NCBI RefSeq assembly: GCF_000332235.1
Contig: NZ_CM001775.1
Coordinates: 1,109,630-1,173,629 of the forward strand
Direction: 5' to 3'
DNA from: Geminocystis herdmanii PCC 6308
GTDB lineage: Bacteria > Cyanobacteriota > Cyanobacteriia > Cyanobacteriales > Cyanobacteriaceae
Length of the DNA: 64,000 bases
This document shows positions 1 through 64,000 of this stretch, one piece after another (the first letter of the stretch is position 1; each line of letters begins with the position of its first letter). The notes below the pieces were generated by a model that saw only the letters and a list, made by a program, of their open reading frames with translations, searched no databases and was not told where the DNA came from. Made by a program: the position numbers and the translations under genes.

Positions 1-911
1 CCATCGGCTACAGCGATCGAAACTTGATTTAAACCTTTTTTCAAATCACCTAAAGCAAAAATTCGATCGTGGCTAGTTTGTGCCATATCATTAGTAACAA
101 GATTTTCACCATCCCACTCTAAACCTTCAATATTTTTCAAGTAGTGATTATGATAAATTGATCCCATGTTGATTAAGCCCGTAGTTGCTTCTACCACAGT
201 ACCATCTTTTAATTGTACCCCTTGCATTTTATGATTTTCGCCAATAATACGATCGATCTTACTCTCATATAAAGGATAACCATGATCCGCCAATTTTTGC
301 CTCATTTCCTCCCCAACCTCACATAAACCATGAGTTAAAACGCTGATATAAGGAGTAAACCAGTTTAAAACAAAAGCAGCATTAATTTGAGCTTCCCTAG
401 CAACGATTAACACCGCTTTTTGATCCCACATATCGAAACCATCGCAAATCATGCACACATGGAGGGTATAACCAGCATAATCATAAATGTTTTGCATCTC
501 CTCAATTTCAGGCAAAACATCGATAACTCCAGAAGCCGCCACTAAATATTTACTGCGAAAAACAGGATAAACACTATCTTTTTTACCGATTTTTACCTTC
601 ACCGCAAAGGTGTCTCCCTCATCGGTAACATCTTCTACATAACCCCGTAAATGATCTGCACCCCAATCAATGGCTTGTTTTGTGCCATGATTCAATATAT
701 CTCTACCCGGTGCATGGGGATCAATACCTAAATAATTACGAAGGTCTTGCATCCATAGCGATCGACCTTTACCCTTTTCGATAATTAAGCATTTTAGACC
801 ATAACGAGCCAGATAGATACCTGTGGATAAACCTCCCATACCGCCCCCTACGATAATGGCATCATAGACGGTATCAAGACGGGTTTCAAAATTTTTACTA
901 GATAATTTCAT
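1..911 (-). CDS. Thioredoxin reductase-like FAD disulfide oxidoreductase (3' end cut by window)
   Basis: About 303 codons are visible, read from the ATG at 911; the C-terminus lies beyond base 1. An FAD-binding GGGMGG sits at residues 22-27, a redox pair C153-M-I-C156 followed by DG matches the CxxCDG active site of thioredoxin reductases, and the C-terminal ALGD...GLNQVSIAVADG FAD motif is present. The middle domain, where NADPH-using enzymes carry GGGDSA and HRRxxxR, reads VLIVAREAQINAAF and has neither motif. This points to the pyridine-nucleotide-independent cyanobacterial group (DDOR-like, as in Synechocystis slr0600) rather than NTR. The subgroup is inference; the flavoprotein disulfide oxidoreductase call is firm. 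An AGGAGG ribosome site lies just upstream of the start on the minus strand. Confidence 0.85.
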   Translation of the reverse strand, partial: MKLSSKNFETRLDTVYDAIIVGGGMGGLSTGIYLARYGLKCLIIEKGKGRSLWMQDLRNYLGIDPHAPGRDILNHGTKQAIDWGADHLRGYVEDVTDEGDTFAVKVKIGKKDSVYPVFRSKYLVAASGVIDVLPEIEEMQNIYDYAGYTLHVCMICDGFDMWDQKAVLIVAREAQINAAFVLNWFTPYISVLTHGLCEVGEEMRQKLADHGYPLYESKIDRIIGENHKMQGVQLKDGTVVEATTGLINMGSIYHNHYLKNIEGLEWDGENLVTNDMAQTSHDRIFALGDLKKGLNQVSIAVAD

Positions 912-1141
912 CGATTTTTCCTCCTAATCCTTACTTTATTATATAATTTTGTACAATGTGCAATGATTATTTTACGTCTTCTTACTAAACAGTATATCCA
1001 GTCTTGATTTTAACCTTTTTTTACCCATTATCCTATTTTATTGAAGCGAACAATGGGTTTACTAATTTTTCATAAAATTTTCGATCGAAATCTAAAAACA
1101 GTGATAGTTTTAAAATATAAGCAGTTGAAGGGTAATTCTCT

Positions 1142-1441
1142 ATGTCTGAATCACGATCGATCCTCAAGTCCACCAGTTATGATTTTGAGCAGGAAGTATT
1201 AAGTAGATTTCGTTATCTCGTGGATATTTTACCCCCAGAATGTCATATTTATCGAGAAACTTGGGATTCCTCTACCGTATTGTGTCTTGATTTTCAACAA
1301 TGCCCACATTTTCTGGAAATAATTAAGGAAAAAGCCGATGTTTTAATCTATGGTGTTCAAAATTTTAGTTTAGCCACCTGTATTCTCTTTCGTCATGGCA
1401 GTAAATTAAAAGCATGGCGACACATTCACTCAATACACTAA
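1142..1441 (+). CDS. Conserved hypothetical protein, 99 aa
   Basis: Small soluble protein with no signal peptide or membrane segment and no motif that I recognise. It has an acidic N-terminal half and ends in a basic stretch (KLKAWRHIHSIH). The ATG start follows a GAAGGG ribosome site about 10 bases upstream. It ends about 50 bases before sdhA on the same strand, so the two could be co-transcribed. Codon use looks like that of its neighbours. The reading frame is convincing; no function can be given. Confidence 0.6.
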   Translation: MSESRSILKSTSYDFEQEVLSRFRYLVDILPPECHIYRETWDSSTVLCLDFQQCPHFLEIIKEKADVLIYGVQNFSLATCILFRHGSKLKAWRHIHSIH

Positions 1442-1489
1442 ATGATTTAGGATTGTTATAGATAGTTATTGTTAACGGATAATCAAAAA

Positions 1490-3238
1490 ATGTTAGAACA
1501 TGATGTTATCATTATCGGCGGTGGTTTAGCAGGATGTCGTGCGGCACTAGAAATTAAAAAGCTCAATCCTAGTATGGATGTGGGTTTGGTGGCAAAAACT
1601 CACCCCATTCGCTCTCATTCTGTCGCCGCTCAAGGTGGTATTGCGGCTAGTTTACAAAATGTTGATCCTGATGACGATTGGAAAGCCCACGCCTTCGATA
1701 CAGTAAAGGGTTCAGACTATTTAGCTGATCAAGATGCCGTGGAATTTTTAACCAAAGAAGCACCCGAAGTAATCATCGAATTAGAACATTTAGGGGTATT
1801 ATTTTCTCGTTTAGAAGACGGTAGAATCGCCCAACGTGCCTTTGGAGGGCATTCCCATAAACGCACCTGTTACGCCGCAGACAAGACAGGTCATGCAATG
1901 CTACATGAATTAGTTAATAATTTACGCCGTAATCACGTCAAAATCTACGAGGAATGGTATGTTATGCAGTTAATCCTCGAAGATAACGAAGCGAAGGGGG
2001 TAGTCATGTTTAACATCAATGATGGACATTTAGAGGTAGTTCGATCGAAAGCCGTAATGTTTGCTACTGGTGGTTATGGCAGGGTATTCAATACCACCTC
2101 CAATGATTATGCCTCCAGTGGAGACGGTTTAGCCATGACAGCAAAAGCTGGTTTACCCTTAGAAGATATGGAATTTGTCCAGTTTCATCCTACTGGTTTA
2201 TATCCCGTGGGGGTGTTAATTTCTGAAGCCGTGAGGGGAGAAGGCGCTTATCTGCGCAACAGTGAAGGGGAAAGATTTATGGCACGTTATGCCCCTAATC
2301 AAATGGAGTTAGCACCAAGAGATATTACTTCAAGGGCGATCGTCACTGAAATACGAGCAGGAAGGGGAATCAATCCCGATGGTAGCGCAGGGGGGATTTA
2401 TGTCCATTTGGACTTAACCCACATGGGCAAAGAAAAAATCATGTCTCGTGTGCCTTTTTGTTGGGAAGAAGCCCATCGTTTAGTGGGGGTTGATGCAGTA
2501 TATGAGCCGATGCCAGTGCGCCCCACCGCTCACTATTGTATGGGAGGCATCCCTGTTAATACCGATGGCAGAGTGAGAATTAATGGTAATCAACTCACGG
2601 AAGGCTTTTTTGCAGGGGGAGAATGTGCCTGTGTATCCGTACATGGTGCTAATCGTCTTGGTAGTAATTCCCTGCTAGAATGCGTAGTCTATGGGCGTAG
2701 AGTAGGACGTTCAATCGCTAATTATGTTCTCGATCGTGAAAGGTTGCTGGGCGATCGAGCTATGCCACAAATAGACGAACAAAAGTACTTACAAGCCTGT
2801 GAAAAACGAATCCAAGACTTATTGAATAAAGAAGGGGATATAAGAATTAAAAGCCTAAGACAGAACTTTCAAGACGTTATGACAGAGCATTGTGGCGTAT
2901 TTCGTACTCAGGAAGTCATGGAAGAAGGATTAAAACAAATTCGGCAACTTATCGCTAAATATGAGCAAATTTTCCTTGATGATAAACAAAGACAGTGGAA
3001 TACGGAATTAGTTGAAGCCCTCGAATTGCAAAACATTATGATTGTGGGCGAAATGATTTTAACCTCCGCTATCCAAAGAAAAGAGAGTCGAGGGGCGCAT
3101 TCAAGAGAAGACTATCCCACTAGAGACGATCGAAACTTCTTACAACACACCCTCGCTTCCCATTCTCCTGACGGCGTAACCGTTGATTATATGCCCGTTG
3201 TCGTCACAATGTTTGAACCCAAAGAGCGAAAATACTAG
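1490..3238 (+). CDS. sdhA: Succinate dehydrogenase / fumarate reductase flavoprotein subunit
   Basis: Catalytic FAD subunit of respiratory complex II, which oxidises succinate to fumarate and feeds electrons to plastoquinone in the thylakoid membrane. Visible motifs are the N-terminal GGGLAG dinucleotide fold, RSHSVAAQGG with the His that binds FAD covalently in this family, the HPTG...SEAVRGEGAYL substrate-site block, HYCMGG, and HGANRLGSNSLLE near the end of the flavin domain. The start was placed at ATG 1490 (MLEHDVII) rather than a TTG seven codons upstream, because the family begins at this methionine. Length is 582 aa, normal for the cyanobacterial protein. The iron-sulfur subunit is not adjacent. 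A heptad repeat begins at the stop codon. Confidence 0.93.
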   Translation: MLEHDVIIIGGGLAGCRAALEIKKLNPSMDVGLVAKTHPIRSHSVAAQGGIAASLQNVDPDDDWKAHAFDTVKGSDYLADQDAVEFLTKEAPEVIIELEHLGVLFSRLEDGRIAQRAFGGHSHKRTCYAADKTGHAMLHELVNNLRRNHVKIYEEWYVMQLILEDNEAKGVVMFNINDGHLEVVRSKAVMFATGGYGRVFNTTSNDYASSGDGLAMTAKAGLPLEDMEFVQFHPTGLYPVGVLISEAVRGEGAYLRNSEGERFMARYAPNQMELAPRDITSRAIVTEIRAGRGINPDGSAGGIYVHLDLTHMGKEKIMSRVPFCWEEAHRLVGVDAVYEPMPVRPTAHYCMGGIPVNTDGRVRINGNQLTEGFFAGGECACVSVHGANRLGSNSLLECVVYGRRVGRSIANYVLDRERLLGDRAMPQIDEQKYLQACEKRIQDLLNKEGDIRIKSLRQNFQDVMTEHCGVFRTQEVMEEGLKQIRQLIAKYEQIFLDDKQRQWNTELVEALELQNIMIVGEMILTSAIQRKESRGAHSREDYPTRDDRNFLQHTLASHSPDGVTVDYMPVVVTMFEPKERKY

Positions 3239-3273
3239 AGAATGGAGAATGGAAAATGGAGAATGGAGAATTT
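3238..3273. repeat. Short tandem repeat, unit GGAGAAT
   Basis: About five imperfect copies of a 7-bp unit begin at the last base of the sdhA stop codon. This belongs to the class of 7-8 bp tandem repeats that recurs at gene ends across the window. Confidence 0.85.
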
Positions 3274-3385
3274 AAAACTATCCCATAGTCTCCCAGTCTT
3301 CTAGTCTATACTCATTACTTATTACTTTTTACTCATTACTTTCTCTTAACCAAAAATTTGAGAATAAAACAGCCCAACACCTGTC

Positions 3386-4399
3386 TTATTTCCAGTTGGA
3401 AGCAACAATTTCAGCTAAGTCAACAACTCTTTGAGAATAACCCCATTCGTTATCATACCAAGCTACTACTTTAACCATGTCTCCTCCCATTGTCATGGTT
3501 AAGTTAGCATCCACGATCGAAGATACGTTAGTACCACGATAGTCAGAAGAAACCAAAGGCAATTCATTATAACCGAGAATACCCTTTAATGCACCTTCGG
3601 AAGCATCTTTTAGTACTTGATTAACTTGTTCTGCGATCGTGCTTTTTTCTACTTGTACAACTAAATCTACGATAGAAACGTTAGGAGTAGGCACACGCAA
3701 AGCAATACCATTTAACTTACCTTTTAATTCGGGTAAAACTAAAGCCACCGCTTGAGCTGCACCGGTGCTGGTAGGTACAATATTGATAGCAGCAGCACGC
3801 GCCCGACGTAAATCACGGTGACTAGCATCTAATAACCTCTGATCTCCAGTGTAACTGTGAGTAGTGGTCATTGTACCTTTGATGATACCAAAATTCTCAT
3901 GAAGTACTTTAGCGATCGGAGCTAAACAGTTAGTCGTACAACTAGCATTACTGACTACATTATATTTATCGTGAGAATATTCTTTATCGTTCACACCAAC
4001 AACATAAGTACCGACATTAGCACCTTTTCCGGGAGCAGTGATTAAAACTTTTTTCGCCCCTGCTTGAATGTGTTTGGATGCACCCTCATCGGTAACAAAT
4101 ACCCCAGTGGATTCGATGATTAAATCGACACCCCATTCTGCCCAAGGTAAGTTAAGAGGATTTCGATCGGACACACACTTAATCGTTTTACCGTTAACGG
4201 TTATAGAATTTTCATCCGCTTGAATATCAGCGTCAAAAATCCCTAACATAGAGTCATATCGTAATAAATGAGCATTAGTTCTAGGATCAGAAGTGTCGTT
4301 AATACCTACTACTTCTAAACCACTATACTCACGACCAAACCAACAACGTAAAAAGTTGCGTCCAATACGTCCAAAACCATTAATAGCTACTCTAACCAC
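3386..4399 (-). CDS. gap2: Glyceraldehyde-3-phosphate dehydrogenase, Calvin-cycle type
   Basis: Reduces 1,3-bisphosphoglycerate in the Calvin cycle. It is a 337-aa full-length GAPDH with N-terminal INGFGRIGR Rossmann motif and the catalytic Cys154 in SASCTTNC context (here NASCTTNC). The substrate-binding blocks [14 protein letters not shown] and the C-terminal WYDNEWGYS are intact. The NDTSDPRTN segment after the nucleotide fold is the form found in the dual NADP/NAD anabolic Gap2/plastid GapA group, unlike glycolytic Gap1. No CP12-like C-terminal extension is present (ends NWK). Monocistronic, on the opposite strand to sdhA and converging with it. Confidence 0.95.
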
Positions 4400-4638
4400 A
4401 GTTTATTTCCTCTGTTATTTAAACTAAATAAAGTAAATTTTTCTAATGTGCCTAATCATATCGTAAAGATTGTACCCTTTCATACCCATTTTTTGATTTT
4501 TTTTGCTAGTATTTTGCATATACAGAACAAATATGAAGTACTTCTTAGTTTTGTTCGATGTCAAGAGTTGTTACATTTGAACTTATTATTCAAAATTTTC
4601 GATAAGATGTGAAAAATTTGTCATCTCAGTAAAAAACA

Positions 4639-5421
4639 ATGATCTTAAACGAACTAACACAATTATATTTAGCTTTACTAATAAGTTTATTATTAGGAGC
4701 AGGATTTTTACATTTAACCGCTAAAAGTGGGGAATTGGGCAGGAAAATTAGTGATTTTTTTTGTTATGCTCCCGGTATCGATTTGGCATTAGGATATTTT
4801 ATGTTAATACCCCTGATTGTGGGGTTTAGTTTTAGTGGTGGGTTGGGCATAGGAATTGCTCTGTTAGCAGAATTAAGTGCTTTATGGGTGTGGATTATCC
4901 TTCACGAATTAACTCATCCTGTGGCAAAAAGTGAAAAAATACATTCTACTTTAAGTGGTATTGTGGGCGGTTGGCGTAATCATCTGGCGGTGTGGATTAC
5001 GGGTTTAGCTATCCCCGTTTTTTGGGTGGTACGTTTTGCTGAATTAATTGTTTATCCCCCTTTAACTTGGTTGATTCGCTTACCTAAATATGAAGGTAAA
5101 GACTGGGTTAATGTCTCACGTCAAAAATTCGAGGGATTGGTAGGTTATGATCTAATCTGGTGTTTGTATTGTGATTGGATGACGGGAGTTTGGTCTTTAG
5201 GAACGGAAATGTTACGCAATGTAGAATCTTTCTGGTGTCCTATTCGTTTTTATTCTGAGAAAAAGTGTGCTAACTGTCAAATCGATTTCCCGGATATTGA
5301 CAATGGTTGGGTTAGTGCTACTGGTACTATGAAAGACGTTACTAATGTTTTAGCCGAAAAATATACAACAGATCAAGAGGAAAGGTCTTGGTTTGGTCAT
5401 GGCGATCGCAAAAATCAATAA
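4639..5421 (+). CDS. Conserved membrane protein with HELTH motif, 260 aa
   Basis: Three or more hydrophobic segments occupy the first 150 residues (about 8-26, 50-80, 113-135). The tail is soluble and cysteine-bearing, with CLYCDW and CANC motifs that could bind a metal. The sequence WIILHELTHP contains HExxH, the zinc site of metallopeptidases, placed at the end of a membrane helix. I do not see a clear third ligand, so peptidase activity is only a possibility. Codon use fits the chromosome. The gene is divergent from gap2. The product is probably a conserved cyanobacterial protein of unknown function. Confidence 0.6.
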   Translation: MILNELTQLYLALLISLLLGAGFLHLTAKSGELGRKISDFFCYAPGIDLALGYFMLIPLIVGFSFSGGLGIGIALLAELSALWVWIILHELTHPVAKSEKIHSTLSGIVGGWRNHLAVWITGLAIPVFWVVRFAELIVYPPLTWLIRLPKYEGKDWVNVSRQKFEGLVGYDLIWCLYCDWMTGVWSLGTEMLRNVESFWCPIRFYSEKKCANCQIDFPDIDNGWVSATGTMKDVTNVLAEKYTTDQEERSWFGHGDRKNQ

Positions 5422-5580
5422 ATGAGTGAGGAGAATTCATTGTATGTTTACATTAAGAAAGGCAACATGGTATTGAGAAAATTTTATTAATTCCAAAATA
5501 TACAATCTATTTTGCATTAGTACTTAAAAGGTGTTAGGTAATACCTAATTTCAAGATAGAATTATCGGTGAAGGCAAGAG

Positions 5581-5610
5581 ACAAGTGGACAAGTGGACAA
5601 GTGGACAGGT
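5581..5610. repeat. Short tandem repeat, unit ACAAGTGG
   Basis: Three to four copies of an 8-bp unit in the 600-bp gap between the HELTH membrane protein and the pseudopilin gene. A small palindrome, TTAGGTAATACCTAA, lies just upstream near 5533. Confidence 0.75.
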
Positions 5611-5791
5611 AGAAAAATTCCTAATATATTGATGATCTTGTTCGCAAAACTTAACTTAACAGAAAATTTGACAAAACTTGTGCTGAAAAAAAATTAACGC
5701 TGACAAAAAAAAGAAATTTTAAAATTTCTCAAAAAATACTGCATAAAATCCCATTTTCCTACTGATAAGTAAGTATAGACTTTTTTAAAAT

Positions 5792-5913
5792 CCGATTCGG
5801 AGAAATATCACAGTACTAAAGTACTGAAAAATGACTTAAATTCGACCCACGCATAGGGTGGACATTAGGTAATAGTAAGTCATTCTATTTATCTTCTGAA
5901 TCGGTTTTTTTTT
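5792..5913 (+). ncRNA. Candidate structured small RNA or attenuator
   Basis: Bases 5792-5802 pair with 5894-5904 in an 11-bp stem (two G-U pairs), directly followed by a run of nine T at 5905-5913. Inside are a 6-bp hairpin, CAGTAC/GTACTG at 5811-5826 with loop TAAA, and a 9-bp perfect stem at 5830-5838 with 5876-5884. The latter encloses a small ACCC/GGGT hairpin at 5845-5859. The layout is a three-way junction closed by a terminator-like stem. It ends 108 bases before the pseudopilin start, so it may be a free small RNA or a leader. I do not recognise it as a known cyanobacterial RNA family. Confidence 0.45.
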
Positions 5914-6020
5914 CAAAATGTAATTATTTTAACATCATACCAATTAATAATACAACATAATTGAAAGGAATGTCTATGAATTAATAAAAAAATTACCAAA
6001 TCAGTAGGAGAAACGATGCC

Positions 6021-6758
6021 ATGAAAAAAAAAATCATGGTGATGGGAAAAATTTGTCAAGGTAAATATTCCTGTGGAGGTTTAACGATAACAGAATTATT
6101 AGTCAGTGTTGTCATGGGGAGTGTGGTATTAACCGCCGCCGCCAGTGGATTTATTAATTTACTCAAAGCGAATCAACACATAGAATCGAAAACTATTCGC
6201 CATAATGGATTAATCAAAGCCTTAAATTATCTTCAAGAAGATATAAAAACGGCAAAATCTGTGACGATCGAACCTGCTACTGTAGGAGGATATTGCAATT
6301 CTTCTGGTATTGACTCTCAAAATTGTTTAGTATTAACCTATCCTCATAAAACCCCATTAAGAGAAGGATGTGTTAATAATCCTACAATTTATTATGGATT
6401 GCAAGATATTAGTGGTAAATCGCCCCAAATTTGGTTAAAACCTGCGATTTTGCGTAGAAAAATTATTTGTGACAAAAATCAAGGAAATTGGATTGTGGTG
6501 GCAGATGGATTATTGGGGAAAAACGAAACCCATGCTATAAATAACAAGACTTTGTGTACACAAGATAGTGTTACTTGGTCAAGTCATACAACAGTTTATG
6601 GCTATATTACTCATCAGAGTAACGAAAAAGGGGGATTTCGATTTTGTCTTTATGAAAATCATAGTCAAAATAGATTAGTAAGAATATTTTTATATGGACA
6701 TATCATTAATGGACAACCTATCAAAGTAAGTACGATCGCATTCACTCGCAGTCAATAA
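6021..6758 (+). CDS. Type IV pilin-like protein (prepilin leader, PilW-like)
   Basis: The N-terminus carries a class III prepilin signal: a positively charged leader ending CGG, then LTITELLVSVVMGSVVLTAAASG, with Thr where most have Phe at +1 region and Glu at the +5 position. The hydrophobic helix is followed by a globular domain of about 190 residues with several cysteines likely to form disulfides. Size and layout resemble minor pilins (PilW/HpsC-like) of cyanobacterial type IV pili and polysaccharide secretion. A TAGGAG ribosome site precedes ATG 6021. The stop codon TAA is also the first three bases of a TAAGAAT tandem repeat. Confidence 0.75.
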   Translation: MKKKIMVMGKICQGKYSCGGLTITELLVSVVMGSVVLTAAASGFINLLKANQHIESKTIRHNGLIKALNYLQEDIKTAKSVTIEPATVGGYCNSSGIDSQNCLVLTYPHKTPLREGCVNNPTIYYGLQDISGKSPQIWLKPAILRRKIICDKNQGNWIVVADGLLGKNETHAINNKTLCTQDSVTWSSHTTVYGYITHQSNEKGGFRFCLYENHSQNRLVRIFLYGHIINGQPIKVSTIAFTRSQ

Positions 6759-6785
6759 GAATTAAGAATTAAGAATTAAGAATTT
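6756..6785. repeat. Short tandem repeat, unit TAAGAAT
   Basis: About four copies of a 7-bp unit. The pseudopilin stop codon TAA (6756-6758) is the first three bases of the first unit. Confidence 0.88.
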
Positions 6786-6871
6786 TTCTCCTAGTCTCCT
6801 ATATCGTTTTTTTTCCAAGAAATTTTAGATCACTGATATAATGTAATGTTTTGAGAAAAGGATTAGTAAAA

Positions 6872-7522
6872 TTGACTTATTCCCCCTTAGATTTAGACAT
6901 CGCAATTCATAGCATTATTGAAACGGCTAATTTTCTTGATAGTAAAGGTTGGACTCCTGCCACCAGTAGTAATTTTTCCCAACGGTTAGATAATAATTAT
7001 TGTGCCATCACCGTGTCAGGGAAACATAAAGGTAGATTAACTCCTGATGATATTATGGTGGTGGATTTGCAAGGAAAACCTCAAGACGAGAAAAAGCCTT
7101 CCGCCGAAACTCTCCTTCATACCAGTTTATACGCTGAAAATTCTGATATTGGCGCGGTTTTACATACTCATTCTCTTAATAGTACTTTGCTGACTCTTGT
7201 AACAGACAATTCCTCATGGAAATTAGCAGGTTATGAGTTATTGAAGGCGTTTAATGGTATTTCTACCCATGAAAGTTCGATCGCGCAGCGCCACTTCGTG
7301 CTCGAACTCCCCATATTTGCTAATACTCAAGATATAGCTAGTTTAGCCGATGAAGTTATAGAGTATTTGAATAAAAAAATTCCTTGTTGGGGTTATCTGA
7401 TTCGAGGGCATGGAGTTTATACTTGGGGTAAAGATATGACAGAAACCTTAAGACATTTAGAAGCGATCGAATATTTAATACAATGTGAGTTAGAAGTTAT
7501 GCGAATTAAAGGAAAAAAATGA
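6872..7522 (+). CDS. mtnB: Methylthioribulose-1-phosphate dehydratase
   Basis: Class II aldolase-family enzyme of the methionine salvage pathway that dehydrates 5-methylthioribulose-1-phosphate. Visible signatures are the zinc-site HTHSLNST, ELLKAFNGISTHESS typical of MtnB, and the distal RGHGVYTWG. The start was set at TTG 6872 because AAAGGAT lies about 10 bases upstream; an in-frame TTG seven codons earlier has no ribosome site. The last bases overlap the next gene in ATGA, indicating translational coupling with mtnD. MtnC, the enolase-phosphatase expected between the two steps, is not in the pair. Confidence 0.88.
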   Translation: MTYSPLDLDIAIHSIIETANFLDSKGWTPATSSNFSQRLDNNYCAITVSGKHKGRLTPDDIMVVDLQGKPQDEKKPSAETLLHTSLYAENSDIGAVLHTHSLNSTLLTLVTDNSSWKLAGYELLKAFNGISTHESSIAQRHFVLELPIFANTQDIASLADEVIEYLNKKIPCWGYLIRGHGVYTWGKDMTETLRHLEAIEYLIQCELEVMRIKGKK

Positions 7523-8082
7523 CAGCTTTAAAAATATTTAACGACAATAACCCCGTTACCCCTATTTTTGACAGCAACACTGTTGCTGATACTGACAAAA
7601 TTGATAAAATTACCCATAGATTAAGGGAGGTGGGCGTAAGATTTGAACAATGGGGTACGATCGAAAGTTTAACATCCGTAGCGACTCCAGAGGAAGTTTT
7701 AACGGCTTATAAATCGGAAGTTGATCAATTAATCAACGAAGAAGGATATTTAACCGTTGACGTGGTGAGTTTAACCGCAGATAACCCCAATAAAAAAGCC
7801 TTCCGTGAAAAATTCTTAAATGAACACACTCACAGTGAAGATGAAGTGCGTTTCTTTGTCGATGGAGAAGGATTATTCAGTTTACACCTCGAAAACCAAG
7901 TTTTTGAAGTATTATGCACCAGAGGCGACTTAATCAGTGTACCTGCGAATACTCGTCATTGGTTCGACATGGGAGAAAATCCTAACTTTACCGCTATTCG
8001 TTTTTTTAATAATCCCGAAGGTTGGGTTGCCAATTTCACAGGAAGTGATATTGCTAGTAAGTTTTCTCGACTGGAAAACTAA
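7519..8082 (+). CDS. mtnD: Acireductone dioxygenase (ARD)
   Basis: Cupin-fold metal dioxygenase that converts the acireductone of methionine salvage to the 2-keto precursor of methionine. The metal-binding signature HTHSEDEVRFFVDGEG supplies two His and one Glu, and a later His lies in NTRHWFDMG. Length 187 aa is normal. The start overlaps the mtnB stop by four bases, so both are in one operon. Confidence 0.92.
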   Translation: MTALKIFNDNNPVTPIFDSNTVADTDKIDKITHRLREVGVRFEQWGTIESLTSVATPEEVLTAYKSEVDQLINEEGYLTVDVVSLTADNPNKKAFREKFLNEHTHSEDEVRFFVDGEGLFSLHLENQVFEVLCTRGDLISVPANTRHWFDMGENPNFTAIRFFNNPEGWVANFTGSDIASKFSRLEN

Positions 8083-8535
8083 GAGAAATTCTCAAAATTA
8101 AATAATTACGATCGATGTCTATTATATAGGTTCGATCGTCAATAGACTTATCAATTAATCATTATCTGTGGTGATAATTTTTCGTCATCTGTTATATAAA
8201 ACTTACTCATAGTTACCTATGACGTTTACTTCTTGCTTCTACCAGTCAAGTCGGCTTGATACTGTCCACAAGCGTTGATTCGGGTGTAACCCACCCTACT
8301 TTTATTATTCTAATTAATTGATTAATCTTGAATAATAACTAATTTTTATTTAATTTAATCTTTAAATTAAATAGTTTTAACAGTCTTGGTTATCGACTTC
8401 ATTAAAAGCTAACATATTTTAAAAAAAATGTCAACCTTTATCCCGTGAGTAGGTATAAACAACTATAATAAACTATTAGTTAACAGTTAAAAGCTCCTAA
8501 CCACCACAAGAGAATATGAGTATCTAATAAAAACT
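8083..8535. other. Intergenic region, 450 bp
   Basis: AT-rich, no open frame that looks coding. It holds one half-palindrome of the GGGTnnAACCCACCCTAC type at 8282-8299, related to the repeats at 14415-14503 and 29555-29585. Nothing else is recognisable. Confidence 0.5.
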
Positions 8536-8817
8536 TCATTCATCTTCCCCGTAAAACATAGTGTTAATTTTTGGTAATTCATCATCAAAATCATTCGCAA
8601 TCCAAATTTGTCCTTCCCAACCTTCCGCAGTGCGAGGCTTTAACACCTTGTTATCCGTAGTAATTTTTTCCCCACCCAATGGAAAAGGTAAAACCTTCGC
8701 TAACGCTACACCATCACGGGTTAAAGTAACCTCTACCTGATTTTGAATAGCTGACAACAACTCCGATAAATTATCCCCCTGTAAATTGACATCAAAGGTT
8801 TTTTTTAACATGGTCAT
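8536..8817 (-). CDS. Phd/VapB-type antitoxin-like protein, orphan
   Basis: 93-aa protein with an N-terminal segment (LSELLSAIQNQVEVTLTRDGVALAKVLPF) like the DNA-binding half of Phd/YefM antitoxins and a C-terminal WIANDFDDELP tail like the toxin-wrapping end of cyanobacterial antitoxins. No PIN or RelE-like toxin lies next to it, so it is either solitary or paired elsewhere. The ATG may be at 8817 or two codons later. Confidence 0.6.
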   Translation of the reverse strand: MTMLKKTFDVNLQGDNLSELLSAIQNQVEVTLTRDGVALAKVLPFPLGGEKITTDNKVLKPRTAEGWEGQIWIANDFDDELPKINTMFYGEDE

Positions 8818-8993
8818 AATTAAACTGTTGATATAGCCTTATCATCTTATTATAAAAAAAATTTATTCAGATTACAAAAAAAAAATATTAGACTTCTTGC
8901 AGAAGTCGAGTAATGAGTAATTAGTAATTAGTGAAGAAAATCGATAATTTTTTTATCTAAATTTATTTTAATTTTAATTTTGCAAGAGGTCTA

Positions 8994-9857
8994 TTACTTC
9001 CCGAAAATACCTTGAGGGCGAATTAACAAAATTCCGATCATAATTACTAAAGCTACCCCCAACTTATACTCAGAACCAAAAAATGGCACACTCAACTCCT
9101 GTGCAATGCCAATAATCAACCCCCCAGCGATCGCACCATAGGGATTACCAATGCCTCCGAGTATCACCGCCGCAAACATAGGTAAAATCATAAACCAACC
9201 CATATTCGGACGTACTGCGGTAATTAAACCAAACAATCCCCCCCCAAAAGCCGTTAACACCGCCGTCATAATCCATGTAAATAAGACGACTTGCTCTACA
9301 TTAATCCCTGATACTCTTGCTAAATCGATGTTATCTGCCACCGCGCGCATAGCTTTGCCGATTTTAGTATTTTGTAAAATTAGATGTAAAGCCACGATCG
9401 CACCGATAGTTAAAGCAATGACGATAATACGATAATAAGCGATTTTTACCCCCCCAATATCGATGGCTTCCACCAGAGGCAAATCATAATTTTGATTACT
9501 ACCCCCCCAAATAAACAAAATGCCATTGCGCAAAAATAAAGCCAAACCGATAGAAATAATAATTAAAGTAGTGCTACTCGCCCGTTTATCTCGCATGGGT
9601 TTCCATAACAACTGCTCACAGATTAACATTAAAATCACAGTTCCAACCGTAGCCACGATGATCGATAACCAAATATTTAATCCCTCATGATTCACTACCC
9701 ATGTTAAATAAGCACCAATAGTCAAAAAATCTCCGTGAGCAAAATTTGATAATCGTAAAATTCCCATTGTCAGGGTTAAACCCACCGCCGCAAGGGCAAT
9801 AATACTCCCTACTGCAATACCATTGAAAAGTGATTGTATTGTATCCATTGAGATCAA
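8994..9857 (-). CDS. natD: Branched-chain/neutral amino acid ABC transporter permease (LivH/NatD type)
   Basis: Inner-membrane permease of the HAAT (Liv) family with about eight hydrophobic segments over 287 residues. The family block GVNPxxGW...ILGGIGNPYGAI is seen as MGWFMILPMFAAVILGGIGNPYGAI near residue 220-245. In Synechocystis the homologue NatD works with NatA, NatB, NatC and NatE, encoded at scattered loci, which fits the absence of partner genes here. Start at 9857, or three codons later at the second Met. Divergent from infC. Confidence 0.85.
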   Translation of the reverse strand: MISMDTIQSLFNGIAVGSIIALAAVGLTLTMGILRLSNFAHGDFLTIGAYLTWVVNHEGLNIWLSIIVATVGTVILMLICEQLLWKPMRDKRASSTTLIIISIGLALFLRNGILFIWGGSNQNYDLPLVEAIDIGGVKIAYYRIIVIALTIGAIVALHLILQNTKIGKAMRAVADNIDLARVSGINVEQVVLFTWIMTAVLTAFGGGLFGLITAVRPNMGWFMILPMFAAVILGGIGNPYGAIAGGLIIGIAQELSVPFFGSEYKLGVALVIMIGILLIRPQGIFGK

Positions 9858-9941
9858 ACTTCTTAATTTTTTTTAATATTATGTGCAAATCATTACTAAT
9901 CAAAGCATTAAGCTAAGAATCTTTCACAAAAAATAATCCTA

Positions 9942-10058
9942 TCTTAGCAATGACCAATTATAATATTGACTAGCACTAAAAACTATCACTTATTAAATCA
10001 ACCTCAAATTTTATTTTATTATTCGATCGTATTGGAGACATTAATCAAAACCTGTGAC
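9942..10058 (+). repeat. infC leader, copy 1 of a 117/94-bp direct repeat
   Basis: The region upstream of infC through its GTG start recurs at 20060-20153 on the same strand with a few base changes. The only gap is 23 bases present here but missing there, starting GACTAGCACT. Copy 1 includes TTGACT at the deletion point, a plausible -35 box. Confidence 0.9.
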
Positions 10059-10596
10059 CTATAGCAACAACAAAAAAACAAACCAAAGAGATTTACCGAA
10101 AATTAACAACAATATCCGTTTTCCCAGAGTACGGGTAATTGGTACAGACGGGGAGCAACTAGGCATCCTCGACACCAGAGACGCTAATCGCATGGCTGAA
10201 GAACAAGAATTAGACTTAGTTTTAGTCAGCGAAACGTCTGATCCTCCCGTGTGTCGTATTATGGATTACGGTAAATTTAAGTTTGAGCAGGAGAAAAAAG
10301 CCAGGGCAATCCGTAAAAAGCAACATACTGCGGACATAAAAGAGGTGAAAATGCGTTACAAAATTGATGAGCATGATTATCAAGTGCGAGTCAGTCAAGC
10401 AAAGCGTTTTCTGAATGCAGGAGATAAAGTTAAAGCCACGATTAACTTTCGAGGGCGAGAAGCGCAACACGTTCATTTAGGACAAGAATTATTGGAACGC
10501 ATGGCGCTCGATTTGACTGAATTAGCCGAAATTCAACAAAAACCCAAAAAAGAAGGGCGGAATATGATCATGTTTCTCTCACCCAAAAAGTCATAG
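10054..10596 (+). CDS. infC: Translation initiation factor IF-3
   Basis: Binds the 30S subunit, prevents premature 50S joining and checks the start codon. The 180-aa sequence has the N-domain [19 protein letters not shown], the linker region [17 protein letters not shown], and the C-domain [13 protein letters not shown]...[15 protein letters not shown]. The start is GTG at 10054; IF-3 genes often use rare starts for autoregulation. A GGAGA lies 18 bases upstream, farther than usual. The TAG stop is the start of a TAGGGAGA-type tandem repeat. Confidence 0.95.
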
Positions 10597-10643
10597 GGAG
10601 ATAGGGGTTAGGGAGATAGGGAGATAGGGGGTTAGGGAGACTA
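10594..10643. repeat. Short tandem repeat, unit near GGGAGATA
   Basis: Imperfect 7-8 bp units (TAGGGAGATAGGGGTTAGGGAGA...) starting at the infC stop codon TAG. Confidence 0.8.
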
Positions 10644-10661
10644 GAAGACTAAAAAAAATTG

Positions 10662-10949
10662 ATGCGTTTTTATATCGATATGAAGAAGGAATCTGAATTT
10701 CCTTTTGAAAGGGCAAGAAGAGTAACACAAGAGGAAAATGAAAAATTTAAAGAGGCGATCGCTACACAGTTTAATGTTAAGCTAAGAAACCGTGGACGAC
10801 CCGCTAAAGATGAAAATGATTTGTATGAACCTATTTCTATTCGGATTCATCCTCAAGTTTTGGCATGGGCGAAAGAAAAAGCGAAAAAGCAAGATATTGG
10901 CTATCAGACAGTGATCAATCAAACGTTATTAAAGCATATTTCACTTTAA
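10662..10949 (+). CDS. BrnA-like antitoxin domain protein
   Basis: About 95 aa. The second half (GRPAKDENDLYEPISIRIHPQVLAWAKEKAKKQDIGYQTVINQTLLKHI) matches the layout of BrnA/CopG ribbon-helix-helix antitoxins: a beta strand with alternating residues followed by two helices. No BrnT toxin is adjacent, so it may act alone or be a remnant. The start could be ATG 10662 or ATG 10680; no strong ribosome site decides it. Confidence 0.6.
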   Translation: MRFYIDMKKESEFPFERARRVTQEENEKFKEAIATQFNVKLRNRGRPAKDENDLYEPISIRIHPQVLAWAKEKAKKQDIGYQTVINQTLLKHISL

Positions 10950-11055
10950 TCTAATTTTCTGGAGTTCGATCGAACCGTGTTAGTATTTGATAGAAACTTA
11001 AATATAGGATATAAGATAATTTTATAAAAATATTAAATTGACAGTCAAAATCAAA

Positions 11056-11859
11056 ATGACAATAGTAACCGAATCAAAACCAGAATACAAAGAATATTTT
11101 AAACATAAAAATATTACACTGATAAATGGTAACAGTCTTAACCCTAATCTTTTTACAACAGAATTTATAGACTTGATAGTAACATCTCCACCTTACAATG
11201 TCGGCATCGAGTATAACTCTAATGATGATCAATTATCTTATGATCGATACTTAGAATTTTCTTTTCAGTGGATGTCGAACTGCTATAGGTGGACAAAAAA
11301 ACAAGGTAGATTCTTGTTGAATATCCCTTTAGATAAAAATAAGGGAGGACATCGTAGCGTTGGTGCAGACTTAACAAAAATAGCCCAAGATGTTGGTTGG
11401 AAATATCACTCGACTATAATTTGGAATGAGGGTAATATATCAAGAAGAACGGCTTGGGGATCATGGATGTCAGCTTCTGCACCTCATGTTATTGCACCTG
11501 TGGAATTAATTGTTATTTTGTATAAGGAAGATTGGAAAAAAACTACAGGAACAAAAATTAGTGATATTACTAAACAAGAGTTTATGGAATGGACAAATGG
11601 ATTATGGGTTTTTAATGGTGAAAGTAAAAAAAGAATCGGACATCCTGCTCCATTTCCTAAAGAATTACCATTACGGGCTATTAAGTTATTTAGTTATCAA
11701 AATGATTTAGTTTTCGATCCATTTGCAGGTAGCGGAACAACATTAATTGTTGCAGAAAACACAAAGAGGAGAGCTGTAGGTGTTGAATTAGATGAACAAT
11801 ATTGCGAATTAGCTAAAAATAGAATTATTGATGAAGTAGGTAGCTTATTATTTACATAA
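11056..11859 (+). CDS. DNA methyltransferase, beta class, probably N4-cytosine
   Basis: 267 aa from ATG 11056; a TTG six codons upstream is less likely. Catalytic motif IV is TSPPYN at residues 43-48 and the AdoMet-binding motif DPFAGSG is near residues 221-227, giving the order IV then I of beta-class enzymes. The SPPY form is usual in N4-cytosine methyltransferases and rarer in N6-adenine ones. The target domain lies between. The HNH endonuclease gene follows five bases after the stop, so this is the protective half of a type II restriction-modification pair. No recognition sequence can be read from the protein. Confidence 0.85.
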   Translation: MTIVTESKPEYKEYFKHKNITLINGNSLNPNLFTTEFIDLIVTSPPYNVGIEYNSNDDQLSYDRYLEFSFQWMSNCYRWTKKQGRFLLNIPLDKNKGGHRSVGADLTKIAQDVGWKYHSTIIWNEGNISRRTAWGSWMSASAPHVIAPVELIVILYKEDWKKTTGTKISDITKQEFMEWTNGLWVFNGESKKRIGHPAPFPKELPLRAIKLFSYQNDLVFDPFAGSGTTLIVAENTKRRAVGVELDEQYCELAKNRIIDEVGSLLFT

Positions 11860-11864
11860 AAATT

Positions 11865-12446
11865 ATGAAAAAAATTACTCAATCAGAGATTGTGATGGAA
11901 TATTTTAAAAATAATCCATTAAGAGATATTACGCATCCTGAAATTGTTGACTGGGTGACACAAGAGTACAAAAAAAGAACGGGAGAAATATTTAGAGATC
12001 CAGATAGGCAAATTAGAAAACTTCATCAACAAGGATCATTGGTTAAAGTTGCGAAGGGAGTTTATCGATATGATCCTAGTCTAGTTCAAAATAAAAATTT
12101 ACAGGATTTTTCCGAGAAGCAAAAAAAAGAAATTTTAGCTAGAGATGACTATAGATGTGTTATATGTGGTAGAGGTTTAAAAGATGGAGTAGAATTGCAC
12201 GTTGATCATATAAAACCAAAAGATCAAGGTGGAGAAGCAACCATTGAAAATGGTCAAACTTTATGTTCTATTCATAATTTCCAGAAAAAAAATTATAACC
12301 AAACAGAAACAGGAAAAAAAATGTTTATTAGACTTTATGAAAAAGCAAAGTCAATTAATGATTCTCAAACAATGAATTTTTGTGCAGAAATTTTAGAAGT
12401 TTTTGAAAAAAACAATATTAATGGTCATATTGAATGGAAAAAATAG
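11865..12446 (+). CDS. HNH restriction endonuclease with N-terminal winged helix
   Basis: 193 aa. Residues 1-70 look like a winged-helix DNA-binding domain (RQIRKLHQQGSLVKVAKGVYRYDP). Residues 95-140 are a full HNH/zinc module: C98-x2-C101, H112-V-D114-H115, N129, and C134-x2-H137. Position directly after a methyltransferase supports a role as the restriction enzyme. The gene is very AT-rich with runs of A, like the methyltransferase, consistent with horizontal arrival as a unit. Confidence 0.82.
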   Translation: MKKITQSEIVMEYFKNNPLRDITHPEIVDWVTQEYKKRTGEIFRDPDRQIRKLHQQGSLVKVAKGVYRYDPSLVQNKNLQDFSEKQKKEILARDDYRCVICGRGLKDGVELHVDHIKPKDQGGEATIENGQTLCSIHNFQKKNYNQTETGKKMFIRLYEKAKSINDSQTMNFCAEILEVFEKNNINGHIEWKK

Positions 12447-12492
12447 TTCTTAAAGTCGAAGAACAGCTTTTAATTCTCAAACTTAGTATCTA

Positions 12493-12509
12493 TTTCATCC
12501 TCATTTCAT
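12493..12509 (+). promoter_or_regulatory. CopR-type direct repeat upstream of the multicopper oxidase gene
   Basis: TTTCAT CCTCA TTTCAT: two identical hexamers 11 bp centre to centre, 61 bases before the ATG. The same arrangement stands upstream of two other copper genes (16624-16640 and 17312-17328), so it is the likely binding site of the OmpR-type regulator at 19357-20052. Confidence 0.7.
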
Positions 12510-12569
12510 ATTCTTATGACAATATAGGTTGTTAGTAAGATTAGGTCAAAAATGAGGTAAAAGTTGATT

Positions 12570-14378
12570 ATGACACAGTATCGGCTTAATAGACGTGATT
12601 TCCTGCGATTTTCAGGAGGGATTGCCAGTTTTTATGCTGTACATCAAATTATCCCCGTTTCTGCACAAAATAATTATCTTGAGGGGGATGTTATTGATTT
12701 AGAAGTCAGGGAAACAGAGGTTTCGATCGACCATCGAACTGCGAGGGGTTATACTGTTAATAATAGTTTACCAGCTCCCACTATTAGGCTAAAAGAGGGG
12801 CAAATTGCCACCATTAGGGTAAAGAATAACTTAAAAGAAGATACCTCTATTCATTGGCACGGTTTAATTTTACCAGCAAATATGGACGGTGTGCCGGGGG
12901 TAAGTTTTCGGGGTATCAAACCGCAGGAAACCTTTACCTATCAATTTCCTGTGAATCAAAACGGTACTTACTGGTATCATAGTCATAGCAATATGCAAGA
13001 ACCGTTAGGGCATTATGGTGCTATAGTAATTGAACCTCGTGAACCTGAAACGATCGAGTATGATAAGGATTATGTCATTATTTTATCAGATTGGAGTTTT
13101 GAGAATCCCCACGCTATTCTCGCTAATTTGAAAAAAATGCCCACTTACTATAACTACCAAAGACGCACCGTTGCTAATTTAGGAGAAGATTGGGAGTGGA
13201 AACAAATGCGTATGGATGCCTCCGATATTGCCGATGTGACGGGGGCAACTTATACTTATTTGATGAATGGTAAAACCAGTAATGACAATTGGACTGGTAT
13301 CTTTAACAAGGGTGAAAAAGTCAGACTAAGATTTATTAACGCTTCAGCCATGACATTTTTTGATGTCAGAATCCCTAACTTACCCATGACAGTGATACAA
13401 GCAGATGGGCAGAATGTGCAACCCGTGACGGTAGATGAATTTCGTATAGGAGTAGCGGAAACCTATGATGTCATTGTTCAACCTGATACCCAAGAGGCTT
13501 ATACTATTTTTGCGGAAACCATCGATCGAAGTGGTTATGTTAGAGGTACACTAGGCATAAAACAAGGCTTATCCGCAGAAATTCCTCCTCGTAGAGAGCG
13601 CCCATTGCGTACAATGGCTGATATGGGTATGGATCATGATGCTCATGGTGGTCATAATAGTTCAAGTTCGGGCTCGATCGATCATAGTAGTCACAATTCT
13701 TCATCATCTGATCATACTAACCATCAAACTTCTTCATCAGATCATAATGATCATGATATGTCGAATATGAGTCACAGTGATCATAATAATCATGATATGT
13801 CGAATACAGATCATAGTAACCATGGGATGACTGAAAAAGAAATCTTAGACTTTTCATGGCAACCGAGGGGAGAGGATAATAACGGTATCGGTAACGCCGC
13901 AACCCCAATGATGGTTAAAAATCGTTTAAACGAGGCAGGAGTTGGTTTAGAAAATGTCAATCATCGGGTGTTAGTTTATACAGATTTAAAGAGTGTAAAA
14001 CCCTTAAAAAATAGAAGAAAATTCGATCGAGAAATAGCCCTATATTTAACAGGAAATATGGAGCGTTATATGTGGTCATTTAATGGAAAAAAATACTCCG
14101 AAGAAAAAGAAATAGACTTTTATTATGGAGAGAGATTAAGACTAACATTTGTCAATGATACCATGATGGAACATCCCATACATTTACACGGAATGTGGAT
14201 GGAATTAGTAAACGGAAATGGAGATTATCAACCTCGAAAACATACCATTATTGTGAAACCAGCCGAAAAATTATCTACAGAAATTGATGTTGATGCTAAG
14301 GGAAGATGGGCTTTTCATTGCCATTTAATGTATCACATGGATGTCGGAATGTTTCGCACTATTAACGTTATTTCCTAA
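12570..14378 (+). CDS. Periplasmic multicopper oxidase, CopA/PcoA-like copper resistance
   Basis: 602 aa from ATG 12570 (GAGGT 11 bases upstream). It begins with a twin-arginine signal, NRRDFLRF at residues 7-14, as for folded cuproproteins exported by Tat. All four copper-ligand blocks are present: HWHG, YWYHSH, HPIHLHG and HCHLMYHMDVGMF, the last providing the type 1 site Cys, His and Met. Between the domains, about residues 350-418 form a His/Met/Ser-rich insert with repeated DH and NHDM units that probably collects copper. It leads the copper operon with copB. It could oxidise Cu(I) or phenols; the copper role is inferred from context. Confidence 0.9.
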   Translation: MTQYRLNRRDFLRFSGGIASFYAVHQIIPVSAQNNYLEGDVIDLEVRETEVSIDHRTARGYTVNNSLPAPTIRLKEGQIATIRVKNNLKEDTSIHWHGLILPANMDGVPGVSFRGIKPQETFTYQFPVNQNGTYWYHSHSNMQEPLGHYGAIVIEPREPETIEYDKDYVIILSDWSFENPHAILANLKKMPTYYNYQRRTVANLGEDWEWKQMRMDASDIADVTGATYTYLMNGKTSNDNWTGIFNKGEKVRLRFINASAMTFFDVRIPNLPMTVIQADGQNVQPVTVDEFRIGVAETYDVIVQPDTQEAYTIFAETIDRSGYVRGTLGIKQGLSAEIPPRRERPLRTMADMGMDHDAHGGHNSSSSGSIDHSSHNSSSSDHTNHQTSSSDHNDHDMSNMSHSDHNNHDMSNTDHSNHGMTEKEILDFSWQPRGEDNNGIGNAATPMMVKNRLNEAGVGLENVNHRVLVYTDLKSVKPLKNRRKFDREIALYLTGNMERYMWSFNGKKYSEEKEIDFYYGERLRLTFVNDTMMEHPIHLHGMWMELVNGNGDYQPRKHTIIVKPAEKLSTEIDVDAKGRWAFHCHLMYHMDVGMFRTINVIS

Positions 14379-14414
14379 AAAATAATCAAATTTGATTCAC
14401 TATTAACCCATAAA

Positions 14415-14446
14415 GTAGGTTGGGTTAAACGAAGTGCAACCCAACA
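14415..14446. repeat. Palindromic repeat, GTAGGTTGGGTT...AACCCAAC type
   Basis: GTAGGTTGGGTT pairs imperfectly with a downstream AACCCAACA across about 8 bases. A second related palindrome follows at 14473-14503. These dispersed palindromes are common in cyanobacterial intergenic DNA. Confidence 0.75.
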
Positions 14447-14472
14447 AAACATCGTCAAATTTTATATTTTCT

Positions 14473-14503
14473 TGGTGGGTTTCGATGCCTCAACCCACCC
14501 TAC
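14473..14503. repeat. Palindromic repeat, GGTGGGTTTCG...CAACCCACC type
   Basis: GGTGGGTT and AACCCACC flank a short loop, followed by CTAC. It is the same family as 14415-14446, 29555-29585 and the half copy at 8282-8299. Confidence 0.78.
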
Positions 14504-14526
14504 ATTTATCATTACTAAATAAATCC

Positions 14527-15438
14527 ATGTCAATTTTTAAATCCTTAATTTTTTTCAACAGTTTAACTATTATTTTTAGTGTTATTTTATTCTGTGATAA
14601 AATTCAAGCACAACCAAATATTATTGAAAAAGATAGTGCAAAAAAATCTTTTATTTATGAAGATGATTTACCTCAAGAAAAACAACTATTTTTTCAAGAC
14701 TTTGAAGATAAAAAATACTTAACTCAAGAAAAAAACTTTATCTTTACCCAACATAATCATAACCAAGAAAATAATTTTGGTGAGCCTATTCATGACAATC
14801 AAATTTTCTATAAAATATTATTTGATCAACTAGAATATCAAGTTAATGATAGTCAAAATATTTTTAAATGGGATGTGTCTGGTTGGGTGGGAAGTGACTA
14901 TCAAAAATTCGTTTTTAAAACCGAAGGTGATGTTAGTTTAGATGATGGTAACGGTGAGGCAGAATTACAACTTTTATACAGTCAACAAATTTCTCCTTAC
15001 TGGGATTTACAAGCAGGATTAAGATACGATCAACTCTATGGAGATAAAGGAAATAGTAGGGGTTTTGCTGTCATTGGCATTGAAGGATTAGCACCTTATT
15101 TCATTGAAGTTGACACCGCTTTATTTATTAGTCATCAAGGAGATATTTCTGCTAGATTTAAAGCCGAATCTGATTTTTTACTCTCTCAAAAACTTATTTT
15201 ACAACCGAAAATAGAAACTAATCTAGCCATACAAAAAGTAGAAGAATTTGGAGTAGGTAGCGGTTTTAATAATTTAGAATTGGGGTTGCGATTGCGTTAT
15301 GAAATTAGTCGAGAATTTGCCACTTATATTGGGGTTAGTTGGAATAAATTATTTGGCGATACTGCTAAATTTGCTAAGGAAGAAGGCGAAAGTAATGATG
15401 ATATTAAATTTGTCACAGGAGTTAGATTAATGTTTTAA
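14527..15438 (+). CDS. copB: Copper resistance protein CopB, outer-membrane
   Basis: 303 aa from ATG 14527, which opens a signal peptide (FKSLIFFNSLTIIFSVILFC...QAQ). A longer in-frame start upstream falls inside a palindromic repeat and is rejected. The mature C-terminal 200 residues form alternating amphipathic strands typical of the CopB/PcoB beta-barrel: WVGSDYQKFVFKTEGD, LQAGLRYDQLYG, LELGLRLRYEISREFATYIGVSWNKLFGDTA, ending with a C-terminal Phe. It follows the multicopper oxidase, the usual copA-copB order. It lacks the Met-rich N-terminal repeats of some CopB proteins. Confidence 0.85.
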   Translation: MSIFKSLIFFNSLTIIFSVILFCDKIQAQPNIIEKDSAKKSFIYEDDLPQEKQLFFQDFEDKKYLTQEKNFIFTQHNHNQENNFGEPIHDNQIFYKILFDQLEYQVNDSQNIFKWDVSGWVGSDYQKFVFKTEGDVSLDDGNGEAELQLLYSQQISPYWDLQAGLRYDQLYGDKGNSRGFAVIGIEGLAPYFIEVDTALFISHQGDISARFKAESDFLLSQKLILQPKIETNLAIQKVEEFGVGSGFNNLELGLRLRYEISREFATYIGVSWNKLFGDTAKFAKEEGESNDDIKFVTGVRLMF

Positions 15439-15578
15439 ATTACTTAATCGTAGAATTTTAAATCTTCTTTTTCTTTGCGCCTTTACGTCTTTGCGTGATA
15501 TTCCTAATTTTCATACTAATTTCATTTTTATCTTGCAAAATTAAAGATAATAACTCAGAATATAAAAAAGATTAAAAG

Positions 15579-15986
15579 ATGAATAAATGAATTTTTAGTA
15601 GTTTAATATCAGGGATAATATTAAGCTCTTTTACTCCCAGCATTTTAGCCACTAATGTTCATAGTGGAGCTCATCCTTCAGCTTCTCAAATTCAAAATGC
15701 TACTCATCATTTTTCCTATGATGTTATGGGCAAATTTGCCTTAGAAAAGTTAATAATTCAACTACCTAATGGTTTAACTATTAATAATGTTGAAATTCAA
15801 GATAAAAACGGTACAAAAATTAATACTCAAGCAAATATTACTGAAAATAAAGCAGTAGTAAATTTTGCTGACGCTATTAAACCTAATACCAGAATATATG
15901 TAAGTTTAAGAGGAGTTCAAACCAATGGAAAACCTCATACTTGGCAATACAGATTATCTGGCAATTTTGTCGGAATTGATCAATAA
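15579..15986 (+). pseudogene. DUF2808-family secreted protein with in-frame stop at codon 4
   Basis: From ATG 15579 the frame reads M-N-K-stop (TGA 15588-15590) and then runs open through a good signal peptide (IFSSLISGIILSSFTPSILA) into a DUF2808-like domain ending at 15986. Everything after the TGA stays in one frame, so a single base change explains the break. Expression would need read-through or restart at a non-ATG codon; the next ATG at 15726 lies inside the domain and would remove the signal. It lies in the copper cluster after copB. A sequencing error at that codon is the alternative. Confidence 0.65.
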
Positions 15987-16239
15987 ATACCTCTTGGTTT
16001 ATCTCAAGGAAGAACTTATTATTAATAAATAAATATAAACTTATCAAGGGAATAAAAAAGGGGAATTTAATCCCCTTAGATAAAGATTTATTCCGAAATA
16101 CTCGATTTTACTCCTTTAATGATTTTGATGATTTTCGTATTTTTCTTCTTTATCTTCATAATTATAAAAATAAAACATCAAGGAATAATGATAATAAATC
16201 AGTATAGTTTTTAAAACGAAATTCTAGGAAAAATAATTT

Positions 16240-16572
16240 TTAATTTTTTGGTTGAGGTTGTTGATTATTATAATGATTGTCTTGATTTTCACCCATTTGA
16301 TGATGATTATTCATCATCTCCTGATTTTCACATTTTTGATCATTTTCACCCCTCATTATCTCATGATTTGCATGATTTTCACTGCTCATCATTTGATGAT
16401 TATTTCCCATCATCTCATGATTTTTATGATTCATACATTCTTCTTGATTTTCTATAGTTTCTTTTTGAGTTTCTGGGGTTTGACTAAATGCTAAATTAGG
16501 TTGTAATGCTAAATTTAATCCTACACCGCTAACTAATAGAAAAAGTAGTGATATTCTATGTACATTTTTCAT
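16240..16572 (-). CDS. Small secreted His/Met-rich protein, likely copper-binding
   Basis: 110 aa: a signal peptide (ISLLFLLVSGVGLNLALQPNLAFS) followed by about 75 residues made almost only of His, Met, Asn, Glu and Gln, with repeated NHxMM and ENHxNHE units. Such composition suits a periplasmic copper buffer. A TTTCAT-N5-TTTCAT box is 52 bases upstream of its start (16624-16640). No named family is recognised; low complexity makes homology calls unreliable. Confidence 0.75.
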   Translation of the reverse strand: MKNVHRISLLFLLVSGVGLNLALQPNLAFSQTPETQKETIENQEECMNHKNHEMMGNNHQMMSSENHANHEIMRGENDQKCENQEMMNNHHQMGENQDNHYNNQQPQPKN

Positions 16573-16623
16573 GGTTTTATCTCTCTTTACTTTGTCTTAA
16601 TAACTCTATCTTAACAATCAATT

Positions 16624-16640
16624 ATGAAAAGAGAATGAAA
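16624..16640 (-). promoter_or_regulatory. CopR-type direct repeat upstream of the His/Met-rich protein gene
   Basis: On the minus strand TTTCAT TCTCT TTTCAT. It is preceded by TCAAAAAGCCA, which is shared almost exactly with the box at 17312-17328 (TCAAAAAGTCA). Confidence 0.72.
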
Positions 16641-16706
16641 TGGCTTTTTGACTATTTTTGAAGATTAAATATCAATAATTATCATTAAGATAAGCTAGGG
16701 TAAAAT

Positions 16707-17261
16707 TTAATAATTTTTATGACTATTAAATACTTTAATTTGCTGATTATTAAAAGCAACGACATCAAAAGGTTGTTTTATTTTATCAGATTCCATACCG
16801 GGGCTACCAATAGGCATTCCTGCAACAGCTAAACCCTTTAGATTAGTAGGTTTTTGCCTTAGAAAACGTTTAATATCATCGGCGGGAATATGCCCTTCCA
16901 TGACATAACCGTTAATAATGGCAGTATGACAAGATTCTAACTGTGGCGGTAAATTGTTTTTCCGTTTAATCGCCTCCATGTCATCGGTTTTAATGTCTGT
17001 CACCTCGAAGCCGTGTTTTTTCATGTGAGAAATCCATTGCCCACAACAACCACAAGAAGGGCTATTATATACGGTAATTTTCTTATTGCCTTCATAGTTA
17101 ACCGTTGCTTTATCCCAAACACTTACTGTTATTGACTTATTTTCATGATTTTCATGGGTTTCATGGGCATAACTTGGGCTATTAGAAGCTATAGCAATGC
17201 TACTGATAATGGTAATAAGTGCAATACCTGTTAATGATTGAATGACTTTCGTTTTTAGCAT
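16707..17261 (-). CDS. DUF411 metal-binding protein, secreted
   Basis: 184 aa from ATG 17261, chosen because GGGAG lies 8 bases upstream and a signal peptide (SLTGIALITIISSIAIASNSPSYA) begins here; an in-frame ATG 12 codons upstream has neither. The DUF411 core is complete: VYNSPSCGCCGQW, ESCHTAIINGYVMEGHIPADDI, and LAVAGMPIGSPGME. DUF411 proteins occur in copper and heavy-metal resistance loci and probably bind metal through the Cys cluster. A copper box is 51 bases upstream. Confidence 0.86.
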   Translation of the reverse strand: MLKTKVIQSLTGIALITIISSIAIASNSPSYAHETHENHENKSITVSVWDKATVNYEGNKKITVYNSPSCGCCGQWISHMKKHGFEVTDIKTDDMEAIKRKNNLPPQLESCHTAIINGYVMEGHIPADDIKRFLRQKPTNLKGLAVAGMPIGSPGMESDKIKQPFDVVAFNNQQIKVFNSHKNY

Positions 17262-17311
17262 AGTTGTTTCTCCCATTTTTATTTTTTCTGACTCCATTTT
17301 GCCCTAAAAAG

Positions 17312-17328
17312 ATGAAATCAGGATGAAA
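17312..17328 (-). promoter_or_regulatory. CopR-type direct repeat upstream of the DUF411 gene
   Basis: On the minus strand TTTCAT CCTGA TTTCAT, located between the end of the sensor kinase gene (17350) and the DUF411 start (17261). Confidence 0.74.
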
Positions 17329-17349
17329 TGACTTTTTGATGATAATTAA

Positions 17350-18836
17350 CTATGATTTTTCGATAATTTTGGGAAGATAAATTATAAAAGTACTGCCTTC
17401 ATTTTCTCTACTTTCTACTGCTATTTTACCATGATGATTAAGCACGATCGATCTTACAATAGATAATCCTAAACCTGAGCCTCCTTTGTCTCGATTTCGA
17501 GCTTTATTTATTCGATAAAAACGGTTAAAAATTAATTTTTGTTCTGTGTTATTAATCCCAATACCAGTATCAATAACTTTAATAATAACTTCTTGTTTAT
17601 CGGTTTCTAAAAATATAATTACTTGACCATTTTTCTGATTATTTTCTATAGCATTTATGGTCAAATTAGTCAATAATCTGTAAATTTGTTCTTCATTTCC
17701 AAAGATAAATATATCATTATTGGTTTTAATTTCTTGACGGAGATTGACGTTATTTTCTAAGGCTAAACAAGATAATTCTTCTACTAAGTCATTAATTAAA
17801 TCTAATAAATTAATTTTTGTTTTTGAGATTTGATAATTATTTTCTAAAACAGAATCGAGACGAGTTAATATTAATAAATCCTTAACTAAATTAATCAATC
17901 TTTCATTTTGACGATGAATAATTTTTAAGGTTTCTTGACTATCTTGTAAAGTTAAATTATTTAAAATCACACTATCAATAGTTGCTTTTATTGCTGACAA
18001 AGGAGTGCGTAATTCATGGGCAACATCGGAGCTAAATTGTTGCATTTCTTGATAAGATTTATATACAGGTTGTATCGCTTTTTCGGCTAAATACCAACTA
18101 GCAATTATCACTAAAATAATTAGTAAAGGTAAGCCTAATAATAACAATAACTTGATATTACCAACATATCGATCGAACTCCTCTAAACTCCTACCTATTT
18201 GTATAGCAGTCAGTTATGAGTTGTGAAAATTATCTTATCATCAAAGGCAAGAGGCAAAAGGCAAAAGGCAAGATTAGTCGTATCTTCGATATTTTTTCTA
18301 ATAATTTATTTCTCACAAATGATTCCTGATTGCTATAAATAACCCCATTCTTGATTATCTTTTGTATGCAAAAGTAAAGTAATTTGACGATAATTAATAT
18401 TTTGATTGTCTTGAATTGTTTTAAATTCTTCAGAGGGATAATTAAGAGATAAATTATCAATTTTTATTCCTGCATTACCTAGTAAGTTACCCGATAAATC
18501 ATAAAATTTGAGATAGTATTTTCCTTGCTGAATAAGTCTTGTTATATATCGATTTTCATGATATTGATTATCACACTTCTCATCTATTAAGCACAAATCT
18601 GATATAATTTCTCTAACGGTTTTTTCTAGTTTATTCGGTTTAATTAATAAAGGTTCAAGGGTGTCATGAAAAGTACCCGCTACCGTTTTTAATTCTTGAT
18701 TAATTGTGATATAATGAGCGTGTTCGATCGCTTCGTAAACCCCTAATGCACCTAAGCTAATAATACCTGAAAAAATACTAGCATACCAACAAGTTAGAGA
18801 TATTTTAGTTTGATTAAATAGTCTATTTTTTGACAC
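17350..18836 (-). pseudogene. copS: Copper-type sensor histidine kinase split by a MITE
   Basis: The N-terminal part (GTG 18836 to 18338) has a membrane helix (ISLTCWYASIFSGIISLGALGVYE) and a periplasmic domain and ends HTKDNQEWGY. The C-terminal part resumes at 18201 with QIGRSLEEFDRYVGN, a second helix, the H-box FSSDVAHELRTPL, and intact N, G1 and G2 boxes (NAIENN, DTGIG, GGSGLGLSIV). Removing the 132-bp element at 18204-18335 and one TA copy restores GYLQIGRS in frame. The kinase is therefore interrupted between its sensor and HAMP/dimerisation regions. Its partner regulator at 19357-20052 is intact. The name rests on context; nickel sensors are close relatives. Confidence 0.85.
18204..18335. 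mobile_element. 132-bp MITE with TA target duplication inside the sensor kinase gene
   Basis: Ends are TAGCAGTCAG (left) and CTGATTGCTA (right), inverted repeats with one mismatch in 10; with the TA duplication they read TATAGCARTCAG. TA dinucleotides at 18202-18203 and 18336-18337 flank it, as for IS630/Tc1-mariner transposons. The core holds a short tandem repeat (units near AGGCAAA, 18243-18272). It has no coding capacity and needs a transposase in trans. Confidence 0.88.
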
Positions 18837-18888
18837 AAGTTAGTAAATTGAATCTAATGAGTAATTTGGCGCAAAGGAAGTAAACTGT

Positions 18889-19131
18889 ATGAAAAACAAA
18901 ATAAAATATACTGATGAGAATTTGGAATTTGGTGAAATTATGGAAGATTTTTTACCTCCACCAGAAAAATTAACTTTAAAGGAAATAAAAGTTCAAATAC
19001 CAGTAGAATTAACAGAAACCAATTTATCTTTTTTAAAAGAAAAAGCCGATAAAAATAATATGTCTTATCAAAATTTAATTGAGTTAATTATCAATGAATA
19101 TATTAAACAAAATGCGGGAAATTTTACATAA
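18889..19131 (+). CDS. Ribbon-helix-helix (BrnA/CopG-like) antitoxin candidate
   Basis: 80 aa. The C-terminal half, KEIKVQIPVELTETNLSFLKEKADKNNMSYQNLIELIINEYIKQ, has the strand-helix-helix form of RHH antitoxins. The ATG is not preceded by a clear ribosome site. Its 3' end overlaps the convergent gene at 19084-19317 by 48 bases. It sits between the regulator and kinase genes on the opposite strand, so it was probably inserted into a former copR-copS operon. Confidence 0.55.
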   Translation: MKNKIKYTDENLEFGEIMEDFLPPPEKLTLKEIKVQIPVELTETNLSFLKEKADKNNMSYQNLIELIINEYIKQNAGNFT

Positions 19132-19317
19132 CTTTTGAGTATTATTATTTTTAACTTGGTGATTTAAAACCAATAATTCGGCAACAATTACTCTAAGTTT
19201 TTGGATTAAAATATCAATATTTTCCGCTTCGGTAACTAATCCTAAAATATCATTACTTGTTGCAATCCAGACTTGAGCTTCATAATCCCAAAAAGCATCT
19301 ATAATATATTTTTCCAT
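19084..19317 (-). CDS. DUF1902-like small protein
   Basis: 77 aa. Residues 1-55 (DAFWDYEAQVWIATSNDILGLVTEAENIDILIQKLRVIVAELLVLNHQ) match the DUF1902 layout, a HicB-like fold often found in toxin-antitoxin settings. The last 20 residues (NTQKLCKISRILFNIFIDN) are unlike the family and lie over the overlap with the convergent gene, so the end may have been extended by loss of the original stop. Function unknown. Confidence 0.6.
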   Translation of the reverse strand: MEKYIIDAFWDYEAQVWIATSNDILGLVTEAENIDILIQKLRVIVAELLVLNHQVKNNNTQKLCKISRILFNIFIDN

Positions 19318-19356
19318 AATATTTTAAACTGCTAATTATTTCTTAGATTTTATCAT

Positions 19357-20052
19357 TTATTTATTCAATTTTAAACGATAACCTAAACCATAAACCGTTT
19401 CAATTAAGTCACCATAACCATATTGACTAAGTTTCTTTCTTAACAGACGAATTTGAGCCGCTACCACATTACTAATAGTATCAGAACCAATTTCCCATAA
19501 TTGATCTAAAAGTTGATCTCTTGTTAAAATTTGTTGAGGATGACGCATAAAAAATTCTAGCAAATGAAACTCTTTATTTGTTAAAGGAATTATTTCATTT
19601 TTTCCTATTTTTAATTCTACTTGAATTGTATTAGTTTGATAGTCTAAAATTAAATTTTTTACTATTAACTGTGATGGTTTAATCTCTTGATTTCTTCTTA
19701 ATAATGCCCTAATTCTCGCAAATAATTCTAACATTTCAAAGGGTTTAATTAAATAGTCATCAGCACCTGCATCTAATCCTTGAATTTTATCCCCCATAGT
19801 ATCTTTTGCCGTTAACATTAATACAGGTAAAGAATTATTTTGTTGCCTAATTATTCTTAATAATTCAATACCTGATAATTCTGGTAATAACCAATCAAAA
19901 ACACCCACATTGTAGCTAATATTTGGATTTTCTAGTAAATATAAGCCTTCTTGTCCTGATGTTATCCAATCTACCACATAATTTTGTCCTAAAAGCGATC
20001 GTTTAATGGCAATACCTAAATCTTCTTCATCTTCTATTAACAATATTCGCAT
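19357..20052 (-). CDS. copR: OmpR-family response regulator, copper type
   Basis: 231 aa. The receiver domain shows the acidic pair at E8/D9, phospho-acceptor D53 in VFDWLLPELSG, the conserved T in MLTAKD and K in IKPFEM. The C-terminal winged helix has PLTNKEFHLLEFFMRHP and NVVAAQIRLLRKKL...ETVYGLGYRL. It probably binds the three TTTCAT-N5-TTTCAT boxes of the copper genes. It is separated from its kinase by the antitoxin-like pair. The region just upstream of its start is the second copy of the infC leader. The copper assignment is inference from neighbours. Confidence 0.82.
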   Translation of the reverse strand: MRILLIEDEEDLGIAIKRSLLGQNYVVDWITSGQEGLYLLENPNISYNVGVFDWLLPELSGIELLRIIRQQNNSLPVLMLTAKDTMGDKIQGLDAGADDYLIKPFEMLELFARIRALLRRNQEIKPSQLIVKNLILDYQTNTIQVELKIGKNEIIPLTNKEFHLLEFFMRHPQQILTRDQLLDQLWEIGSDTISNVVAAQIRLLRKKLSQYGYGDLIETVYGLGYRLKLNK

Positions 20053-20059
20053 AATTTTA

Positions 20060-20153
20060 TCTTAGCAATGACCAATTATAATATTTATTAAATTAACCTC
20101 AAATTTTATTTTATTATTCGATCGTATTGGAGACATCAATCAAAACCTGTGAC
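20060..20153 (+). repeat. infC leader, copy 2 (no infC follows)
   Basis: Matches 9942-10058 from TCTTAGCAATGACCAATTAT through CAAAACCTGTGAC, with a few substitutions and a 23-base deletion that removes the presumed -35. The start codon GTG is retained but the reading frame after it is not IF-3. Confidence 0.9.
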
Positions 20154-20240
20154 TTATTCTTATTTACTTTTTACTGAAGTTCTGAAAAATTCTATAGATT
20201 ATGAATTTTTAAATTAATTAAAATAGCTTACAATTTATAA

Positions 20241-20272
20241 TTCCCCCTTTATAAAGGGGGGTTAGGGGGATC
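20241..20272. repeat. CCCCCTTTATAAAGGGGG palindrome with GGGGGATC tail
   Basis: Perfect 8-bp arms (CCCCCTTT/AAAGGGGG) and the GTTAGGGGGATC end that marks the same family as 28667-28741 and the insert in uvrA (36889-37023). Confidence 0.85.
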
Positions 20273-20392
20273 ATGTAGGTATATTTATTATTACAAATAA
20301 CCTAATACCTCTTTATTTGTTCATAGCAAACTTTTTATCGTTCACTTTTTTCCCATTATTAATTCCTAATTTGTAATTCCTCATTAACTATT

Positions 20393-21634
20393 ATGTCTGA
20401 CTGGAAAGTAATTGAAGGGGGCTTAACCGCTCCTAAAGGCTTTAAATCTTCTGGTATTACCGCAGGGCTTAAACCTTCCAAAGCACCCGATTTAGCCCTT
20501 ATTTATTCGGAAACCGATGCGATCGCAGCAGGGGTATTCACTACGTCTGAGGTTCGTGCCGCCTGTGTCGATTATTGTCGTCAAAAATTGCAAACAAAAT
20601 CTAGTGCTAGAGCCATTATTTGTAATGCTGGTCAAGCTAATGCCGCTACAGGGGAGCTAGGTTTACAGGATGCCCTAGATACAGCGGAGGCTTTGGCTAA
20701 AGAGTTAAACATTGACGCTGATTCTATTCTTTTAGCCTCTACGGGGGTGATTGGGCAGAGAATCAAAATGGATATATTAAAAAATGCAATCCCTCAATTA
20801 GTGGCGGAATTATCAGAAAATGGGGGAGAAGCCACCGCAAAAGCCATTATTACTACAGATTTAGTCACTAAATCGATCGCACTGGAAACGATTATAGACG
20901 ATCGACCCGTGCGCATTGGTGGTATTTCTAAGGGTTCAGGTATGATTCACCCCAATATGGCGACGATGTTGGGCTTTATTACCTGTGATGCGGCAGTTTC
21001 TACTCAGCTGTGGCAACAGATGTTAAAACGTGCCTGTGATAAGAGTTTTAATCAAATTACCGTTGACGGTGATACCAGTACTAATGATAGTTTAATCGCC
21101 CTTGCCAATGGACAATCTCGCACTCCTGCCATTACTAGCCTTGATGAAAATGGTCAAAAATTAGAGGCAATGTTAACGGAAGTTTGTCAACATTTAGCTA
21201 AAGCCATCGCTCGTGATGGTGAAGGTGCAACCTGTTTGGTAGAAGTTGAAGTTACAGGAGCAACGGATGAAGCCTCTGCCCGTCAAATTGCTAAAACCAT
21301 TGTGGGTTCATCTTTAGTGAAATCTGCTATCTTCGGGCGTGATCCGAATTGGGGGCGTATTGCCGCCGCCGCAGGTAGAGCAGGAGTACAATTTAATCAA
21401 GATGATTTAATGATCAAGTTGGGAGATTTCTTGTTAATGGAAAGAGGGCAACCCTTGCCGTTCGATCGAGTCGCCGCCAGTAACTACCTTAAACAAGCCG
21501 CCGCAGGAGAATACTTAAAAAGTGATACTGTAGCTATTTCTGTATCCGTTGGTAACGGTTCAGGTTCAGGTAAAGCATGGGGTTGCGATCTCAGTTACGA
21601 TTATGTCAAAATCAACGCTGAATACACCACTTAA
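20393..21634 (+). CDS. argJ: Bifunctional ornithine acetyltransferase / N-acetylglutamate synthase
   Basis: Transfers the acetyl group from N-acetylornithine to glutamate and so recycles it in arginine synthesis. The self-cleavage site is between A190 and T191 in HPNMATMLGF; Thr191 becomes the nucleophile of the beta chain. Other family blocks are SKGSGM, FNQITVDGDTSTND, and the end NAEYTT. 413 aa, normal length. Monocistronic, preceded by about 240 bases that contain the infC-leader copy and a palindrome. Confidence 0.95.
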   Translation: MSDWKVIEGGLTAPKGFKSSGITAGLKPSKAPDLALIYSETDAIAAGVFTTSEVRAACVDYCRQKLQTKSSARAIICNAGQANAATGELGLQDALDTAEALAKELNIDADSILLASTGVIGQRIKMDILKNAIPQLVAELSENGGEATAKAIITTDLVTKSIALETIIDDRPVRIGGISKGSGMIHPNMATMLGFITCDAAVSTQLWQQMLKRACDKSFNQITVDGDTSTNDSLIALANGQSRTPAITSLDENGQKLEAMLTEVCQHLAKAIARDGEGATCLVEVEVTGATDEASARQIAKTIVGSSLVKSAIFGRDPNWGRIAAAAGRAGVQFNQDDLMIKLGDFLLMERGQPLPFDRVAASNYLKQAAAGEYLKSDTVAISVSVGNGSGSGKAWGCDLSYDYVKINAEYTT

Positions 21635-21660
21635 AGAATCACCTCAGTGAACCATAAGAA

Positions 21661-21748
21661 AAGTTGAAAACAATTCTTCCTACTATCTCCTCTATCCTGT
21701 CTCCTATCTCCTGATTTCATCGAAAATTTTATGATTCACTCAGGTTAT
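21661..21748. repeat. Dispersed repeat family B, copy at 21.7 kb
   Basis: Conserved flanks CAATTCTTNCTACTATCTCCT and AAAATTTTATG...ACTCAGGTTA surround a core of CTATCTCCT-like units. The same design occurs at 38739-38828, with degenerate copies at 26448-26520 and inside 26872-27184. Confidence 0.7.
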
Positions 21749-21778
21749 AATAAATGTACTATAAAATCAGAGAAAAAT

Positions 21779-22507
21779 ATGATAGCTCTTACCTCAAATC
21801 CTCCGATTTATATTCCCACCCAAGACGATTTACCCTACGATGACAACGAAAATATGGAAACTTCACGCCATAAACATCAAATGGACTTACTGCTAGAAAC
21901 TATTTACCCTTGGCTAGAAAAACGTCAAAATGGTTATGCTGGGGGTAATATGTTTGTTTATTTTAGCCTGTCTCAAGTAAAAAATCAAGATTACAAAGGA
22001 CCTGATTTTTTCTGTGTTTTAGACGTAGATCAAAAAGAACGTAAAAGTTGGGTGGTGTGGGAAGAAGGAAAAGCCCCTGATTTAGTCATCGAATTACTAT
22101 CCGACAGCACCGCTTCCCATGATAAAAATGAAAAAAAAATCATTTATCAAAATAAAATGCGTGTACCAGAATACTTTTGGTATGATCCCTTTAACTCTGA
22201 TGATTGGGCTGGTTTTTCTCTCCTCAATGGAGTCTATCAACCATTAAAACTTGATGACGACAACCGCTATATTAGTAAACAACTACAACTAGCCTTAGTG
22301 CGTTGGCAAGGGGTTTATCGTGGCATTGATGCTACTTGGTTGCGTTGGCAAACTTTAGAAGGAGAGTTATTACCTACGGATAAAGAAGTTAGTGATATGG
22401 AAAAACAAAAGGCTGAAGTTGAAAAGCAAAGGGCTGATAATGCTCTGTTGGAAATCGCTAGATTAAAAGAATTATTAAAAAATTCTGGCATAGAAATTGA
22501 AAATTAA
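21779..22507 (+). CDS. Uma2-family (DUF820) nuclease-like protein
   Basis: 242 aa from ATG 21779 (AGAGAAA upstream); an ATG 16 codons earlier lies in a repeat. The core YKGPDFFCVLDV...VVWEEGKAPDLVIELLS...KKIIYQNKMRVPEYFWYDP follows the Uma2 PD-(D/E)xK pattern that is greatly expanded in cyanobacteria. The C-terminal 35 residues are a charged coiled coil (EVEKQRADNALLEIARLKELLK). Physiological role unknown. Confidence 0.82.
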   Translation: MIALTSNPPIYIPTQDDLPYDDNENMETSRHKHQMDLLLETIYPWLEKRQNGYAGGNMFVYFSLSQVKNQDYKGPDFFCVLDVDQKERKSWVVWEEGKAPDLVIELLSDSTASHDKNEKKIIYQNKMRVPEYFWYDPFNSDDWAGFSLLNGVYQPLKLDDDNRYISKQLQLALVRWQGVYRGIDATWLRWQTLEGELLPTDKEVSDMEKQKAEVEKQRADNALLEIARLKELLKNSGIEIEN

Positions 22508-22544
22508 AAATGTGATTTAATCCTTCATTTTTCATTGCTAACAG

Positions 22545-23762
22545 CTACTTTAAGGGAATCGTAAAACTAAAGGTTGAACCTTTTCCGACTTCGGACGCAA
22601 CCCAAATTTTACCTCCATTTTTTTCGATAAATTCTTGACATAATAATAATCCTAATCCTGTACCTGTTTCGCCATCAGTACCCTCTTTACTACAACAAGA
22701 TTCAATTTTAAATAGTTTTTCTATCTGTTGCGGTGTCATGCCGATTCCCGTATCAATAACGTCAACTTGAGCAAAGTCTTTATATTTACGGATTTTGATC
22801 TCAATTTGCCCCCCTTGAGGTGTAAACTTAATGGCGTTAGAAATCAAATTTTGCATAGTTGAAAATAACATATTCTGATCGCTATAAACTTCAGGACAAC
22901 AATCGGTATCTAATTTTAATTCGATCGATTTTTGTTTAGCTGTATCAATTAAAATTCCGAAAATATTTTTACTTAAATGACAAACATCAATCGCTATGGG
23001 TTTACACTTCATTTTACCCGTTTCTAGCATTGACCATTGTAAAAGATTTTTCAGCAATTTCAAATTTTGCTCTCCCGAAATATAAATATCAGAGGCTAAT
23101 TCTTCTATTTGTTCTACAGAAAGACTGTTAACATTATCTTTGAGAATTTCTGTAAAACCTAAAAGGGTGTTAAAAGGTGCTTTTAAATCATGGGCAATAA
23201 TTGAGAAAAATTTATCCTTACTAGCGTTTAACTCTTTTAATTCTTGGGAATATTTCTGCAATTTTTTAAAGGCTATTCTTAATTCTAATTGACTAATAAT
23301 TTGTTTCGCTAAAATTCTTAAAGCGTTTAATTGTTGAGGAGTTAATTTTCTCGGTTGAGTATCAATGGCACAAAGAGTGCCTAAAGCATAGCCATCTGGA
23401 GTGACTAAGGGCGCACCTGCATAAAAACGGATGTGGGGAGGATTAGCAGTTACAAGAGGATTATCAAAAAATCGATCGTCTTTGGAAGCATCTTCCACTA
23501 ATAAAATATCATCTTCGAGAATAGCATGGGCGCAAAAAGCTAAATCTCTAGGGGTTTCTCTAGGGGAAATGCCGATTTGAGATTTAAACCATTGTCGGTG
23601 ACTATCGATTAAACTAATAAGAGCGATGGGTGTACCACAAATTGATGAGGCTAGTTGAGTAATTTCATCGTAGGCTTGTTCAAATTCCGTATCCAAAATA
23701 TCATATCTCATCAACGCTTCAATTCGCTCTTTTTCGTTTTCAGGCAATGGGGCGACTTTCAT
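22545..23762 (-). CDS. GAF-domain sensor histidine kinase
   Basis: 405 aa, cytosolic (no membrane helix). A GAF domain spans about residues 27-160 and includes FCAHAIL and [24 protein letters not shown] short coiled coil leads to the HisKA domain with H191 in [19 protein letters not shown]. The ATPase domain has [20 protein letters not shown] and GTGLGL. The cognate regulator is not adjacent. The GAF lacks an obvious bilin-binding Cys motif, so it is probably not a phytochrome. Confidence 0.9.
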
Positions 23763-23821
23763 TGATAATTTAATCCTTTATTATTTACAACCTAATTAAG
23801 TCTTTTACTTATTATACAAGA

Positions 23822-23846
23822 GAATAAGGGTTAAAACCCTTACTAA
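23822..23846. repeat. AAGGGTTAAAACCCTT palindrome
   Basis: Perfect palindrome GGGTTAAAACCC followed by TTACTA, identical to one half of the element at 32456-32532. Confidence 0.7.
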
Positions 23847-23854
23847 AAAAGAAC

Positions 23855-24145
23855 TTAATTATTGTCTTCCATGAGTTTCTCTATTTCTTCTGGGGACATT
23901 TTTTCTAATTGTTTGGCAAAAAAAGCGTCATCATAATCTTTAACTTGTTTGTGATAAGTCATATTGTTAGTAAAAACTCGAAATAAATAGGTTAATACCC
24001 AACCCATTAAGCCTAAGACTAATAATCCTTGACTCCAAATACCTGCTTGAGTAGCATCAAATCCGATCGATTGAAAGACATAATAAATAACACCGCCAAG
24101 GAAAAATATTCCCAAGGCGATTAAAATAGCATCAATTCTTCTCAT
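23855..24145 (-). CDS. DUF3007 family membrane protein
   Basis: 96 aa with two membrane helices (ILIALGIFFLGGVIYYVFQ and GLLVLGLMGWVLTYLFRVF) and a charged C-terminus ending KMSPEEIEKLMEDNN. This matches the DUF3007 family of cyanobacteria and plastids. It lies downstream of ndhL on the same strand with a 53-base gap, a pairing that suggests shared transcription. Function is not established. Confidence 0.85.
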   Translation of the reverse strand: MRRIDAILIALGIFFLGGVIYYVFQSIGFDATQAGIWSQGLLVLGLMGWVLTYLFRVFTNNMTYHKQVKDYDDAFFAKQLEKMSPEEIEKLMEDNN

Positions 24146-24198
24146 ATAACTTCTATTTACCTAAAAAAATTCTTTTATCTGCTTGTCTTCCTTTTTTG

Positions 24199-24450
24199 TT
24201 AACTAATTTGACGACGACGAGGGCGAAAATTAAGAAAAGGGCTTAATAGTAACATTCCGGGAAAGGAAAAGAAAACCATAAAATACATAAATCCCCGTTC
24301 AAATGAACTAGCTACATACCATCTCTGATTCAAATAAAAATATACTCCAGCAGGAAGTATCAATAAATACAAGCCACTGAGACTTAAATATAAAATCCCC
24401 GTGATGATGGTTTCTAAGTCGATATTTTCTATGTTTAATAAGTTTTCCAT
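24199..24450 (-). CDS. ndhL: NDH-1 subunit NdhL
   Basis: Small membrane subunit of the photosynthetic NDH-1 complex (formerly IctA, needed for inorganic carbon uptake). 83 aa from ATG 24450; a GTG six codons upstream is possible. Two hydrophobic helices ([23 protein letters not shown] and [23 protein letters not shown]) flank the family signature [15 protein letters not shown], ending FRPRRRQ. It starts about 20 bases after the phosphatase gene, probably as one transcript with it and the DUF3007 gene. Confidence 0.92.
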
Positions 24451-24471
24451 AATGGCAAAGGTGATCACAAC

Positions 24472-26337
24472 TTAATTCTTTATCTCTAGGTTACTATAAA
24501 TCAGGTCTTGGTTTAGAGATTTATTTTGAGATGGTTTATTTTGTTGCCAAACTACTAATCCTATTACGAGAATTATTGAGCTTATGATGATGATTAATGT
24601 GGATTTTGATAGGGGTAAATCGATGGAATTTAATGGTTGTTTTGTCTTGGTTTTATCTAAGGTTAATTTTCCTTGGGGTTTAGGTAAATCTGAGATAATT
24701 TCCTGTAGATATGCCCATGTTAGTTTCCCTTCGTAATCTTCTGGTGTTTTTGATTCGATCGAACACTGTAAAAGTGCGATCGTAATGTTGTCATGACCAT
24801 TTTTTTGTAAGCCCATTTTCAATATTTTTTGGGCGCTTTCTTCTACATCAACTTCTTTATTAATAATTGGTAATACTTCAGATTTCCAATACTGTTCTAC
24901 CCTTTCAAAATCTGACAGACCATCAGAACACAATAAAAATATACTATCTTCATCTAAGACAAATCGCCGTATATGTACTTTTAATTTTCGGGAGGATTCC
25001 ATGCCTAATGCTTGTAATAATGCTCCTGTTTGGGGATTATTAATAAGTTGTCGATAAAATCCGTAGCCTAAGCGCACTTCCCTTGTGGCTAAATCATCAT
25101 CGACAGTGACTTGATGACAACTATCTTGAGTAATCCAATAAATGCGAGAATCCCCTACATAGGCAAAATATGCTTCATGGGCGATCGCCATTGCCATTAC
25201 TACAGTAGTACCCATGCGTTCTCGATCTTTGCGTCTTTCTTTATTATTAATATTAGTAATCGTATCATTAGCTTTAGAAATAGCTTTGAGAATTTTTTTA
25301 GAGTCAATTAAAGGAGTCCAATGTTTATTATTTAAGGTTTCTTTAAGAGTTTTTTTATAATCTTGTTCTAACTCTTTTTGCATAATTTCGATAGCTAAAT
25401 GAGAAGCTATTTCTCCTTTTTCTTGTCCCCCTAAACCATCACAAACGATGGTTAAAGTATCAATACCTGAGTTAGTTTCTTTGAGAGAATTAATGGAAGG
25501 ATAGCAAGAATCTTCGTTATTTTTTCTCTTTTTACCCGCATCAGTGACGGTAATTAACTTAAATTTTCTTTGATAATAATTATTGCCTAAAATATATAAA
25601 ATTTGGTCTAAAATCTCTAAAAGTTTCGTAGGTTCTTCTAATAAATTTTCTTGTAAAGATAAGATAATTTTTCCCATTACTTCTTGAATTAAAGGATTAA
25701 ATTTAGTTATCCAATGTTCCCATAAATTACCTAAATCTTTGAAGCTAGGACTTGATTCATTATCCCTGATTAATTCTTGTAATTTAATAATTCCGCCCCC
25801 GACTCGAATGTTATTAGGATGAAATAAACTAGATAATACTTTTTGTTTGGCTAAGGGTGTCCAGAGTAAAATTATTTGCCATAACCAACTTACTTGTCTT
25901 AAAGAAGATGCTTCAAATAAACTAAGCTCGATCGAGGGATATAATTCAGGATGGATTAAATGTCCTTTTTCATCGAGGGGGATGCTTTCATATTCTAGTA
26001 ACCACTGTTGAAAACTATCATCAAGAAATCCGTATATTTGAGGTACATGGAGACGATGAGAAAATAATTTTAAATAGGGTATGATATTTTCGGGTACACT
26101 ATCAGAAAAAAGAGGCGGTAAATTGGGTTTTGTATCGATGACAATATGAGATTCCCACAGCAAAAATCGATCGTTGATTAACTCTCCCACCTCATAATCT
26201 TTCTCTGAATTTCCCCCAATTCTTAAATAGCGTTTAACAATAGGAGTTTGACATTTACTACAAAAAGTATCATCTAAAAGATTTGTGGTTTGGCATTTTT
26301 TATTAACACATTGGATTTTTGCGATCGAATTACTCAT
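24472..26337 (-). CDS. PP2C-type serine/threonine phosphatase with zinc-ribbon N-terminus
   Basis: 621 aa. A four-Cys zinc ribbon (C-x4-C...C-x2-C) lies within residues 9-33, then a region of about 220 aa resembling a degenerate kinase-like fold. The PP2C domain follows from about residue 265: TDAGKKRKNNEDS, CDGLGGQEKGEIAS, YVGDSRIYW, LCSDGLSD, and GHDNITIALL, all metal-binding Asp residues present. One membrane helix is near the C-terminus (STLIIIISSIILVIGLVVW). The start was set at ATG 26337 by family N-terminus; an ATG six codons earlier is possible. Confidence 0.85.
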   Translation of the reverse strand: MSNSIAKIQCVNKKCQTTNLLDDTFCSKCQTPIVKRYLRIGGNSEKDYEVGELINDRFLLWESHIVIDTKPNLPPLFSDSVPENIIPYLKLFSHRLHVPQIYGFLDDSFQQWLLEYESIPLDEKGHLIHPELYPSIELSLFEASSLRQVSWLWQIILLWTPLAKQKVLSSLFHPNNIRVGGGIIKLQELIRDNESSPSFKDLGNLWEHWITKFNPLIQEVMGKIILSLQENLLEEPTKLLEILDQILYILGNNYYQRKFKLITVTDAGKKRKNNEDSCYPSINSLKETNSGIDTLTIVCDGLGGQEKGEIASHLAIEIMQKELEQDYKKTLKETLNNKHWTPLIDSKKILKAISKANDTITNINNKERRKDRERMGTTVVMAMAIAHEAYFAYVGDSRIYWITQDSCHQVTVDDDLATREVRLGYGFYRQLINNPQTGALLQALGMESSRKLKVHIRRFVLDEDSIFLLCSDGLSDFERVEQYWKSEVLPIINKEVDVEESAQKILKMGLQKNGHDNITIALLQCSIESKTPEDYEGKLTWAYLQEIISDLPKPQGKLTLDKTKTKQPLNSIDLPLSKSTLIIIISSIILVIGLVVWQQNKPSQNKSLNQDLIYSNLEIKN

Positions 26338-26361
26338 AATAAGAAGCCGCCTCATAGTCTT

Positions 26362-26433
26362 CTGATGAGGGAAGGTATTAGGTATTAGGTGTTAGGTGTT
26401 AGGTTAAAGAACCGAAAATCAAGGCTTTTCTAG
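26362..26433. repeat. Dispersed repeat family A, copy A5 (partial)
   Basis: GATGAGGGAAGG, then GTATTAGGTATTAGGTGTTAGG tandem units, then AAAATCAAGGCTTTTCTAG. It matches the end and core design of the copies at 39282, 39839 and 50519. Confidence 0.6.
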
Positions 26434-26447
26434 TATAATTAATTTTA

Positions 26448-26520
26448 CTAATGTTTAAAGCTATTTTTTCCCATGTTTGATTCTATCTTCTAACTAATAA
26501 TTTTATATCGAAGTGAGGTT
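26448..26520. repeat. Dispersed repeat family B, degenerate copy
   Basis: CTAATGTTTAAAGC at one end and AATTTTATATCGAAGTGAGGTTA at the other, as in the copy at 38739-38828, but with little tandem core. Confidence 0.6.
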
Positions 26521-26533
26521 ATTATTTCATTTT

Positions 26534-26573
26534 AAATTCTCAATTCTCAATTCTCAATTCTCAATTCTTTTTC
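26534..26573. repeat. Short tandem repeat TTCTCAA running into ylxR
   Basis: About five 7-bp units. The units from 26547 to 26567 are coding on the minus strand and give the last residues (ELRIEN) and the stop codon of YlxR. Confidence 0.9.
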
Positions 26574-26840
26574 GTGTAATTTTTGCCATAGTTGTTCATA
26601 AATTTCTGAGGGGATGTCTGTTTTTAATGCCCTAGGTAAGCGCTTTTTTTTCTGGGCTAAATTCAGACATTGAGCTTGAGGACAAAGGTAAGCCGATCGA
26701 CCCATGCCCTCATCTAAGGTAATATTATGATCGGGATAATTTTTGACAATACGCCAGAATAACGATCGATCTCCAATGAGATGACAACTAATACAACGAC
26801 GATAATTTTTGTGTTTAGGGCAGGGCTGTTTCATTTTCAA
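26547..26840 (-). CDS. ylxR: YlxR (DUF448) RNA-binding protein
   Basis: 97 aa. The family signatures RRCISCHLIGDR and GRSAYLCPQAQCL are present, as is the basic KKKRLPRAL helix. In bacteria ylxR follows nusA and precedes infB; here nusA is upstream on the same strand but the 460-bp gap between them is filled by a mobile element, and infB does not follow. The C-terminal ELRIEN and stop codon are encoded by a TTCTCAA tandem repeat, so the natural end of the protein has been altered. The product binds RNase P or nucleoid in other bacteria. Confidence 0.88.
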   Translation of the reverse strand: MKMKQPCPKHKNYRRCISCHLIGDRSLFWRIVKNYPDHNITLDEGMGRSAYLCPQAQCLNLAQKKKRLPRALKTDIPSEIYEQLWQKLHEKELRIEN

Positions 26841-26871
26841 ATTTTTAGTTTGGATAGAGTAATGAGTAAGG

Positions 26872-27184
26872 CAATACTGTTCGATTAGTCTCTCAAGTTA
26901 TTTTGTCTGCCCCCTTTCCGATACTGGGGACTTTTATCAAGTTTAACTCCCCCAAATTTACCTCAGTTCGACAGAAGAAAAATGGTGAAGACGAGACAGG
27001 TGGACAAGTGGACAAGAAGAAAAATTTTCAATATTTGTACATTTTTGAGAGAATTTTATTGATTCACAAGAAATATAATCCCCCTGTCTGCCTGTCTGCC
27101 TGTCTTCCAAGTCAGTTCTCACCAATAATTTTATAGTTCACTCAGGTAAATTTGGGGGCTGGAGGGCTTAACCGAACAGTATTG
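26872..27184. mobile_element. 313-bp nested MITE-like element between ylxR and nusA
   Basis: Outer inverted repeats CAATACTGTTCGRTTA (26872-26887 and 27169-27184, one mismatch). Inner perfect inverted repeats CCCCCAAATTTACCT (26949-26963 and 27144-27158), the inner one carrying family B ends (ACCTCAGTTCGACA). The core has two tandem-repeat tracts, GGACAAGT-type near 26999 and CTGTCTGC-type near 27083. No transposase is encoded. Confidence 0.75.
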
Positions 27185-27299
27185 AGGAGTAAGGAGTTTT
27201 GATAATTATTTAAAATCTGTAAGTAAAAAATCCCCCTAATTCCCTAATACCCTAACACCCCAACATTTTTACCAAGTTACTTTGAAACAGTCCTAATGT

Positions 27300-28442
27300 T
27301 TAAGGGGATTCTTCATCAAAATATTGAGATTTGCGTTTGATGTCGATTTTCCAACCAGTCAAACGGGCGGCTAATCTGACGTTTTGTCCTTCTTTACCAA
27401 TGGCTAAACTTAAATGGTTATCAGGTACAACTACCACCGACTGCCTTTCTTCGGGGTTAATCAGTTTCACTAAATCGATTTGAGCTGGACTTAAAGCATT
27501 GGCGATGTAAGTAGCAGGATCAGGAGACCAACGAATTACATCTATTTTTTCTCCTTTCAACTCGTTCACTACCGCTTGAATACGAGAGCCTCTAGCTCCA
27601 ATACAAGAACCTACAGGATCAACATCTCTTTCGAGGGTATCCACAGCGATTTTAGTTCGGGCGGAAATATTCGGGTTGGTGGGATTAGCTTCCCTTGCGA
27701 TGGCAATAATTCTCACTACCCCTTCTTCTAATTCGGGTACTTCATTGGCAAAAAGATAAACCACTAAACCAGCATCAGCACGGGATACCAGTAATTGAGG
27801 ACCTCTTTGAGAACCTTCCCGCACTTTTTTAAGATAAACTTTAAAAGAGGCATTAGCGCGATAATTGTCGCTACTAATTTGTTCATGGAAAGGTAATTCG
27901 GCTTCCACTTCGGGGCGATTGGCGTTACTTTTGAGAGTCATAATTACGGATTTACCCTCAAAACGAAGCACTTTCGCCGTTAGCACTTCCCCTTCTAACT
28001 CTTTGAACTCCGCTTGAATCATCGATCGTTGTTGATCTCTGAGCTTTTGTTGTAATACTTGCTTGGTTTGAATCGCTGCCATGCGTCCGAAGTCTTTTTG
28101 TTCGGGGGTAACATCCACTAAAACCTCGTTTTCCAGTTCAACGTCTTCATTAAATTCTCTCACATCCGCTAAGGGAATTTGATGATCGGTATCTTCAACG
28201 TTTTCTGTTACCATTTTTAAAGCTAAAACTCTAAATCCTTCTTCTTCTATATCCAATTCCAAGCGGAAATTATCGAAATAGTCTTCGGGGAAGGGTTCGG
28301 GATGTTTCGATCGACGAAAACGCTCATATCCTTTAAATAATGCCTCTCTCAAGGCTTCTTGCACAGAAGTTCGGGGTAAATTATGACTTTGACTGATTTC
28401 TTCAATCAACATTTTTAAACCGGGTAATTTAACGATACTCAT
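27300..28442 (-). CDS. nusA: Transcription termination/antitermination factor NusA
   Basis: 380 aa, the short cyanobacterial form. N-terminal domain (residues 1-125) is followed by an S1 domain (about 145-215; [19 protein letters not shown]) and two KH domains with [21 protein letters not shown] and [25 protein letters not shown]. The acidic repeats at the C-terminus of the E. coli protein are absent, as usual outside proteobacteria. It belongs to the rimP-nusA-ylxR cluster, although repeats now separate all three genes. Confidence 0.94.
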
Positions 28443-28478
28443 AGTAATTAATAATAATAGTTGATAGTTGAAGAAGGG

Positions 28479-28614
28479 ACAGGAAAACAGGAAGACAGGA
28501 AGACAGGAAGACAGGAAGACAGGAAGACAGGAAGACAGGAAGACAGGAAGACAGGAAGACAGGAAGACAGGAAGACAGGAAGACAGGAAGACAGGAAGAC
28601 AGGAAGACAGGAAG
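28479..28614. repeat. Tandem array of about 17 units of GACAGGAA
   Basis: A near-perfect 8-bp repeat of 136 bp between rimP and nusA. Eight is not a multiple of three and no unit makes a stop in any forward frame, so long spurious frames (repeats of RKTGRQED) appear here. Confidence 0.95.
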
Positions 28615-28666
28615 AAAAAATTACTGGGTTTTCAATTAATTCTTAGAACCTGTTTTAAAAGTTTCT

Positions 28667-28741
28667 GATCCCCCTAAATCCCCCTTAACAAGGGGGACTT
28701 TGTCTAATATTTCCCCCTTTTTCAAGGGGGCAAGGGGGATC
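28667..28741. repeat. GATCCCCCT...AGGGGGATC palindromic element, 75 bp
   Basis: Ends GATCCCCCT and AGGGGGATC are inverted, and two internal hairpins (CCCCCTTAACAAGGGGG and CCCCCTTTTTCAAGGGGG) lie between. It has the same architecture as the in-frame insert in uvrA at 36889-37023. Confidence 0.88.
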
Positions 28742-28768
28742 AAGTATCAAAATTAAGACTTTTCAAAC

Positions 28769-28822
28769 ATTTTCTTAATTCTTAATTCTTAATTCTTAAT
28801 TCTTAATTCTTAATTCTTAATT
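28769..28822. repeat. Short tandem repeat TTCTTAA reaching the rimP stop
   Basis: Seven to eight 7-bp units. On the minus strand they begin at the second base of the rimP stop codon TAA. Confidence 0.88.
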
Positions 28823-29285
28823 ATTCTCCTTTGTTTTCTAATTTGACTCGTGTAACAATCTCCCTAGGAATTGCTACCATTTTGCCTTTACAGTTGATGT
28901 ATATTGCTTTTTCGTCTCTCCCCTGAAGATTTCCTTCCCATTGAGTACGTTTTTTATACTCGATATTAGTTTCTACCATGACAGGAAAACCTTTGAAACT
29001 AATAAATTCTCGATCGCTCGTCAAGTTTTCACCGATACCCGGACTAGAAATTTCCAAAACATAAGCGGAAGGAATAATGTTATTTGCATCGAGGGTTTTT
29101 TCTAACAAACGACTCATTTTTTCGCAGTTATCCAGACTGGTATCCCCTGATAGATTGCGAATGTCCACCCTTAACACGGGAGGATTATGATTAGACAGAA
29201 AAACCAGATTGACGATTTCTAGGTTCAAATCTTGGGCTATGGGTTGGGCAATTTCTGTAATATTGGGAATCAGGGGATGAGTCAT
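28821..29285 (-). CDS. rimP: Ribosome maturation factor RimP
   Basis: 154 aa from ATG 29285 (MTHPLIPNITEIAQPIA, the family start); an upstream in-frame ATG adds 22 hydrophobic residues that do not belong. The N-terminal alpha/beta domain includes LRVDIRNLSGDTSLDNCEKMSRLLEKTLD and YVLEISSPGIGENL, and the C-terminal SH3-like domain has KRTQWEGNLQGRDEKAIYINCKGKMVAIPREIVTRVKL. It helps 30S assembly. Upstream of nusA in the conserved order. Confidence 0.93.
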   Translation of the reverse strand: MTHPLIPNITEIAQPIAQDLNLEIVNLVFLSNHNPPVLRVDIRNLSGDTSLDNCEKMSRLLEKTLDANNIIPSAYVLEISSPGIGENLTSDREFISFKGFPVMVETNIEYKKRTQWEGNLQGRDEKAIYINCKGKMVAIPREIVTRVKLENKGE

Positions 29286-29554
29286 ATAATAAAAGTTCGA
29301 TCGATAAACAATAAACAGCAATAAAAAAAGCGGGTTATACCCACTCCTCACAAGGTATTTTTTGAGTTCACCCCAAGATTTTACCTTTTCGTAATTTTCA
29401 CAAAGACATCTTTAAGTTGACTTCAAAATCTGACTTTAAACCTTTATTTCTAGGCTTCGTCAAAGTCTCAATTTTTAACTTAAGGTAAAGAAAATCAACT
29501 GTAGAGTTTTGCTTCAATAATAATTATAACATGAAATTTAAGAACTTAAGAAAT

Positions 29555-29585
29555 AATGTTGGGTTTCATTCTTCAACCCAACCTA
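29555..29585. repeat. TTGGGTTTCATTCTTCAACCCAA palindrome
   Basis: TTGGGTT and AACCCAA arms with CCTAC tail, downstream of hisD. It is the same family as 14415-14503. Confidence 0.8.
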
Positions 29586-29601
29586 CGATCGTACGATCGA
29601 A

Positions 29602-30900
29602 TTAATGATTTTTTGTTCTAAACTTAACAGAATCAGCATGGGAAGCTAAACCTTCTGCTGTCGCTAAATCAATGATGGCTTTAGATACTTTTTGCAATGC
29701 TACAGGGCTATATTCAATCAAACTAGAATATTTCATAAAGGTTTCTACTCCTAAAGCAGAGGCATAACGAGCTGCTCCTGAAGTGGGTAGAGTATGATTT
29801 GGTCCTGCAAGGTAGTCTCCCACGGCTTCGGGGGTGGAATTACCGAGAAAAATTGCTCCTGCATGGCGAATATGTTCCACTAATTCCCAAGGAGACTCTA
29901 CTTCTAATTCTAAGTGTTCGGGAGCAAATAGGTTAGATAGCTCGGCGGCTTCGGTGAGATTTTCTGTTAAGATAATCACTCCATAATGGGCGATCGATTT
30001 TTCGGTTAGGATACGACGAGGATGATCTTCTAATAATCTTGTTACTTCCGTTTGCACTTTTTCTGCTAATACACCACAATCCGTAATTAAAATGGAAGCC
30101 GCCATGGGATCATGTTCCGCTTGGGCGAGTAAGTCAACGGCTACATGGGTAGCATTTGCATTTCCATCGGCTATAATTAATACTTCACTAGGTCCTGCTA
30201 AGGAATCAATGCCCACAGTACCATAAACTTCTTTCTTGGCTAGGGTAACATAAATATTGCCCGGTCCTGTAATGACATCTACTTTAGGGATAGTTTCTGT
30301 ACCGTAGGCTAAAGCGGCTACGGCTTGAGCGCCCCCGACTCGATAAATTTCTGTTACCCCTGCCTCACTGGCGGCGACTAATACCGCAGGATTGATTTTT
30401 CCATCTTGGCTAGGGGGTGTCACCATGGCAATTCTGGGTACTTGTGCCACTTTCGCTGGTATAGCATTCATTAAAACTGTACTAGGATAAGATGCTCTGC
30501 CACCGGGTACATATAAACCAGCTCGATCGACGGGGGTGTAGCGTCTTCCTAAGACAACATTATCATCTTCAAATTTTACCCATGATTTTGGCACTCGTTG
30601 ACGATGGAAAGCCTCGATTTTTTTACCTGCTAATTGGATCGCTTTAAGTAATTCTGGCGAAATTTGTTGATAAGCTGCATCAATTTCTGAGCCACTTACC
30701 TTGAGATTTTCTTTCGTGATGGTTTGTCCATCAAATTTTTCTGTATATTCCAATAAGGCTTCATCTCCTCGTTTTCTTACCGTGGCGATGATTTCCTTCA
30801 CAATGGCGGATTGTGTCTCTATTTGTTCATTGTGAGTGCGATCGCTAATGCGCTGCAACTCTTGTCGGGCTGTAACGGAATCTGTTATTATTCGCAACAT
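29602..30900 (-). CDS. hisD: Histidinol dehydrogenase
   Basis: Catalyses the last two oxidations of histidine synthesis, from histidinol to histidine. 432 aa with family blocks GRRYTPVDRAGLYVPGG, YRVGGAQAVAALAYGTETIPKVD, TGPGNIYV, GPSEVLI, and the zinc/catalytic AQAEHDP and APEHLEL...GPNHTLPT. Monocistronic, as his genes generally are in cyanobacteria. Confidence 0.96.
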   Translation of the reverse strand: MLRIITDSVTARQELQRISDRTHNEQIETQSAIVKEIIATVRKRGDEALLEYTEKFDGQTITKENLKVSGSEIDAAYQQISPELLKAIQLAGKKIEAFHRQRVPKSWVKFEDDNVVLGRRYTPVDRAGLYVPGGRASYPSTVLMNAIPAKVAQVPRIAMVTPPSQDGKINPAVLVAASEAGVTEIYRVGGAQAVAALAYGTETIPKVDVITGPGNIYVTLAKKEVYGTVGIDSLAGPSEVLIIADGNANATHVAVDLLAQAEHDPMAASILITDCGVLAEKVQTEVTRLLEDHPRRILTEKSIAHYGVIILTENLTEAAELSNLFAPEHLELEVESPWELVEHIRHAGAIFLGNSTPEAVGDYLAGPNHTLPTSGAARYASALGVETFMKYSSLIEYSPVALQKVSKAIIDLATAEGLASHADSVKFRTKNH

Positions 30901-30973
30901 CGAGATCCTATGAAACTAAATAAATCTTAACTATTGTTTTTATGATAACAGTTTTATTCGTCAACGATGGGAT

Positions 30974-31047
30974 TATTGAGAATTGAGAATTGAGAATTGA
31001 GAATTGAGAATTGAGAATTGAGAATTGAGAATTGAGAATTGAGAATT
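30974..31047. repeat. Short tandem repeat, unit TTGAGAA, about 10 copies
   Basis: Nearly perfect 7-bp array upstream of both hisD and pxcA, which diverge. Confidence 0.92.
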
Positions 31048-31157
31048 AATAAAAAAGTTCATTACCTATTGCCTATTACCTAATTCCTTTAAACTCGATC
31101 GCACTTTGAAGAATCTTGAGATAGAATGTTAAATCATGTCATTTTAGAGTCCATTTC

Positions 31158-32453
31158 ATGTTTAATCGTATCTTTCGATCTACAAAACGCTGGATTAGTA
31201 ATAGTTCTCAAAATGCCTTAGAAGAAGCATATCAAAAGGCTTTAGCTATCAAAAAAATTGAGGAAGAACATTTTAATAGTCAAAAAATTGATCCTAAAAA
31301 TTGTAACTATGGCGATCGAGTTTACGAATATTTTGAACAAGAATTAAAATCAAATTTACAAATAATTAACCTAAAAATAAATCAATTTAAAACAAGTAAA
31401 TCAGTACATCATTTCTTAGATAACAGTTTAAAAAATAATAAAAATCTGCAAGAAATTGATTACCAAAAAGATATTATTTTAGAAAGATTAAAAGTTATTG
31501 ATGAAATTATCAACAAATATAATGGTAATTATTACGATACATCATTAAAAATAGTTAAACCAGAAAAATCTCAACAAAAATCTACACCAATAACCAAGAA
31601 AAATAGTTCAGAAAATAATCTTGAACCCAGTATCGAAACCGTCTCAGATAAAACCAGTGTTTTACCCCGTTCATTTTTACGAACCTTAGACAGAATCAAG
31701 CAAGAAATTGATCCCAAATCAGCAGATATAGAACAGAATGTGATCAATAAATTTAGAAAATCTAGGTATAAAACAGCGATTTCTGTTAAATTTTTATTAC
31801 TATTAATCATAGTACCTTTATTAGTTCATAACTTGAGTAAAATTACCCTTGGAAAAATATTTGTTGATCCTTATTTTACCAAAAATGAGCAAATAATTTT
31901 TATTAATCAAGATTTAGAAGAAGAAGCATTAATAGAATTAAAAACTTTTGAAGAACATCTTAATCTTAAAAGTTTAATGGGTTTAAGTCCTAATTTATCA
32001 TCTGAAGAAAAAGAAGATAAAATGAAAGAAAAAGCAAAGGAAATAGCTGATAATTATCGTAATGAAAGTTCTAATGCTGTGAAAAATATTTTTGCTGATT
32101 TACTCTCTTTTAGTGCTTTTGTGATTATTCTGGTGTTGAGTAAAAGAGAAATAGCGATTTTAAAATCATTTATTGATGAAACCGTTTACGGTTTAAGTGA
32201 TTCTGCTAAAGCATTTCTCATCATTCTGTTTACTGATATGTTTGTGGGATTCCACTCTCCCCATGGTTGGGAAGTTATTTTAGAAAGTGTTGCACGACAT
32301 TTTGGTTTACCAGAAAATCGAGATTTTAACTTCTTATTTATTGCCACTTTTCCCGTTATTTTAGATACTGTCTTAAAGTATTGGATTTTTCGTTACCTCA
32401 ATCGTATTTCTCCTTCTGCTGTTGCTACTTATAAAAACATGAATGAATCTTAA
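31158..32453 (+). CDS. pxcA: Light-induced proton extrusion protein PxcA (CemA family)
   Basis: 431 aa. The N-terminal 200 residues are soluble and Lys/Glu/Asn-rich; the C-terminal part is the CemA-type membrane domain with helices at FLLLLIIVPLLVHNL, FADLLSFSAFVIILVLSK, KAFLIILFTDMFVGFHSPHGWE and the end FPVILDTVLKYWIFRYLNRISPSAVATYKNM. The family acts in light-driven Na+-dependent proton exchange at the plasma membrane. The stop TAA is followed at once by a repeat element. Confidence 0.93.
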   Translation: MFNRIFRSTKRWISNSSQNALEEAYQKALAIKKIEEEHFNSQKIDPKNCNYGDRVYEYFEQELKSNLQIINLKINQFKTSKSVHHFLDNSLKNNKNLQEIDYQKDIILERLKVIDEIINKYNGNYYDTSLKIVKPEKSQQKSTPITKKNSSENNLEPSIETVSDKTSVLPRSFLRTLDRIKQEIDPKSADIEQNVINKFRKSRYKTAISVKFLLLLIIVPLLVHNLSKITLGKIFVDPYFTKNEQIIFINQDLEEEALIELKTFEEHLNLKSLMGLSPNLSSEEKEDKMKEKAKEIADNYRNESSNAVKNIFADLLSFSAFVIILVLSKREIAILKSFIDETVYGLSDSAKAFLIILFTDMFVGFHSPHGWEVILESVARHFGLPENRDFNFLFIATFPVILDTVLKYWIFRYLNRISPSAVATYKNMNES

Positions 32454-32455
32454 AA

Positions 32456-32532
32456 AGTTTGTAGTGATGGCTTTAGCCATTAGACTTGTCCAATAATTAA
32501 CAAAATAAGGGTTAAAACCCTTACTACAAACT
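32456..32532. repeat. 77-bp element with AGTTTGTAGT...ACTACAAACT inverted ends
   Basis: Perfect 10-bp terminal inverted repeats and inner palindromes GGCTTTAGCC and GGGTTAAAACCC. It lies two bases after the pxcA stop. A degenerate copy is at 46330-46406 and a half copy at 23822-23846. Confidence 0.85.
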
Positions 32533-32554
32533 AATAATAAATCAATGATTCAGT

Positions 32555-34483
32555 CTAACTCAGGTATCCTCTAGGGGTGATTAATAAATCATGATAACGT
32601 TTTGTAGTGCTATTGCCGATGATAACCGTTGTTAACATATCGATCGAATGGGTTAACATCATCTCTAGGGTGGTAATCACAATATTTTCATCATCCCTTG
32701 TGACAGAACGAGCTATAGCTACAGGAGTATTTGGATTGCGGTATTGAAGGAAAATTTCTTGAGTTTTGACAATTTGTTGAGTACGGGTGTTCGATCGAGG
32801 ATTGTAAATAGCTGTGATAAAATCAGCACTAGCGGCGGCGATAAGACGTTTTTCGATGACATCCCAAGGGGTTAACAAGTCGCTTAAACTTATAGCACAA
32901 AAGTCGTGCATCAGAGGTGAACCAATTTTGGCGGCGACACTCTGCATGGCTGTTATGCCAGAAAATACTTGTAAAGGTGGTTGTTTTGTATCCCAGTTTT
33001 GATTTGCCAAAAGTTCTAAAACAAGCCCTGCCATGCCGTAAATACCGCAATCTCCCGAAGAAATTACCGCTACCTTTAAGCCCCATTTTGCTAGTTCGAT
33101 CGCCCTTTGCGCCCGTTGTCTTTCTTGGGTAATAGGAGAAGATTCGATGATTTGTTCAGGACGTAGTAAACTTTTAATTAAATCAATATATAAGCTATAA
33201 CCAATAATTATATCCGCTTCCTTGAGGGCGGTTTTGGCGGTGGAGGTGAGATATTCTATATTTCCGGGTCCTGTACCAATGAGGTATAATTTACCCTGAT
33301 TCGGATTATATTCTAAGTTCGATCGAGCAATGGCAACTGTTACCGCACCTTTTTTTCCTAAGGAGCGAATAATTTGTTTAGGTACGACTAAATAAGGTGA
33401 TTTGAGTTGATTTTCTGACAAATTAGGCAATAAACCTGCTTTTAATGCCGATGCTTCCGCTACGCTAGGTGTACCAACTTCATTCTCTACAATACTAGAA
33501 GGATTGGGTACAGATACGGAGTTTAATTCTTCGGACGTAAAGATTTGTAACGGTAAATTCCATTTTTTGGCTAAGGCTAAAATACCGATTTCATCATTTT
33601 TAAGATCGATCGTAGCTAAAGAGGCGATGGCTTTTTGTTCCAAATTATACTTATTTAAGACATCCGTAACAGCAGATTCAATCAAAGATGGAGAGGTATC
33701 CCTTTCGCAACCGATACCCACCCATAACAAACGGGGATGCCAACTAATACAAGGAATATCAACTTTTGGGGTTTTTTCGACACCAATATAAACCATTCCT
33801 TTGATGTCTTTTATCTCTATTTTTAAGGAATTTTCATTATTTTCTGGGGTTGTTTTGACTAAGGAAGATTCAGGGGTATCAAAAATAAACGATTGATGAG
33901 AGGGTAAGCGATTTTGCCACCATTTTAAACCTGAATTTTGTTGAATTAAAATAGGTTTATTTCTAGCAATATTTATGCTAACTTCTGTCCAATTTCCTTC
34001 TCCTTTTTGCCAACCAAATATATGCCCAAAGGTGTCGATCGATGGTAAATTAAGAGAAGAAGAAGCACTGGTAATAATAGGTTTTGCTTCTAATTCATTG
34101 GCTAATAATTCTGTCAATTTATCGGCATTGCCTTGATGTCCTCCTGTTAAACTAATAACATAATTTAACGATCGATCTATTACTATGATAGCAGGATCAG
34201 TATTTTTATCTGTCAATAAAGGAGTGATTAAACGCACCACTGCCCCCATAGCTAAAGTAAAAATAATTGCTTTTGATTCATGCCAAATATTGACTAAATG
34301 TTCCCCTAAAGCTCGATCGTAATATTTAACTAAATTATCATCAAAAATATCAATATTTTTTAAACTATTAGGCAACCATAAAATTCCTTGAGTAATTTTG
34401 ACTAAAGGTAATAGTTGGAGAGCATTTTCTTCCGTAACGGTAATAAAATTAAGTGGTTGATAATCAGCAAAAATAATAGACAT
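32555..34483 (-). CDS. cobJ: CbiG-CobJ fusion (cobalamin biosynthesis)
   Basis: 642-aa fusion. Residues 1 to about 345 are CbiG-like (cobalt-precorrin-5A hydrolase): FTLAMGAVVRLITPLL, SLTGGHQGNA, WVGIGCERDTS. Residues 398-642 are the precorrin-3B C17-methyltransferase CobJ: LYLIGTGPGNIEYLT, VISSGDCGIYGMAGLVLE, and AIYNPRS. Both steps act in the corrin ring contraction part of B12 synthesis. This fusion is common in cyanobacteria. No other cob genes are near. Confidence 0.92.
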   Translation of the reverse strand: MSIIFADYQPLNFITVTEENALQLLPLVKITQGILWLPNSLKNIDIFDDNLVKYYDRALGEHLVNIWHESKAIIFTLAMGAVVRLITPLLTDKNTDPAIIVIDRSLNYVISLTGGHQGNADKLTELLANELEAKPIITSASSSLNLPSIDTFGHIFGWQKGEGNWTEVSINIARNKPILIQQNSGLKWWQNRLPSHQSFIFDTPESSLVKTTPENNENSLKIEIKDIKGMVYIGVEKTPKVDIPCISWHPRLLWVGIGCERDTSPSLIESAVTDVLNKYNLEQKAIASLATIDLKNDEIGILALAKKWNLPLQIFTSEELNSVSVPNPSSIVENEVGTPSVAEASALKAGLLPNLSENQLKSPYLVVPKQIIRSLGKKGAVTVAIARSNLEYNPNQGKLYLIGTGPGNIEYLTSTAKTALKEADIIIGYSLYIDLIKSLLRPEQIIESSPITQERQRAQRAIELAKWGLKVAVISSGDCGIYGMAGLVLELLANQNWDTKQPPLQVFSGITAMQSVAAKIGSPLMHDFCAISLSDLLTPWDVIEKRLIAAASADFITAIYNPRSNTRTQQIVKTQEIFLQYRNPNTPVAIARSVTRDDENIVITTLEMMLTHSIDMLTTVIIGNSTTKRYHDLLITPRGYLS

Positions 34484-34839
34484 AAAATAATAATTAATAA
34501 TTAAGAATTAATAATTAACAATTAACCATTATTTTGACTCTCTTACTTTTAAATTTATTTTGTCATAAACTGTAGAAAAGCCAGATTTAATAATGGGCTT
34601 GTTAATCAGCAAAAATAGAAAACCCATTATCTTAGGATACTATCTTTTCAAGTATAAATCTAACACAGCTCCTCTTTAAAATCGAATTATATAATCTTCT
34701 GAAAATTATACCTGAAACCTTCCCTTATCAAACATTTTTGCATCGACTGAGGTAACTGAGGTTTAAACAATTAATCATTATTCATTTCTAACTTATCATA
34801 ACTGCTATAGAAAATTAATTTTTATTATAAAAAACAAAT
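34484..34839. other. Intergenic region, 356 bp
   Basis: AT-rich gap between uvrA (ends 34840) and cobJ, both on the minus strand. It has degenerate AATTAATAATT heptads near 34484-34525 and no recognisable gene or RNA. Confidence 0.4.
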
Positions 34840-37737
34840 TTATAATAGTTTTGTAAGGTATTTTGCGAGGTAAGATTTTTTCGATTTAGCAATTTTTTCT
34901 GGTGTGCCAACTGCCACTAATTCTCCTCCTTTGTCGCCTCCTTCTAAGCCTAAATCGATAATCCAATCGGCACATTTTATCACATCTAAATTATGCTCGA
35001 TAACCACGATCGAATTGCCTTTATCTGCCAATTTTTGCAAAACATTTAATAAGTGATGCACGTCATAAAAAGATAATCCTGTAGTTGGTTCATCAATTAA
35101 GTATATGGTTTTCCCTGTGGCACGGCGAGACAATTCCGTAGCCAGTTTCACCCGTTGCGCTTCTCCCCCTGATAAAGTGGGCGCAGACTGCCCTAATTTA
35201 ATGTAGGTTAAGCCAACATCGAGAAGGGTTTGGAGGCGATTCACCGCACGAGGGATATTTTCAAAAACTTGTAAGGCTTCCTCTACCGTCATATTGAGGA
35301 CATCGGCGATCGAATATCCCTTATACTTAACTTGGAGAGTTTCACGGTTATACCTTGCACCCTTGCAGATGTCACATTGTACATAGACATCAGGTAAGAA
35401 ATTCATGGAAATCACATTGACACCTTGACCGCTACAGGCTTCACATCTTCCCCCCTTGACGTTAAAAGAGAATCTACCGGCTTTATAGCCTCTGGCTTTG
35501 GCTTCGATGGTTTCTGTGAATAACTCCCGAATCACGTCAAAAACGCCTGTATAAGTGGCAGGATTCGATCGAGGAGTGCGCCCGATGGGGGATTGATCAA
35601 TTACAATGACTTTATCTACCGCTTCTATGCCTTCCAATGCGTCTAAATCTTTGGGGAAGGGTACATTACGGCTAAGATGATGTTGAAGGGAAGGATATAA
35701 TAACTCGTTAATGAGGGTGGATTTACCGCTACCAGATACCCCCGTGACACAGACAAACTTGCCTAGAGGTATCTCGACATCGATATTTTTTAGGTTGTTG
35801 CGGTGACAATTTTTGAGGGTTAAAAATTTGCCGTTGCCTTCCCTTCTGTTTTCTGGTATCTCGATTTTGAGTCGCCCTGATAGATAAGCGCCTGTTAAAG
35901 ATTTTTCATTGTTGAGGAGAGTTTGCAAGTCACCCTGACAAACAATTTCGCCACCGTGTACCCCTGCTTTTACGCCTATATCCACAATATGATCAGCAAA
36001 CTTGATCGTATCCTCATCATGTTCTACAATAATTAAAGTATTGTCGAGTTCTCGTAATTTTTTTAAGGTTTCTAAAAGTCGATCGTTATCTCGTTGATGT
36101 AAACCAATACTAGGCTCATCTAAAACATACAACACCCCTGTTAAACCTGAGCCAATTTGAGTAGCTAATCTAATTCTTTGGGCTTCTCCTCCCGATAGTG
36201 TCATAGCGGTTCGATCGAGGGTAAGATAGTCTAAGCCTACATTCATGAGGAATTGTAATCGATCGTTGATTTCTCGTAAAGCCAATTCGCCGATTTGGGC
36301 TTGTTTAGGAGTTAATTGAATATTCTGAATGCGGTTAACACATTCACCGATAGAGATGCTAGTTAAATCATAGATAGAATACTGCCCCAACTTGACGGAT
36401 AAGGCTTCGGGTTTCAGACGTTTACCGTGACAAACTTCACAGACTTGATACTCTAAATATTGCTCTAATTTTTGCTTGATAACATCAGAATTGCTTTCTT
36501 GATAGGTTTTATCTAACATGGGAATAACCCCACGATAATAACCGTATTGGATATTTTGAATTTCCTTGTCACCGTAAAGGATAATATGCTGTTGTTGAGG
36601 GGTAAGACTTTCCCAAGAATCAGTAAGTTTAAATTTATACTCCTTGCTGACGTATTCAAGGAGAGAGAGATAATAGGGGTTATCTTTTTCTGCCCAAGGT
36701 GCGATGGCATTAATTACTTTGGCTGTGGGATCAGGTATGATTAAATGGGGAGAAAACTGCCTTAAACTACCCAACCCGTGACAAGACTCACAAGCGCCAT
36801 AGGGAGAGTTAAAGGAAAAAAGACGGGGGGATAATTCTTCCATCACCGCCCCATGAGTAGGACAAGCAAACTTCTCAGAGAATACGAGATCCCCCCTACC
36901 CCCCTTACTAAGGGGGGATAAAGAGGGGTTTTGCTTACTAAGAGAAGAATCGACTCCCCTCTCCTGTGATAAAGAGGATGAGGCTTTTCCTTCCCCCTTT
37001 TTTAAGGGGGACTGAGGGGGATCATTTTCCTCTATAATTTCTACAATAGCGATACCATCAGCAATTTTGAGACAAGTAGAGAGGGAGTCAGCTAACCTTT
37101 CTTGAAGATTTGGTTTAACGATGAGTCGATCGACCAAAACACTGATATTATGATGTTGTTGGGGTTTAAGTTCGATATTGTCGGCTAACTCTCGAATTTC
37201 CTCGTTAATTTTGACTCTGACGAAGCCTTGAGAGCGTAAACTAGATAATAGTTGATGATGATTGCCTTTTTTACCTCTAACAACGGGCGCTAATAAATGT
37301 ATCTTGGTTTTTTCGGGTAAGGATAAAATTCGATCGATCATCTCATCGATGGTCTGAGGGGTGATAGAATGATCACAGATGGGACAATGGGGATTTCCTG
37401 CTCTACCATAGAGTAATCGTAAATAATCGTAAATTTCTGTAACAGTACCTACCGTCGATCGAGGATTATGGGAAGTGGACTTTTGATCGATCGAAATAGC
37501 AGGGGATAAACCCTCTATACTATCAACATCAGGCTTATCTAATTGTCCCAAAAACTGTCGTGCGTAAGCACTTAATGATTCAACATAACGCCTTTGCCCT
37601 TCAGCGAAAATAGTATCAAAGGCGAGGGAGGATTTACCACTACCCGAAACTCCCGTAAAGACAATTAACTTATTACGAGGTAAGTCTAAATCGATATTTT
37701 TTAAATTATGTTGCCTAGCGCCACGAATACGAATCAT
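34840..37737 (-). CDS. uvrA: Excinuclease ABC subunit A
   Basis: Damage-recognition ATPase of nucleotide excision repair. 965 aa with two ABC modules: Walker A GVSGSGKSSLAFDTIF near residue 31 and GVSGSGKSTLINELLY in the second half, signatures LSGGEAQRIRLA and LSGGEAQRVKLATEL, and Walker B VLDEPSIGLHQRD and LIDEPTTGLS. Zinc ligands CPIC, CPTHG/CESCHGLG and CEACSGQG...CDICKGARY are present. Residues 239-283 are not part of the family: they are encoded by a GATCCCCC-type palindromic repeat inserted in frame before the FACPTHG zinc region. Confidence 0.95.
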   Translation of the reverse strand: MIRIRGARQHNLKNIDLDLPRNKLIVFTGVSGSGKSSLAFDTIFAEGQRRYVESLSAYARQFLGQLDKPDVDSIEGLSPAISIDQKSTSHNPRSTVGTVTEIYDYLRLLYGRAGNPHCPICDHSITPQTIDEMIDRILSLPEKTKIHLLAPVVRGKKGNHHQLLSSLRSQGFVRVKINEEIRELADNIELKPQQHHNISVLVDRLIVKPNLQERLADSLSTCLKIADGIAIVEIIEENDPPQSPLKKGEGKASSSLSQERGVDSSLSKQNPSLSPLSKGGRGDLVFSEKFACPTHGAVMEELSPRLFSFNSPYGACESCHGLGSLRQFSPHLIIPDPTAKVINAIAPWAEKDNPYYLSLLEYVSKEYKFKLTDSWESLTPQQQHIILYGDKEIQNIQYGYYRGVIPMLDKTYQESNSDVIKQKLEQYLEYQVCEVCHGKRLKPEALSVKLGQYSIYDLTSISIGECVNRIQNIQLTPKQAQIGELALREINDRLQFLMNVGLDYLTLDRTAMTLSGGEAQRIRLATQIGSGLTGVLYVLDEPSIGLHQRDNDRLLETLKKLRELDNTLIIVEHDEDTIKFADHIVDIGVKAGVHGGEIVCQGDLQTLLNNEKSLTGAYLSGRLKIEIPENRREGNGKFLTLKNCHRNNLKNIDVEIPLGKFVCVTGVSGSGKSTLINELLYPSLQHHLSRNVPFPKDLDALEGIEAVDKVIVIDQSPIGRTPRSNPATYTGVFDVIRELFTETIEAKARGYKAGRFSFNVKGGRCEACSGQGVNVISMNFLPDVYVQCDICKGARYNRETLQVKYKGYSIADVLNMTVEEALQVFENIPRAVNRLQTLLDVGLTYIKLGQSAPTLSGGEAQRVKLATELSRRATGKTIYLIDEPTTGLSFYDVHHLLNVLQKLADKGNSIVVIEHNLDVIKCADWIIDLGLEGGDKGGELVAVGTPEKIAKSKKSYLAKYLTKLL
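36889..37023. repeat. GATCCCCC palindromic repeat translated in frame within uvrA
   Basis: 135 bp (45 codons) starting and ending with GATCCCCC/GGGGGATC and containing two internal CCCCCTTnnnAAGGGGG hairpins. It encodes DPPQSPLKKGEG...SPLSKGGRGD, typical of these repeats when read in frame. No stop codon is created. Confidence 0.88.
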
Positions 37738-37848
37738 TTTGAAAATTTACTATACACAAACTTATCTAAGTTTGACATATAATTAGGCGCTATTGCTTTC
37801 CATCGCAACGATCGATCACCATCACTTAACGATCGACTATACTAAATT

Positions 37849-38661
37849 ATGAGATTAAGTCTGAAAAAATCAATTATGAATAACAATGATTCTTCACTAT
37901 GGCAGTGGCAAGAGACAGACAACGGTAACTATCTCACTTGTCAACTATTAAAAGATTGGCAACACGGTTTTTTTTCCAGTCATTTTCAAGGGAAACTTCC
38001 CGAAATGTTAGTAAAGCATCTCAATCCTAGCGCTTCTATCTATCGTCTTAAACAAATTCATAGTGATATATTGCTTTCCACCGATAAAGTTGACTTCTTA
38101 AAACAAGACGCTGATTTAGTAGAAGGAGATGGCATCATTACCCAAAAACCTTTACAGTCGGTATGGGCGGCTAGTGCAGATTGTACACCAGTACTAATAG
38201 CCGATCGAGCTACAGGAAAAGTTACTGCTATCCATTCAGGTTGGAGAGGTACAGCTAGTAAAATTGTACCAAAAGCTATTGATTTATTAAAATCTCAAGG
38301 TAGTAAAGAAGAAAACCTCTTATTTGCTCTCGGTCCTGCTATTCATGGTAAAGTATATCAAGTTGATAAACCCGTAGCCATCAAAGTATTAAAAACTATT
38401 ATTAATGAAGATTTAGAAGATAATTTAATCATCGAAAAAGGTTATCAATTAAATCATCAACCTATCCTCCCCGATGAAGAAGAAAACAAAGTAAAATTAA
38501 ACGTAACCCAAGTAATTAATTTGCAAATTCAACAGCAAAATATTCCTGTTGACAACATTTCGATCGCACCTTATTGTACTTATCAAACCCCTGAATTTTT
38601 CTTCTCTTATCGCCGTACAAAACAAAAAAATGTACAATGGTCTGGTATAGTTTCTTTATGA
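37849..38661 (+). CDS. pgeF: Peptidoglycan editing factor / multicopper polyphenol oxidase-like (PgeF, YfiH)
   Basis: 270 aa, or 261 from the second Met at 37876. The family zinc site is formed by the His of LKQIHSD, the Cys of SADCTPVLIAD, and the His of VTAIHSGWRGT, all seen. The C-terminal APYCTYQTPEFFFSYRR is also typical. Related enzymes trim unusual amino acids from peptidoglycan precursors or hydrolyse purine nucleosides; which applies here cannot be told. It diverges from uvrA. Confidence 0.88.
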   Translation: MRLSLKKSIMNNNDSSLWQWQETDNGNYLTCQLLKDWQHGFFSSHFQGKLPEMLVKHLNPSASIYRLKQIHSDILLSTDKVDFLKQDADLVEGDGIITQKPLQSVWAASADCTPVLIADRATGKVTAIHSGWRGTASKIVPKAIDLLKSQGSKEENLLFALGPAIHGKVYQVDKPVAIKVLKTIINEDLEDNLIIEKGYQLNHQPILPDEEENKVKLNVTQVINLQIQQQNIPVDNISIAPYCTYQTPEFFFSYRRTKQKNVQWSGIVSL

Positions 38662-38738
38662 ACTACTTAAAATAAGGGTTATTGAGTAATAGCTGTTTAA
38701 ATTTTAGCAAGGTAAATAATTACAAAAAATGTATTTGA

Positions 38739-38828
38739 CTAATGTTTAAATCAATTCTTACTACTATCTCCTGTATCCTATCTCCTATCTCCTCCCATTA
38801 TCTAAAATTTTATGTCGAACTGAGGTTA
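38739..38828. repeat. Dispersed repeat family B, copy at 38.7 kb
   Basis: CTAATGTTTAAATCAATTCTTACTACT, then TATCTCCT-type tandem units, then AAAATTTTATGTCGAACTGAGGTTA, ending just before the ferredoxin start codon (38833). Confidence 0.72.
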
Positions 38829-38832
38829 ACTT

Positions 38833-39159
38833 ATGCCTAAAATAATTGTTCAAGGAAAGATAATTGAGTGTGAAAAAGGAGCAAACTTACGTCAAGTTTT
38901 ACTCAAAAATAACATCGATTTATACAATGGAAAAGCTAAATATATTAACTGTTTAGGCATTGGTACTTGTGGCACTTGTGCTGTGGAAATTGAAGGAGAA
39001 ATTAATCCCCCTAATTGGAAAGATAAAACCCGTCTTAGTCTTCCTCCCCATAAGTTAGAGCGAAATTTAAGATTAGCTTGTCAAACGGAAGTTTTAGGGG
39101 ATATAACTGTGTCTAAATATGACAAATTTTGGGGGCAAGGAGGGACAAAAATTTGGTAG
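38833..39159 (+). CDS. [2Fe-2S] ferredoxin, plant-type fold
   Basis: 108 aa. Cluster ligands are C40, C46, C49 in NCLGIGTCGTC and C83 in LRLACQTEV, the plant-type spacing with a longer first interval. The insert PPNWKDKTRLSLPPHKLERN before the last Cys differs from photosynthetic PetF, so it is a specialised ferredoxin. A repeat of family B supplies the 5' flank; GAGG lies 10 bases before the start within it. Confidence 0.85.
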   Translation: MPKIIVQGKIIECEKGANLRQVLLKNNIDLYNGKAKYINCLGIGTCGTCAVEIEGEINPPNWKDKTRLSLPPHKLERNLRLACQTEVLGDITVSKYDKFWGQGGTKIW

Positions 39160-39281
39160 CTTTATCTTAAACAATATCTAATTTAAGTTTAATTTTTTTA
39201 TTAAAAATTAATATATTTTTAGCTATTTTTACTCAAAAAAATTAGCATTTTTCATTTTATGCTATTTTATATACTTTTATA

Positions 39282-39371
39282 GATACAAAGTATTAAAACC
39301 TTGATTTTTTTATTCTTTAACCTAATACCTAACACCTATCTTCATCAAAATACTTTTTCAGCAACCCCTAC
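39282..39371 (-). repeat. Dispersed repeat family A, copy A1
   Basis: Read on the minus strand: TAGGGGTTGCTGAAAAAGTA, TTTTGATGAAGATAGG, tandem GTGTTAGGTATTAGG units, then ATCAAGGTTTTAATACTTTG. It begins a few bases after the stop of the gene at 39376. Confidence 0.75.
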
Positions 39372-39375
39372 TTAC

Positions 39376-39789
39376 TTACTTAATTGATTGTTTATTCGCA
39401 ATTTTTAATTCTTGATAACTGGCAAAAGATTTTAACCTGAATAGGTTTAATGTTTGTCCTAAATTGAGGGGAAACACCGAAATTCCTTCTAAACGAGATT
39501 GAATCCAACCATCCCCCCAACTCCATTCTTGATAACCGTCAATGCCACCACTTAAAATTAAACGGAGACAATTATTGTTCATATATTCAACTTTATTTTT
39601 AATTTCTATTAAACCTACATAAAAACTAAAAGTATCCCCTTGAGATAATTTACTGGCAGATTTTTCGGTAAATTTTAAAGGAAAACACCATTGTTTTAAA
39701 TCACTAATATTTAATAAACTATCCCGAAAAATAGTTTCTTTTGCTTTAACTTCAATTCTTAATTCGCTTTTTTGAAATTTACCTAACAT
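39376..39789 (-). CDS. Conserved hypothetical protein, 137 aa
   Basis: Soluble protein without recognised motif. The C-terminal half has a dense aromatic stretch (GGIDGYQEWSWGDGWIQSRLEGISVFPLNLGQTLNLFRLKSF) that suggests a beta-rich ligand-binding fold, but I cannot name a family. It is flanked on both sides by copies of repeat family A. Confidence 0.55.
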   Translation of the reverse strand: MLGKFQKSELRIEVKAKETIFRDSLLNISDLKQWCFPLKFTEKSASKLSQGDTFSFYVGLIEIKNKVEYMNNNCLRLILSGGIDGYQEWSWGDGWIQSRLEGISVFPLNLGQTLNLFRLKSFASYQELKIANKQSIK

Positions 39790-39838
39790 AAACCTTTCAT
39801 TTATAACTTAACTTCTCGATCGTTATTGTATAACTTTT

Positions 39839-39951
39839 CTATACAAAATATCAAAACCTTGATTTTTCACTATTTCTCCTATCTCCTCTCTTCTGTCTCC
39901 TGTCTCCTAACTCCTATCTCTATCAAAATACTTTTTAATCAACACCTAAAT
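39839..39951 (-). repeat. Dispersed repeat family A, copy A2
   Basis: Read on the minus strand: GTGTTGATTAAAAAGTATTT, TGATAGAGATAGG, tandem AGGAGACA/AGGAGATA units, then ATCAAGGTTTTGATATTTTG. It lies upstream of the gene at 39376-39789. Confidence 0.75.
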
Positions 39952-40031
39952 AGAAAAAATATTGCTCAATTTGCCACGATCGATCAAAATTTGATAATCT
40001 AAGCAAATAAACTTATAGCAGAAAAAATAAA

Positions 40032-41195
40032 GTGAGTATTATAATTGGTCGTGGTAAACAAGCGCGTAGAGCTTATGGTATAGATGAAATCGCCTTAGTA
40101 CCGGGTAATAGAACATTAGACCCAGTTTTAGCGGATACCCATGTTACGATTGGAGGAATCGAACGAGAAATTCCTATTCTTGCTAGTGCTATGGATGGTG
40201 TTGTAGATGTTAAAATGGCGGTACTTTTGTCTCAATTAGGCTCATTAGGAGTATTAAACCTTGAGGGTATCCAAACTCGTTATGAAGACCCCAATCCTAT
40301 TCTCGATCGCATTGCCTCCGTTGGCAAGTCAGAATTTGTCGGTTTAATGCAGGAATTATACAGCGTACCTGTTAAACCAGAATTAATTAAACAAAGAATT
40401 ACAGACATCAAACAACAAGGCGGTATCGCTGCGGTAAGTTTAACTCCTGCTGGTGCTAGTCAATACGGTAAAGTAGTCGCAGAAGCGGGGGCAGATTTAG
40501 TCTTTATTCAAGCTACCGTTGTTTCCACAGCTCACTTATCTCCTGACACCATAACCCCCTTAGACTTAGCTAGTTTCTGTGAGCAAATGCCCATGCCCGT
40601 TATTTTGGGTAACTGCGTTACTTATGATGTAACTTTACAATTACTTAAAGCTGGAGCAGCTGGTATTTTAGTCGGTATTGGTCCGGGTGCGGCTTGTACT
40701 TCTAGGGGAGTTTTAGGGGTAGGTATTCCCCAAGCCACTGCTGTTGCCGATTGTGCTGCCGCTAGGGATGATTTTGAGAAGGAAACAGGCAAATATATTC
40801 CCATTATTGCCGATGGTGGTATCATCACTGGAGGAGATATTTGTAAATGTATCGCCTGTGGTGCTGATGCTGTTATGATTGGCTCACCCATTGCCCGTAG
40901 TGCCGAAGCACCGGGTAGAGGTTTTCATTGGGGTATGGCAACTCCTAGCCCTGTTTTACCTCGTGGTACTAGAATTAATGTTGGTACTACTGGCTCGATC
41001 GAAGAAATTTTACGAGGCCCTGCTAAACTCGATGATGGTACTCATAATCTACTAGGTGCTTTAAAAACCAGTATGGGTACATTAGGAGCAAAAAATATCA
41101 AAGAAATGCAGGAAGTCGAAGTTGTAATTGCACCATCTTTATTAACAGAGGGTAAAGTTTATCAAAAAGCCCAACAATTAGGGATGGGCAAATAG
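40032..41195 (+). CDS. guaB3: GuaB3-family IMP dehydrogenase-related protein
   Basis: 387-aa TIM-barrel protein of the IMP dehydrogenase family without CBS domains, starting at GTG 40032. The Cys loop GPGAACTSRGVLGVG holds the catalytic C222, and the phosphate/substrate blocks IADGGIITGGDICKCIACGADAVMIGSP and GRGFHWGMATPSPVLPRGTRI are present. It is the cyanobacterial/actinobacterial GuaB3 type and may make XMP from IMP alongside GuaB. The stop codon TAG opens a TAGGAGACAGG tandem repeat. Confidence 0.9.
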   Translation: MSIIIGRGKQARRAYGIDEIALVPGNRTLDPVLADTHVTIGGIEREIPILASAMDGVVDVKMAVLLSQLGSLGVLNLEGIQTRYEDPNPILDRIASVGKSEFVGLMQELYSVPVKPELIKQRITDIKQQGGIAAVSLTPAGASQYGKVVAEAGADLVFIQATVVSTAHLSPDTITPLDLASFCEQMPMPVILGNCVTYDVTLQLLKAGAAGILVGIGPGAACTSRGVLGVGIPQATAVADCAAARDDFEKETGKYIPIIADGGIITGGDICKCIACGADAVMIGSPIARSAEAPGRGFHWGMATPSPVLPRGTRINVGTTGSIEEILRGPAKLDDGTHNLLGALKTSMGTLGAKNIKEMQEVEVVIAPSLLTEGKVYQKAQQLGMGK

Positions 41196-41255
41196 GAGAC
41201 AGGAAGACAGGTGGACAGGTGGACAGGTGGACAGGTGGACAGGCAGACAGGAAGA
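41193..41255. repeat. Short tandem repeat, units GACAGGTG / GACAGGAA
   Basis: Six or more 8-bp units beginning in the guaB3 stop codon. Confidence 0.88.
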
Positions 41256-41285
41256 CTAGAAGAATAGGAGACTAGGAGATAATTA

Positions 41286-41364
41286 ATTCTTAATTCTTAA
41301 CTCTTAATTCTTAATTCTTAATTCTTAATTCTTAATTCTCCATTCTCCATTCTCCATTCTCCAT
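41286..41364. repeat. Short tandem repeats TTCTTAA then CTCCATT
   Basis: Two adjoining heptad arrays in the 260-bp gap before clpR; the unit changes once, near 41337. Confidence 0.88.
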
Positions 41365-41456
41365 TATTTCGTAATTACCCAACGCGCACAGTAACGAGAT
41401 TGTGTCAAAATCTAAAGAAGTATTTTAATTAAGCCCAGTTAAGACAAAATAACAAG

Positions 41457-42143
41457 ATGAATTCACCAATTCAAGCTGTAAGCGCTCCCTATCGAGGCGA
41501 TGCTTATTATCGCACTCCACCGCCAGATTTACCTTCTTTACTTTTAAAAGAAAGAATTGTTTATTTAGGATTGCCTTTAGTCTCCCCTGACGAGTATAAA
41601 GATCAATTAGGGGTGGATGTAACAGAGTTAATTATTGCACAACTGTTGTTTTTACAATTCGATGATCCTGAAAAACCGATTTATCTGTATATTAACTCTA
41701 CGGGTACATCATGGTATGGCGGTGATTCCATCGGATTTGAAACGGAAGCCTTCGCTATTTGTGACACTATTAGTTATATTAAACCTCCTGTCCATACTAT
41801 CTGTTTAGGTCAAGCTATGGGTACGGCGGCGATGATTTTAGCTTCTGGCACGAAGGGATGTCGATCGAGCTTACCCCATGCTACCATCATTTTGCATCAA
41901 GCTAGACAAGGAGCGCAAGGACAAGCCACCGATATTTCCATTCGGGCGCGGGAAGTTATCGTTAATAAACGAGTCATGCTAAAAATGTTTGCTGATAAAA
42001 CAGGGCAACCTGTAGAGAAAATCGAAAAAGATACCGATAGAATGCTCTATATGAATCCTTACCAAGCGAAGGAATACGGGTTGATCGATCGAGTACTCGA
42101 AAGCTCAAAAGACTTACCTGTACCTTTAGCCGCTGTCAGCTAA
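41457..42143 (+). CDS. clpR: ClpR, catalytically inactive Clp protease subunit
   Basis: 228 aa. Overall ClpP fold (YLYINSTG, TICLGQAMGTAAMILASGTKG, LPHATIILHQ, DTDRMLYMNPYQAKEYGLID), but the active-site Ser of GLAASMGA is replaced by Gly122 in GQAMGTAA, while His147 remains. In cyanobacteria ClpR forms a mixed ring with ClpP3 and the pair works with ClpC. The gene is followed 39 bases later by clpP3, the conserved operon order. Confidence 0.92.
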   Translation: MNSPIQAVSAPYRGDAYYRTPPPDLPSLLLKERIVYLGLPLVSPDEYKDQLGVDVTELIIAQLLFLQFDDPEKPIYLYINSTGTSWYGGDSIGFETEAFAICDTISYIKPPVHTICLGQAMGTAAMILASGTKGCRSSLPHATIILHQARQGAQGQATDISIRAREVIVNKRVMLKMFADKTGQPVEKIEKDTDRMLYMNPYQAKEYGLIDRVLESSKDLPVPLAAVS

Positions 42144-42182
42144 CCATTATTTATTCACTAATATCAAATCGAGAGCAAAAAT

Positions 42183-42782
42183 ATGCCTATTGGAGTACCT
42201 AGAGTTCCATATCAAGCACCCGGACAACCCTATAGCGACTGGGTAAATATATACGATCGACTTTATCGAGAAAGAATTATCTTTTTAGGTAGAGGAGTTA
42301 ATGACAGTTTAGCTAACCAAATTATTGCGGTGATGCTTTATCTCGATTCCGAAGACAATAATAAACCCATTTACCTGTATATCAACTCCCCCGGAGGCTC
42401 TGTCACCGCAGGATTGGCAATTTATGACACCATGCAACATATTAAATCGGAAGTGGTGACTATTTGTGTCGGTTTAGCCGCTTCTATGGGGGCATTTTTA
42501 CTAACCGCAGGTACTAAAGGAAAAAGATTAGCTTTACCCCATTCTCGTATCATGATACACCAACCCCTAGGCGGTGTACAAGGTAGAAGACAAGCTACGG
42601 ATATTGAAATTGAGGCGAAAGAAATTCTCCGTATTCGTGATGAATTAAATGGCATGATGGCTCATCATACAGGACAATCGATCGAAAAAATTGCCAAAGA
42701 TACCGATCGAGATTACTTTATGTCGGCTCAAGAAGCTCTTGAATACGGCTTAATTGATAAAGTCATCGAAGATAGAGTGTAA
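42183..42782 (+). CDS. clpP3: ATP-dependent Clp protease proteolytic subunit ClpP3
   Basis: 199 aa. The catalytic Ser101 ([11 protein letters not shown]) and His126 (SRIMIHQP) are intact, with the third residue in DTDRDYFMS (173-181). It is the active partner of ClpR upstream, in the same operon. The numbering as ClpP3 rests on that neighbour. Confidence 0.93.
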
Positions 42783-42788
42783 ATCAAA

Positions 42789-42893
42789 TTAGGAATTAGG
42801 AATTAGGAATTAAACCATCTTTTAAATTGACATACTCCCATTCCTCATTACTCATTACTCATTACTCATTCCTCATTCCTCATTTCTTTTTTA
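42789..42893. repeat. Short tandem repeats GGAATTA and CTCATTA
   Basis: GGAATTA units follow the clpP3 stop and, after about 25 bases, an array of TTCCTCATTACTCA units runs to 42888. Confidence 0.85.
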
Positions 42894-43033
42894 CTCCCCC
42901 TTTTGGTAAGATTAACATTGAGCTTATATTCAGTTAATTAAATCACAGCGTTAATGTGGTGAAAACTTGACATGATAAGCATTTTAAGACAAAATTTACT
43001 TTACTTTCATAAAATCAGGAGTATATTAAGGAT

Positions 43034-43300
43034 ATGAGAAATTCAAGAGCTGTAAAAACTTTTGCGAATAATCCTGCCGTTGAAGAACGCCGTTTTTTGT
43101 TTGAAGTTACTGGTATTGCTGATCAAGGAGAGAATAGTGTAAACTACCCTATTCGTCAAAGTGGTAATACTTTTATTGCCGTGCCTTATGCTCGGATGAA
43201 TTACGAAATGAATCGCATTAACCGTTTAGGTGGCAAGATTATTAGTATTTCTCCTATTGGTGTGGTTGCACCCTTAGTTGGTACTTCAGCAAGTGCGTAA
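43034..43300 (+). CDS. CpcD-type phycobilisome rod linker, stand-alone
   Basis: 88 aa, a single CpcD domain ([14 protein letters not shown]...[39 protein letters not shown]). It would cap phycocyanin rods or dock a protein to them. It is much closer to the N-terminal domain of PetH, encoded 22 bases downstream, than that domain is to typical rod-capping CpcD, so it looks like a tandem duplicate of the petH domain rather than the cpc-operon gene. It is probably co-transcribed with petH. Confidence 0.85.
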   Translation: MRNSRAVKTFANNPAVEERRFLFEVTGIADQGENSVNYPIRQSGNTFIAVPYARMNYEMNRINRLGGKIISISPIGVVAPLVGTSASA

Positions 43301-43322
43301 TAGGTAAGGAGTTATTTTGTAA

Positions 43323-44525
<1,203 letters not shown>

Positions 44526-44544
44526 TAATTGGTTCTTTTTTTAA

Positions 44545-44568
44545 CCCCCTAACGGGGGCTTTTTTTTT
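44545..44568 (+). terminator. Rho-independent terminator after petH
   Basis: CCCCC TAAC GGGGG followed by C and nine T, 20 bases past the petH stop. Confidence 0.92.
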
Positions 44569-44650
44569 CGTTCGTAAGGGGGTAAACTCTTCTTTTTCTT
44601 CATTTTTTCCTTATTACTCATTACCATCGATAACACTTTTTTCGCTACTG

Positions 44651-45244
44651 CTAATTGTCGTCGTAGTCTTCATCAAACAACAACTCTTCGAGGATAAAAC
44701 CTAACTCCTCCTCCTCCGCTTGAAATACCTCGATTTTACCCAGACTTCTTCTTTCACCTACAAATAAAATCGGAGTTAACGGGGTGCAAATATTGTATTT
44801 TTGTTCAAAACTATAAAAACTAGCCAAAAACTGTAATTCTTCAGGCTCAATTTCCGAAGCGTGTTCTTCTATCTCCAAACTTATAATATTATTTTCTTCT
44901 AAAGGAGGTAACTCTCCACTGGCAGTCAAAATAAAACCAGTGCGTTTGAGATAAAGATTTAACTCCCCTAATACCGCTTTAGCATCATCGAAAATAGCTT
45001 CAATTTCGTCACTATCCTCTACCATGACGGTTTCGCCATATTCTTCATCTTCATCATCGTTGATTTCTTCTGTTAGGATAACAATAGCTAAGTCGATCGG
45101 CATTAATAAAACATAGGCTTTACCATCATACTCGATTTCGTTTTCTACATAACAAGAGAGCGATCGCTCTTCTTCATCATAGATAGTGACAATTTCGGTA
45201 TCATCATATTGCCCACTTTCTGAAGAAAATTGAGAAGAAGACAT
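44651..45244 (-). CDS. DUF3727 family protein
   Basis: 197-aa acidic protein. The first 90 residues resemble DUF1292 (VTIYDEEERSLSCYVENEIEYDGKAYVLLMPID) and the remainder DUF3727 (ICTPLTPILFVGERRSLGKIEVFQAEEEELGFILEELLFDE). It is conserved in cyanobacteria and plastid-bearing plants; function not established. Convergent with petH. Confidence 0.85.
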   Translation of the reverse strand: MSSSQFSSESGQYDDTEIVTIYDEEERSLSCYVENEIEYDGKAYVLLMPIDLAIVILTEEINDDEDEEYGETVMVEDSDEIEAIFDDAKAVLGELNLYLKRTGFILTASGELPPLEENNIISLEIEEHASEIEPEELQFLASFYSFEQKYNICTPLTPILFVGERRSLGKIEVFQAEEEELGFILEELLFDEDYDDN

Positions 45245-45352
45245 AATTAATTTTAGCTAGAAACTAGATTTCAATTGTTTGTAAAAATTAGAATATCATG
45301 GTTTGAGATCATAAGAAAGAACTACTCAATACTTTGGTTATCTTTCTAAAAT

Positions 45353-46282
45353 TTATTCTTGAGTTAAAGCAGATACGATCGTGTTAGTATTAACCGTTAA
45401 CATTTTAATATAACTATCCGCTTCACTCCCTTTAACTCCAATGGAATCGGAATAAAGTTTCCCCTCAGCTAAAGTAACTCCTGCTTCTTCTGCCACAGTA
45501 TTAATTAAAGTAGGGTTAATAGTGGTTTCGGCAAAAATTGCTTTAACTCCTGTATTTTTGATAATCTCTACCAAATTTTTAACAGTTTGGGCGCTGGGTT
45601 GTTCTTCTGTACTAATGCCAATTAATGTACCCGGAATTTCTAAACCATAAGCCTGACTATAATATTGAAAAGCGTCATGACTGGTAATTAGTTTTCTTTG
45701 TTCAACGGGAATAGTAGAAATTTGATTTTTAATCCATAAATCTAACTCTTTTAATTCTGTAATTAATTGAGCTGAATTTTCTTGAAAAATAGCTTCATTT
45801 TCTGGGTCTAATTCTATTAACTTATCCCTAATACTTTCAACCATAATTATCCCATTTTTTGCATCTCCCCACACATGGGGATCAGGTCTTTTTTGTCCTT
45901 CATAGTCAAAATCAAGGGGTTTTACCTGTTCTCCCACTGCTAATTTTTCGGCTTTAATACCCGATGAATTAATTAATTTAATAATATTTGGTTCAAGATT
46001 ATATCCATTATATAAAATTAAATCTGCTTTCTCTAGTTCGATCGAATCTTGAGGTACAGGTTCATAAATATGAGGATCATTTCCTGCGGGTAAAATACTC
46101 ACATGATTAATATTTTCTCCTGCAATTTCCTCCGTTAAATTAGCAATAATCGTACTGGTGGAAACTACTTGAAGTTGATCATTGCTTTCAGCAATTTCAT
46201 CTTTTTGACTACAACCCCCCAAGCCAATAATTATAGCTATCATTAACCATATTGCTTTATTGCTCAAAAAATTTTTTATCAT
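45353..46282 (-). CDS. Mn/Zn ABC transporter substrate-binding lipoprotein, MntC-like
   Basis: 309 aa. Lipobox GLGGC at residues 20-24. Metal-site motifs of cluster A-1 proteins are GNDPHIYEPVPQD, DPHVWGDAKNG, and SHDAFQYYSQAYG; the C-terminal AEEAGVTLAEGKLYSDS carries the last acidic ligand. The VWGDAKNG form and lack of a His-rich loop suggest Mn (MntC) rather than Zn (ZnuA). The ATPase and permease genes are not adjacent. Confidence 0.84.
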   Translation of the reverse strand: MIKNFLSNKAIWLMIAIIIGLGGCSQKDEIAESNDQLQVVSTSTIIANLTEEIAGENINHVSILPAGNDPHIYEPVPQDSIELEKADLILYNGYNLEPNIIKLINSSGIKAEKLAVGEQVKPLDFDYEGQKRPDPHVWGDAKNGIIMVESIRDKLIELDPENEAIFQENSAQLITELKELDLWIKNQISTIPVEQRKLITSHDAFQYYSQAYGLEIPGTLIGISTEEQPSAQTVKNLVEIIKNTGVKAIFAETTINPTLINTVAEEAGVTLAEGKLYSDSIGVKGSEADSYIKMLTVNTNTIVSALTQE

Positions 46283-46329
46283 TTTTATTTCATTATCTTT
46301 TCATAATCTTCTCATAAATTATAACAAAA

Positions 46330-46406
46330 AGTTTGTAGTGATGACTTTAGCCATTAAGCATTTCCAAAAAAAATCAATGACAAGAAGGGTTAAAACCTAC
46401 GAACTT
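46330..46406. repeat. Degenerate copy of the AGTTTGTAGT element
   Basis: AGTTTGTAGTGATGACTTTA at the left and GGGTTAAAACCTACGAACT at the right; compare 32456-32532. It lies between the MntC-like gene and psbC terminator. Confidence 0.75.
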
Positions 46407-46426
46407 AAAAAATTCACAACAAAAAA

Positions 46427-46447
46427 CCCCCACCCACAGGGCGGAGG
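46427..46447 (-). terminator. Rho-independent terminator of psbD-psbC
   Basis: On the minus strand a 9-bp stem CCTCCGCCC/GGGTGGGGG with loop TGT (two G-U pairs) and a run of six T, 37 bases past the psbC stop. Confidence 0.85.
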
Positions 46448-46483
46448 CTTATTAATCTACTTTAACCGTCGATCGAGCTAAAA

Positions 46484-47860
46484 TTAGTCAATATCAGGCA
46501 TTGCTAAAGTAGGCTCATTTTCACGATCGATCCCTTTCTCAAAACCACCAGCAGCCGCACGAGCGCGTCCAGCGTGCCATAAATGACCAACTAAGAAGAA
46601 GAAACCTAAAGTGAAGTGAGAAGTTGCTAACCATGCACGAGGAGATACATAGTTAAAAGCATTTACGTCAGTGATAACACCACCAACAGAGTTCAAAGAA
46701 CCAAGAGGAGCATGAGTCATGTATTCAGCAGCACGACGTACTTGCCAAGGCTGAATATCATTTCTGACTTTATCTAAATCTAAACCATTAGGACCACGGA
46801 GAGGCTCTAACCAAGGACCACGGAAATCCCAGAAGCGCATGGTTTCACCACCGAAGATGATTTCACCAGTAGGAGAGCGCATTAAGTATTTACCTAAACC
46901 AGTAGGACCTTGAGCAGAACCAACGTTAGCACCTAATCTTTGGTCACGAATCAAATAGGTTAAGGCTTGAGCCTGAGAGGCTTCAGCACCTGTAGGACCG
47001 TAAAATTCACTAGGATAAGCGGTGTTGTTGTACCATACCATAGTAGAAGCGATGAATCCCATTAAGGATAAAGCACCTAAACTATAAGAAAGATAAGCCT
47101 CACCAGACCAGATGAAAGCACGACGAACCCAACCAAAAGGTCTAGTTAAGATGTGCCAAATTCCACCGAAAATACAGGTTAAACCAACCCAGATATGACC
47201 GCCGATAATGTCTTCCATGTTATTAACACTAACAATCCAACCTTCGCCACCAAAAGGAGCTTTGATTAAATAACCAAAGATAATGGCAGGATTAAGAGTA
47301 GGATTAGTAATAACACGAACATCACCACCACCGGGAGCCCAAGTATCATAAACACCGCCAAAAAACATGGCTTTGAATACGAGTAATAAAGCACCAATTC
47401 CGAGAAGGATTAAGTGATAACCAATAATATTGGTCATTTGGTTTTTATCTTTCCAATCATAGCCAAAGAAACTAGAATATTCTTCTAAGGTTTCAGGACC
47501 ACGCAAAGCATGATAAAGACCGCCTAAACCTAGAACGGCGGAGGAAATAAGGTGAAGAACACCTACTACGAAGAAGGGGAAAATATCAGTTACTTCACCA
47601 CCAGCACCCACACCCCAGCCTAAAGTGGCAACGTGAGGTAAAAGGATAAAGCCTTGTTCATACATAGGCTTTTCGGGAATGAAGTGAGCAGTTTCAAACA
47701 AAGTCATTGCACCTGCCCAGAAAACAATTAGACCTGCGTGAGCAACGTGAGCACCCAATAATTTACCAGAAAGGTTGATAAGTCTAGCATTACCAGACCA
47801 CCATGCAAAACCGGTAGATTCTAAGTCACGTCCACCCATAGGATTAGAGAGCGTTACCAC
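46484..47860 (-). CDS. psbC: Photosystem II CP43 chlorophyll protein
   Basis: Inner antenna of photosystem II; its large loop supplies a ligand to the Mn4CaO5 cluster. 458 aa from GTG 47860 ([12 protein letters not shown]), the known cyanobacterial start inside psbD; an upstream frame of nine codons is not used. Loop motif [26 protein letters not shown] is intact, including the Glu/Arg ligand region. It overlaps the 3' end of psbD by 17 bases, which couples their translation. Confidence 0.97.
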
Positions 47861-48899
47861 GTGGAAGTACCTCCTCAGGGAATTCAAATTTTTCGTGGGG
47901 TTGATCTTGAGGCGCCATCCATGCGCGCAACCCTTCGTTTAATAGGATGTTTTTGGTATAAAATGTTTCAAATTCAGGGTCTTCAGCCGCTCTTAACTCC
48001 TGAGATACGAAGTCATAAGCGCGGAGATTGAAGGCTAAACCAACAATACCGATCGAACTCATCCACAAACCAGTGACGGGTACAAACAACATAAAGAAGT
48101 GTAACCAACGTTTGTTAGAGAAAGCGATACCGAAAATTTGAGACCAGAAACGGTTAGCTGTCACCATAGAATAGGTTTCTTCAGCTTGGGTAGGTTCAAA
48201 CGCACGGAAAGTGTTAGCTTGTTCACCATCTTGGAATAAGGTGTTTTCTACTGTTGCACCATGAATAGCACAGAGTAAAGCACCCCCTAAAATTCCCGCA
48301 ACACCCATCATGTGGAAGGGGTTGAGAGTCCAGTTATGGAAACCTTGTAAGAACAAAATAAAACGGAAGATTCCCGCTACTCCGAAGGAGGGGGCAAAGA
48401 ACCAGCTAGATTGTCCTAAAGGGTACATTAAGAACACGCTTACAAATACAGCGATCGGACCAGAGAATGCGATCGCATTATAAGGACGAATCCCTACAAG
48501 ACGAGAAATCTCAAATTGACGTAACATGAAGCCAATTAAAGCAAAAGCTCCGTGTAATGCTACGAAAGGCCATAAACCACCGATTTGAAACCAACGAGTT
48601 AAGCTACCTTGAGCTTCAGGACCCCACAAAAATAGTAAGGAATGTCCAAAAACATCCGCAGGGGAGGATACAGCTACAGTTAAGAAGTTAGCACCTTCAA
48701 GATAGGAACTGGCTAAACCATGGGTGTACCAAGAAGTAACGAAGGTAGTACCAGTTAACCAACCCCCCAACGCCAAGTAGGCGCAAGGGAATAAAAGGAT
48801 ACCAGACCAACCAACGAAGACAAATCGGTCTCTTTTAAGCCAGTCATCAAGGGCATCAAACCACCCTCTTTCCGGCGCTCTGCCGACTGCAATGGTCAT
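47844..48899 (-). CDS. psbD: Photosystem II reaction-centre protein D2
   Basis: 351 aa. Binds P680 chlorophyll, pheophytin, QA and the non-haem iron. Visible marks include [54 protein letters not shown] and the C-terminal [21 protein letters not shown]. First gene of the psbD-psbC operon. The 500-bp region upstream (48900-49405) is the probable promoter and leader. Confidence 0.98.
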
Positions 48900-49405
48900 A
48901 ATCTTTCTTTTTTTAACTTGTCAAGTTTTACTTTTTTTGTCTCTATATATTATCGGAGACGATGTTGCTACTCAGCTAGATTACTGATACGCAATTAACT
49001 TTTCTTAATATAGCATGAGTTAGGAATGATCTAACCTTGTTTTTAGATACTCGATCGGTATGCTTAAAAACCTGCTCTTTCTATTTTTAACAAATTTTTT
49101 AACAAATTGTCACAATTCTCTCAGAATCTTTAAATTTCTTTTTGGTTACATAGATGAGGTCAGCTCAAAAAGTCCTTCAAATATTGCACTCCTAATAATT
49201 GTTTAATTTCATGACAAGTTTTTCCTGATAATTTCATTTTTATTGCCACAAATGATTTAGACTGCTATATCCTGTTGTGAACTACAAGAAATTAGCACAG
49301 TAGTGGATTTATTACGTCCTCTTGTATTAATTTAGACATATCTATTTTTTAGACTTTTCTTTAAATATATTATGATTAGCAATGAATCAGTAGAAAACAA
49401 GGTTA
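48900..49405. promoter_or_regulatory. psbD upstream region, 506 bp
   Basis: No gene is visible. On the minus strand it must hold the psbD promoter and leader, and on the plus strand the radical SAM promoter. TATAATAT-like sequences exist, but none stands out enough to call a start site. Confidence 0.45.
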
Positions 49406-50518
49406 ATGAATCAAAAAATTATCTCCCCACGGAAAAAGAAAAGTATCTGGCAGTTGGCAAAAGAAGGTATTATTGATGGTGGACCTAGTATGTGTCAATT
49501 TGCTATTACTAGTGCTTGTAATGCTAAGTGCGGATTTTGTAACTTTGCAGTGGATAAAATGCCGATCGAGCAACGCCAATATGTTACTTTAGAGGAAGCA
49601 AAACAAGCCGCCGAAATTCTCTACAAAAACGGGGTTTACTTTATTATTTATGTGGGAGGTGAACCAATGTTACACCCTAACTTGACGGAAATTATCACCC
49701 ATGCTTCCAGTATTGGTATGGCGCCGATGTTAGTCACCAACGCTTCACTGTTAACGAAAGAAAGAATTGAGGAGTTAGCTACAACGGGATTAGCTAGTGT
49801 TATTATATCGATCGACGCTACAGAAATAGAAAAACACGAGGAAAATAGAGGTTTAAGGGGTGTTTGTCAACGCATTAAAACCGCTAACGAATATTTTAAA
49901 AAGTACAATATCAGCACCACCGCTTCCGTCACCATGTCAAGATTGATTGATGATTATAGTCAACTTCCCTCTTTTTTAGAGTCTTTAGGCTTTGATAGCG
50001 TTACTTTTTCCTATCCTTTAACAACTCTTGCATCCTCTTACTTAGGTTATGCTGACTCTAATTTAGTGGATTATACCAAAGAAGAATTGCTCGATCGATT
50101 TGAGGCGGTGAAAGCCTTAAAAAAACAGTTTCATGTGGTTAACCCTACCGCATCCATTGAAGATATGGAGAGACACTTAAAAGGAGAAACCGAGAAATTT
50201 GGTTGTTTGGGGGGTTGGAAATTCTTTTATTTAGATTGGTTTTTAAATCTTTATCGTTGTCATAATTGGGCTGAACCGATGTGTCATATCACTGAATTTG
50301 ATGGTTCACAAAGGATTAGGGATAATTGTACAGCTTGTATGATGGATTGTTACCGAGATTCGAGCGTGATGCAACATATTGCGGTTTCTGTCAGTGATGG
50401 AGTCCAAGCCTTAAAACGAGGTAATATTAAACAAGCCTTTACCCATTGGTTTAACCATAATAATCTAATTTCCGTTCGATCGGTTCTCGAAGATGCAAAA
50501 TGGTTAAAAAATTTATAA
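49406..50518 (+). CDS. Radical SAM protein with SPASM-like C-terminus
   Basis: 370 aa. The [4Fe-4S] site is C38-x3-C42-x2-C45 (ACNAKCGFCNF), followed by YVGGEPMLHP, a glycine-rich SAM contact. Near residue 327 a second Cys group, NCTACMMDCYRDSS, resembles an auxiliary cluster site of SPASM proteins. The GGPSMCQFAITSACNAKC form recalls HpnH-like enzymes but I cannot assign a substrate. Alone, divergent from psbD. Repeat family A starts immediately after its stop. Confidence 0.82.
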   Translation: MNQKIISPRKKKSIWQLAKEGIIDGGPSMCQFAITSACNAKCGFCNFAVDKMPIEQRQYVTLEEAKQAAEILYKNGVYFIIYVGGEPMLHPNLTEIITHASSIGMAPMLVTNASLLTKERIEELATTGLASVIISIDATEIEKHEENRGLRGVCQRIKTANEYFKKYNISTTASVTMSRLIDDYSQLPSFLESLGFDSVTFSYPLTTLASSYLGYADSNLVDYTKEELLDRFEAVKALKKQFHVVNPTASIEDMERHLKGETEKFGCLGGWKFFYLDWFLNLYRCHNWAEPMCHITEFDGSQRIRDNCTACMMDCYRDSSVMQHIAVSVSDGVQALKRGNIKQAFTHWFNHNNLISVRSVLEDAKWLKNL

Positions 50519-50625
50519 GTAAGGTTTGCTGAAAAGGTATTTTGATGAGGATAGGAGAGAGGAGTCAGGAGACAGGAGATAGGAGAAATACTGAAACATC
50601 AAGGTTTTGATGCTGTTGATAGATA
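50519..50625 (+). repeat. Dispersed repeat family A, copy A3
   Basis: GTAAGGTTTGCTGAAAAGGTA, TTTTGATGAGGATAGG, tandem AGGAGACAGGAGATAGG, then AAACATCAAGGTTTTGATG. An inverted end-like sequence (ATTCAGTAAACCCTAAG) lies near 50757-50773, so the whole 50519-50773 stretch may be one larger element. Confidence 0.75.
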
Positions 50626-50808
50626 GAATAAGTATAGTTGTATTTTAAGAAATAAGGTCAAAAGTGTCGAATTTTTGAATAAAAATCCTCAAAACGGCGC
50701 ACTTTTTCCCTAATGTATTATGTCTAAACCTTTGATTTTAATAGCTTTCTGATTTATTCAGTAAACCCTAAGTATTTCTCCTCTCTCCTAACTTCTATCT
50801 CCTTTCTC

Positions 50809-51216
50809 CTAGCTTAATGATTTTTTGATATTTTGTAACCTTTCTTTACTATTAATGGGTTCTCTTGGTTTTGGTAATTCTTCGTTAGGCCAACCTTCCA
50901 CATCACTACATACGCAACCCTCTGGTTGTATTCCCATTTGTATCATCGGTACTGGCATAGCACAACGAGCGCAGTTACTGATTTCCCATTTTGGGGATAA
51001 TAACTCTTGAATGGTTTGGATTGTACCTTCTAAATAGCAATCTCCCGTGTTTTCATCAGAGATTAATGCCCAACACTCCTCAAATTCTACACTATATCGA
51101 TCGAACTGAATAATATTAGAAGGGCATAGAGACAGATTTCGACTAGGAATAATAATTTTTTTCCCTAGTTGAAGCCAATATGCTAGATATTTTTTTACCT
51201 CTGCCGATGATGCCAT
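50809..51216 (-). CDS. Conserved hypothetical protein with Cys pairs
   Basis: 135 aa. CARC and CVC lie 18 residues apart in SNCARCAMPVPMIQMGIQPEGCVCSD, a possible zinc site. The N-terminal part (LAYWLQLGKKIIIP) is amphipathic. Upstream of the epimerase gene end in the same direction. No family recognised. Confidence 0.6.
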   Translation of the reverse strand: MASSAEVKKYLAYWLQLGKKIIIPSRNLSLCPSNIIQFDRYSVEFEECWALISDENTGDCYLEGTIQTIQELLSPKWEISNCARCAMPVPMIQMGIQPEGCVCSDVEGWPNEELPKPREPINSKERLQNIKKSLS

Positions 51217-51261
51217 ATAAGTAGTTAGGGAGTTAGGGAATTAAGGAGATAGTTGAGTTTA

Positions 51262-52191
51262 TTAAATTATAATACGTTTACGAAAATCCTCGATCGTACT
51301 TTCTAAACCATCCTTTAAAGGAATAGTCGGTTGCCAATTTAAGTAATGTTTGGCTTTTGTAATATCAGGTTGTCTTTGTTTAGGATCATCTTCAGGTAAA
51401 GGTTTATAGACTAATTCAGCATCAGGGTTAATCATTTCTTGGATAGTTTGCGCTAACTCTAAAATAGTATATTCCCCCGGATTACCTAAATTTACAGGAC
51501 CAACATAATCATTATTCATCAAAGCCATTAAACCCGCTACCAAGTCAGAAACATAGCAGAAACTGCGAGTTTGTGAGCCATCACCATAAATAGTTAGAGG
51601 AATACCCCTAATGGCTTGGGCAATAAAATTACTTACTACCCTACCATCTTGTTCTAACATTCTAGCTCCGTAGGTGTTGAAAATTCGAGCCACCCTAATT
51701 TCTGTCTTATGTTCTCTATAATAGTCAAAAGCTAGGGTTTCCGCTACTCGTTTACCTTCATCGTAACAACTACGAATACCAATACAATTTACATTACCTC
51801 GATATTCTTCAGGTTGAGGATGTACGTCTGGATCGCCATATACTTCAGACGTGGAAGCTAACAAAAATCTAGCCTTAACTCGTTTCGCTAATCCTAACAT
51901 ATTCAATGTACCCATAACATTAACCTTGATGGTTTTGACGGGGTTAAATTGATAATGAATGGGGGAAGCAGGACAAGCCAAATGATAAATTTGATCTACT
52001 TCTAATCTAATCGGTTCAGTAATATCGTGACGAATTAACTCAAAACGAGGATGATTAAACCATTGTTGAATATTATTTTTTGTACCCGTGTAAAAGTTAT
52101 CTAAACATAATACTTCATGTCCTTGCTCCATAAGTCGATCGACCAAATGAGAGCCTACAAAACCAGCACCACCTGTAACTAAAATTCTCAT
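51262..52191 (-). CDS. UDP-glucuronate decarboxylase-like SDR epimerase
   Basis: 309 aa from ATG 52191 ([16 protein letters not shown]); a start eight codons earlier is less likely. Extended SDR: GxxGxxG at residues 7-13, DNFYTG, catalytic S-T-S and Y-x3-K in [11 protein letters not shown], and NTYGARM...[19 protein letters not shown]. These blocks match UXS-type enzymes that turn UDP-glucuronate into UDP-xylose for exopolysaccharide. Other sugar-nucleotide epimerases are possible. Confidence 0.85.
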
Positions 52192-52261
52192 ATAATTTCC
52201 CTGACAGAATTTCAAATTAACTTATAAGTTAACCTTTATGGGTTACTCTGGCAATAGGGAA

Positions 52262-52440
52262 CGGGGAAAGACAAGGAGACAGGGAGACAGGGTGATAGGG
52301 TGATAAGGGTGATAAGGGTGATAAGGGTGACAGGATGATAGGGTGATAAGGGTGAATATTTTTAATTTTTAATTCTTAATTCTTAATTCTTAATTTTTAA
52401 TTCTTAATTCTTAATTCTTAATTCTTAATTCTTAATTTGA
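52262..52440. repeat. Two adjoining tandem arrays, GGGTGATAA-type and TTCTTAA
   Basis: 52262-52354 has GGTGATAGGGTGATAAGGGTGATAA units of 7-9 bp; 52367-52436 has TTCTTAA heptads that run into the DUF3326 gene and supply its last codons and stop on the minus strand. Confidence 0.88.
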
Positions 52441-53477
52441 TTAATTCGTGTTTCTCCCTTATTTAGTGCATCGTGACGGATGCCCGATCGATCGAGTACA
52501 ATTAAGCCTAATGCTTCGAGGTAAGATTTGACTCGTATTGCCTTAATGCCTAAAACTTCAGGGGGAATGTTTAAGACGGTTTCGTTATCTTCTACGGCGA
52601 TAATCGTTGTATTTAAACCACTAAAACTCAACACGGCACTACCGCCACAGGCACTATACGGAATGACTAAACTATTTATATCTTCTGCCCAAAGACTATA
52701 AGGGTTTCGTTGGAAGGTAAATTGAGGCGCTTTGCTTAATCCCACTAACACGCAGGATAAAAAAGTGTATCCTAATTCTTCGGCGCTCGATCGAGCTGAT
52801 ATATTAATATCTAAGGGTAAAGGGGATAAAGCAGGGGCGTGGGCGCAAGGTATCTGAAATTCCCTGACTAACAGATGAGAGATAACGGCTTCTGCACCAG
52901 CTAAAACATCAACACCGTTGCCATGACGATAATCTTCTAAGGCTTTACTATCGGTATCATCAGGAAATCTTGCGACTACGGCTAAGGCGTTTACTTTTTT
53001 TTCTCTGATTAATGTTTCAGCACTTCGTAGCAAACTGTCAGGATTGCCAATTGTACCCCAACTTGCACCGCTATCGGCGGTTCTCAATTCCACATTTAAG
53101 GCTCGATCGGTGATAATATAATCTTGAATATTGATGCCTAAAGTTGCCCTTACTGCGTCTGCTACTTGTAGATGTCTATATCGCAATTCGGTTTCGATAC
53201 CTTTGTCTAAAATTAAGCCGATTTTGTTTTGTCTGACGGATTCTAAACCCCATTCTCCTGATGCGAATTTGTCTAAGGCGTAACCCTCCACATAGTCTAT
53301 ATTTTCACATTGCCAATATAAATTTGCTCCATTCATGACGTTGGGATGGGTAATCACTCGATCGCACACTTGGGAGAACGATCGTGCTACGGGTAAAGCA
53401 TCCCCTGCATAACCCCCAATAGATGCACCAATACCAGTGGGAATAATTAAAACGGTAGAGTAAGGTTTTTTGATCAT
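52425..53477 (-). CDS. DUF3326 family protein
   Basis: 350 aa, conserved in cyanobacteria and plants. Glycine-rich start (IIPTGIGASIGGYAGDALPVAR), ELRTADSGASWGTIGNPDSLLR and FPDDTDSKALEDYRHGNGVDVLAGAEAVISHLLVREF are characteristic blocks. No catalytic motif is evident. The last three residues and stop are encoded by a TTCTTAA repeat. Confidence 0.88.
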   Translation of the reverse strand: MIKKPYSTVLIIPTGIGASIGGYAGDALPVARSFSQVCDRVITHPNVMNGANLYWQCENIDYVEGYALDKFASGEWGLESVRQNKIGLILDKGIETELRYRHLQVADAVRATLGINIQDYIITDRALNVELRTADSGASWGTIGNPDSLLRSAETLIREKKVNALAVVARFPDDTDSKALEDYRHGNGVDVLAGAEAVISHLLVREFQIPCAHAPALSPLPLDINISARSSAEELGYTFLSCVLVGLSKAPQFTFQRNPYSLWAEDINSLVIPYSACGGSAVLSFSGLNTTIIAVEDNETVLNIPPEVLGIKAIRVKSYLEALGLIVLDRSGIRHDALNKGETRINQIKN

Positions 53478-54344
53478 TTTTAATATTACAAATCAACACT
53501 AAGAAAATGCTTTAAGTAAGGAGTAATGAGTAAATGCCCATCACTTATAAAGTAGAATTGAATTACCACATTCAAATTTTATTTATGAATAATAATAACA
53601 TAAATATAACCATTCAAGAAAGAACAAAAAATTAGTAATTATAGTTATAAAAGCATATCATGAGCTTAAAAAAAGACATTTTTATGATAGATTAAAGTTT
53701 GACAAAAAATCAAAAAGTCAATCTATACAAAGTTTTTAAGAGCTATTGATCTATTAAATAAAAATTTTATTAATAAATATTATATTATTTTAAAAGAAGT
53801 AAATAAAATTCTATATTAGATAAAATAATGATAAAACTAGGTTTAATTTAATTATCTAAATTTGAAAAAATGATAGAATAAAATGCAAGAATTATCAAGG
53901 TATTAATAAGTTCAATTAATAACTGACGTTACGCACTCATTCAAATATTAAGTTAAGGGAGGTTTCAGGTAGCAGGTAGCAGGTTTCAGGTTTAAAACCC
54001 TCAAACATTGATTCGTCAGTCAAAGGATTTACTTCGACATAAAGAAAAAAATCAATAAACATAAGTTTCTTGTCAATTCTTTAACCTAACACCTGACACC
54101 TGACACCTGACACCTAAAATCAACAATTAATTCTATTTTTGCGTAACATCAGTTAATAAATGAAAAGAAAAAGAATCTAGTTAGATATTAACTGTTACTC
54201 ATTACTTCAAAACCAAGCATATCATTTACCTCCCCTTCAGCAAAAGACTTTTTCAGCAAACCCTAAATACTTTTTGAGCAAATCCTCGTTAGCGATCGAA
54301 CTCAGGTTAAGATTAATGAAAAATATTTTTTTCAATGAGTGAAA
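53478..54344. other. Intergenic region, 860 bp
   Basis: Very AT-rich, no coding frame. It contains the MITE at 53922-54153 and, near 54236-54282, fragments of repeat family A ends (TTTTTCAGCAAACCCTAAATACTTTTTGAGC). Confidence 0.55.
53922..54153. mobile_element. 232-bp MITE with TAATA target duplication
   Basis: Terminal inverted repeats ACTGACGTTACGCA and TGCGTAACATCAGT (one mismatch in 14), flanked by TAATA at 53917-53921 and 54154-54158. Inside are two tandem-repeat tracts in opposite sense: AGGTAGC-type near 53967 and CCTGACA-type near 54086. Non-coding. Confidence 0.85.
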
Positions 54345-56747
54345 ATGCTTAAAATCGAATTACCTAAAATTCCCTCCTATGCTTGGCAGTGTGACATCGG
54401 CAAAATTTGGGAAAACCCTTATAAAGTGCGTTATGAGAGTAACTTAGATGATGGTGCAAATCATGGAATGCCTTTAGGGGGATTTGGTAGCGGTTGCATC
54501 GGTAGAGGAGTTAACGGTGATTTTAACCTCTGGCATATTGACGGCGGTAATCATATTTTCAAGGCTTTATCCGCTTGTCAGTTTAGCGTTTTTGAGCAGG
54601 TGGAAGGAGAAACTCCCCAAGTTTATGCTATGAGTACAACTCCTCCTGAAGATGGTAGTTTATCTAGTTGGACATGGTATCCTCAAGGTAAAGGCACTTA
54701 TTCGGCGTTATATCCTCGTAGTTGGTTTGACTATCAAGGAGTGTTTAAGTCTCATATTATTTGTGAGCAATTTTCCCCTATCTGGGGAGGAAGTTACCAA
54801 GAGGCGAGTTACCCCGTGGCGATGTTTGATTGGAGTATTCATAATCCCACGGATAAGGATATTACTATTAGCATCATGTTTTCGTGGCAAAATAGCGTTG
54901 GTTGGTTTACTAATGCTATTAAAAGCCCTACGGTAAAGGTTAGGGATGATGGAAGCCCTGAGTATGAATATCAACCCCGTTGGGGGGATAGCACAGGCAA
55001 TCTTAATCAGTGGATTCAAGATAATTTTCGGGTGGGTTGTCTGTTCGATCGAATACGCATGAATGACGAACCGAAGGAAGGAGAAGGACAATTTGCCATT
55101 GCTAGTGTGACGAATCCAACTTTAGAGGTGTTTTACCATAGCCGTTGGAATCCCAAAGGAGACGGTAGTGAGTTATGGGATTATTTTGCTATGAATGGTT
55201 CACTCCCAGATTACCAAGATGAGACACCTGCCGAACCGGGGGAGCAAATTGCGGGGGCGATGGCGATTAGATTTACGGTTAAAGCAGGAAAAACGAAAAA
55301 AATTCCCTTTGTTTTGGCTTGGGATTTCCCCGTAACAGAATTTGCGGAAGGAATCAACTATTATCGCCGTTATACGGACTTTTTCGGAAGAAATGGCAAA
55401 AATGCTTGGGCAATAATACGAACCGCTTTAAAACATAGCGATATGTGGCAAAATCGCATTTCTGAGTGGCAAAAACCAATTTTAACTCGATCGAACCTAC
55501 CCGATTGGCTTAAAATGGCATTGTTTAACGAATTGTACTTATTAGCGGATGGTGGTAGTTTATGGACAGCCGCCACAGAAAATGATCCCGTAGGACAGTT
55601 CGGTGTGCTAGAATGTATTGATTATCGTTGGTATGAAAGTTTAGATGTAAGGTTATATGGTTCATTTTCCATGATCCTTTTATGGCCTCGTTTAGATAAA
55701 TCGATTTTAGAGGCTTTTAGTCATGCCATTTCCCATAGTGACGATACTCCTCGTATTATCGGTTATAATCGTGCTAGTGCCATTAGAAAGGCAAAAGGGG
55801 CAACTCCTCACGACTTAGGCGCACCGAATGAACATCCTTGGGAAAAAACCAACTATACTAGCTATCAAGATTGTAACTTATGGAAAGACTTAGGCTGTGA
55901 TTTTGTTTTGCAAGTCTATCGAGATTATCTGTTTACGGGGAGTAAAGATCAAGATTTTTTGTGGGAATGTTGGGCTAGTATTGTAGAAACCCTCCATTAT
56001 GTTAAGGGTTTTGATTTGGATGGTGATGGTATCCCCGAAAATTCGGGTGCGCCAGATCAAACTTTTGATGATTGGCGGTTACAGGGTATTAGTGCCTATT
56101 GTGGCGGTTTATGGATTGTGGCGCTGGAGGCTGGTATTGCCATTGGTAAAATCTTAATGGCTAACCCCCCCATGAATCCTAATTTACAACCTGATGACTT
56201 CCCCGAAGGCATTAGAAGTTCGATCGAAGTGTTTGCAGATTGGCTACAAAAATCTAGGGCAATTTATCATCAAACTTTATGGAATGGGGAATATTATCGC
56301 TTAGATAGTGAAAGTGGTTCGGATGTAGTTATGGCGGATCAACTTTCTGGACAATTTTATGCACAAATATTAGGATTACCTGATGTGGTAGAATCTGAGT
56401 ATGTTCGATCGACCTTAAACAAAGTTTATGATGCTTGTTTTCTCAAATTCCATGAAGGAAAATTTGGTATTGCCAACGGCTTAAAACCAGACGGAAAACC
56501 AGTAAAAGAAAATGATACTCACCCTTTGGAAGTGTGGACTGGTATTAATTATGGTATTGTGGCATTTATGATACTTAACGGCATGAAAGAAGAAGGCTTA
56601 AAGGTAGCGGAAACGGTAGTTAAACAAGTCTATGAAAATGGCTTACAATTCCGCACTCCCGAAGCTATAACCGCCGTCGGCACATTTCGAGCTAGTCATT
56701 ATCTACGAGCTATGGCAATATGGGCAATATATCATGTGCTTAGTTAG
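54345..56747 (+). CDS. GH116 beta-glucosidase / glucosylceramidase-like
   Basis: About 800 aa from ATG 54345 (a GTG two codons earlier also possible). The N-terminal beta-sandwich (LGGFGSGCIGRGVNGDFNLWHI) and (alpha/alpha)6 catalytic domain follow the GBA2 layout. The nucleophile Glu is in RWYESLDVRLYGSF and the acid/base Asp in NSGAPDQTFDDW. It has no signal peptide, so acts in the cytosol, perhaps on glucolipids or osmolyte glucosides. Its stop TAG starts a copy of repeat family A. Confidence 0.88.
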   Translation: MLKIELPKIPSYAWQCDIGKIWENPYKVRYESNLDDGANHGMPLGGFGSGCIGRGVNGDFNLWHIDGGNHIFKALSACQFSVFEQVEGETPQVYAMSTTPPEDGSLSSWTWYPQGKGTYSALYPRSWFDYQGVFKSHIICEQFSPIWGGSYQEASYPVAMFDWSIHNPTDKDITISIMFSWQNSVGWFTNAIKSPTVKVRDDGSPEYEYQPRWGDSTGNLNQWIQDNFRVGCLFDRIRMNDEPKEGEGQFAIASVTNPTLEVFYHSRWNPKGDGSELWDYFAMNGSLPDYQDETPAEPGEQIAGAMAIRFTVKAGKTKKIPFVLAWDFPVTEFAEGINYYRRYTDFFGRNGKNAWAIIRTALKHSDMWQNRISEWQKPILTRSNLPDWLKMALFNELYLLADGGSLWTAATENDPVGQFGVLECIDYRWYESLDVRLYGSFSMILLWPRLDKSILEAFSHAISHSDDTPRIIGYNRASAIRKAKGATPHDLGAPNEHPWEKTNYTSYQDCNLWKDLGCDFVLQVYRDYLFTGSKDQDFLWECWASIVETLHYVKGFDLDGDGIPENSGAPDQTFDDWRLQGISAYCGGLWIVALEAGIAIGKILMANPPMNPNLQPDDFPEGIRSSIEVFADWLQKSRAIYHQTLWNGEYYRLDSESGSDVVMADQLSGQFYAQILGLPDVVESEYVRSTLNKVYDACFLKFHEGKFGIANGLKPDGKPVKENDTHPLEVWTGINYGIVAFMILNGMKEEGLKVAETVVKQVYENGLQFRTPEAITAVGTFRASHYLRAMAIWAIYHVLS

Positions 56748-56860
56748 GGTTTGCTGAAAAAGTATTTTGATGGAGATAGGCAAAAGGCAACAGAAATGTT
56801 AAGGATATTGTGTCATTGCGTGGCACTAAGCAATCTCCATCAGCCTTGATTTTTGAGATA
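56745..56860 (+). repeat. Dispersed repeat family A, copy A4
   Basis: TAGGGTTTGCTGAAAAAGTA, TTTTGATGGAGATAGG, a core with GGCAAAAGGC, then CATTGCGTGGCACTAAGCAATC and a CCTTGATTTT end. It opens with the stop codon of the GH116 gene. Confidence 0.72.
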
Positions 56861-56954
56861 AAATCCCTACTGGGTTGAATAATATTCAATCCAGATCAGT
56901 GATAAAATTTACCATGAAAAAGTTATCATCTGTTGAAGTGTTAATTGTTCATTG

Positions 56955-57959
56955 TTACTCGTCATTAACAATTTCCACAGATTTATCTAAAAAAGTTTTG
57001 TCTTTCTTTGATAATTGTTCGAGAGATAACATATAATTTTCACTAGAAAACTGAGGTAATATTTCTTTAATAAATGCCTCCGCCGCTTTCGATCGATAAC
57101 GATTAGAATTAACTATCACTGATAAAGTGCGCTGAATTTCTACCCCTTCAATATGGGCTCGATGGATAATGCCCATTTTTAACTCTTTTTCAATGGCAGT
57201 CACCGACACAAAAGAAGCACCTAAACCAGATTGTACAGCGTTTTTGATGGCTTCGATCGAATTTAACTCCATTTCCACCTTTAACTCTCCTGTATTGATT
57301 TCACAACGGCTTAAAACTTGATCTAAAACCTTGCGAATAGTGGATTGAGAGTCTAAAGTAATATAATTAAGACTATATAAATCATCCTTAGCGATGGTTT
57401 CCTGTTCAGCAAAAGGATGGTTTGGTGGTATAATCAACGCCAACTCGTCTTGGGCGTAGGGGATAATTTCCAGTACGTCTTGTAACTCTGAAGGCACTTC
57501 ACCCCCAATAATTGCTAAGTCAACTTGCCCATTTGCTACAGCCCAAGATGTGCGACGGGTAGAATGTACCTGCAATTGTACACTAACATAAGGGTATTTT
57601 TGATGAAACAAGCCAATCATTCTCGGTAGTAAATAAGTACCAGTAGTTTGAGAAGCTCCCACAATTAAAGTACCCCCTTGAAGATTCTGTAAGTCTTCGA
57701 TCGCACGACAAGTTTCCTGACAAAGAGTGATAATTTTTTCCCCGTAGGCAAGAAGTAAATTACCTGCTTCTGTTAGTTGTGCTTTTCTTCCTCCCCTGTC
57801 AAATAAAGGTACAGCTAATTGTTTTTCGAGGTTTTGGATTTGTAAACTAATAGCAGGTTGAGATACAAATAAACTATCCGCCGCTCGTTTAAAACTACCT
57901 TCGTCAGCAATAGCTTTTAAAATGCGTAATTGATCAAGAGAGAAAGGAATATCTGACAT
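56955..57959 (-). CDS. rbcR: LysR-type regulator RbcR
   Basis: 334 aa. N-terminal helix-turn-helix [45 protein letters not shown] and an effector domain ([56 protein letters not shown]) close to the RbcR/Ycf30 group that activates the RuBisCO operon; NdhR and CmpR are paralogues. A C-terminal tail of about 25 residues extends past the usual end. Confidence 0.88.
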
Positions 57960-58320
57960 ATATTTGATAAATAAATAATAACAGGAATAGTGTAAAAGGT
58001 TTTAGGTGTTGGGTGTAACGATATTCGGTGCTGTATCTGAAAATTTTGAGTCAATTTTATTTTATTAATGAGTAATAAATCACTCTAAATATTTAGTGTT
58101 AACGGAAATAATCTTCTCTGTTTTACCTGATACTTTTACCCATATCCAATATCGAAAAACCATAAATTTTATTAATTGAAAGAATTTACTTTAAATTTCT
58201 CACAATAATATTTCGACTTTCACCGTAGAAGCATCAATTTTTGACACCATCATTGATAAGATCAAATTGAACAATAAAATAAGTATTAATTATATTTTCT
58301 ATTTTTTAAGTATAGACTCT
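57960..58320. other. Intergenic region, 360 bp
   Basis: Divergent promoters of rbcR and the NnrU gene. No motif stands out; a T-N11-A LysR site could not be singled out by eye. Confidence 0.4.
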
Positions 58321-59103
58321 ATGCACCATTTTGACGCAAAAATGATCCATTTTTCTAACTTGGATTTAATGGCACAATTTTCGCCCTTATCCTTCCCTCG
58401 TTGGTTGACTCCTAGCCATTTTATCATGATAGGTTTACTATTGATATTTGCCATCGCCCATAGTGGTTTAGCGAGTTTGAGAGTGTGGGGGGAGTCAAAA
58501 ATCGGGGCGCGATTATATCGAGTTTTATTTGCCTTAGTCAGTATCCCCCTAGCAACAATTCTCGTTATCTATTTTTTCAATCATCGTTACGAAGGTTTAA
58601 TGCTGTGGCAAGTGCAAGATATTCAGGGAGTAAAAGCCACTGTGTGGATATTATCTTTTATTTCCTTTATTTTTCTTTATCCTGCTACTTTCAACTTATT
58701 AGAAATTGCGGCAATTACGAAACCTGAAGTTCATCTTTACGAAACAGGTATCATTCGCATTTCTCGTCATCCTCAAATGGTAGGGCAAGTTATTTGGTGT
58801 ATCGCTCATAGCATCTGGCTTGGTACAACTTTTACCCTAGTAACATCCTTTGGCTTAATAGCTCATCATATCTTTGCTGTGTGGCATGGCGATCGACGCT
58901 TAACAAAACGTTACGGTGAAGCCTTTGTTAAAGTGAAGGAAAGAACTTCTGTAATACCAATGTTGGCAGTATTAGACGGGCGACAAAAACTAGACATCAA
59001 AGAATTTTTAAAACCTGCTTATGTAGGAGTTATCGGCTTCATCTTCCTTTTTTGGTGGTTACATCCTTGGTTGATGACGGCAACGGCTAGGGTAACTATT
59101 TAA
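58321..59103 (+). CDS. NnrU-family membrane protein, likely zeta-carotene isomerase (Z-ISO)
   Basis: 261 aa from ATG 58321, start uncertain (58369 possible). Five to six membrane helices with HSGLASLRVWGE, RLYRVLFALVSIPLA, RISRHPQMVGQVIWCIAHSIWLG and HHIFAVWHGDRRLTKRYGEAF, the NnrU blocks with haem-ligand type His residues. Plant Z-ISO, which isomerises the 15-cis bond of zeta-carotene, is a member, and cyanobacterial homologues share the role. The substrate is inference. Confidence 0.8.
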   Translation: MHHFDAKMIHFSNLDLMAQFSPLSFPRWLTPSHFIMIGLLLIFAIAHSGLASLRVWGESKIGARLYRVLFALVSIPLATILVIYFFNHRYEGLMLWQVQDIQGVKATVWILSFISFIFLYPATFNLLEIAAITKPEVHLYETGIIRISRHPQMVGQVIWCIAHSIWLGTTFTLVTSFGLIAHHIFAVWHGDRRLTKRYGEAFVKVKERTSVIPMLAVLDGRQKLDIKEFLKPAYVGVIGFIFLFWWLHPWLMTATARVTI

Positions 59104-59309
59104 TGAAGAATGGAAAATGAATAGTAATTAATTAATATCTACTACCTAATTTCTCATTACTTCCACCTCCACTAATTGTGAATAAATTGTTGGGGGATCA
59201 GGTAAAGTCACGGTAGAATTAACATATTAAGACTCAATTAATATCTCTTTTCATTATTTCAGTCGATCGAATTTTAAAAATCTTTTCTTAAACCCCGATT
59301 AAAACCATT

Positions 59310-59648
59310 ATGATTTCAGTCACTCAAACAACTTTTAATCAAGAAGTTTTACAATCATCACAACCAGTGTTGGTTAATTTTTGGGCTCCTTGGTGTGGTT
59401 TATGTTTAATGTTAAATCCCATTTTGAATAAAATACAATCAGAATGGCAAGAACAACTAAAAATAGTTAGTATTAATGCAGATCAAAATTTATCTTTAGC
59501 AAATAGTTATCGTTTACGAAATTTACCCACTTTATTATTAATTAATAGGGGAGAAGTAATCCATCGATTAGAGGGTTTTCAAAGTAGAGAAGACCTCTAT
59601 AATAGCATGAATAATATTATGCTAACTTTAACTCCTAAATCAGCCTAA
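59310..59648 (+). CDS. trxC: Thioredoxin with WCGLC active site, TrxC-like
   Basis: 112 aa. Active site W-C29-G-L-C32 rather than WCGPC; FWAPWC and the cis-Pro loop NLPTLLLI are present. The CGLC form marks the cyanobacterial TrxC type, thought to have a different redox potential from TrxA. Followed 50 bases later by coaD. Confidence 0.86.
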   Translation: MISVTQTTFNQEVLQSSQPVLVNFWAPWCGLCLMLNPILNKIQSEWQEQLKIVSINADQNLSLANSYRLRNLPTLLLINRGEVIHRLEGFQSREDLYNSMNNIMLTLTPKSA

Positions 59649-59662
59649 TAGTGAATAGTTGA

Positions 59663-59697
59663 TAATTCTCCATTCTCCATTCGACCTTCTCCATTAT
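59663..59697. repeat. Short tandem repeat CTCCATT before coaD
   Basis: Three to four CTCCATT units fill the region where the coaD ribosome site should be, ending three bases before its ATG. Confidence 0.75.
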
Positions 59698-59699
59698 TT

Positions 59700-60182
59700 A
59701 TGATTGCTATTTATCCGGGTAGTTTTGATCCAATTACATTAGGACATATTGATCTGATTAAACGTAGTAGTATTTTATTTGAAAAAGTAATTGTTGCTGT
59801 GTTAAAAAATCCTAATAAAACTCCTCTTTTTACCGTAGAAAAAAGAGTTGCACAAATTAAAGAATGTACTCAAAATATTCATAATATAGAAGTGGATAGC
59901 TTTAGTGGTTTAACGGTAGAATATGCTAAGAAAAAACAAGCTGGAGTTTTATTGAGGGGTTTAAGGGTTATGTCTGATTTTGAACAAGAGTTACAAATGG
60001 CACATATTAATAAAACTTTAGAGAATAACATTGAAACTGTCTTTTTGGCTACCAATACGGAGTTGAGTTTTGTAAGTAGTAGTGTAGTCAAGGAAATTGC
60101 TAAATTCGGAGGCTCGATCGAACATCTTGTAACTCCCAATATTGCAAAAGATTTATCTTTAAGTTTTAGTGTGAAAAATTAG
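59700..60182 (+). CDS. coaD: Phosphopantetheine adenylyltransferase
   Basis: 160 aa. Fourth step of coenzyme A synthesis. Nucleotidyltransferase signature [16 protein letters not shown] (the T/HxGH), [23 protein letters not shown], and [12 protein letters not shown] are intact. No purine-rich ribosome site lies upstream; a CTCCATT repeat occupies that place. Confidence 0.95.
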
Positions 60183-60237
60183 TTGACAAAATTCATTGTT
60201 CAAGGTTCACTATTGATTGTTAACTATAATAATATTT

Positions 60238-61035
60238 ATGAAAGTCAGTTCTAGTTTTATTAGTCTTTGTTTAAGTTTAGTCGGAGGTATTCTTTTAATT
60301 TCATCTTTAATTGAATATCTTTTTTTGGTTTTTCCCTTACAATTTCAAGATCAAACTTGGCAAATAACCGTTACTAATGGTTTAGTCGATCGAGGTATTG
60401 TTCCTTTAATGTCTATTTCTTTATTATTAATAGCATGGTGGATTCATGATAATAATATTAATGAAAAAGCAGGAAAAATAATTCGTATTCCTGTGTTTAT
60501 TATTGCCAGTATTTTAGGCTTAATCTTTTTGTTATTAGTTCCCTTACATTTAACTAATATTAATAGTGTTAGTGGTGATTTAATGGCTCAAATTACCCAA
60601 AAAGTTCAGCAACAACAGACGCAAATACAAGGATTTGTAGCTCAATTGGATGCCATTGCCAAAAATCCTGAACAGTTAAAACAGGAAATTGCTCAACGTA
60701 ATCAAGTTATCGAAGCGGGAGGATTAATACAAGGGCAACAGCTTAACCCTCAAGAGTTAGAGTTAATTACCAGTCAAAGAGATCAACTACAACAAATGTT
60801 AGATTTATCTCAAAAACCTGATGAGTTACAAGCTAAACTTGAAGAAGTTGAAATTAGATTACGAGGTGAATTGAAAGAGATGGAAAATAATGAAATTAGT
60901 AAGGCAAAAACCATCGCTTTAAAACAAAGTTTACGCACTTCTATTAGTAGTTTAATGCTTTCGATCGCTTATATTGTCATCGGTTGGTTAGGATTACAAA
61001 TGATGATGGTTAAGAGTAAAAAAGTCAGCGAATAA
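60238..61035 (+). CDS. HpsJ-like membrane protein with coiled coil
   Basis: 265 aa from ATG 60238. Four membrane helices: SLVGGILLISSLIEYLFLVF, GIVPLMSISLLLIAWWI, IPVFIIASILGLIFLLLVPL, and the end SISSLMLSIAYIVIGWLGLQMM. Between the third and fourth lies a long Gln-rich coiled coil (about 120-225). This matches the HpsJ family tied to polysaccharide secretion in filamentous cyanobacteria. Role here is unknown. Confidence 0.78.
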   Translation: MKVSSSFISLCLSLVGGILLISSLIEYLFLVFPLQFQDQTWQITVTNGLVDRGIVPLMSISLLLIAWWIHDNNINEKAGKIIRIPVFIIASILGLIFLLLVPLHLTNINSVSGDLMAQITQKVQQQQTQIQGFVAQLDAIAKNPEQLKQEIAQRNQVIEAGGLIQGQQLNPQELELITSQRDQLQQMLDLSQKPDELQAKLEEVEIRLRGELKEMENNEISKAKTIALKQSLRTSISSLMLSIAYIVIGWLGLQMMMVKSKKVSE

Positions 61036-61205
61036 AAACTTTTACATGATTGTTTATTTTTATCAAAATACTTTTTTATCACAGCAGATTTAATTGCTTT
61101 TTTAACTTCATTTTCAACATTAAAAATTAACACATTTAAAAAGGCGGTGTTAGTGTTAGGTAAAATAATGAAAAATCAAAATTTTGAGATTATCGATATT
61201 AATGG

Positions 61206-61231
61206 ATAATTTTCAATTCTCAATTCTCAAT
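61206..61231. repeat. Short tandem repeat TTCTCAA before hypC
   Basis: Three TTCTCAA units end seven bases before the hypC ATG. Confidence 0.78.
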
Positions 61232-61238
61232 TAAATTT

Positions 61239-61463
61239 ATGTGTTTAGCGATACCGGGTAAAATAGTCAGCATTGAAGGAGAAAATCCCCTCGAAAAGAA
61301 AGGAAAAGTCAGTTTTGGGGGAGTGTTAAAAGAAGTTAGTCTTGCCTATACCCCAGATGCTCGAATTGGTAATTATGTCGTAGTTCATGTGGGTTTTGCC
61401 CTCAATGTCATTGATGAAGAAGAAGCACAAAAAACTTTAACCATTTTAAATCAAGTATTATAA
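61239..61463 (+). CDS. hypC: Hydrogenase maturation chaperone HypC
   Basis: 74 aa. N-terminal MCLAIPGKI with the essential Cys2 and the VGFALNVIDEEEA segment identify the HypC/HybG/HupF family, which carries the Fe(CN)2CO unit for NiFe hydrogenases. Other hyp or hox genes are not within the window. Confidence 0.93.
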   Translation: MCLAIPGKIVSIEGENPLEKKGKVSFGGVLKEVSLAYTPDARIGNYVVVHVGFALNVIDEEEAQKTLTILNQVL

Positions 61464-61601
61464 AACTTTAATGAAAATATAGACAAATATATACAAATAA
61501 TGTCAAGTATTAGCTGAAAATCTGATAAAAAAAGAGAATTGTTCTTAATTTCCTTCATTTTATAGTAACATTAAATTATCATTACTCCCCTTGATTGGAT
61601 T

Positions 61602-62852
61602 ATGCAGTTAGTCGAAAGACATATTATTACAAAAACTCACTCTTTTTGGTCATCACTAGATCAAGTGTGTTTTGCTTCTAAAAATCTGTACAATAAAGCT
61701 AACTATAATATCCGACAAAGCCTGATTTTTTGTGGAGAATTTTCGAGCTATAATCTCCTTGATAAAGTCTTAAAATCAACTCCTGAATATCGAGCATTAC
61801 CAGCTAAAGTCGCTCAACAAACCCTGAGAAACTTAGAACAAAATTGGAGTTCTTTTTTTGCAGGTATAAAAGAGTATAAATCACATCCAGAAAAGTTTTT
61901 AGGAAAACCTAAATTACCTAAATATAAAGACAAAAATGGACGACATTTAGTGATTTATACCGCTCAAGCTGTAAGTAAAAAGAGTTTAAAACAAGGATCA
62001 ATTAAATTATCGGGTTTAGACTTTTCTTTTCCTAGTAAAATTCGGGGAGAAAAGTTACATCAAGTGAGAGTAGTTCCCAAAAATAACTACTATATCATAG
62101 AGGTAATTTATGAAAAAGAGGAGGTAAAACCAAAAGATAAAACAGAAAAAATAGCTGCTATAGATTTAGGCATAAACAATTTAATAGCGTTAACATCAAA
62201 TCAGCAAGGATTCACCCCAATTCTGATTAACGGGCGGATATTAAAGAGCATAAATCAATTTTATAATCTCAAAAAAGCTAAATTACAAAAACAACTGCCA
62301 TTGGGACAATATTGGTCAAATCGTCTAAGTTTGTTAACAAGAAAAAGAGAGGAAAAAATAAATGATTACTTTCATAAAGTAAGTAGTTATTTAGTAAATC
62401 TGTTATTAGAGTCAGAAATAGATACTTTAGTAATAGGAAAAAATAAAAACTGGAAACAAAAAGTGGAATTGGGAAAAAGAAATAATCAAAATTTTACGAG
62501 TATTCCCCATAATAAATTGATAGAAAAAATAAAATATAAATGTCAATTAGTGGGAATAACAGTAATAGAAAGAGAGGAATCCTATACAAGTGTAGCCAGT
62601 TTTTTAGACTTAGATGAAATGCCGACTTATGGGGTTGTAAGAGAGGAAGAAAAAGTAAAATTTAGTGGCAGAAGAATAAAAAGAGGTTTATATCGTAGTG
62701 GCAGTGGAAAACTGATCAATGCTGATGTAAATGCAAGTTATAACATATTGAGAAAAGCATTCCCTAAAGCATTTGTGGAAGGGATAGAGAGGTGCGTAGT
62801 TCACCCCCGGTTGGTAACATCAACGAAACAAAAGATGAAGGTGAGTACCTGA
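61602..62852 (+). mobile_element. tnpB: Solitary TnpB (IS200/IS605 OrfB) lacking the zinc ribbon
   Basis: 416 aa. RuvC-like residues are D188 (AAIDLGINNL), E326 (EESYTS) and D375 (INADVNASYNI). The four-Cys zinc ribbon that normally lies between the last two is absent: residues 330-375 contain no Cys and instead read SFLDLDEMPTYG...FSGRRIKRGLYRSGSG. No tnpA is present, so this is an IS1341-like element. The region just past the stop, with the hairpin-like GACTTCAAGTC at 62857, is where the right end and guide RNA would lie. Confidence 0.85.
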
Positions 62853-62959
62853 AATGGACTTCAAGTCAATGTTATATTTGACTATATTTTTTGGAACTAT
62901 TATAAATACTATGGGATGATAATTAAACTTTTATAAACGGGGAAATAGGGAAATATTTT

Positions 62960-63059
62960 TAATTCTCAATTCTCAATTCTCAATTCTCAATTCTCGATTC
63001 TCAATTCTCAATTCTCAATTCTCAATTCTCAATTCTCAATTCTCAATTCTCAATTCTCA
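62960..63059. repeat. Short tandem repeat TTCTCAA, about 14 copies, reaching the next start codon
   Basis: A 100-bp array with one variant unit (TTCTCGA) that ends three bases before the ATG at 63063, leaving no Shine-Dalgarno sequence. Confidence 0.93.
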
Positions 63060-63062
63060 CCT

Positions 63063-64000
63063 ATGGATAATCGATCGAGCGGTACAGAATCTTATATAAG
63101 TAAAGTAGTAACGACTATTTGGCATAATGTCCAAAATCAGTTACCGATTCCTCGTTTAAAGCCGAATGCAAGGGTAGCTGGAATTTACGTCAAAAATGGA
63201 CAAGAAAAACACCGCTCTTTTTATCCTTTGTTGGGCGATCGATATATCATAGGTAGAAGCACTAAAAGTTGTGATATTGTTATCCGCAGTGCCATTATCA
63301 GTCAAACCCACTGCGTCATCGAAAGAGATACTAATAACCCCGAAAAATTTATTATTCGTGACTTAAATTCTACAAATGGCGTTTATTTAGGCAATCAACG
63401 CTATCAATCCCTTACCCTTGAGCATAACGATCGTATCACATTAGGACCTCCAGAATTAGCCGATGTCATTGAGATACATTTTGATAAATCTCTCCCTAAA
63501 TGGTTAACCCTTGCCCGTTATGGTTTAATCAGTAGTGGTATTGGCGTATTGTTACTTATGGTTTGGTTGGGTTTTCAGTGGAGTCAATATGACGTTTATC
63601 CTATCCCTGATCATGTGGGCGGTTCAACAGTAGTGTATGGTGATGATGGTAAAACCTTACTTTCTCCCCGTATCGATTCTCCTCATCGAGAGTTAGATAG
63701 TTTACAAGAATTTTCCCCCTACTTACCCCAAGCCTTAATGGCATCGGAAGACAGTCGCTATTATTGGCATTTTGGGGTTGATCCTATCGGCATACTCAGG
63801 GCAATATTAATTAATAAACAGGGAGAAACTCAACAGGGTGCTAGTACTATAACTCAACAACTAGCTCGAAGTATCTATCCCGATGTGGGCAGAGAAAATA
63901 ATTTACAGCGCAAACTGCGAGAAATGATAGTAGCAACCAAGCTAGAAGCAGTTTACAGCAAAGATGAAATTATGAAAACCTATCTTAATCGTGTTTATCT
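63063..64000 (+). CDS. FHA-domain class A penicillin-binding protein (3' end cut by window)
   Basis: 312 codons visible. Residues about 55-135 form an FHA domain (YIIGRSTKSCDIVI...ISQTHCVIE...LNSTNGVYLGNQRY), which binds phosphothreonine. One membrane helix follows (TLARYGLISSGIGVLLLMVWLGF). The glycosyltransferase-51 domain then begins with the catalytic Glu in MASEDSRYYWHFG and GASTITQQLARSIYP. The transpeptidase domain lies beyond the edge. The FHA fusion suggests control of cell-wall synthesis by Ser/Thr kinases. Confidence 0.9.
   Translation, partial: MDNRSSGTESYISKVVTTIWHNVQNQLPIPRLKPNARVAGIYVKNGQEKHRSFYPLLGDRYIIGRSTKSCDIVIRSAIISQTHCVIERDTNNPEKFIIRDLNSTNGVYLGNQRYQSLTLEHNDRITLGPPELADVIEIHFDKSLPKWLTLARYGLISSGIGVLLLMVWLGFQWSQYDVYPIPDHVGGSTVVYGDDGKTLLSPRIDSPHRELDSLQEFSPYLPQALMASEDSRYYWHFGVDPIGILRAILINKQGETQQGASTITQQLARSIYPDVGRENNLQRKLREMIVATKLEAVYSKDEIMKTYLNRVY

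Follow-up and report, generated by a model that had tools for sequence, protein, structure and literature searches.

Short tandem repeat arrays anchored at stop codons in Geminocystis herdmanii PCC 6308

In Geminocystis herdmanii PCC 6308 short tandem repeat arrays are anchored at stop codons, and the data support an anchoring that goes beyond mere avoidance of coding DNA. The first-pass annotation of a 64,000-nucleotide stretch of this genome (the window) had argued as much from repeats at the stops of seven genes, and the argument is borne out by the register of arrays with the stop codon, the lack of an excess on the start side and the ends of an element, MITE-G, that lie on stops. The repeats at the seven genes are real, and those at sdhA, the pseudopilin gene, infC, rimP and guaB3 (5/7) are tandem arrays of 7- or 8-bp units. 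In contrast, GH116 and pxcA carry inverted-repeat MITE-like elements or ends, and thus two different things had been pooled as one kind (Table 1; gene names are those assigned from sequence in that annotation). The longest exact run of the guaB3 array begins at 41206, and the far end of the GH116 MITE-G was not found.

Table 1 Repeat features in the window
Feature	Position	Strand	Remark
sdhA stop TAG and (GAGAATG)4.9 array	3236..3271	+	stop 3236-3238, array 3238-3271; G of TAG is the first array base
TACTTAT pyrimidine-rich heptad arm	3309..3341	+	opposite the purine arm in the sdhA gap; Tandem Repeats Finder, sequence
Pseudopilin array (TAAGAAT)4.1, 100%	6756..6784	+	first TAA is the stop (6756-6758) of 6021-6758
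infC octad array (ATAGGGAG)	10593..10640	+	includes stop TAG 10594-10596
Heptad array, sense GAGAATT	26535..26568	-	overlaps end of ORF 26547-26834 (weak ORF)
rimP array (TTAAGAA)7.3	28772..28822	-	stop 28821-28823; two stop bases in register
MITE-F, 75-bp inverted-repeat element, not tandem	32457..32531	+	3 bases past pxcA stop 32451-32453
MITE-G end (single outer base marked)	39368..39368	-	7 bases after stop of ORF 39376-39789
guaB3 stop TAG and octad array (AGACAGGT)	41193..41256	+	stop 41193-41195, array 41197-41256
Pyrimidine-rich heptad arm (TTAATTC, ATTCTCC) of guaB3 gap	41283..41365	+	Tandem Repeats Finder, sequence
(AATTAGG)3.7 array	42787..42812	+	4 bases past stop of ORF 42183-42782
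Complete MITE-G, 247 bp	50522..50768	+	6-bp duplication TAAGTA, starting with stop TAA of ORF 49406-50518
(TTAAGAA)n arrays	52369..52437	-	span stop of ORF 52425-53477
GH116 stop TAG, TA plus first G of MITE-G end	56745..56775	+	stop 56745-56747

Edges, register and strand of the arrays

Tandem arrays of the window were called with Tandem Repeats Finder and inspection of the sequence, and the genome-wide sample consisted of 40 evenly spaced 20-kb stretches (800 kb outside the window). Of 212 arrays from this genome, 177 are intergenic, 25 partly so and 10 coding; the period is 7 in 152 and 8 in 45. Longer-class arrays (match run of at least 14) numbered 137 in the real sequence versus 0 in mononucleotide-shuffled sequence. 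The units recur throughout the genome (AAGAATT 31, AATTCTC 18 and AATGGAG 16 of the 212 arrays), and since they are common to the whole genome rather than derived from each gene's own end, some dispersal exists. The STRR sequences of Calothrix, reportedly described by Mazel and coworkers in 1990, are said to be dispersed tandem heptanucleotides in a cyanobacterium, and the present arrays resemble them in having tandem units mostly of 7 bp that are dispersed over many, mostly intergenic, loci.

The distance from stops to repeats was compared with random placement within the same gaps (2000 permutations, an overhang of 6 bases into genes being allowed), a comparison the first-pass annotation had proposed. 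The counts exclude arrays lying wholly within genes (9 of the 212) and edges lacking a called gene on that side; genes were called with a home-made caller whose stops are more reliable than its starts. In the 800 kb, 34 of 179 stop-side array edges fell within -6 to +5 of a stop versus 16.1 +- 3.3 expected, a value reached in 0/2000 permutations. The excess is about two-fold, the majority of array edges lie elsewhere and most genes are without an array at the stop, which was found in 53 of 831 called genes. The window by itself is insufficient (3 stop edges at -6 to +5 versus 1.17 expected, p about 0.10). Under the same null the start codons of the 800 kb showed no excess of edges (6 observed versus 9.9 expected); arrays are rare near starts in this genome, and none overlaps a start codon.

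The arrays are also locked in phase to the stop codon. For arrays at d = -3 to 9 from the stop, 68 of 114 stop bases were in register versus 44.0 expected (0/20000), and the lock was gone at +10 to 30 (23/78 versus 25.6 expected). It recurs in other cyanobacteria: in the relatives G001 and G003 pooled with 80 other cyanobacterial loci, 68 of 141 stop bases were in register versus 45.8 expected (p 0.0001), although the 80 loci have neighbouring genes in common and hence counts from them are not independent. Whole stop codons in register gave a weaker lock (7 versus 3.1 expected, p 0.03, in this genome; 6 versus 2.1, p 0.01, in the other genomes and loci). Bases between the stop and the exact array were occupied by degenerate units (52 of 88 versus 30% expected). 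Those before the stop slightly resemble the array unit in this genome (z 2.6 at 1-7 and 2.3 at 15-21 bases upstream), a similarity not seen in the other 80 loci.

Orientation follows a strand rule. Among 53 near-stop arrays the purine-rich strand is the sense strand in 49 and the antisense strand in 3, whereas near starts (n = 13) it is sense in 1 and antisense in 12. A general purine skew downstream of stops was considered and rejected, as array-free gaps of this genome have little such skew, if any. In G001 and G003, array-free convergent gaps retain some of it.

Heptads or octads bearing TAA, TAG or TGA could have been selected as a fail-safe giving termination in all three frames, or as 3'-UTR structures. 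Unit length is 7 or 8 in 197/212 arrays and 43 of 53 near-stop units contain a stop triplet in the sense direction, as this explanation would have it; moreover, a three-frame argument has been made for TAACTGA repeats in the portion of MacGregor 2015 (PMC4679880) drawn on here. We nevertheless consider selected function very unlikely, because heptads far from stops are almost equally rich in stop triplets (65/90 versus 40/47 near stops, p 0.14, not significant), the second commonest near-stop unit, TGGAGAA, has none, only 53/831 called genes have an array at the stop and congeners have about four times fewer arrays. Across all arrays the enrichment of stop triplets near stops is significant (p 0.002), and the ratio of heptads to octads is 47 : 4 near stops versus 90 : 32 far away (Fisher 0.007).

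Gene ends in relatives and the origin of the arrays

The sdhA protein ends in ER(K/R)Y followed by the stop in 80/80 other loci, and the guaB3 protein in GMGK and the stop in 20/20 genomes, this one included, and the stops of both genes therefore predate the array. For sdhA, guaB3 and GH116, where protein ends are conserved, arrays as the general source of the stops are rejected. At two sites the stop is apparently array-supplied: at infC, where it sits one codon later than in 4/4 genus relatives, and at L040:12156, where the protein is four codons shorter than its G001 counterpart. Orthologous gene ends were also compared, as proposed earlier. The end of ORF 52425-53477 has the seed ATTAAGAATTAA without an array in the relative G004, and G003 has a single TAGTTAA where L024:19145 carries an array. 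However, array genes kept the same protein end in only 4/7 (G001) and 3/8 (G003) comparisons, a small set in which some pairs are weakly similar. The exact array was present at the same gene end in 0/7 (G001) and 1/8 (G003) cases, and two arrays common to this genome and G001 have changed units (L002:9322 and L030:1631). The counterpart gene ends of relatives often carry degenerate repeats or MITE ends.

We infer, with about even confidence, that the arrays, mostly of heptads, are STRR-type short tandem repeats of the kind ordinary in cyanobacteria, and that their edge nearest the gene became anchored on the stop codon through duplication followed by slippage in place. If 7 or 8 bases covering the stop codon, or beginning just after it, were duplicated in tandem, the protein would not change, since the reading frame would still end at the first copy, whereas duplications wholly upstream of the stop would, from the genetic code, shift the frame and be lost. 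Arrays would then grow and change unit in place by slippage, and selection would fix the first unit where that unit consists of the stop codon plus the last codons. Such anchoring would yield an edge at the stop, a stop in register and gene ends whose units differ between related species, all of which were observed. The purine-rich sense orientation, likewise observed, is proposed to follow from the stop triplets present on the purine-rich strand of most common units.

Alternatively, repeats may arise anywhere and be purged from coding and 5' regulatory DNA, so that with short native gaps the remainder abuts the stop. We regard tolerance of this kind, acting alone, as doubtful. It accords with the scarcity of arrays near starts, with the behavior of MITE-A, which roughly conforms to it (see below), and with gap lengths. 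Ten array-bearing gaps occurred among 42 conserved gene pairs compared with G001, and these were mostly longer here: medians were 250 versus 73 where both genes are on the - strand and 158 versus 107 where both are on the + strand, and the one convergent case measured 240 versus 65. The gap at L024:13540 is shorter here (45 versus 100), and the rimP gap measures 378 bp in this genome, against 49 in G001 and 16 in G002. However, tolerance predicts neither register with the stop codon nor the strand rule nor the different behavior of MITE-G and MITE-A within the same genome. The earlier proposal that repeats seed at stops or target TA-containing sites is partly supported, by the stop register and by MITE-G with its target of mostly TAANTA. 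It is not supported as a general rule, as most arrays lie elsewhere, the units occur genome-wide, MITE-A has little stop preference, and short native gaps and gene-end tolerance must contribute.

MITE-G and the order of paired arrays

MITEs have terminal inverted repeats and target duplications and are present in many copies. MITE-G and MITE-A resemble them in these respects, being about 190-250 bp in length with target duplications of 6-7 bp. The MITE-G duplication is 6 bp, mostly TAANTA; of nine paired copies, five measure 247-248 bp and show an exact duplication of 6 bp, and four have none. Many MITE-G ends have no recognised partner, and four pairs of its terminal repeats, 0.7-3.5 kb apart, enclose ORFs.

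MITE-G differs from MITE-A in that its ends lie on stop codons far more often (15/33 versus 3/59 in the same genome, Fisher 6e-6; five ends of each inside genes were left out). Relative to a stop, 12/30 MITE-G ends lay at d = -1 or +3, versus 6-9% of available target words (binomial 4e-6 or less), about 4.5 to 6 times oftener than the target word alone predicts, and thus a further bias remains, either tolerance or preference. MITE-A was rejected as a stop-targeting element: its own ends lie at -2 to 8 of a stop in only 3/59 cases here (4 more overlap a called gene end), 7/40 in G001 and 2/12 in G003. A process separate from that forming the arrays would set MITE-G on stops, as its target contains TAA. 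At d = -1 the first base of MITE-G, G, would complete TAG from the TA of the target; the C-terminus is conserved at two such sites, GH116 and L301 (L025:6001), and differs by a few codons at a third (L296). Sites L294, L307 and L313 have no relative among the compared loci.

The plain arrays may likewise be arms of mobile elements, composed of a purine arm, a centre and a pyrimidine arm, that insert at TA-rich words, stops being the outermost tolerated ones. Paired arrays are in purine-then-pyrimidine rather than reverse order in 34 versus 0 cases (23 versus 0 outside MITE-A gaps, and 9 versus 0 with no arm close to a stop), MITE-A and core B bear such arms inside or around themselves, and the target duplications of MITE-G and MITE-A also fit. 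However, the two arms never have a unit in common (0/34 pairs), which also rejects a hairpin or shared terminal repeat as the origin of both, many stop arrays have a single exact arm only, and the 12 mixed pairs of the 80 other loci comprise 10 in purine-then-pyrimidine order and 2 in the reverse. No terminal inverted repeats or target duplications were seen at plain arrays on stops, where degenerate edges and the distance of the relatives prevent the definition of an empty site. We hold this explanation unlikely. Note that stop anchoring leaves the order of paired arrays unexplained. A very unlikely source of that order is DNA breakage at gene ends, with purine-rich repeats then added at the broken 3' ends before these are joined. 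Such telomere-addition-like repair would use a single unit family at each end, with priming where that end (often the TAA or TAG of the stop) matches the unit, and if true would give purine-then-pyrimidine order, a different unit in each arm and stop register.

Relation to known repeats

Stop proximity and the strand rule are already reported for GGGNATC heptads. In the parts covered here, Rehm et al. 2015 (PMC4692102) describe intergenic GGGNATC and GGGGA(C/T)T heptads in Xanthomonas and Nostoc sp. PCC 7120, those downstream of genes being mostly in sense orientation at 0-50 bp from the stop, with overlap in some cases, and those upstream being antisense. Convergent pairs number 70-75 per Xanthomonas genome, heptads are under-represented between divergent genes, and the authors state no general link to mobile elements. 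Our arrays are similar in lying sense near stops and antisense near starts. They differ in that those parts of PMC4692102 concern one G-quadruplex unit type, whereas many, mostly non-G4, families occur here; G tracts of three or more are absent from the commonest near-stop units (AAGAATT, AATGGAG and AACAATT have no GGG). The same parts bin distances at 50 bp, without phase, exact edge or a link to MITEs. The TAACTGA direct repeats of Beggiatoaceae and cyanobacteria (PMC4679880, same portion as above) are heptads with stop triplets, argued to offer stops in three frames; 13 cases overlap the stop of the upstream gene and are described as tolerated at protein ends. Those repeats lie mostly just upstream of start codons, whereas the arrays here are anchored at stops. 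The phase lock, the many unit families, the stop-hitting MITE-G and the differing repeats at one gene end among relatives appear to be new within a limited literature search.

These findings give a sharp rule for the starting point of bacterial heptad repeats, suggest that stop codons can serve as founding units of repeat arrays and draw attention to a MITE whose insertion completes a stop codon. A published but unexplained strand rule thereby becomes a question of mechanism.

Repeat edges at stop codons

The first-pass annotation had reported tandem and dispersed repeats beginning at the stop codons of many genes and listed seven. Their position held at all seven, each repeat lying in the stop codon or no more than 3 bases from it, but two kinds of repeat are present. 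Tandem arrays of 7- or 8-bp units abut the stops of sdhA, the pseudopilin gene, infC, rimP and guaB3. The other two sites carry inverted-repeat, MITE-like elements: at GH116 the last base of the TAG stop is the first G of a MITE-G end, and at pxcA an element called MITE-F begins after three bases past the stop.

We sampled the 4.26-Mb single contig of the genome as the window (positions 1109630-1173629, 35.5% GC) plus 40 evenly spaced 20-kb stretches, 864 kb in total. A home-made dicodon caller gave 858 genes (82% coding), and arrays were defined as exact self-match runs at a period of 6-9, of which 212 had a run length of at least 12. Two congeners, G001 (400 kb, later 1.2 Mb) and G003 (400 kb), were also sampled, together with orthologous loci for six window genes and the sdhA neighborhoods of named cyanobacteria (the best 80 loci of a longer list). 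The relatives of the window sdhA are cyanobacterial.

Repeat edges lay at stop codons more often than under a null in which clusters were placed at random inside their own gaps. In the 800-kb sample, 34/179 stop-side edges fell between -6 and +5 relative to the stop (16.1 +- 3.3 expected), a count reached in 0/2000 permutations. Starts had no excess in that sample (6 edges versus 9.9 expected), and the window by itself was not significant (3 stop edges versus 1.17 expected). Among the best 80 other cyanobacterial loci, positions -6 to +9 held 37/165 stop-side and 1/81 start-side edges, counts that are not independent owing to the many orthologous gaps. Edges at stops were also seen in G001 (10/24, first 400 kb) and G003 (4/23). 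Array density per 100 kb was 24.5 in this genome, about fourfold that of the congeners (6.8 in G001 and 6.0 in G003, 400 kb each).

Orientation and register of the arrays

Of the 53 arrays no more than 9 bases from a stop, 49 were purine-rich in the sense strand and 3 pyrimidine-rich, versus 46 and 100 of the 147 arrays at least 30 bases away; within 9 bases of a start the figures were 1 and 12 (n=13). Successive arrays within a gap showed the order purine then pyrimidine in 34 cases and the reverse in 0, with 12 purine-purine and 19 pyrimidine-pyrimidine pairs. This bias persisted on exclusion of gaps holding the element MITE-A (23 versus 0), when neither arm was near a stop (9 versus 0) and in the best 80 other loci (10 versus 2). 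A unit common to both arms was found in 0/34 pairs. A core repeat, GTTCAATTTATTGAAC ... GTGTAATTCATTACAC, is flanked on the left by a purine-rich array and on the right by a pyrimidine-rich one, regardless of core direction.

In arrays starting at -3 to +9, 68/114 stop-codon bases matched the unit in phase (44 expected; reached in 0/20000), as did 68/141 in the pooled relatives and other cyanobacteria (45.8 expected, p 0.0001). The excess was absent for arrays at +10 to 30. Whole stop codons in register were fewer, 7 versus 3.1 expected here (p 0.03) and 6 versus 2.1 in other genomes (p 0.01). Bases between the stop and the exact array also matched the unit (59% versus 30%). Upstream of the stop the match was slight in this genome and absent in the best 80 other loci, and thus the array boundary is best placed at the stop codon.

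MITE-G and other inverted-repeat elements

Ends of MITE-G lay at -2 to +8 from a stop in 15/33 cases in our sample, compared with 3/59 for MITE-A (4 further ends overlap a called gene end) and 7/46 for MITE-F. In a stricter set, 12/30 MITE-G ends were at exactly -1 or +3, versus 6-9% of available target words. Among the best 30 ends genome-wide 10 were at -2 to +8, one via a doubtful 41-aa ORF, and in relatives the counts were 9/20 and 3/9. Five of nine paired copies were 247-248 bp long with exact 6-bp duplications, four TAANTA and one GAATTA; in the other four pairs the duplication was absent. TA precedes all 41 distinct ends, and TANNTA precedes 36. At the -1 sites the target TA plus the G of MITE-G itself gives TAG.

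MITE-A, ACCTGAGTTCGA...TCGAACTCAGGT, is represented by the window copy plus 19 pairs elsewhere in the sample and is mostly about 190-215 bp long. Target duplications of 6-7 bp flank 12 of these 20 listed pairs, and many copies contain purine/pyrimidine octad arrays.

Locations of repeat features (L, locus handle with position)
Feature	Location	Remarks
Core repeat with flanking arrays	L020:4821-5062	
Core repeat with flanking arrays	L026:15041-15263	
Core repeat with flanking arrays	L030:12253-12464	
Core repeat with flanking arrays	L039:2731-2967	
MITE-A copy	window 26960-27147	
MITE-G-like element	L025:5539-6001	463 bp; each end gives the G of a TAG stop, two convergent genes
Gap between rimP and its neighbor	window 28443-28820	378 bp of repeats, including a 17-copy GACAGGAA array

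Gene ends in relatives and proposed mechanism

Encoded protein ends were compared across species. SdhA ends ER(K/R)Y, directly followed by the stop, in 80/80 of the best loci and GuaB3 ends GMGK* in 20/20 genomes, ours included; 8 of 13 GH116 relatives end at the same residue and 5 one or two codons later. An exception is infC, which ends KKS* versus KK* in 4/4 genus relatives, so its stop was probably supplied by the array. By reciprocal best hits, several of them weak, the end residue was the same for 4/7 (G001) and 3/8 (G003) array genes, and for 18/64 and 10/58 genes lacking arrays.

Repeats differ between species at the ends of guaB3, infC and the genes at L020:4821, L025:6001 and L032:622. 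At locus L321 TAA TTA is followed by MITE-G here and by MITE-A in the G001 ortholog. Arrays at L002:9322 and L030:1631 are common to this genome and G001 with units and copy number changed, and the seed ATTAAGAATTAA of ORF 52425 stands without an array in the relative G004. These data fit arrays that persist for a long time and are altered by slippage, together with repeated arrivals. At L024:19145 a TAG stop precedes a TAATTAA/TAGTTAA array, and the orthologous G003 stop has a single TAGTTAA. The gap between rimP and its neighbor, which we take to be nusA from the usual gene order, is 16 bp in the relative G002 and 49 bp in G001.

For the GGGNATC heptads in Xanthomonas and Nostoc, Rehm et al. 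2015 (PMC4692102) report that copies downstream of genes are mostly 0-50 bp from the stop and in the sense strand, and that copies upstream of genes are in the antisense strand. They give 70-75 convergent pairs for each Xanthomonas genome. TAACTGA heptads, some over stop codons, are described by MacGregor 2015 (PMC4679880). A full-text literature search, mostly of open-access journals, found no account of stop-codon phase or of a stop-hitting MITE in the text available. The repeats belong to an ordinary kind. Their anchoring at stops is genuine, and it is sharper than the literature consulted describes. The mechanism is probably duplication anchored at the stop codon together with slippage and, in the case of MITE-G, a target word containing TAA.
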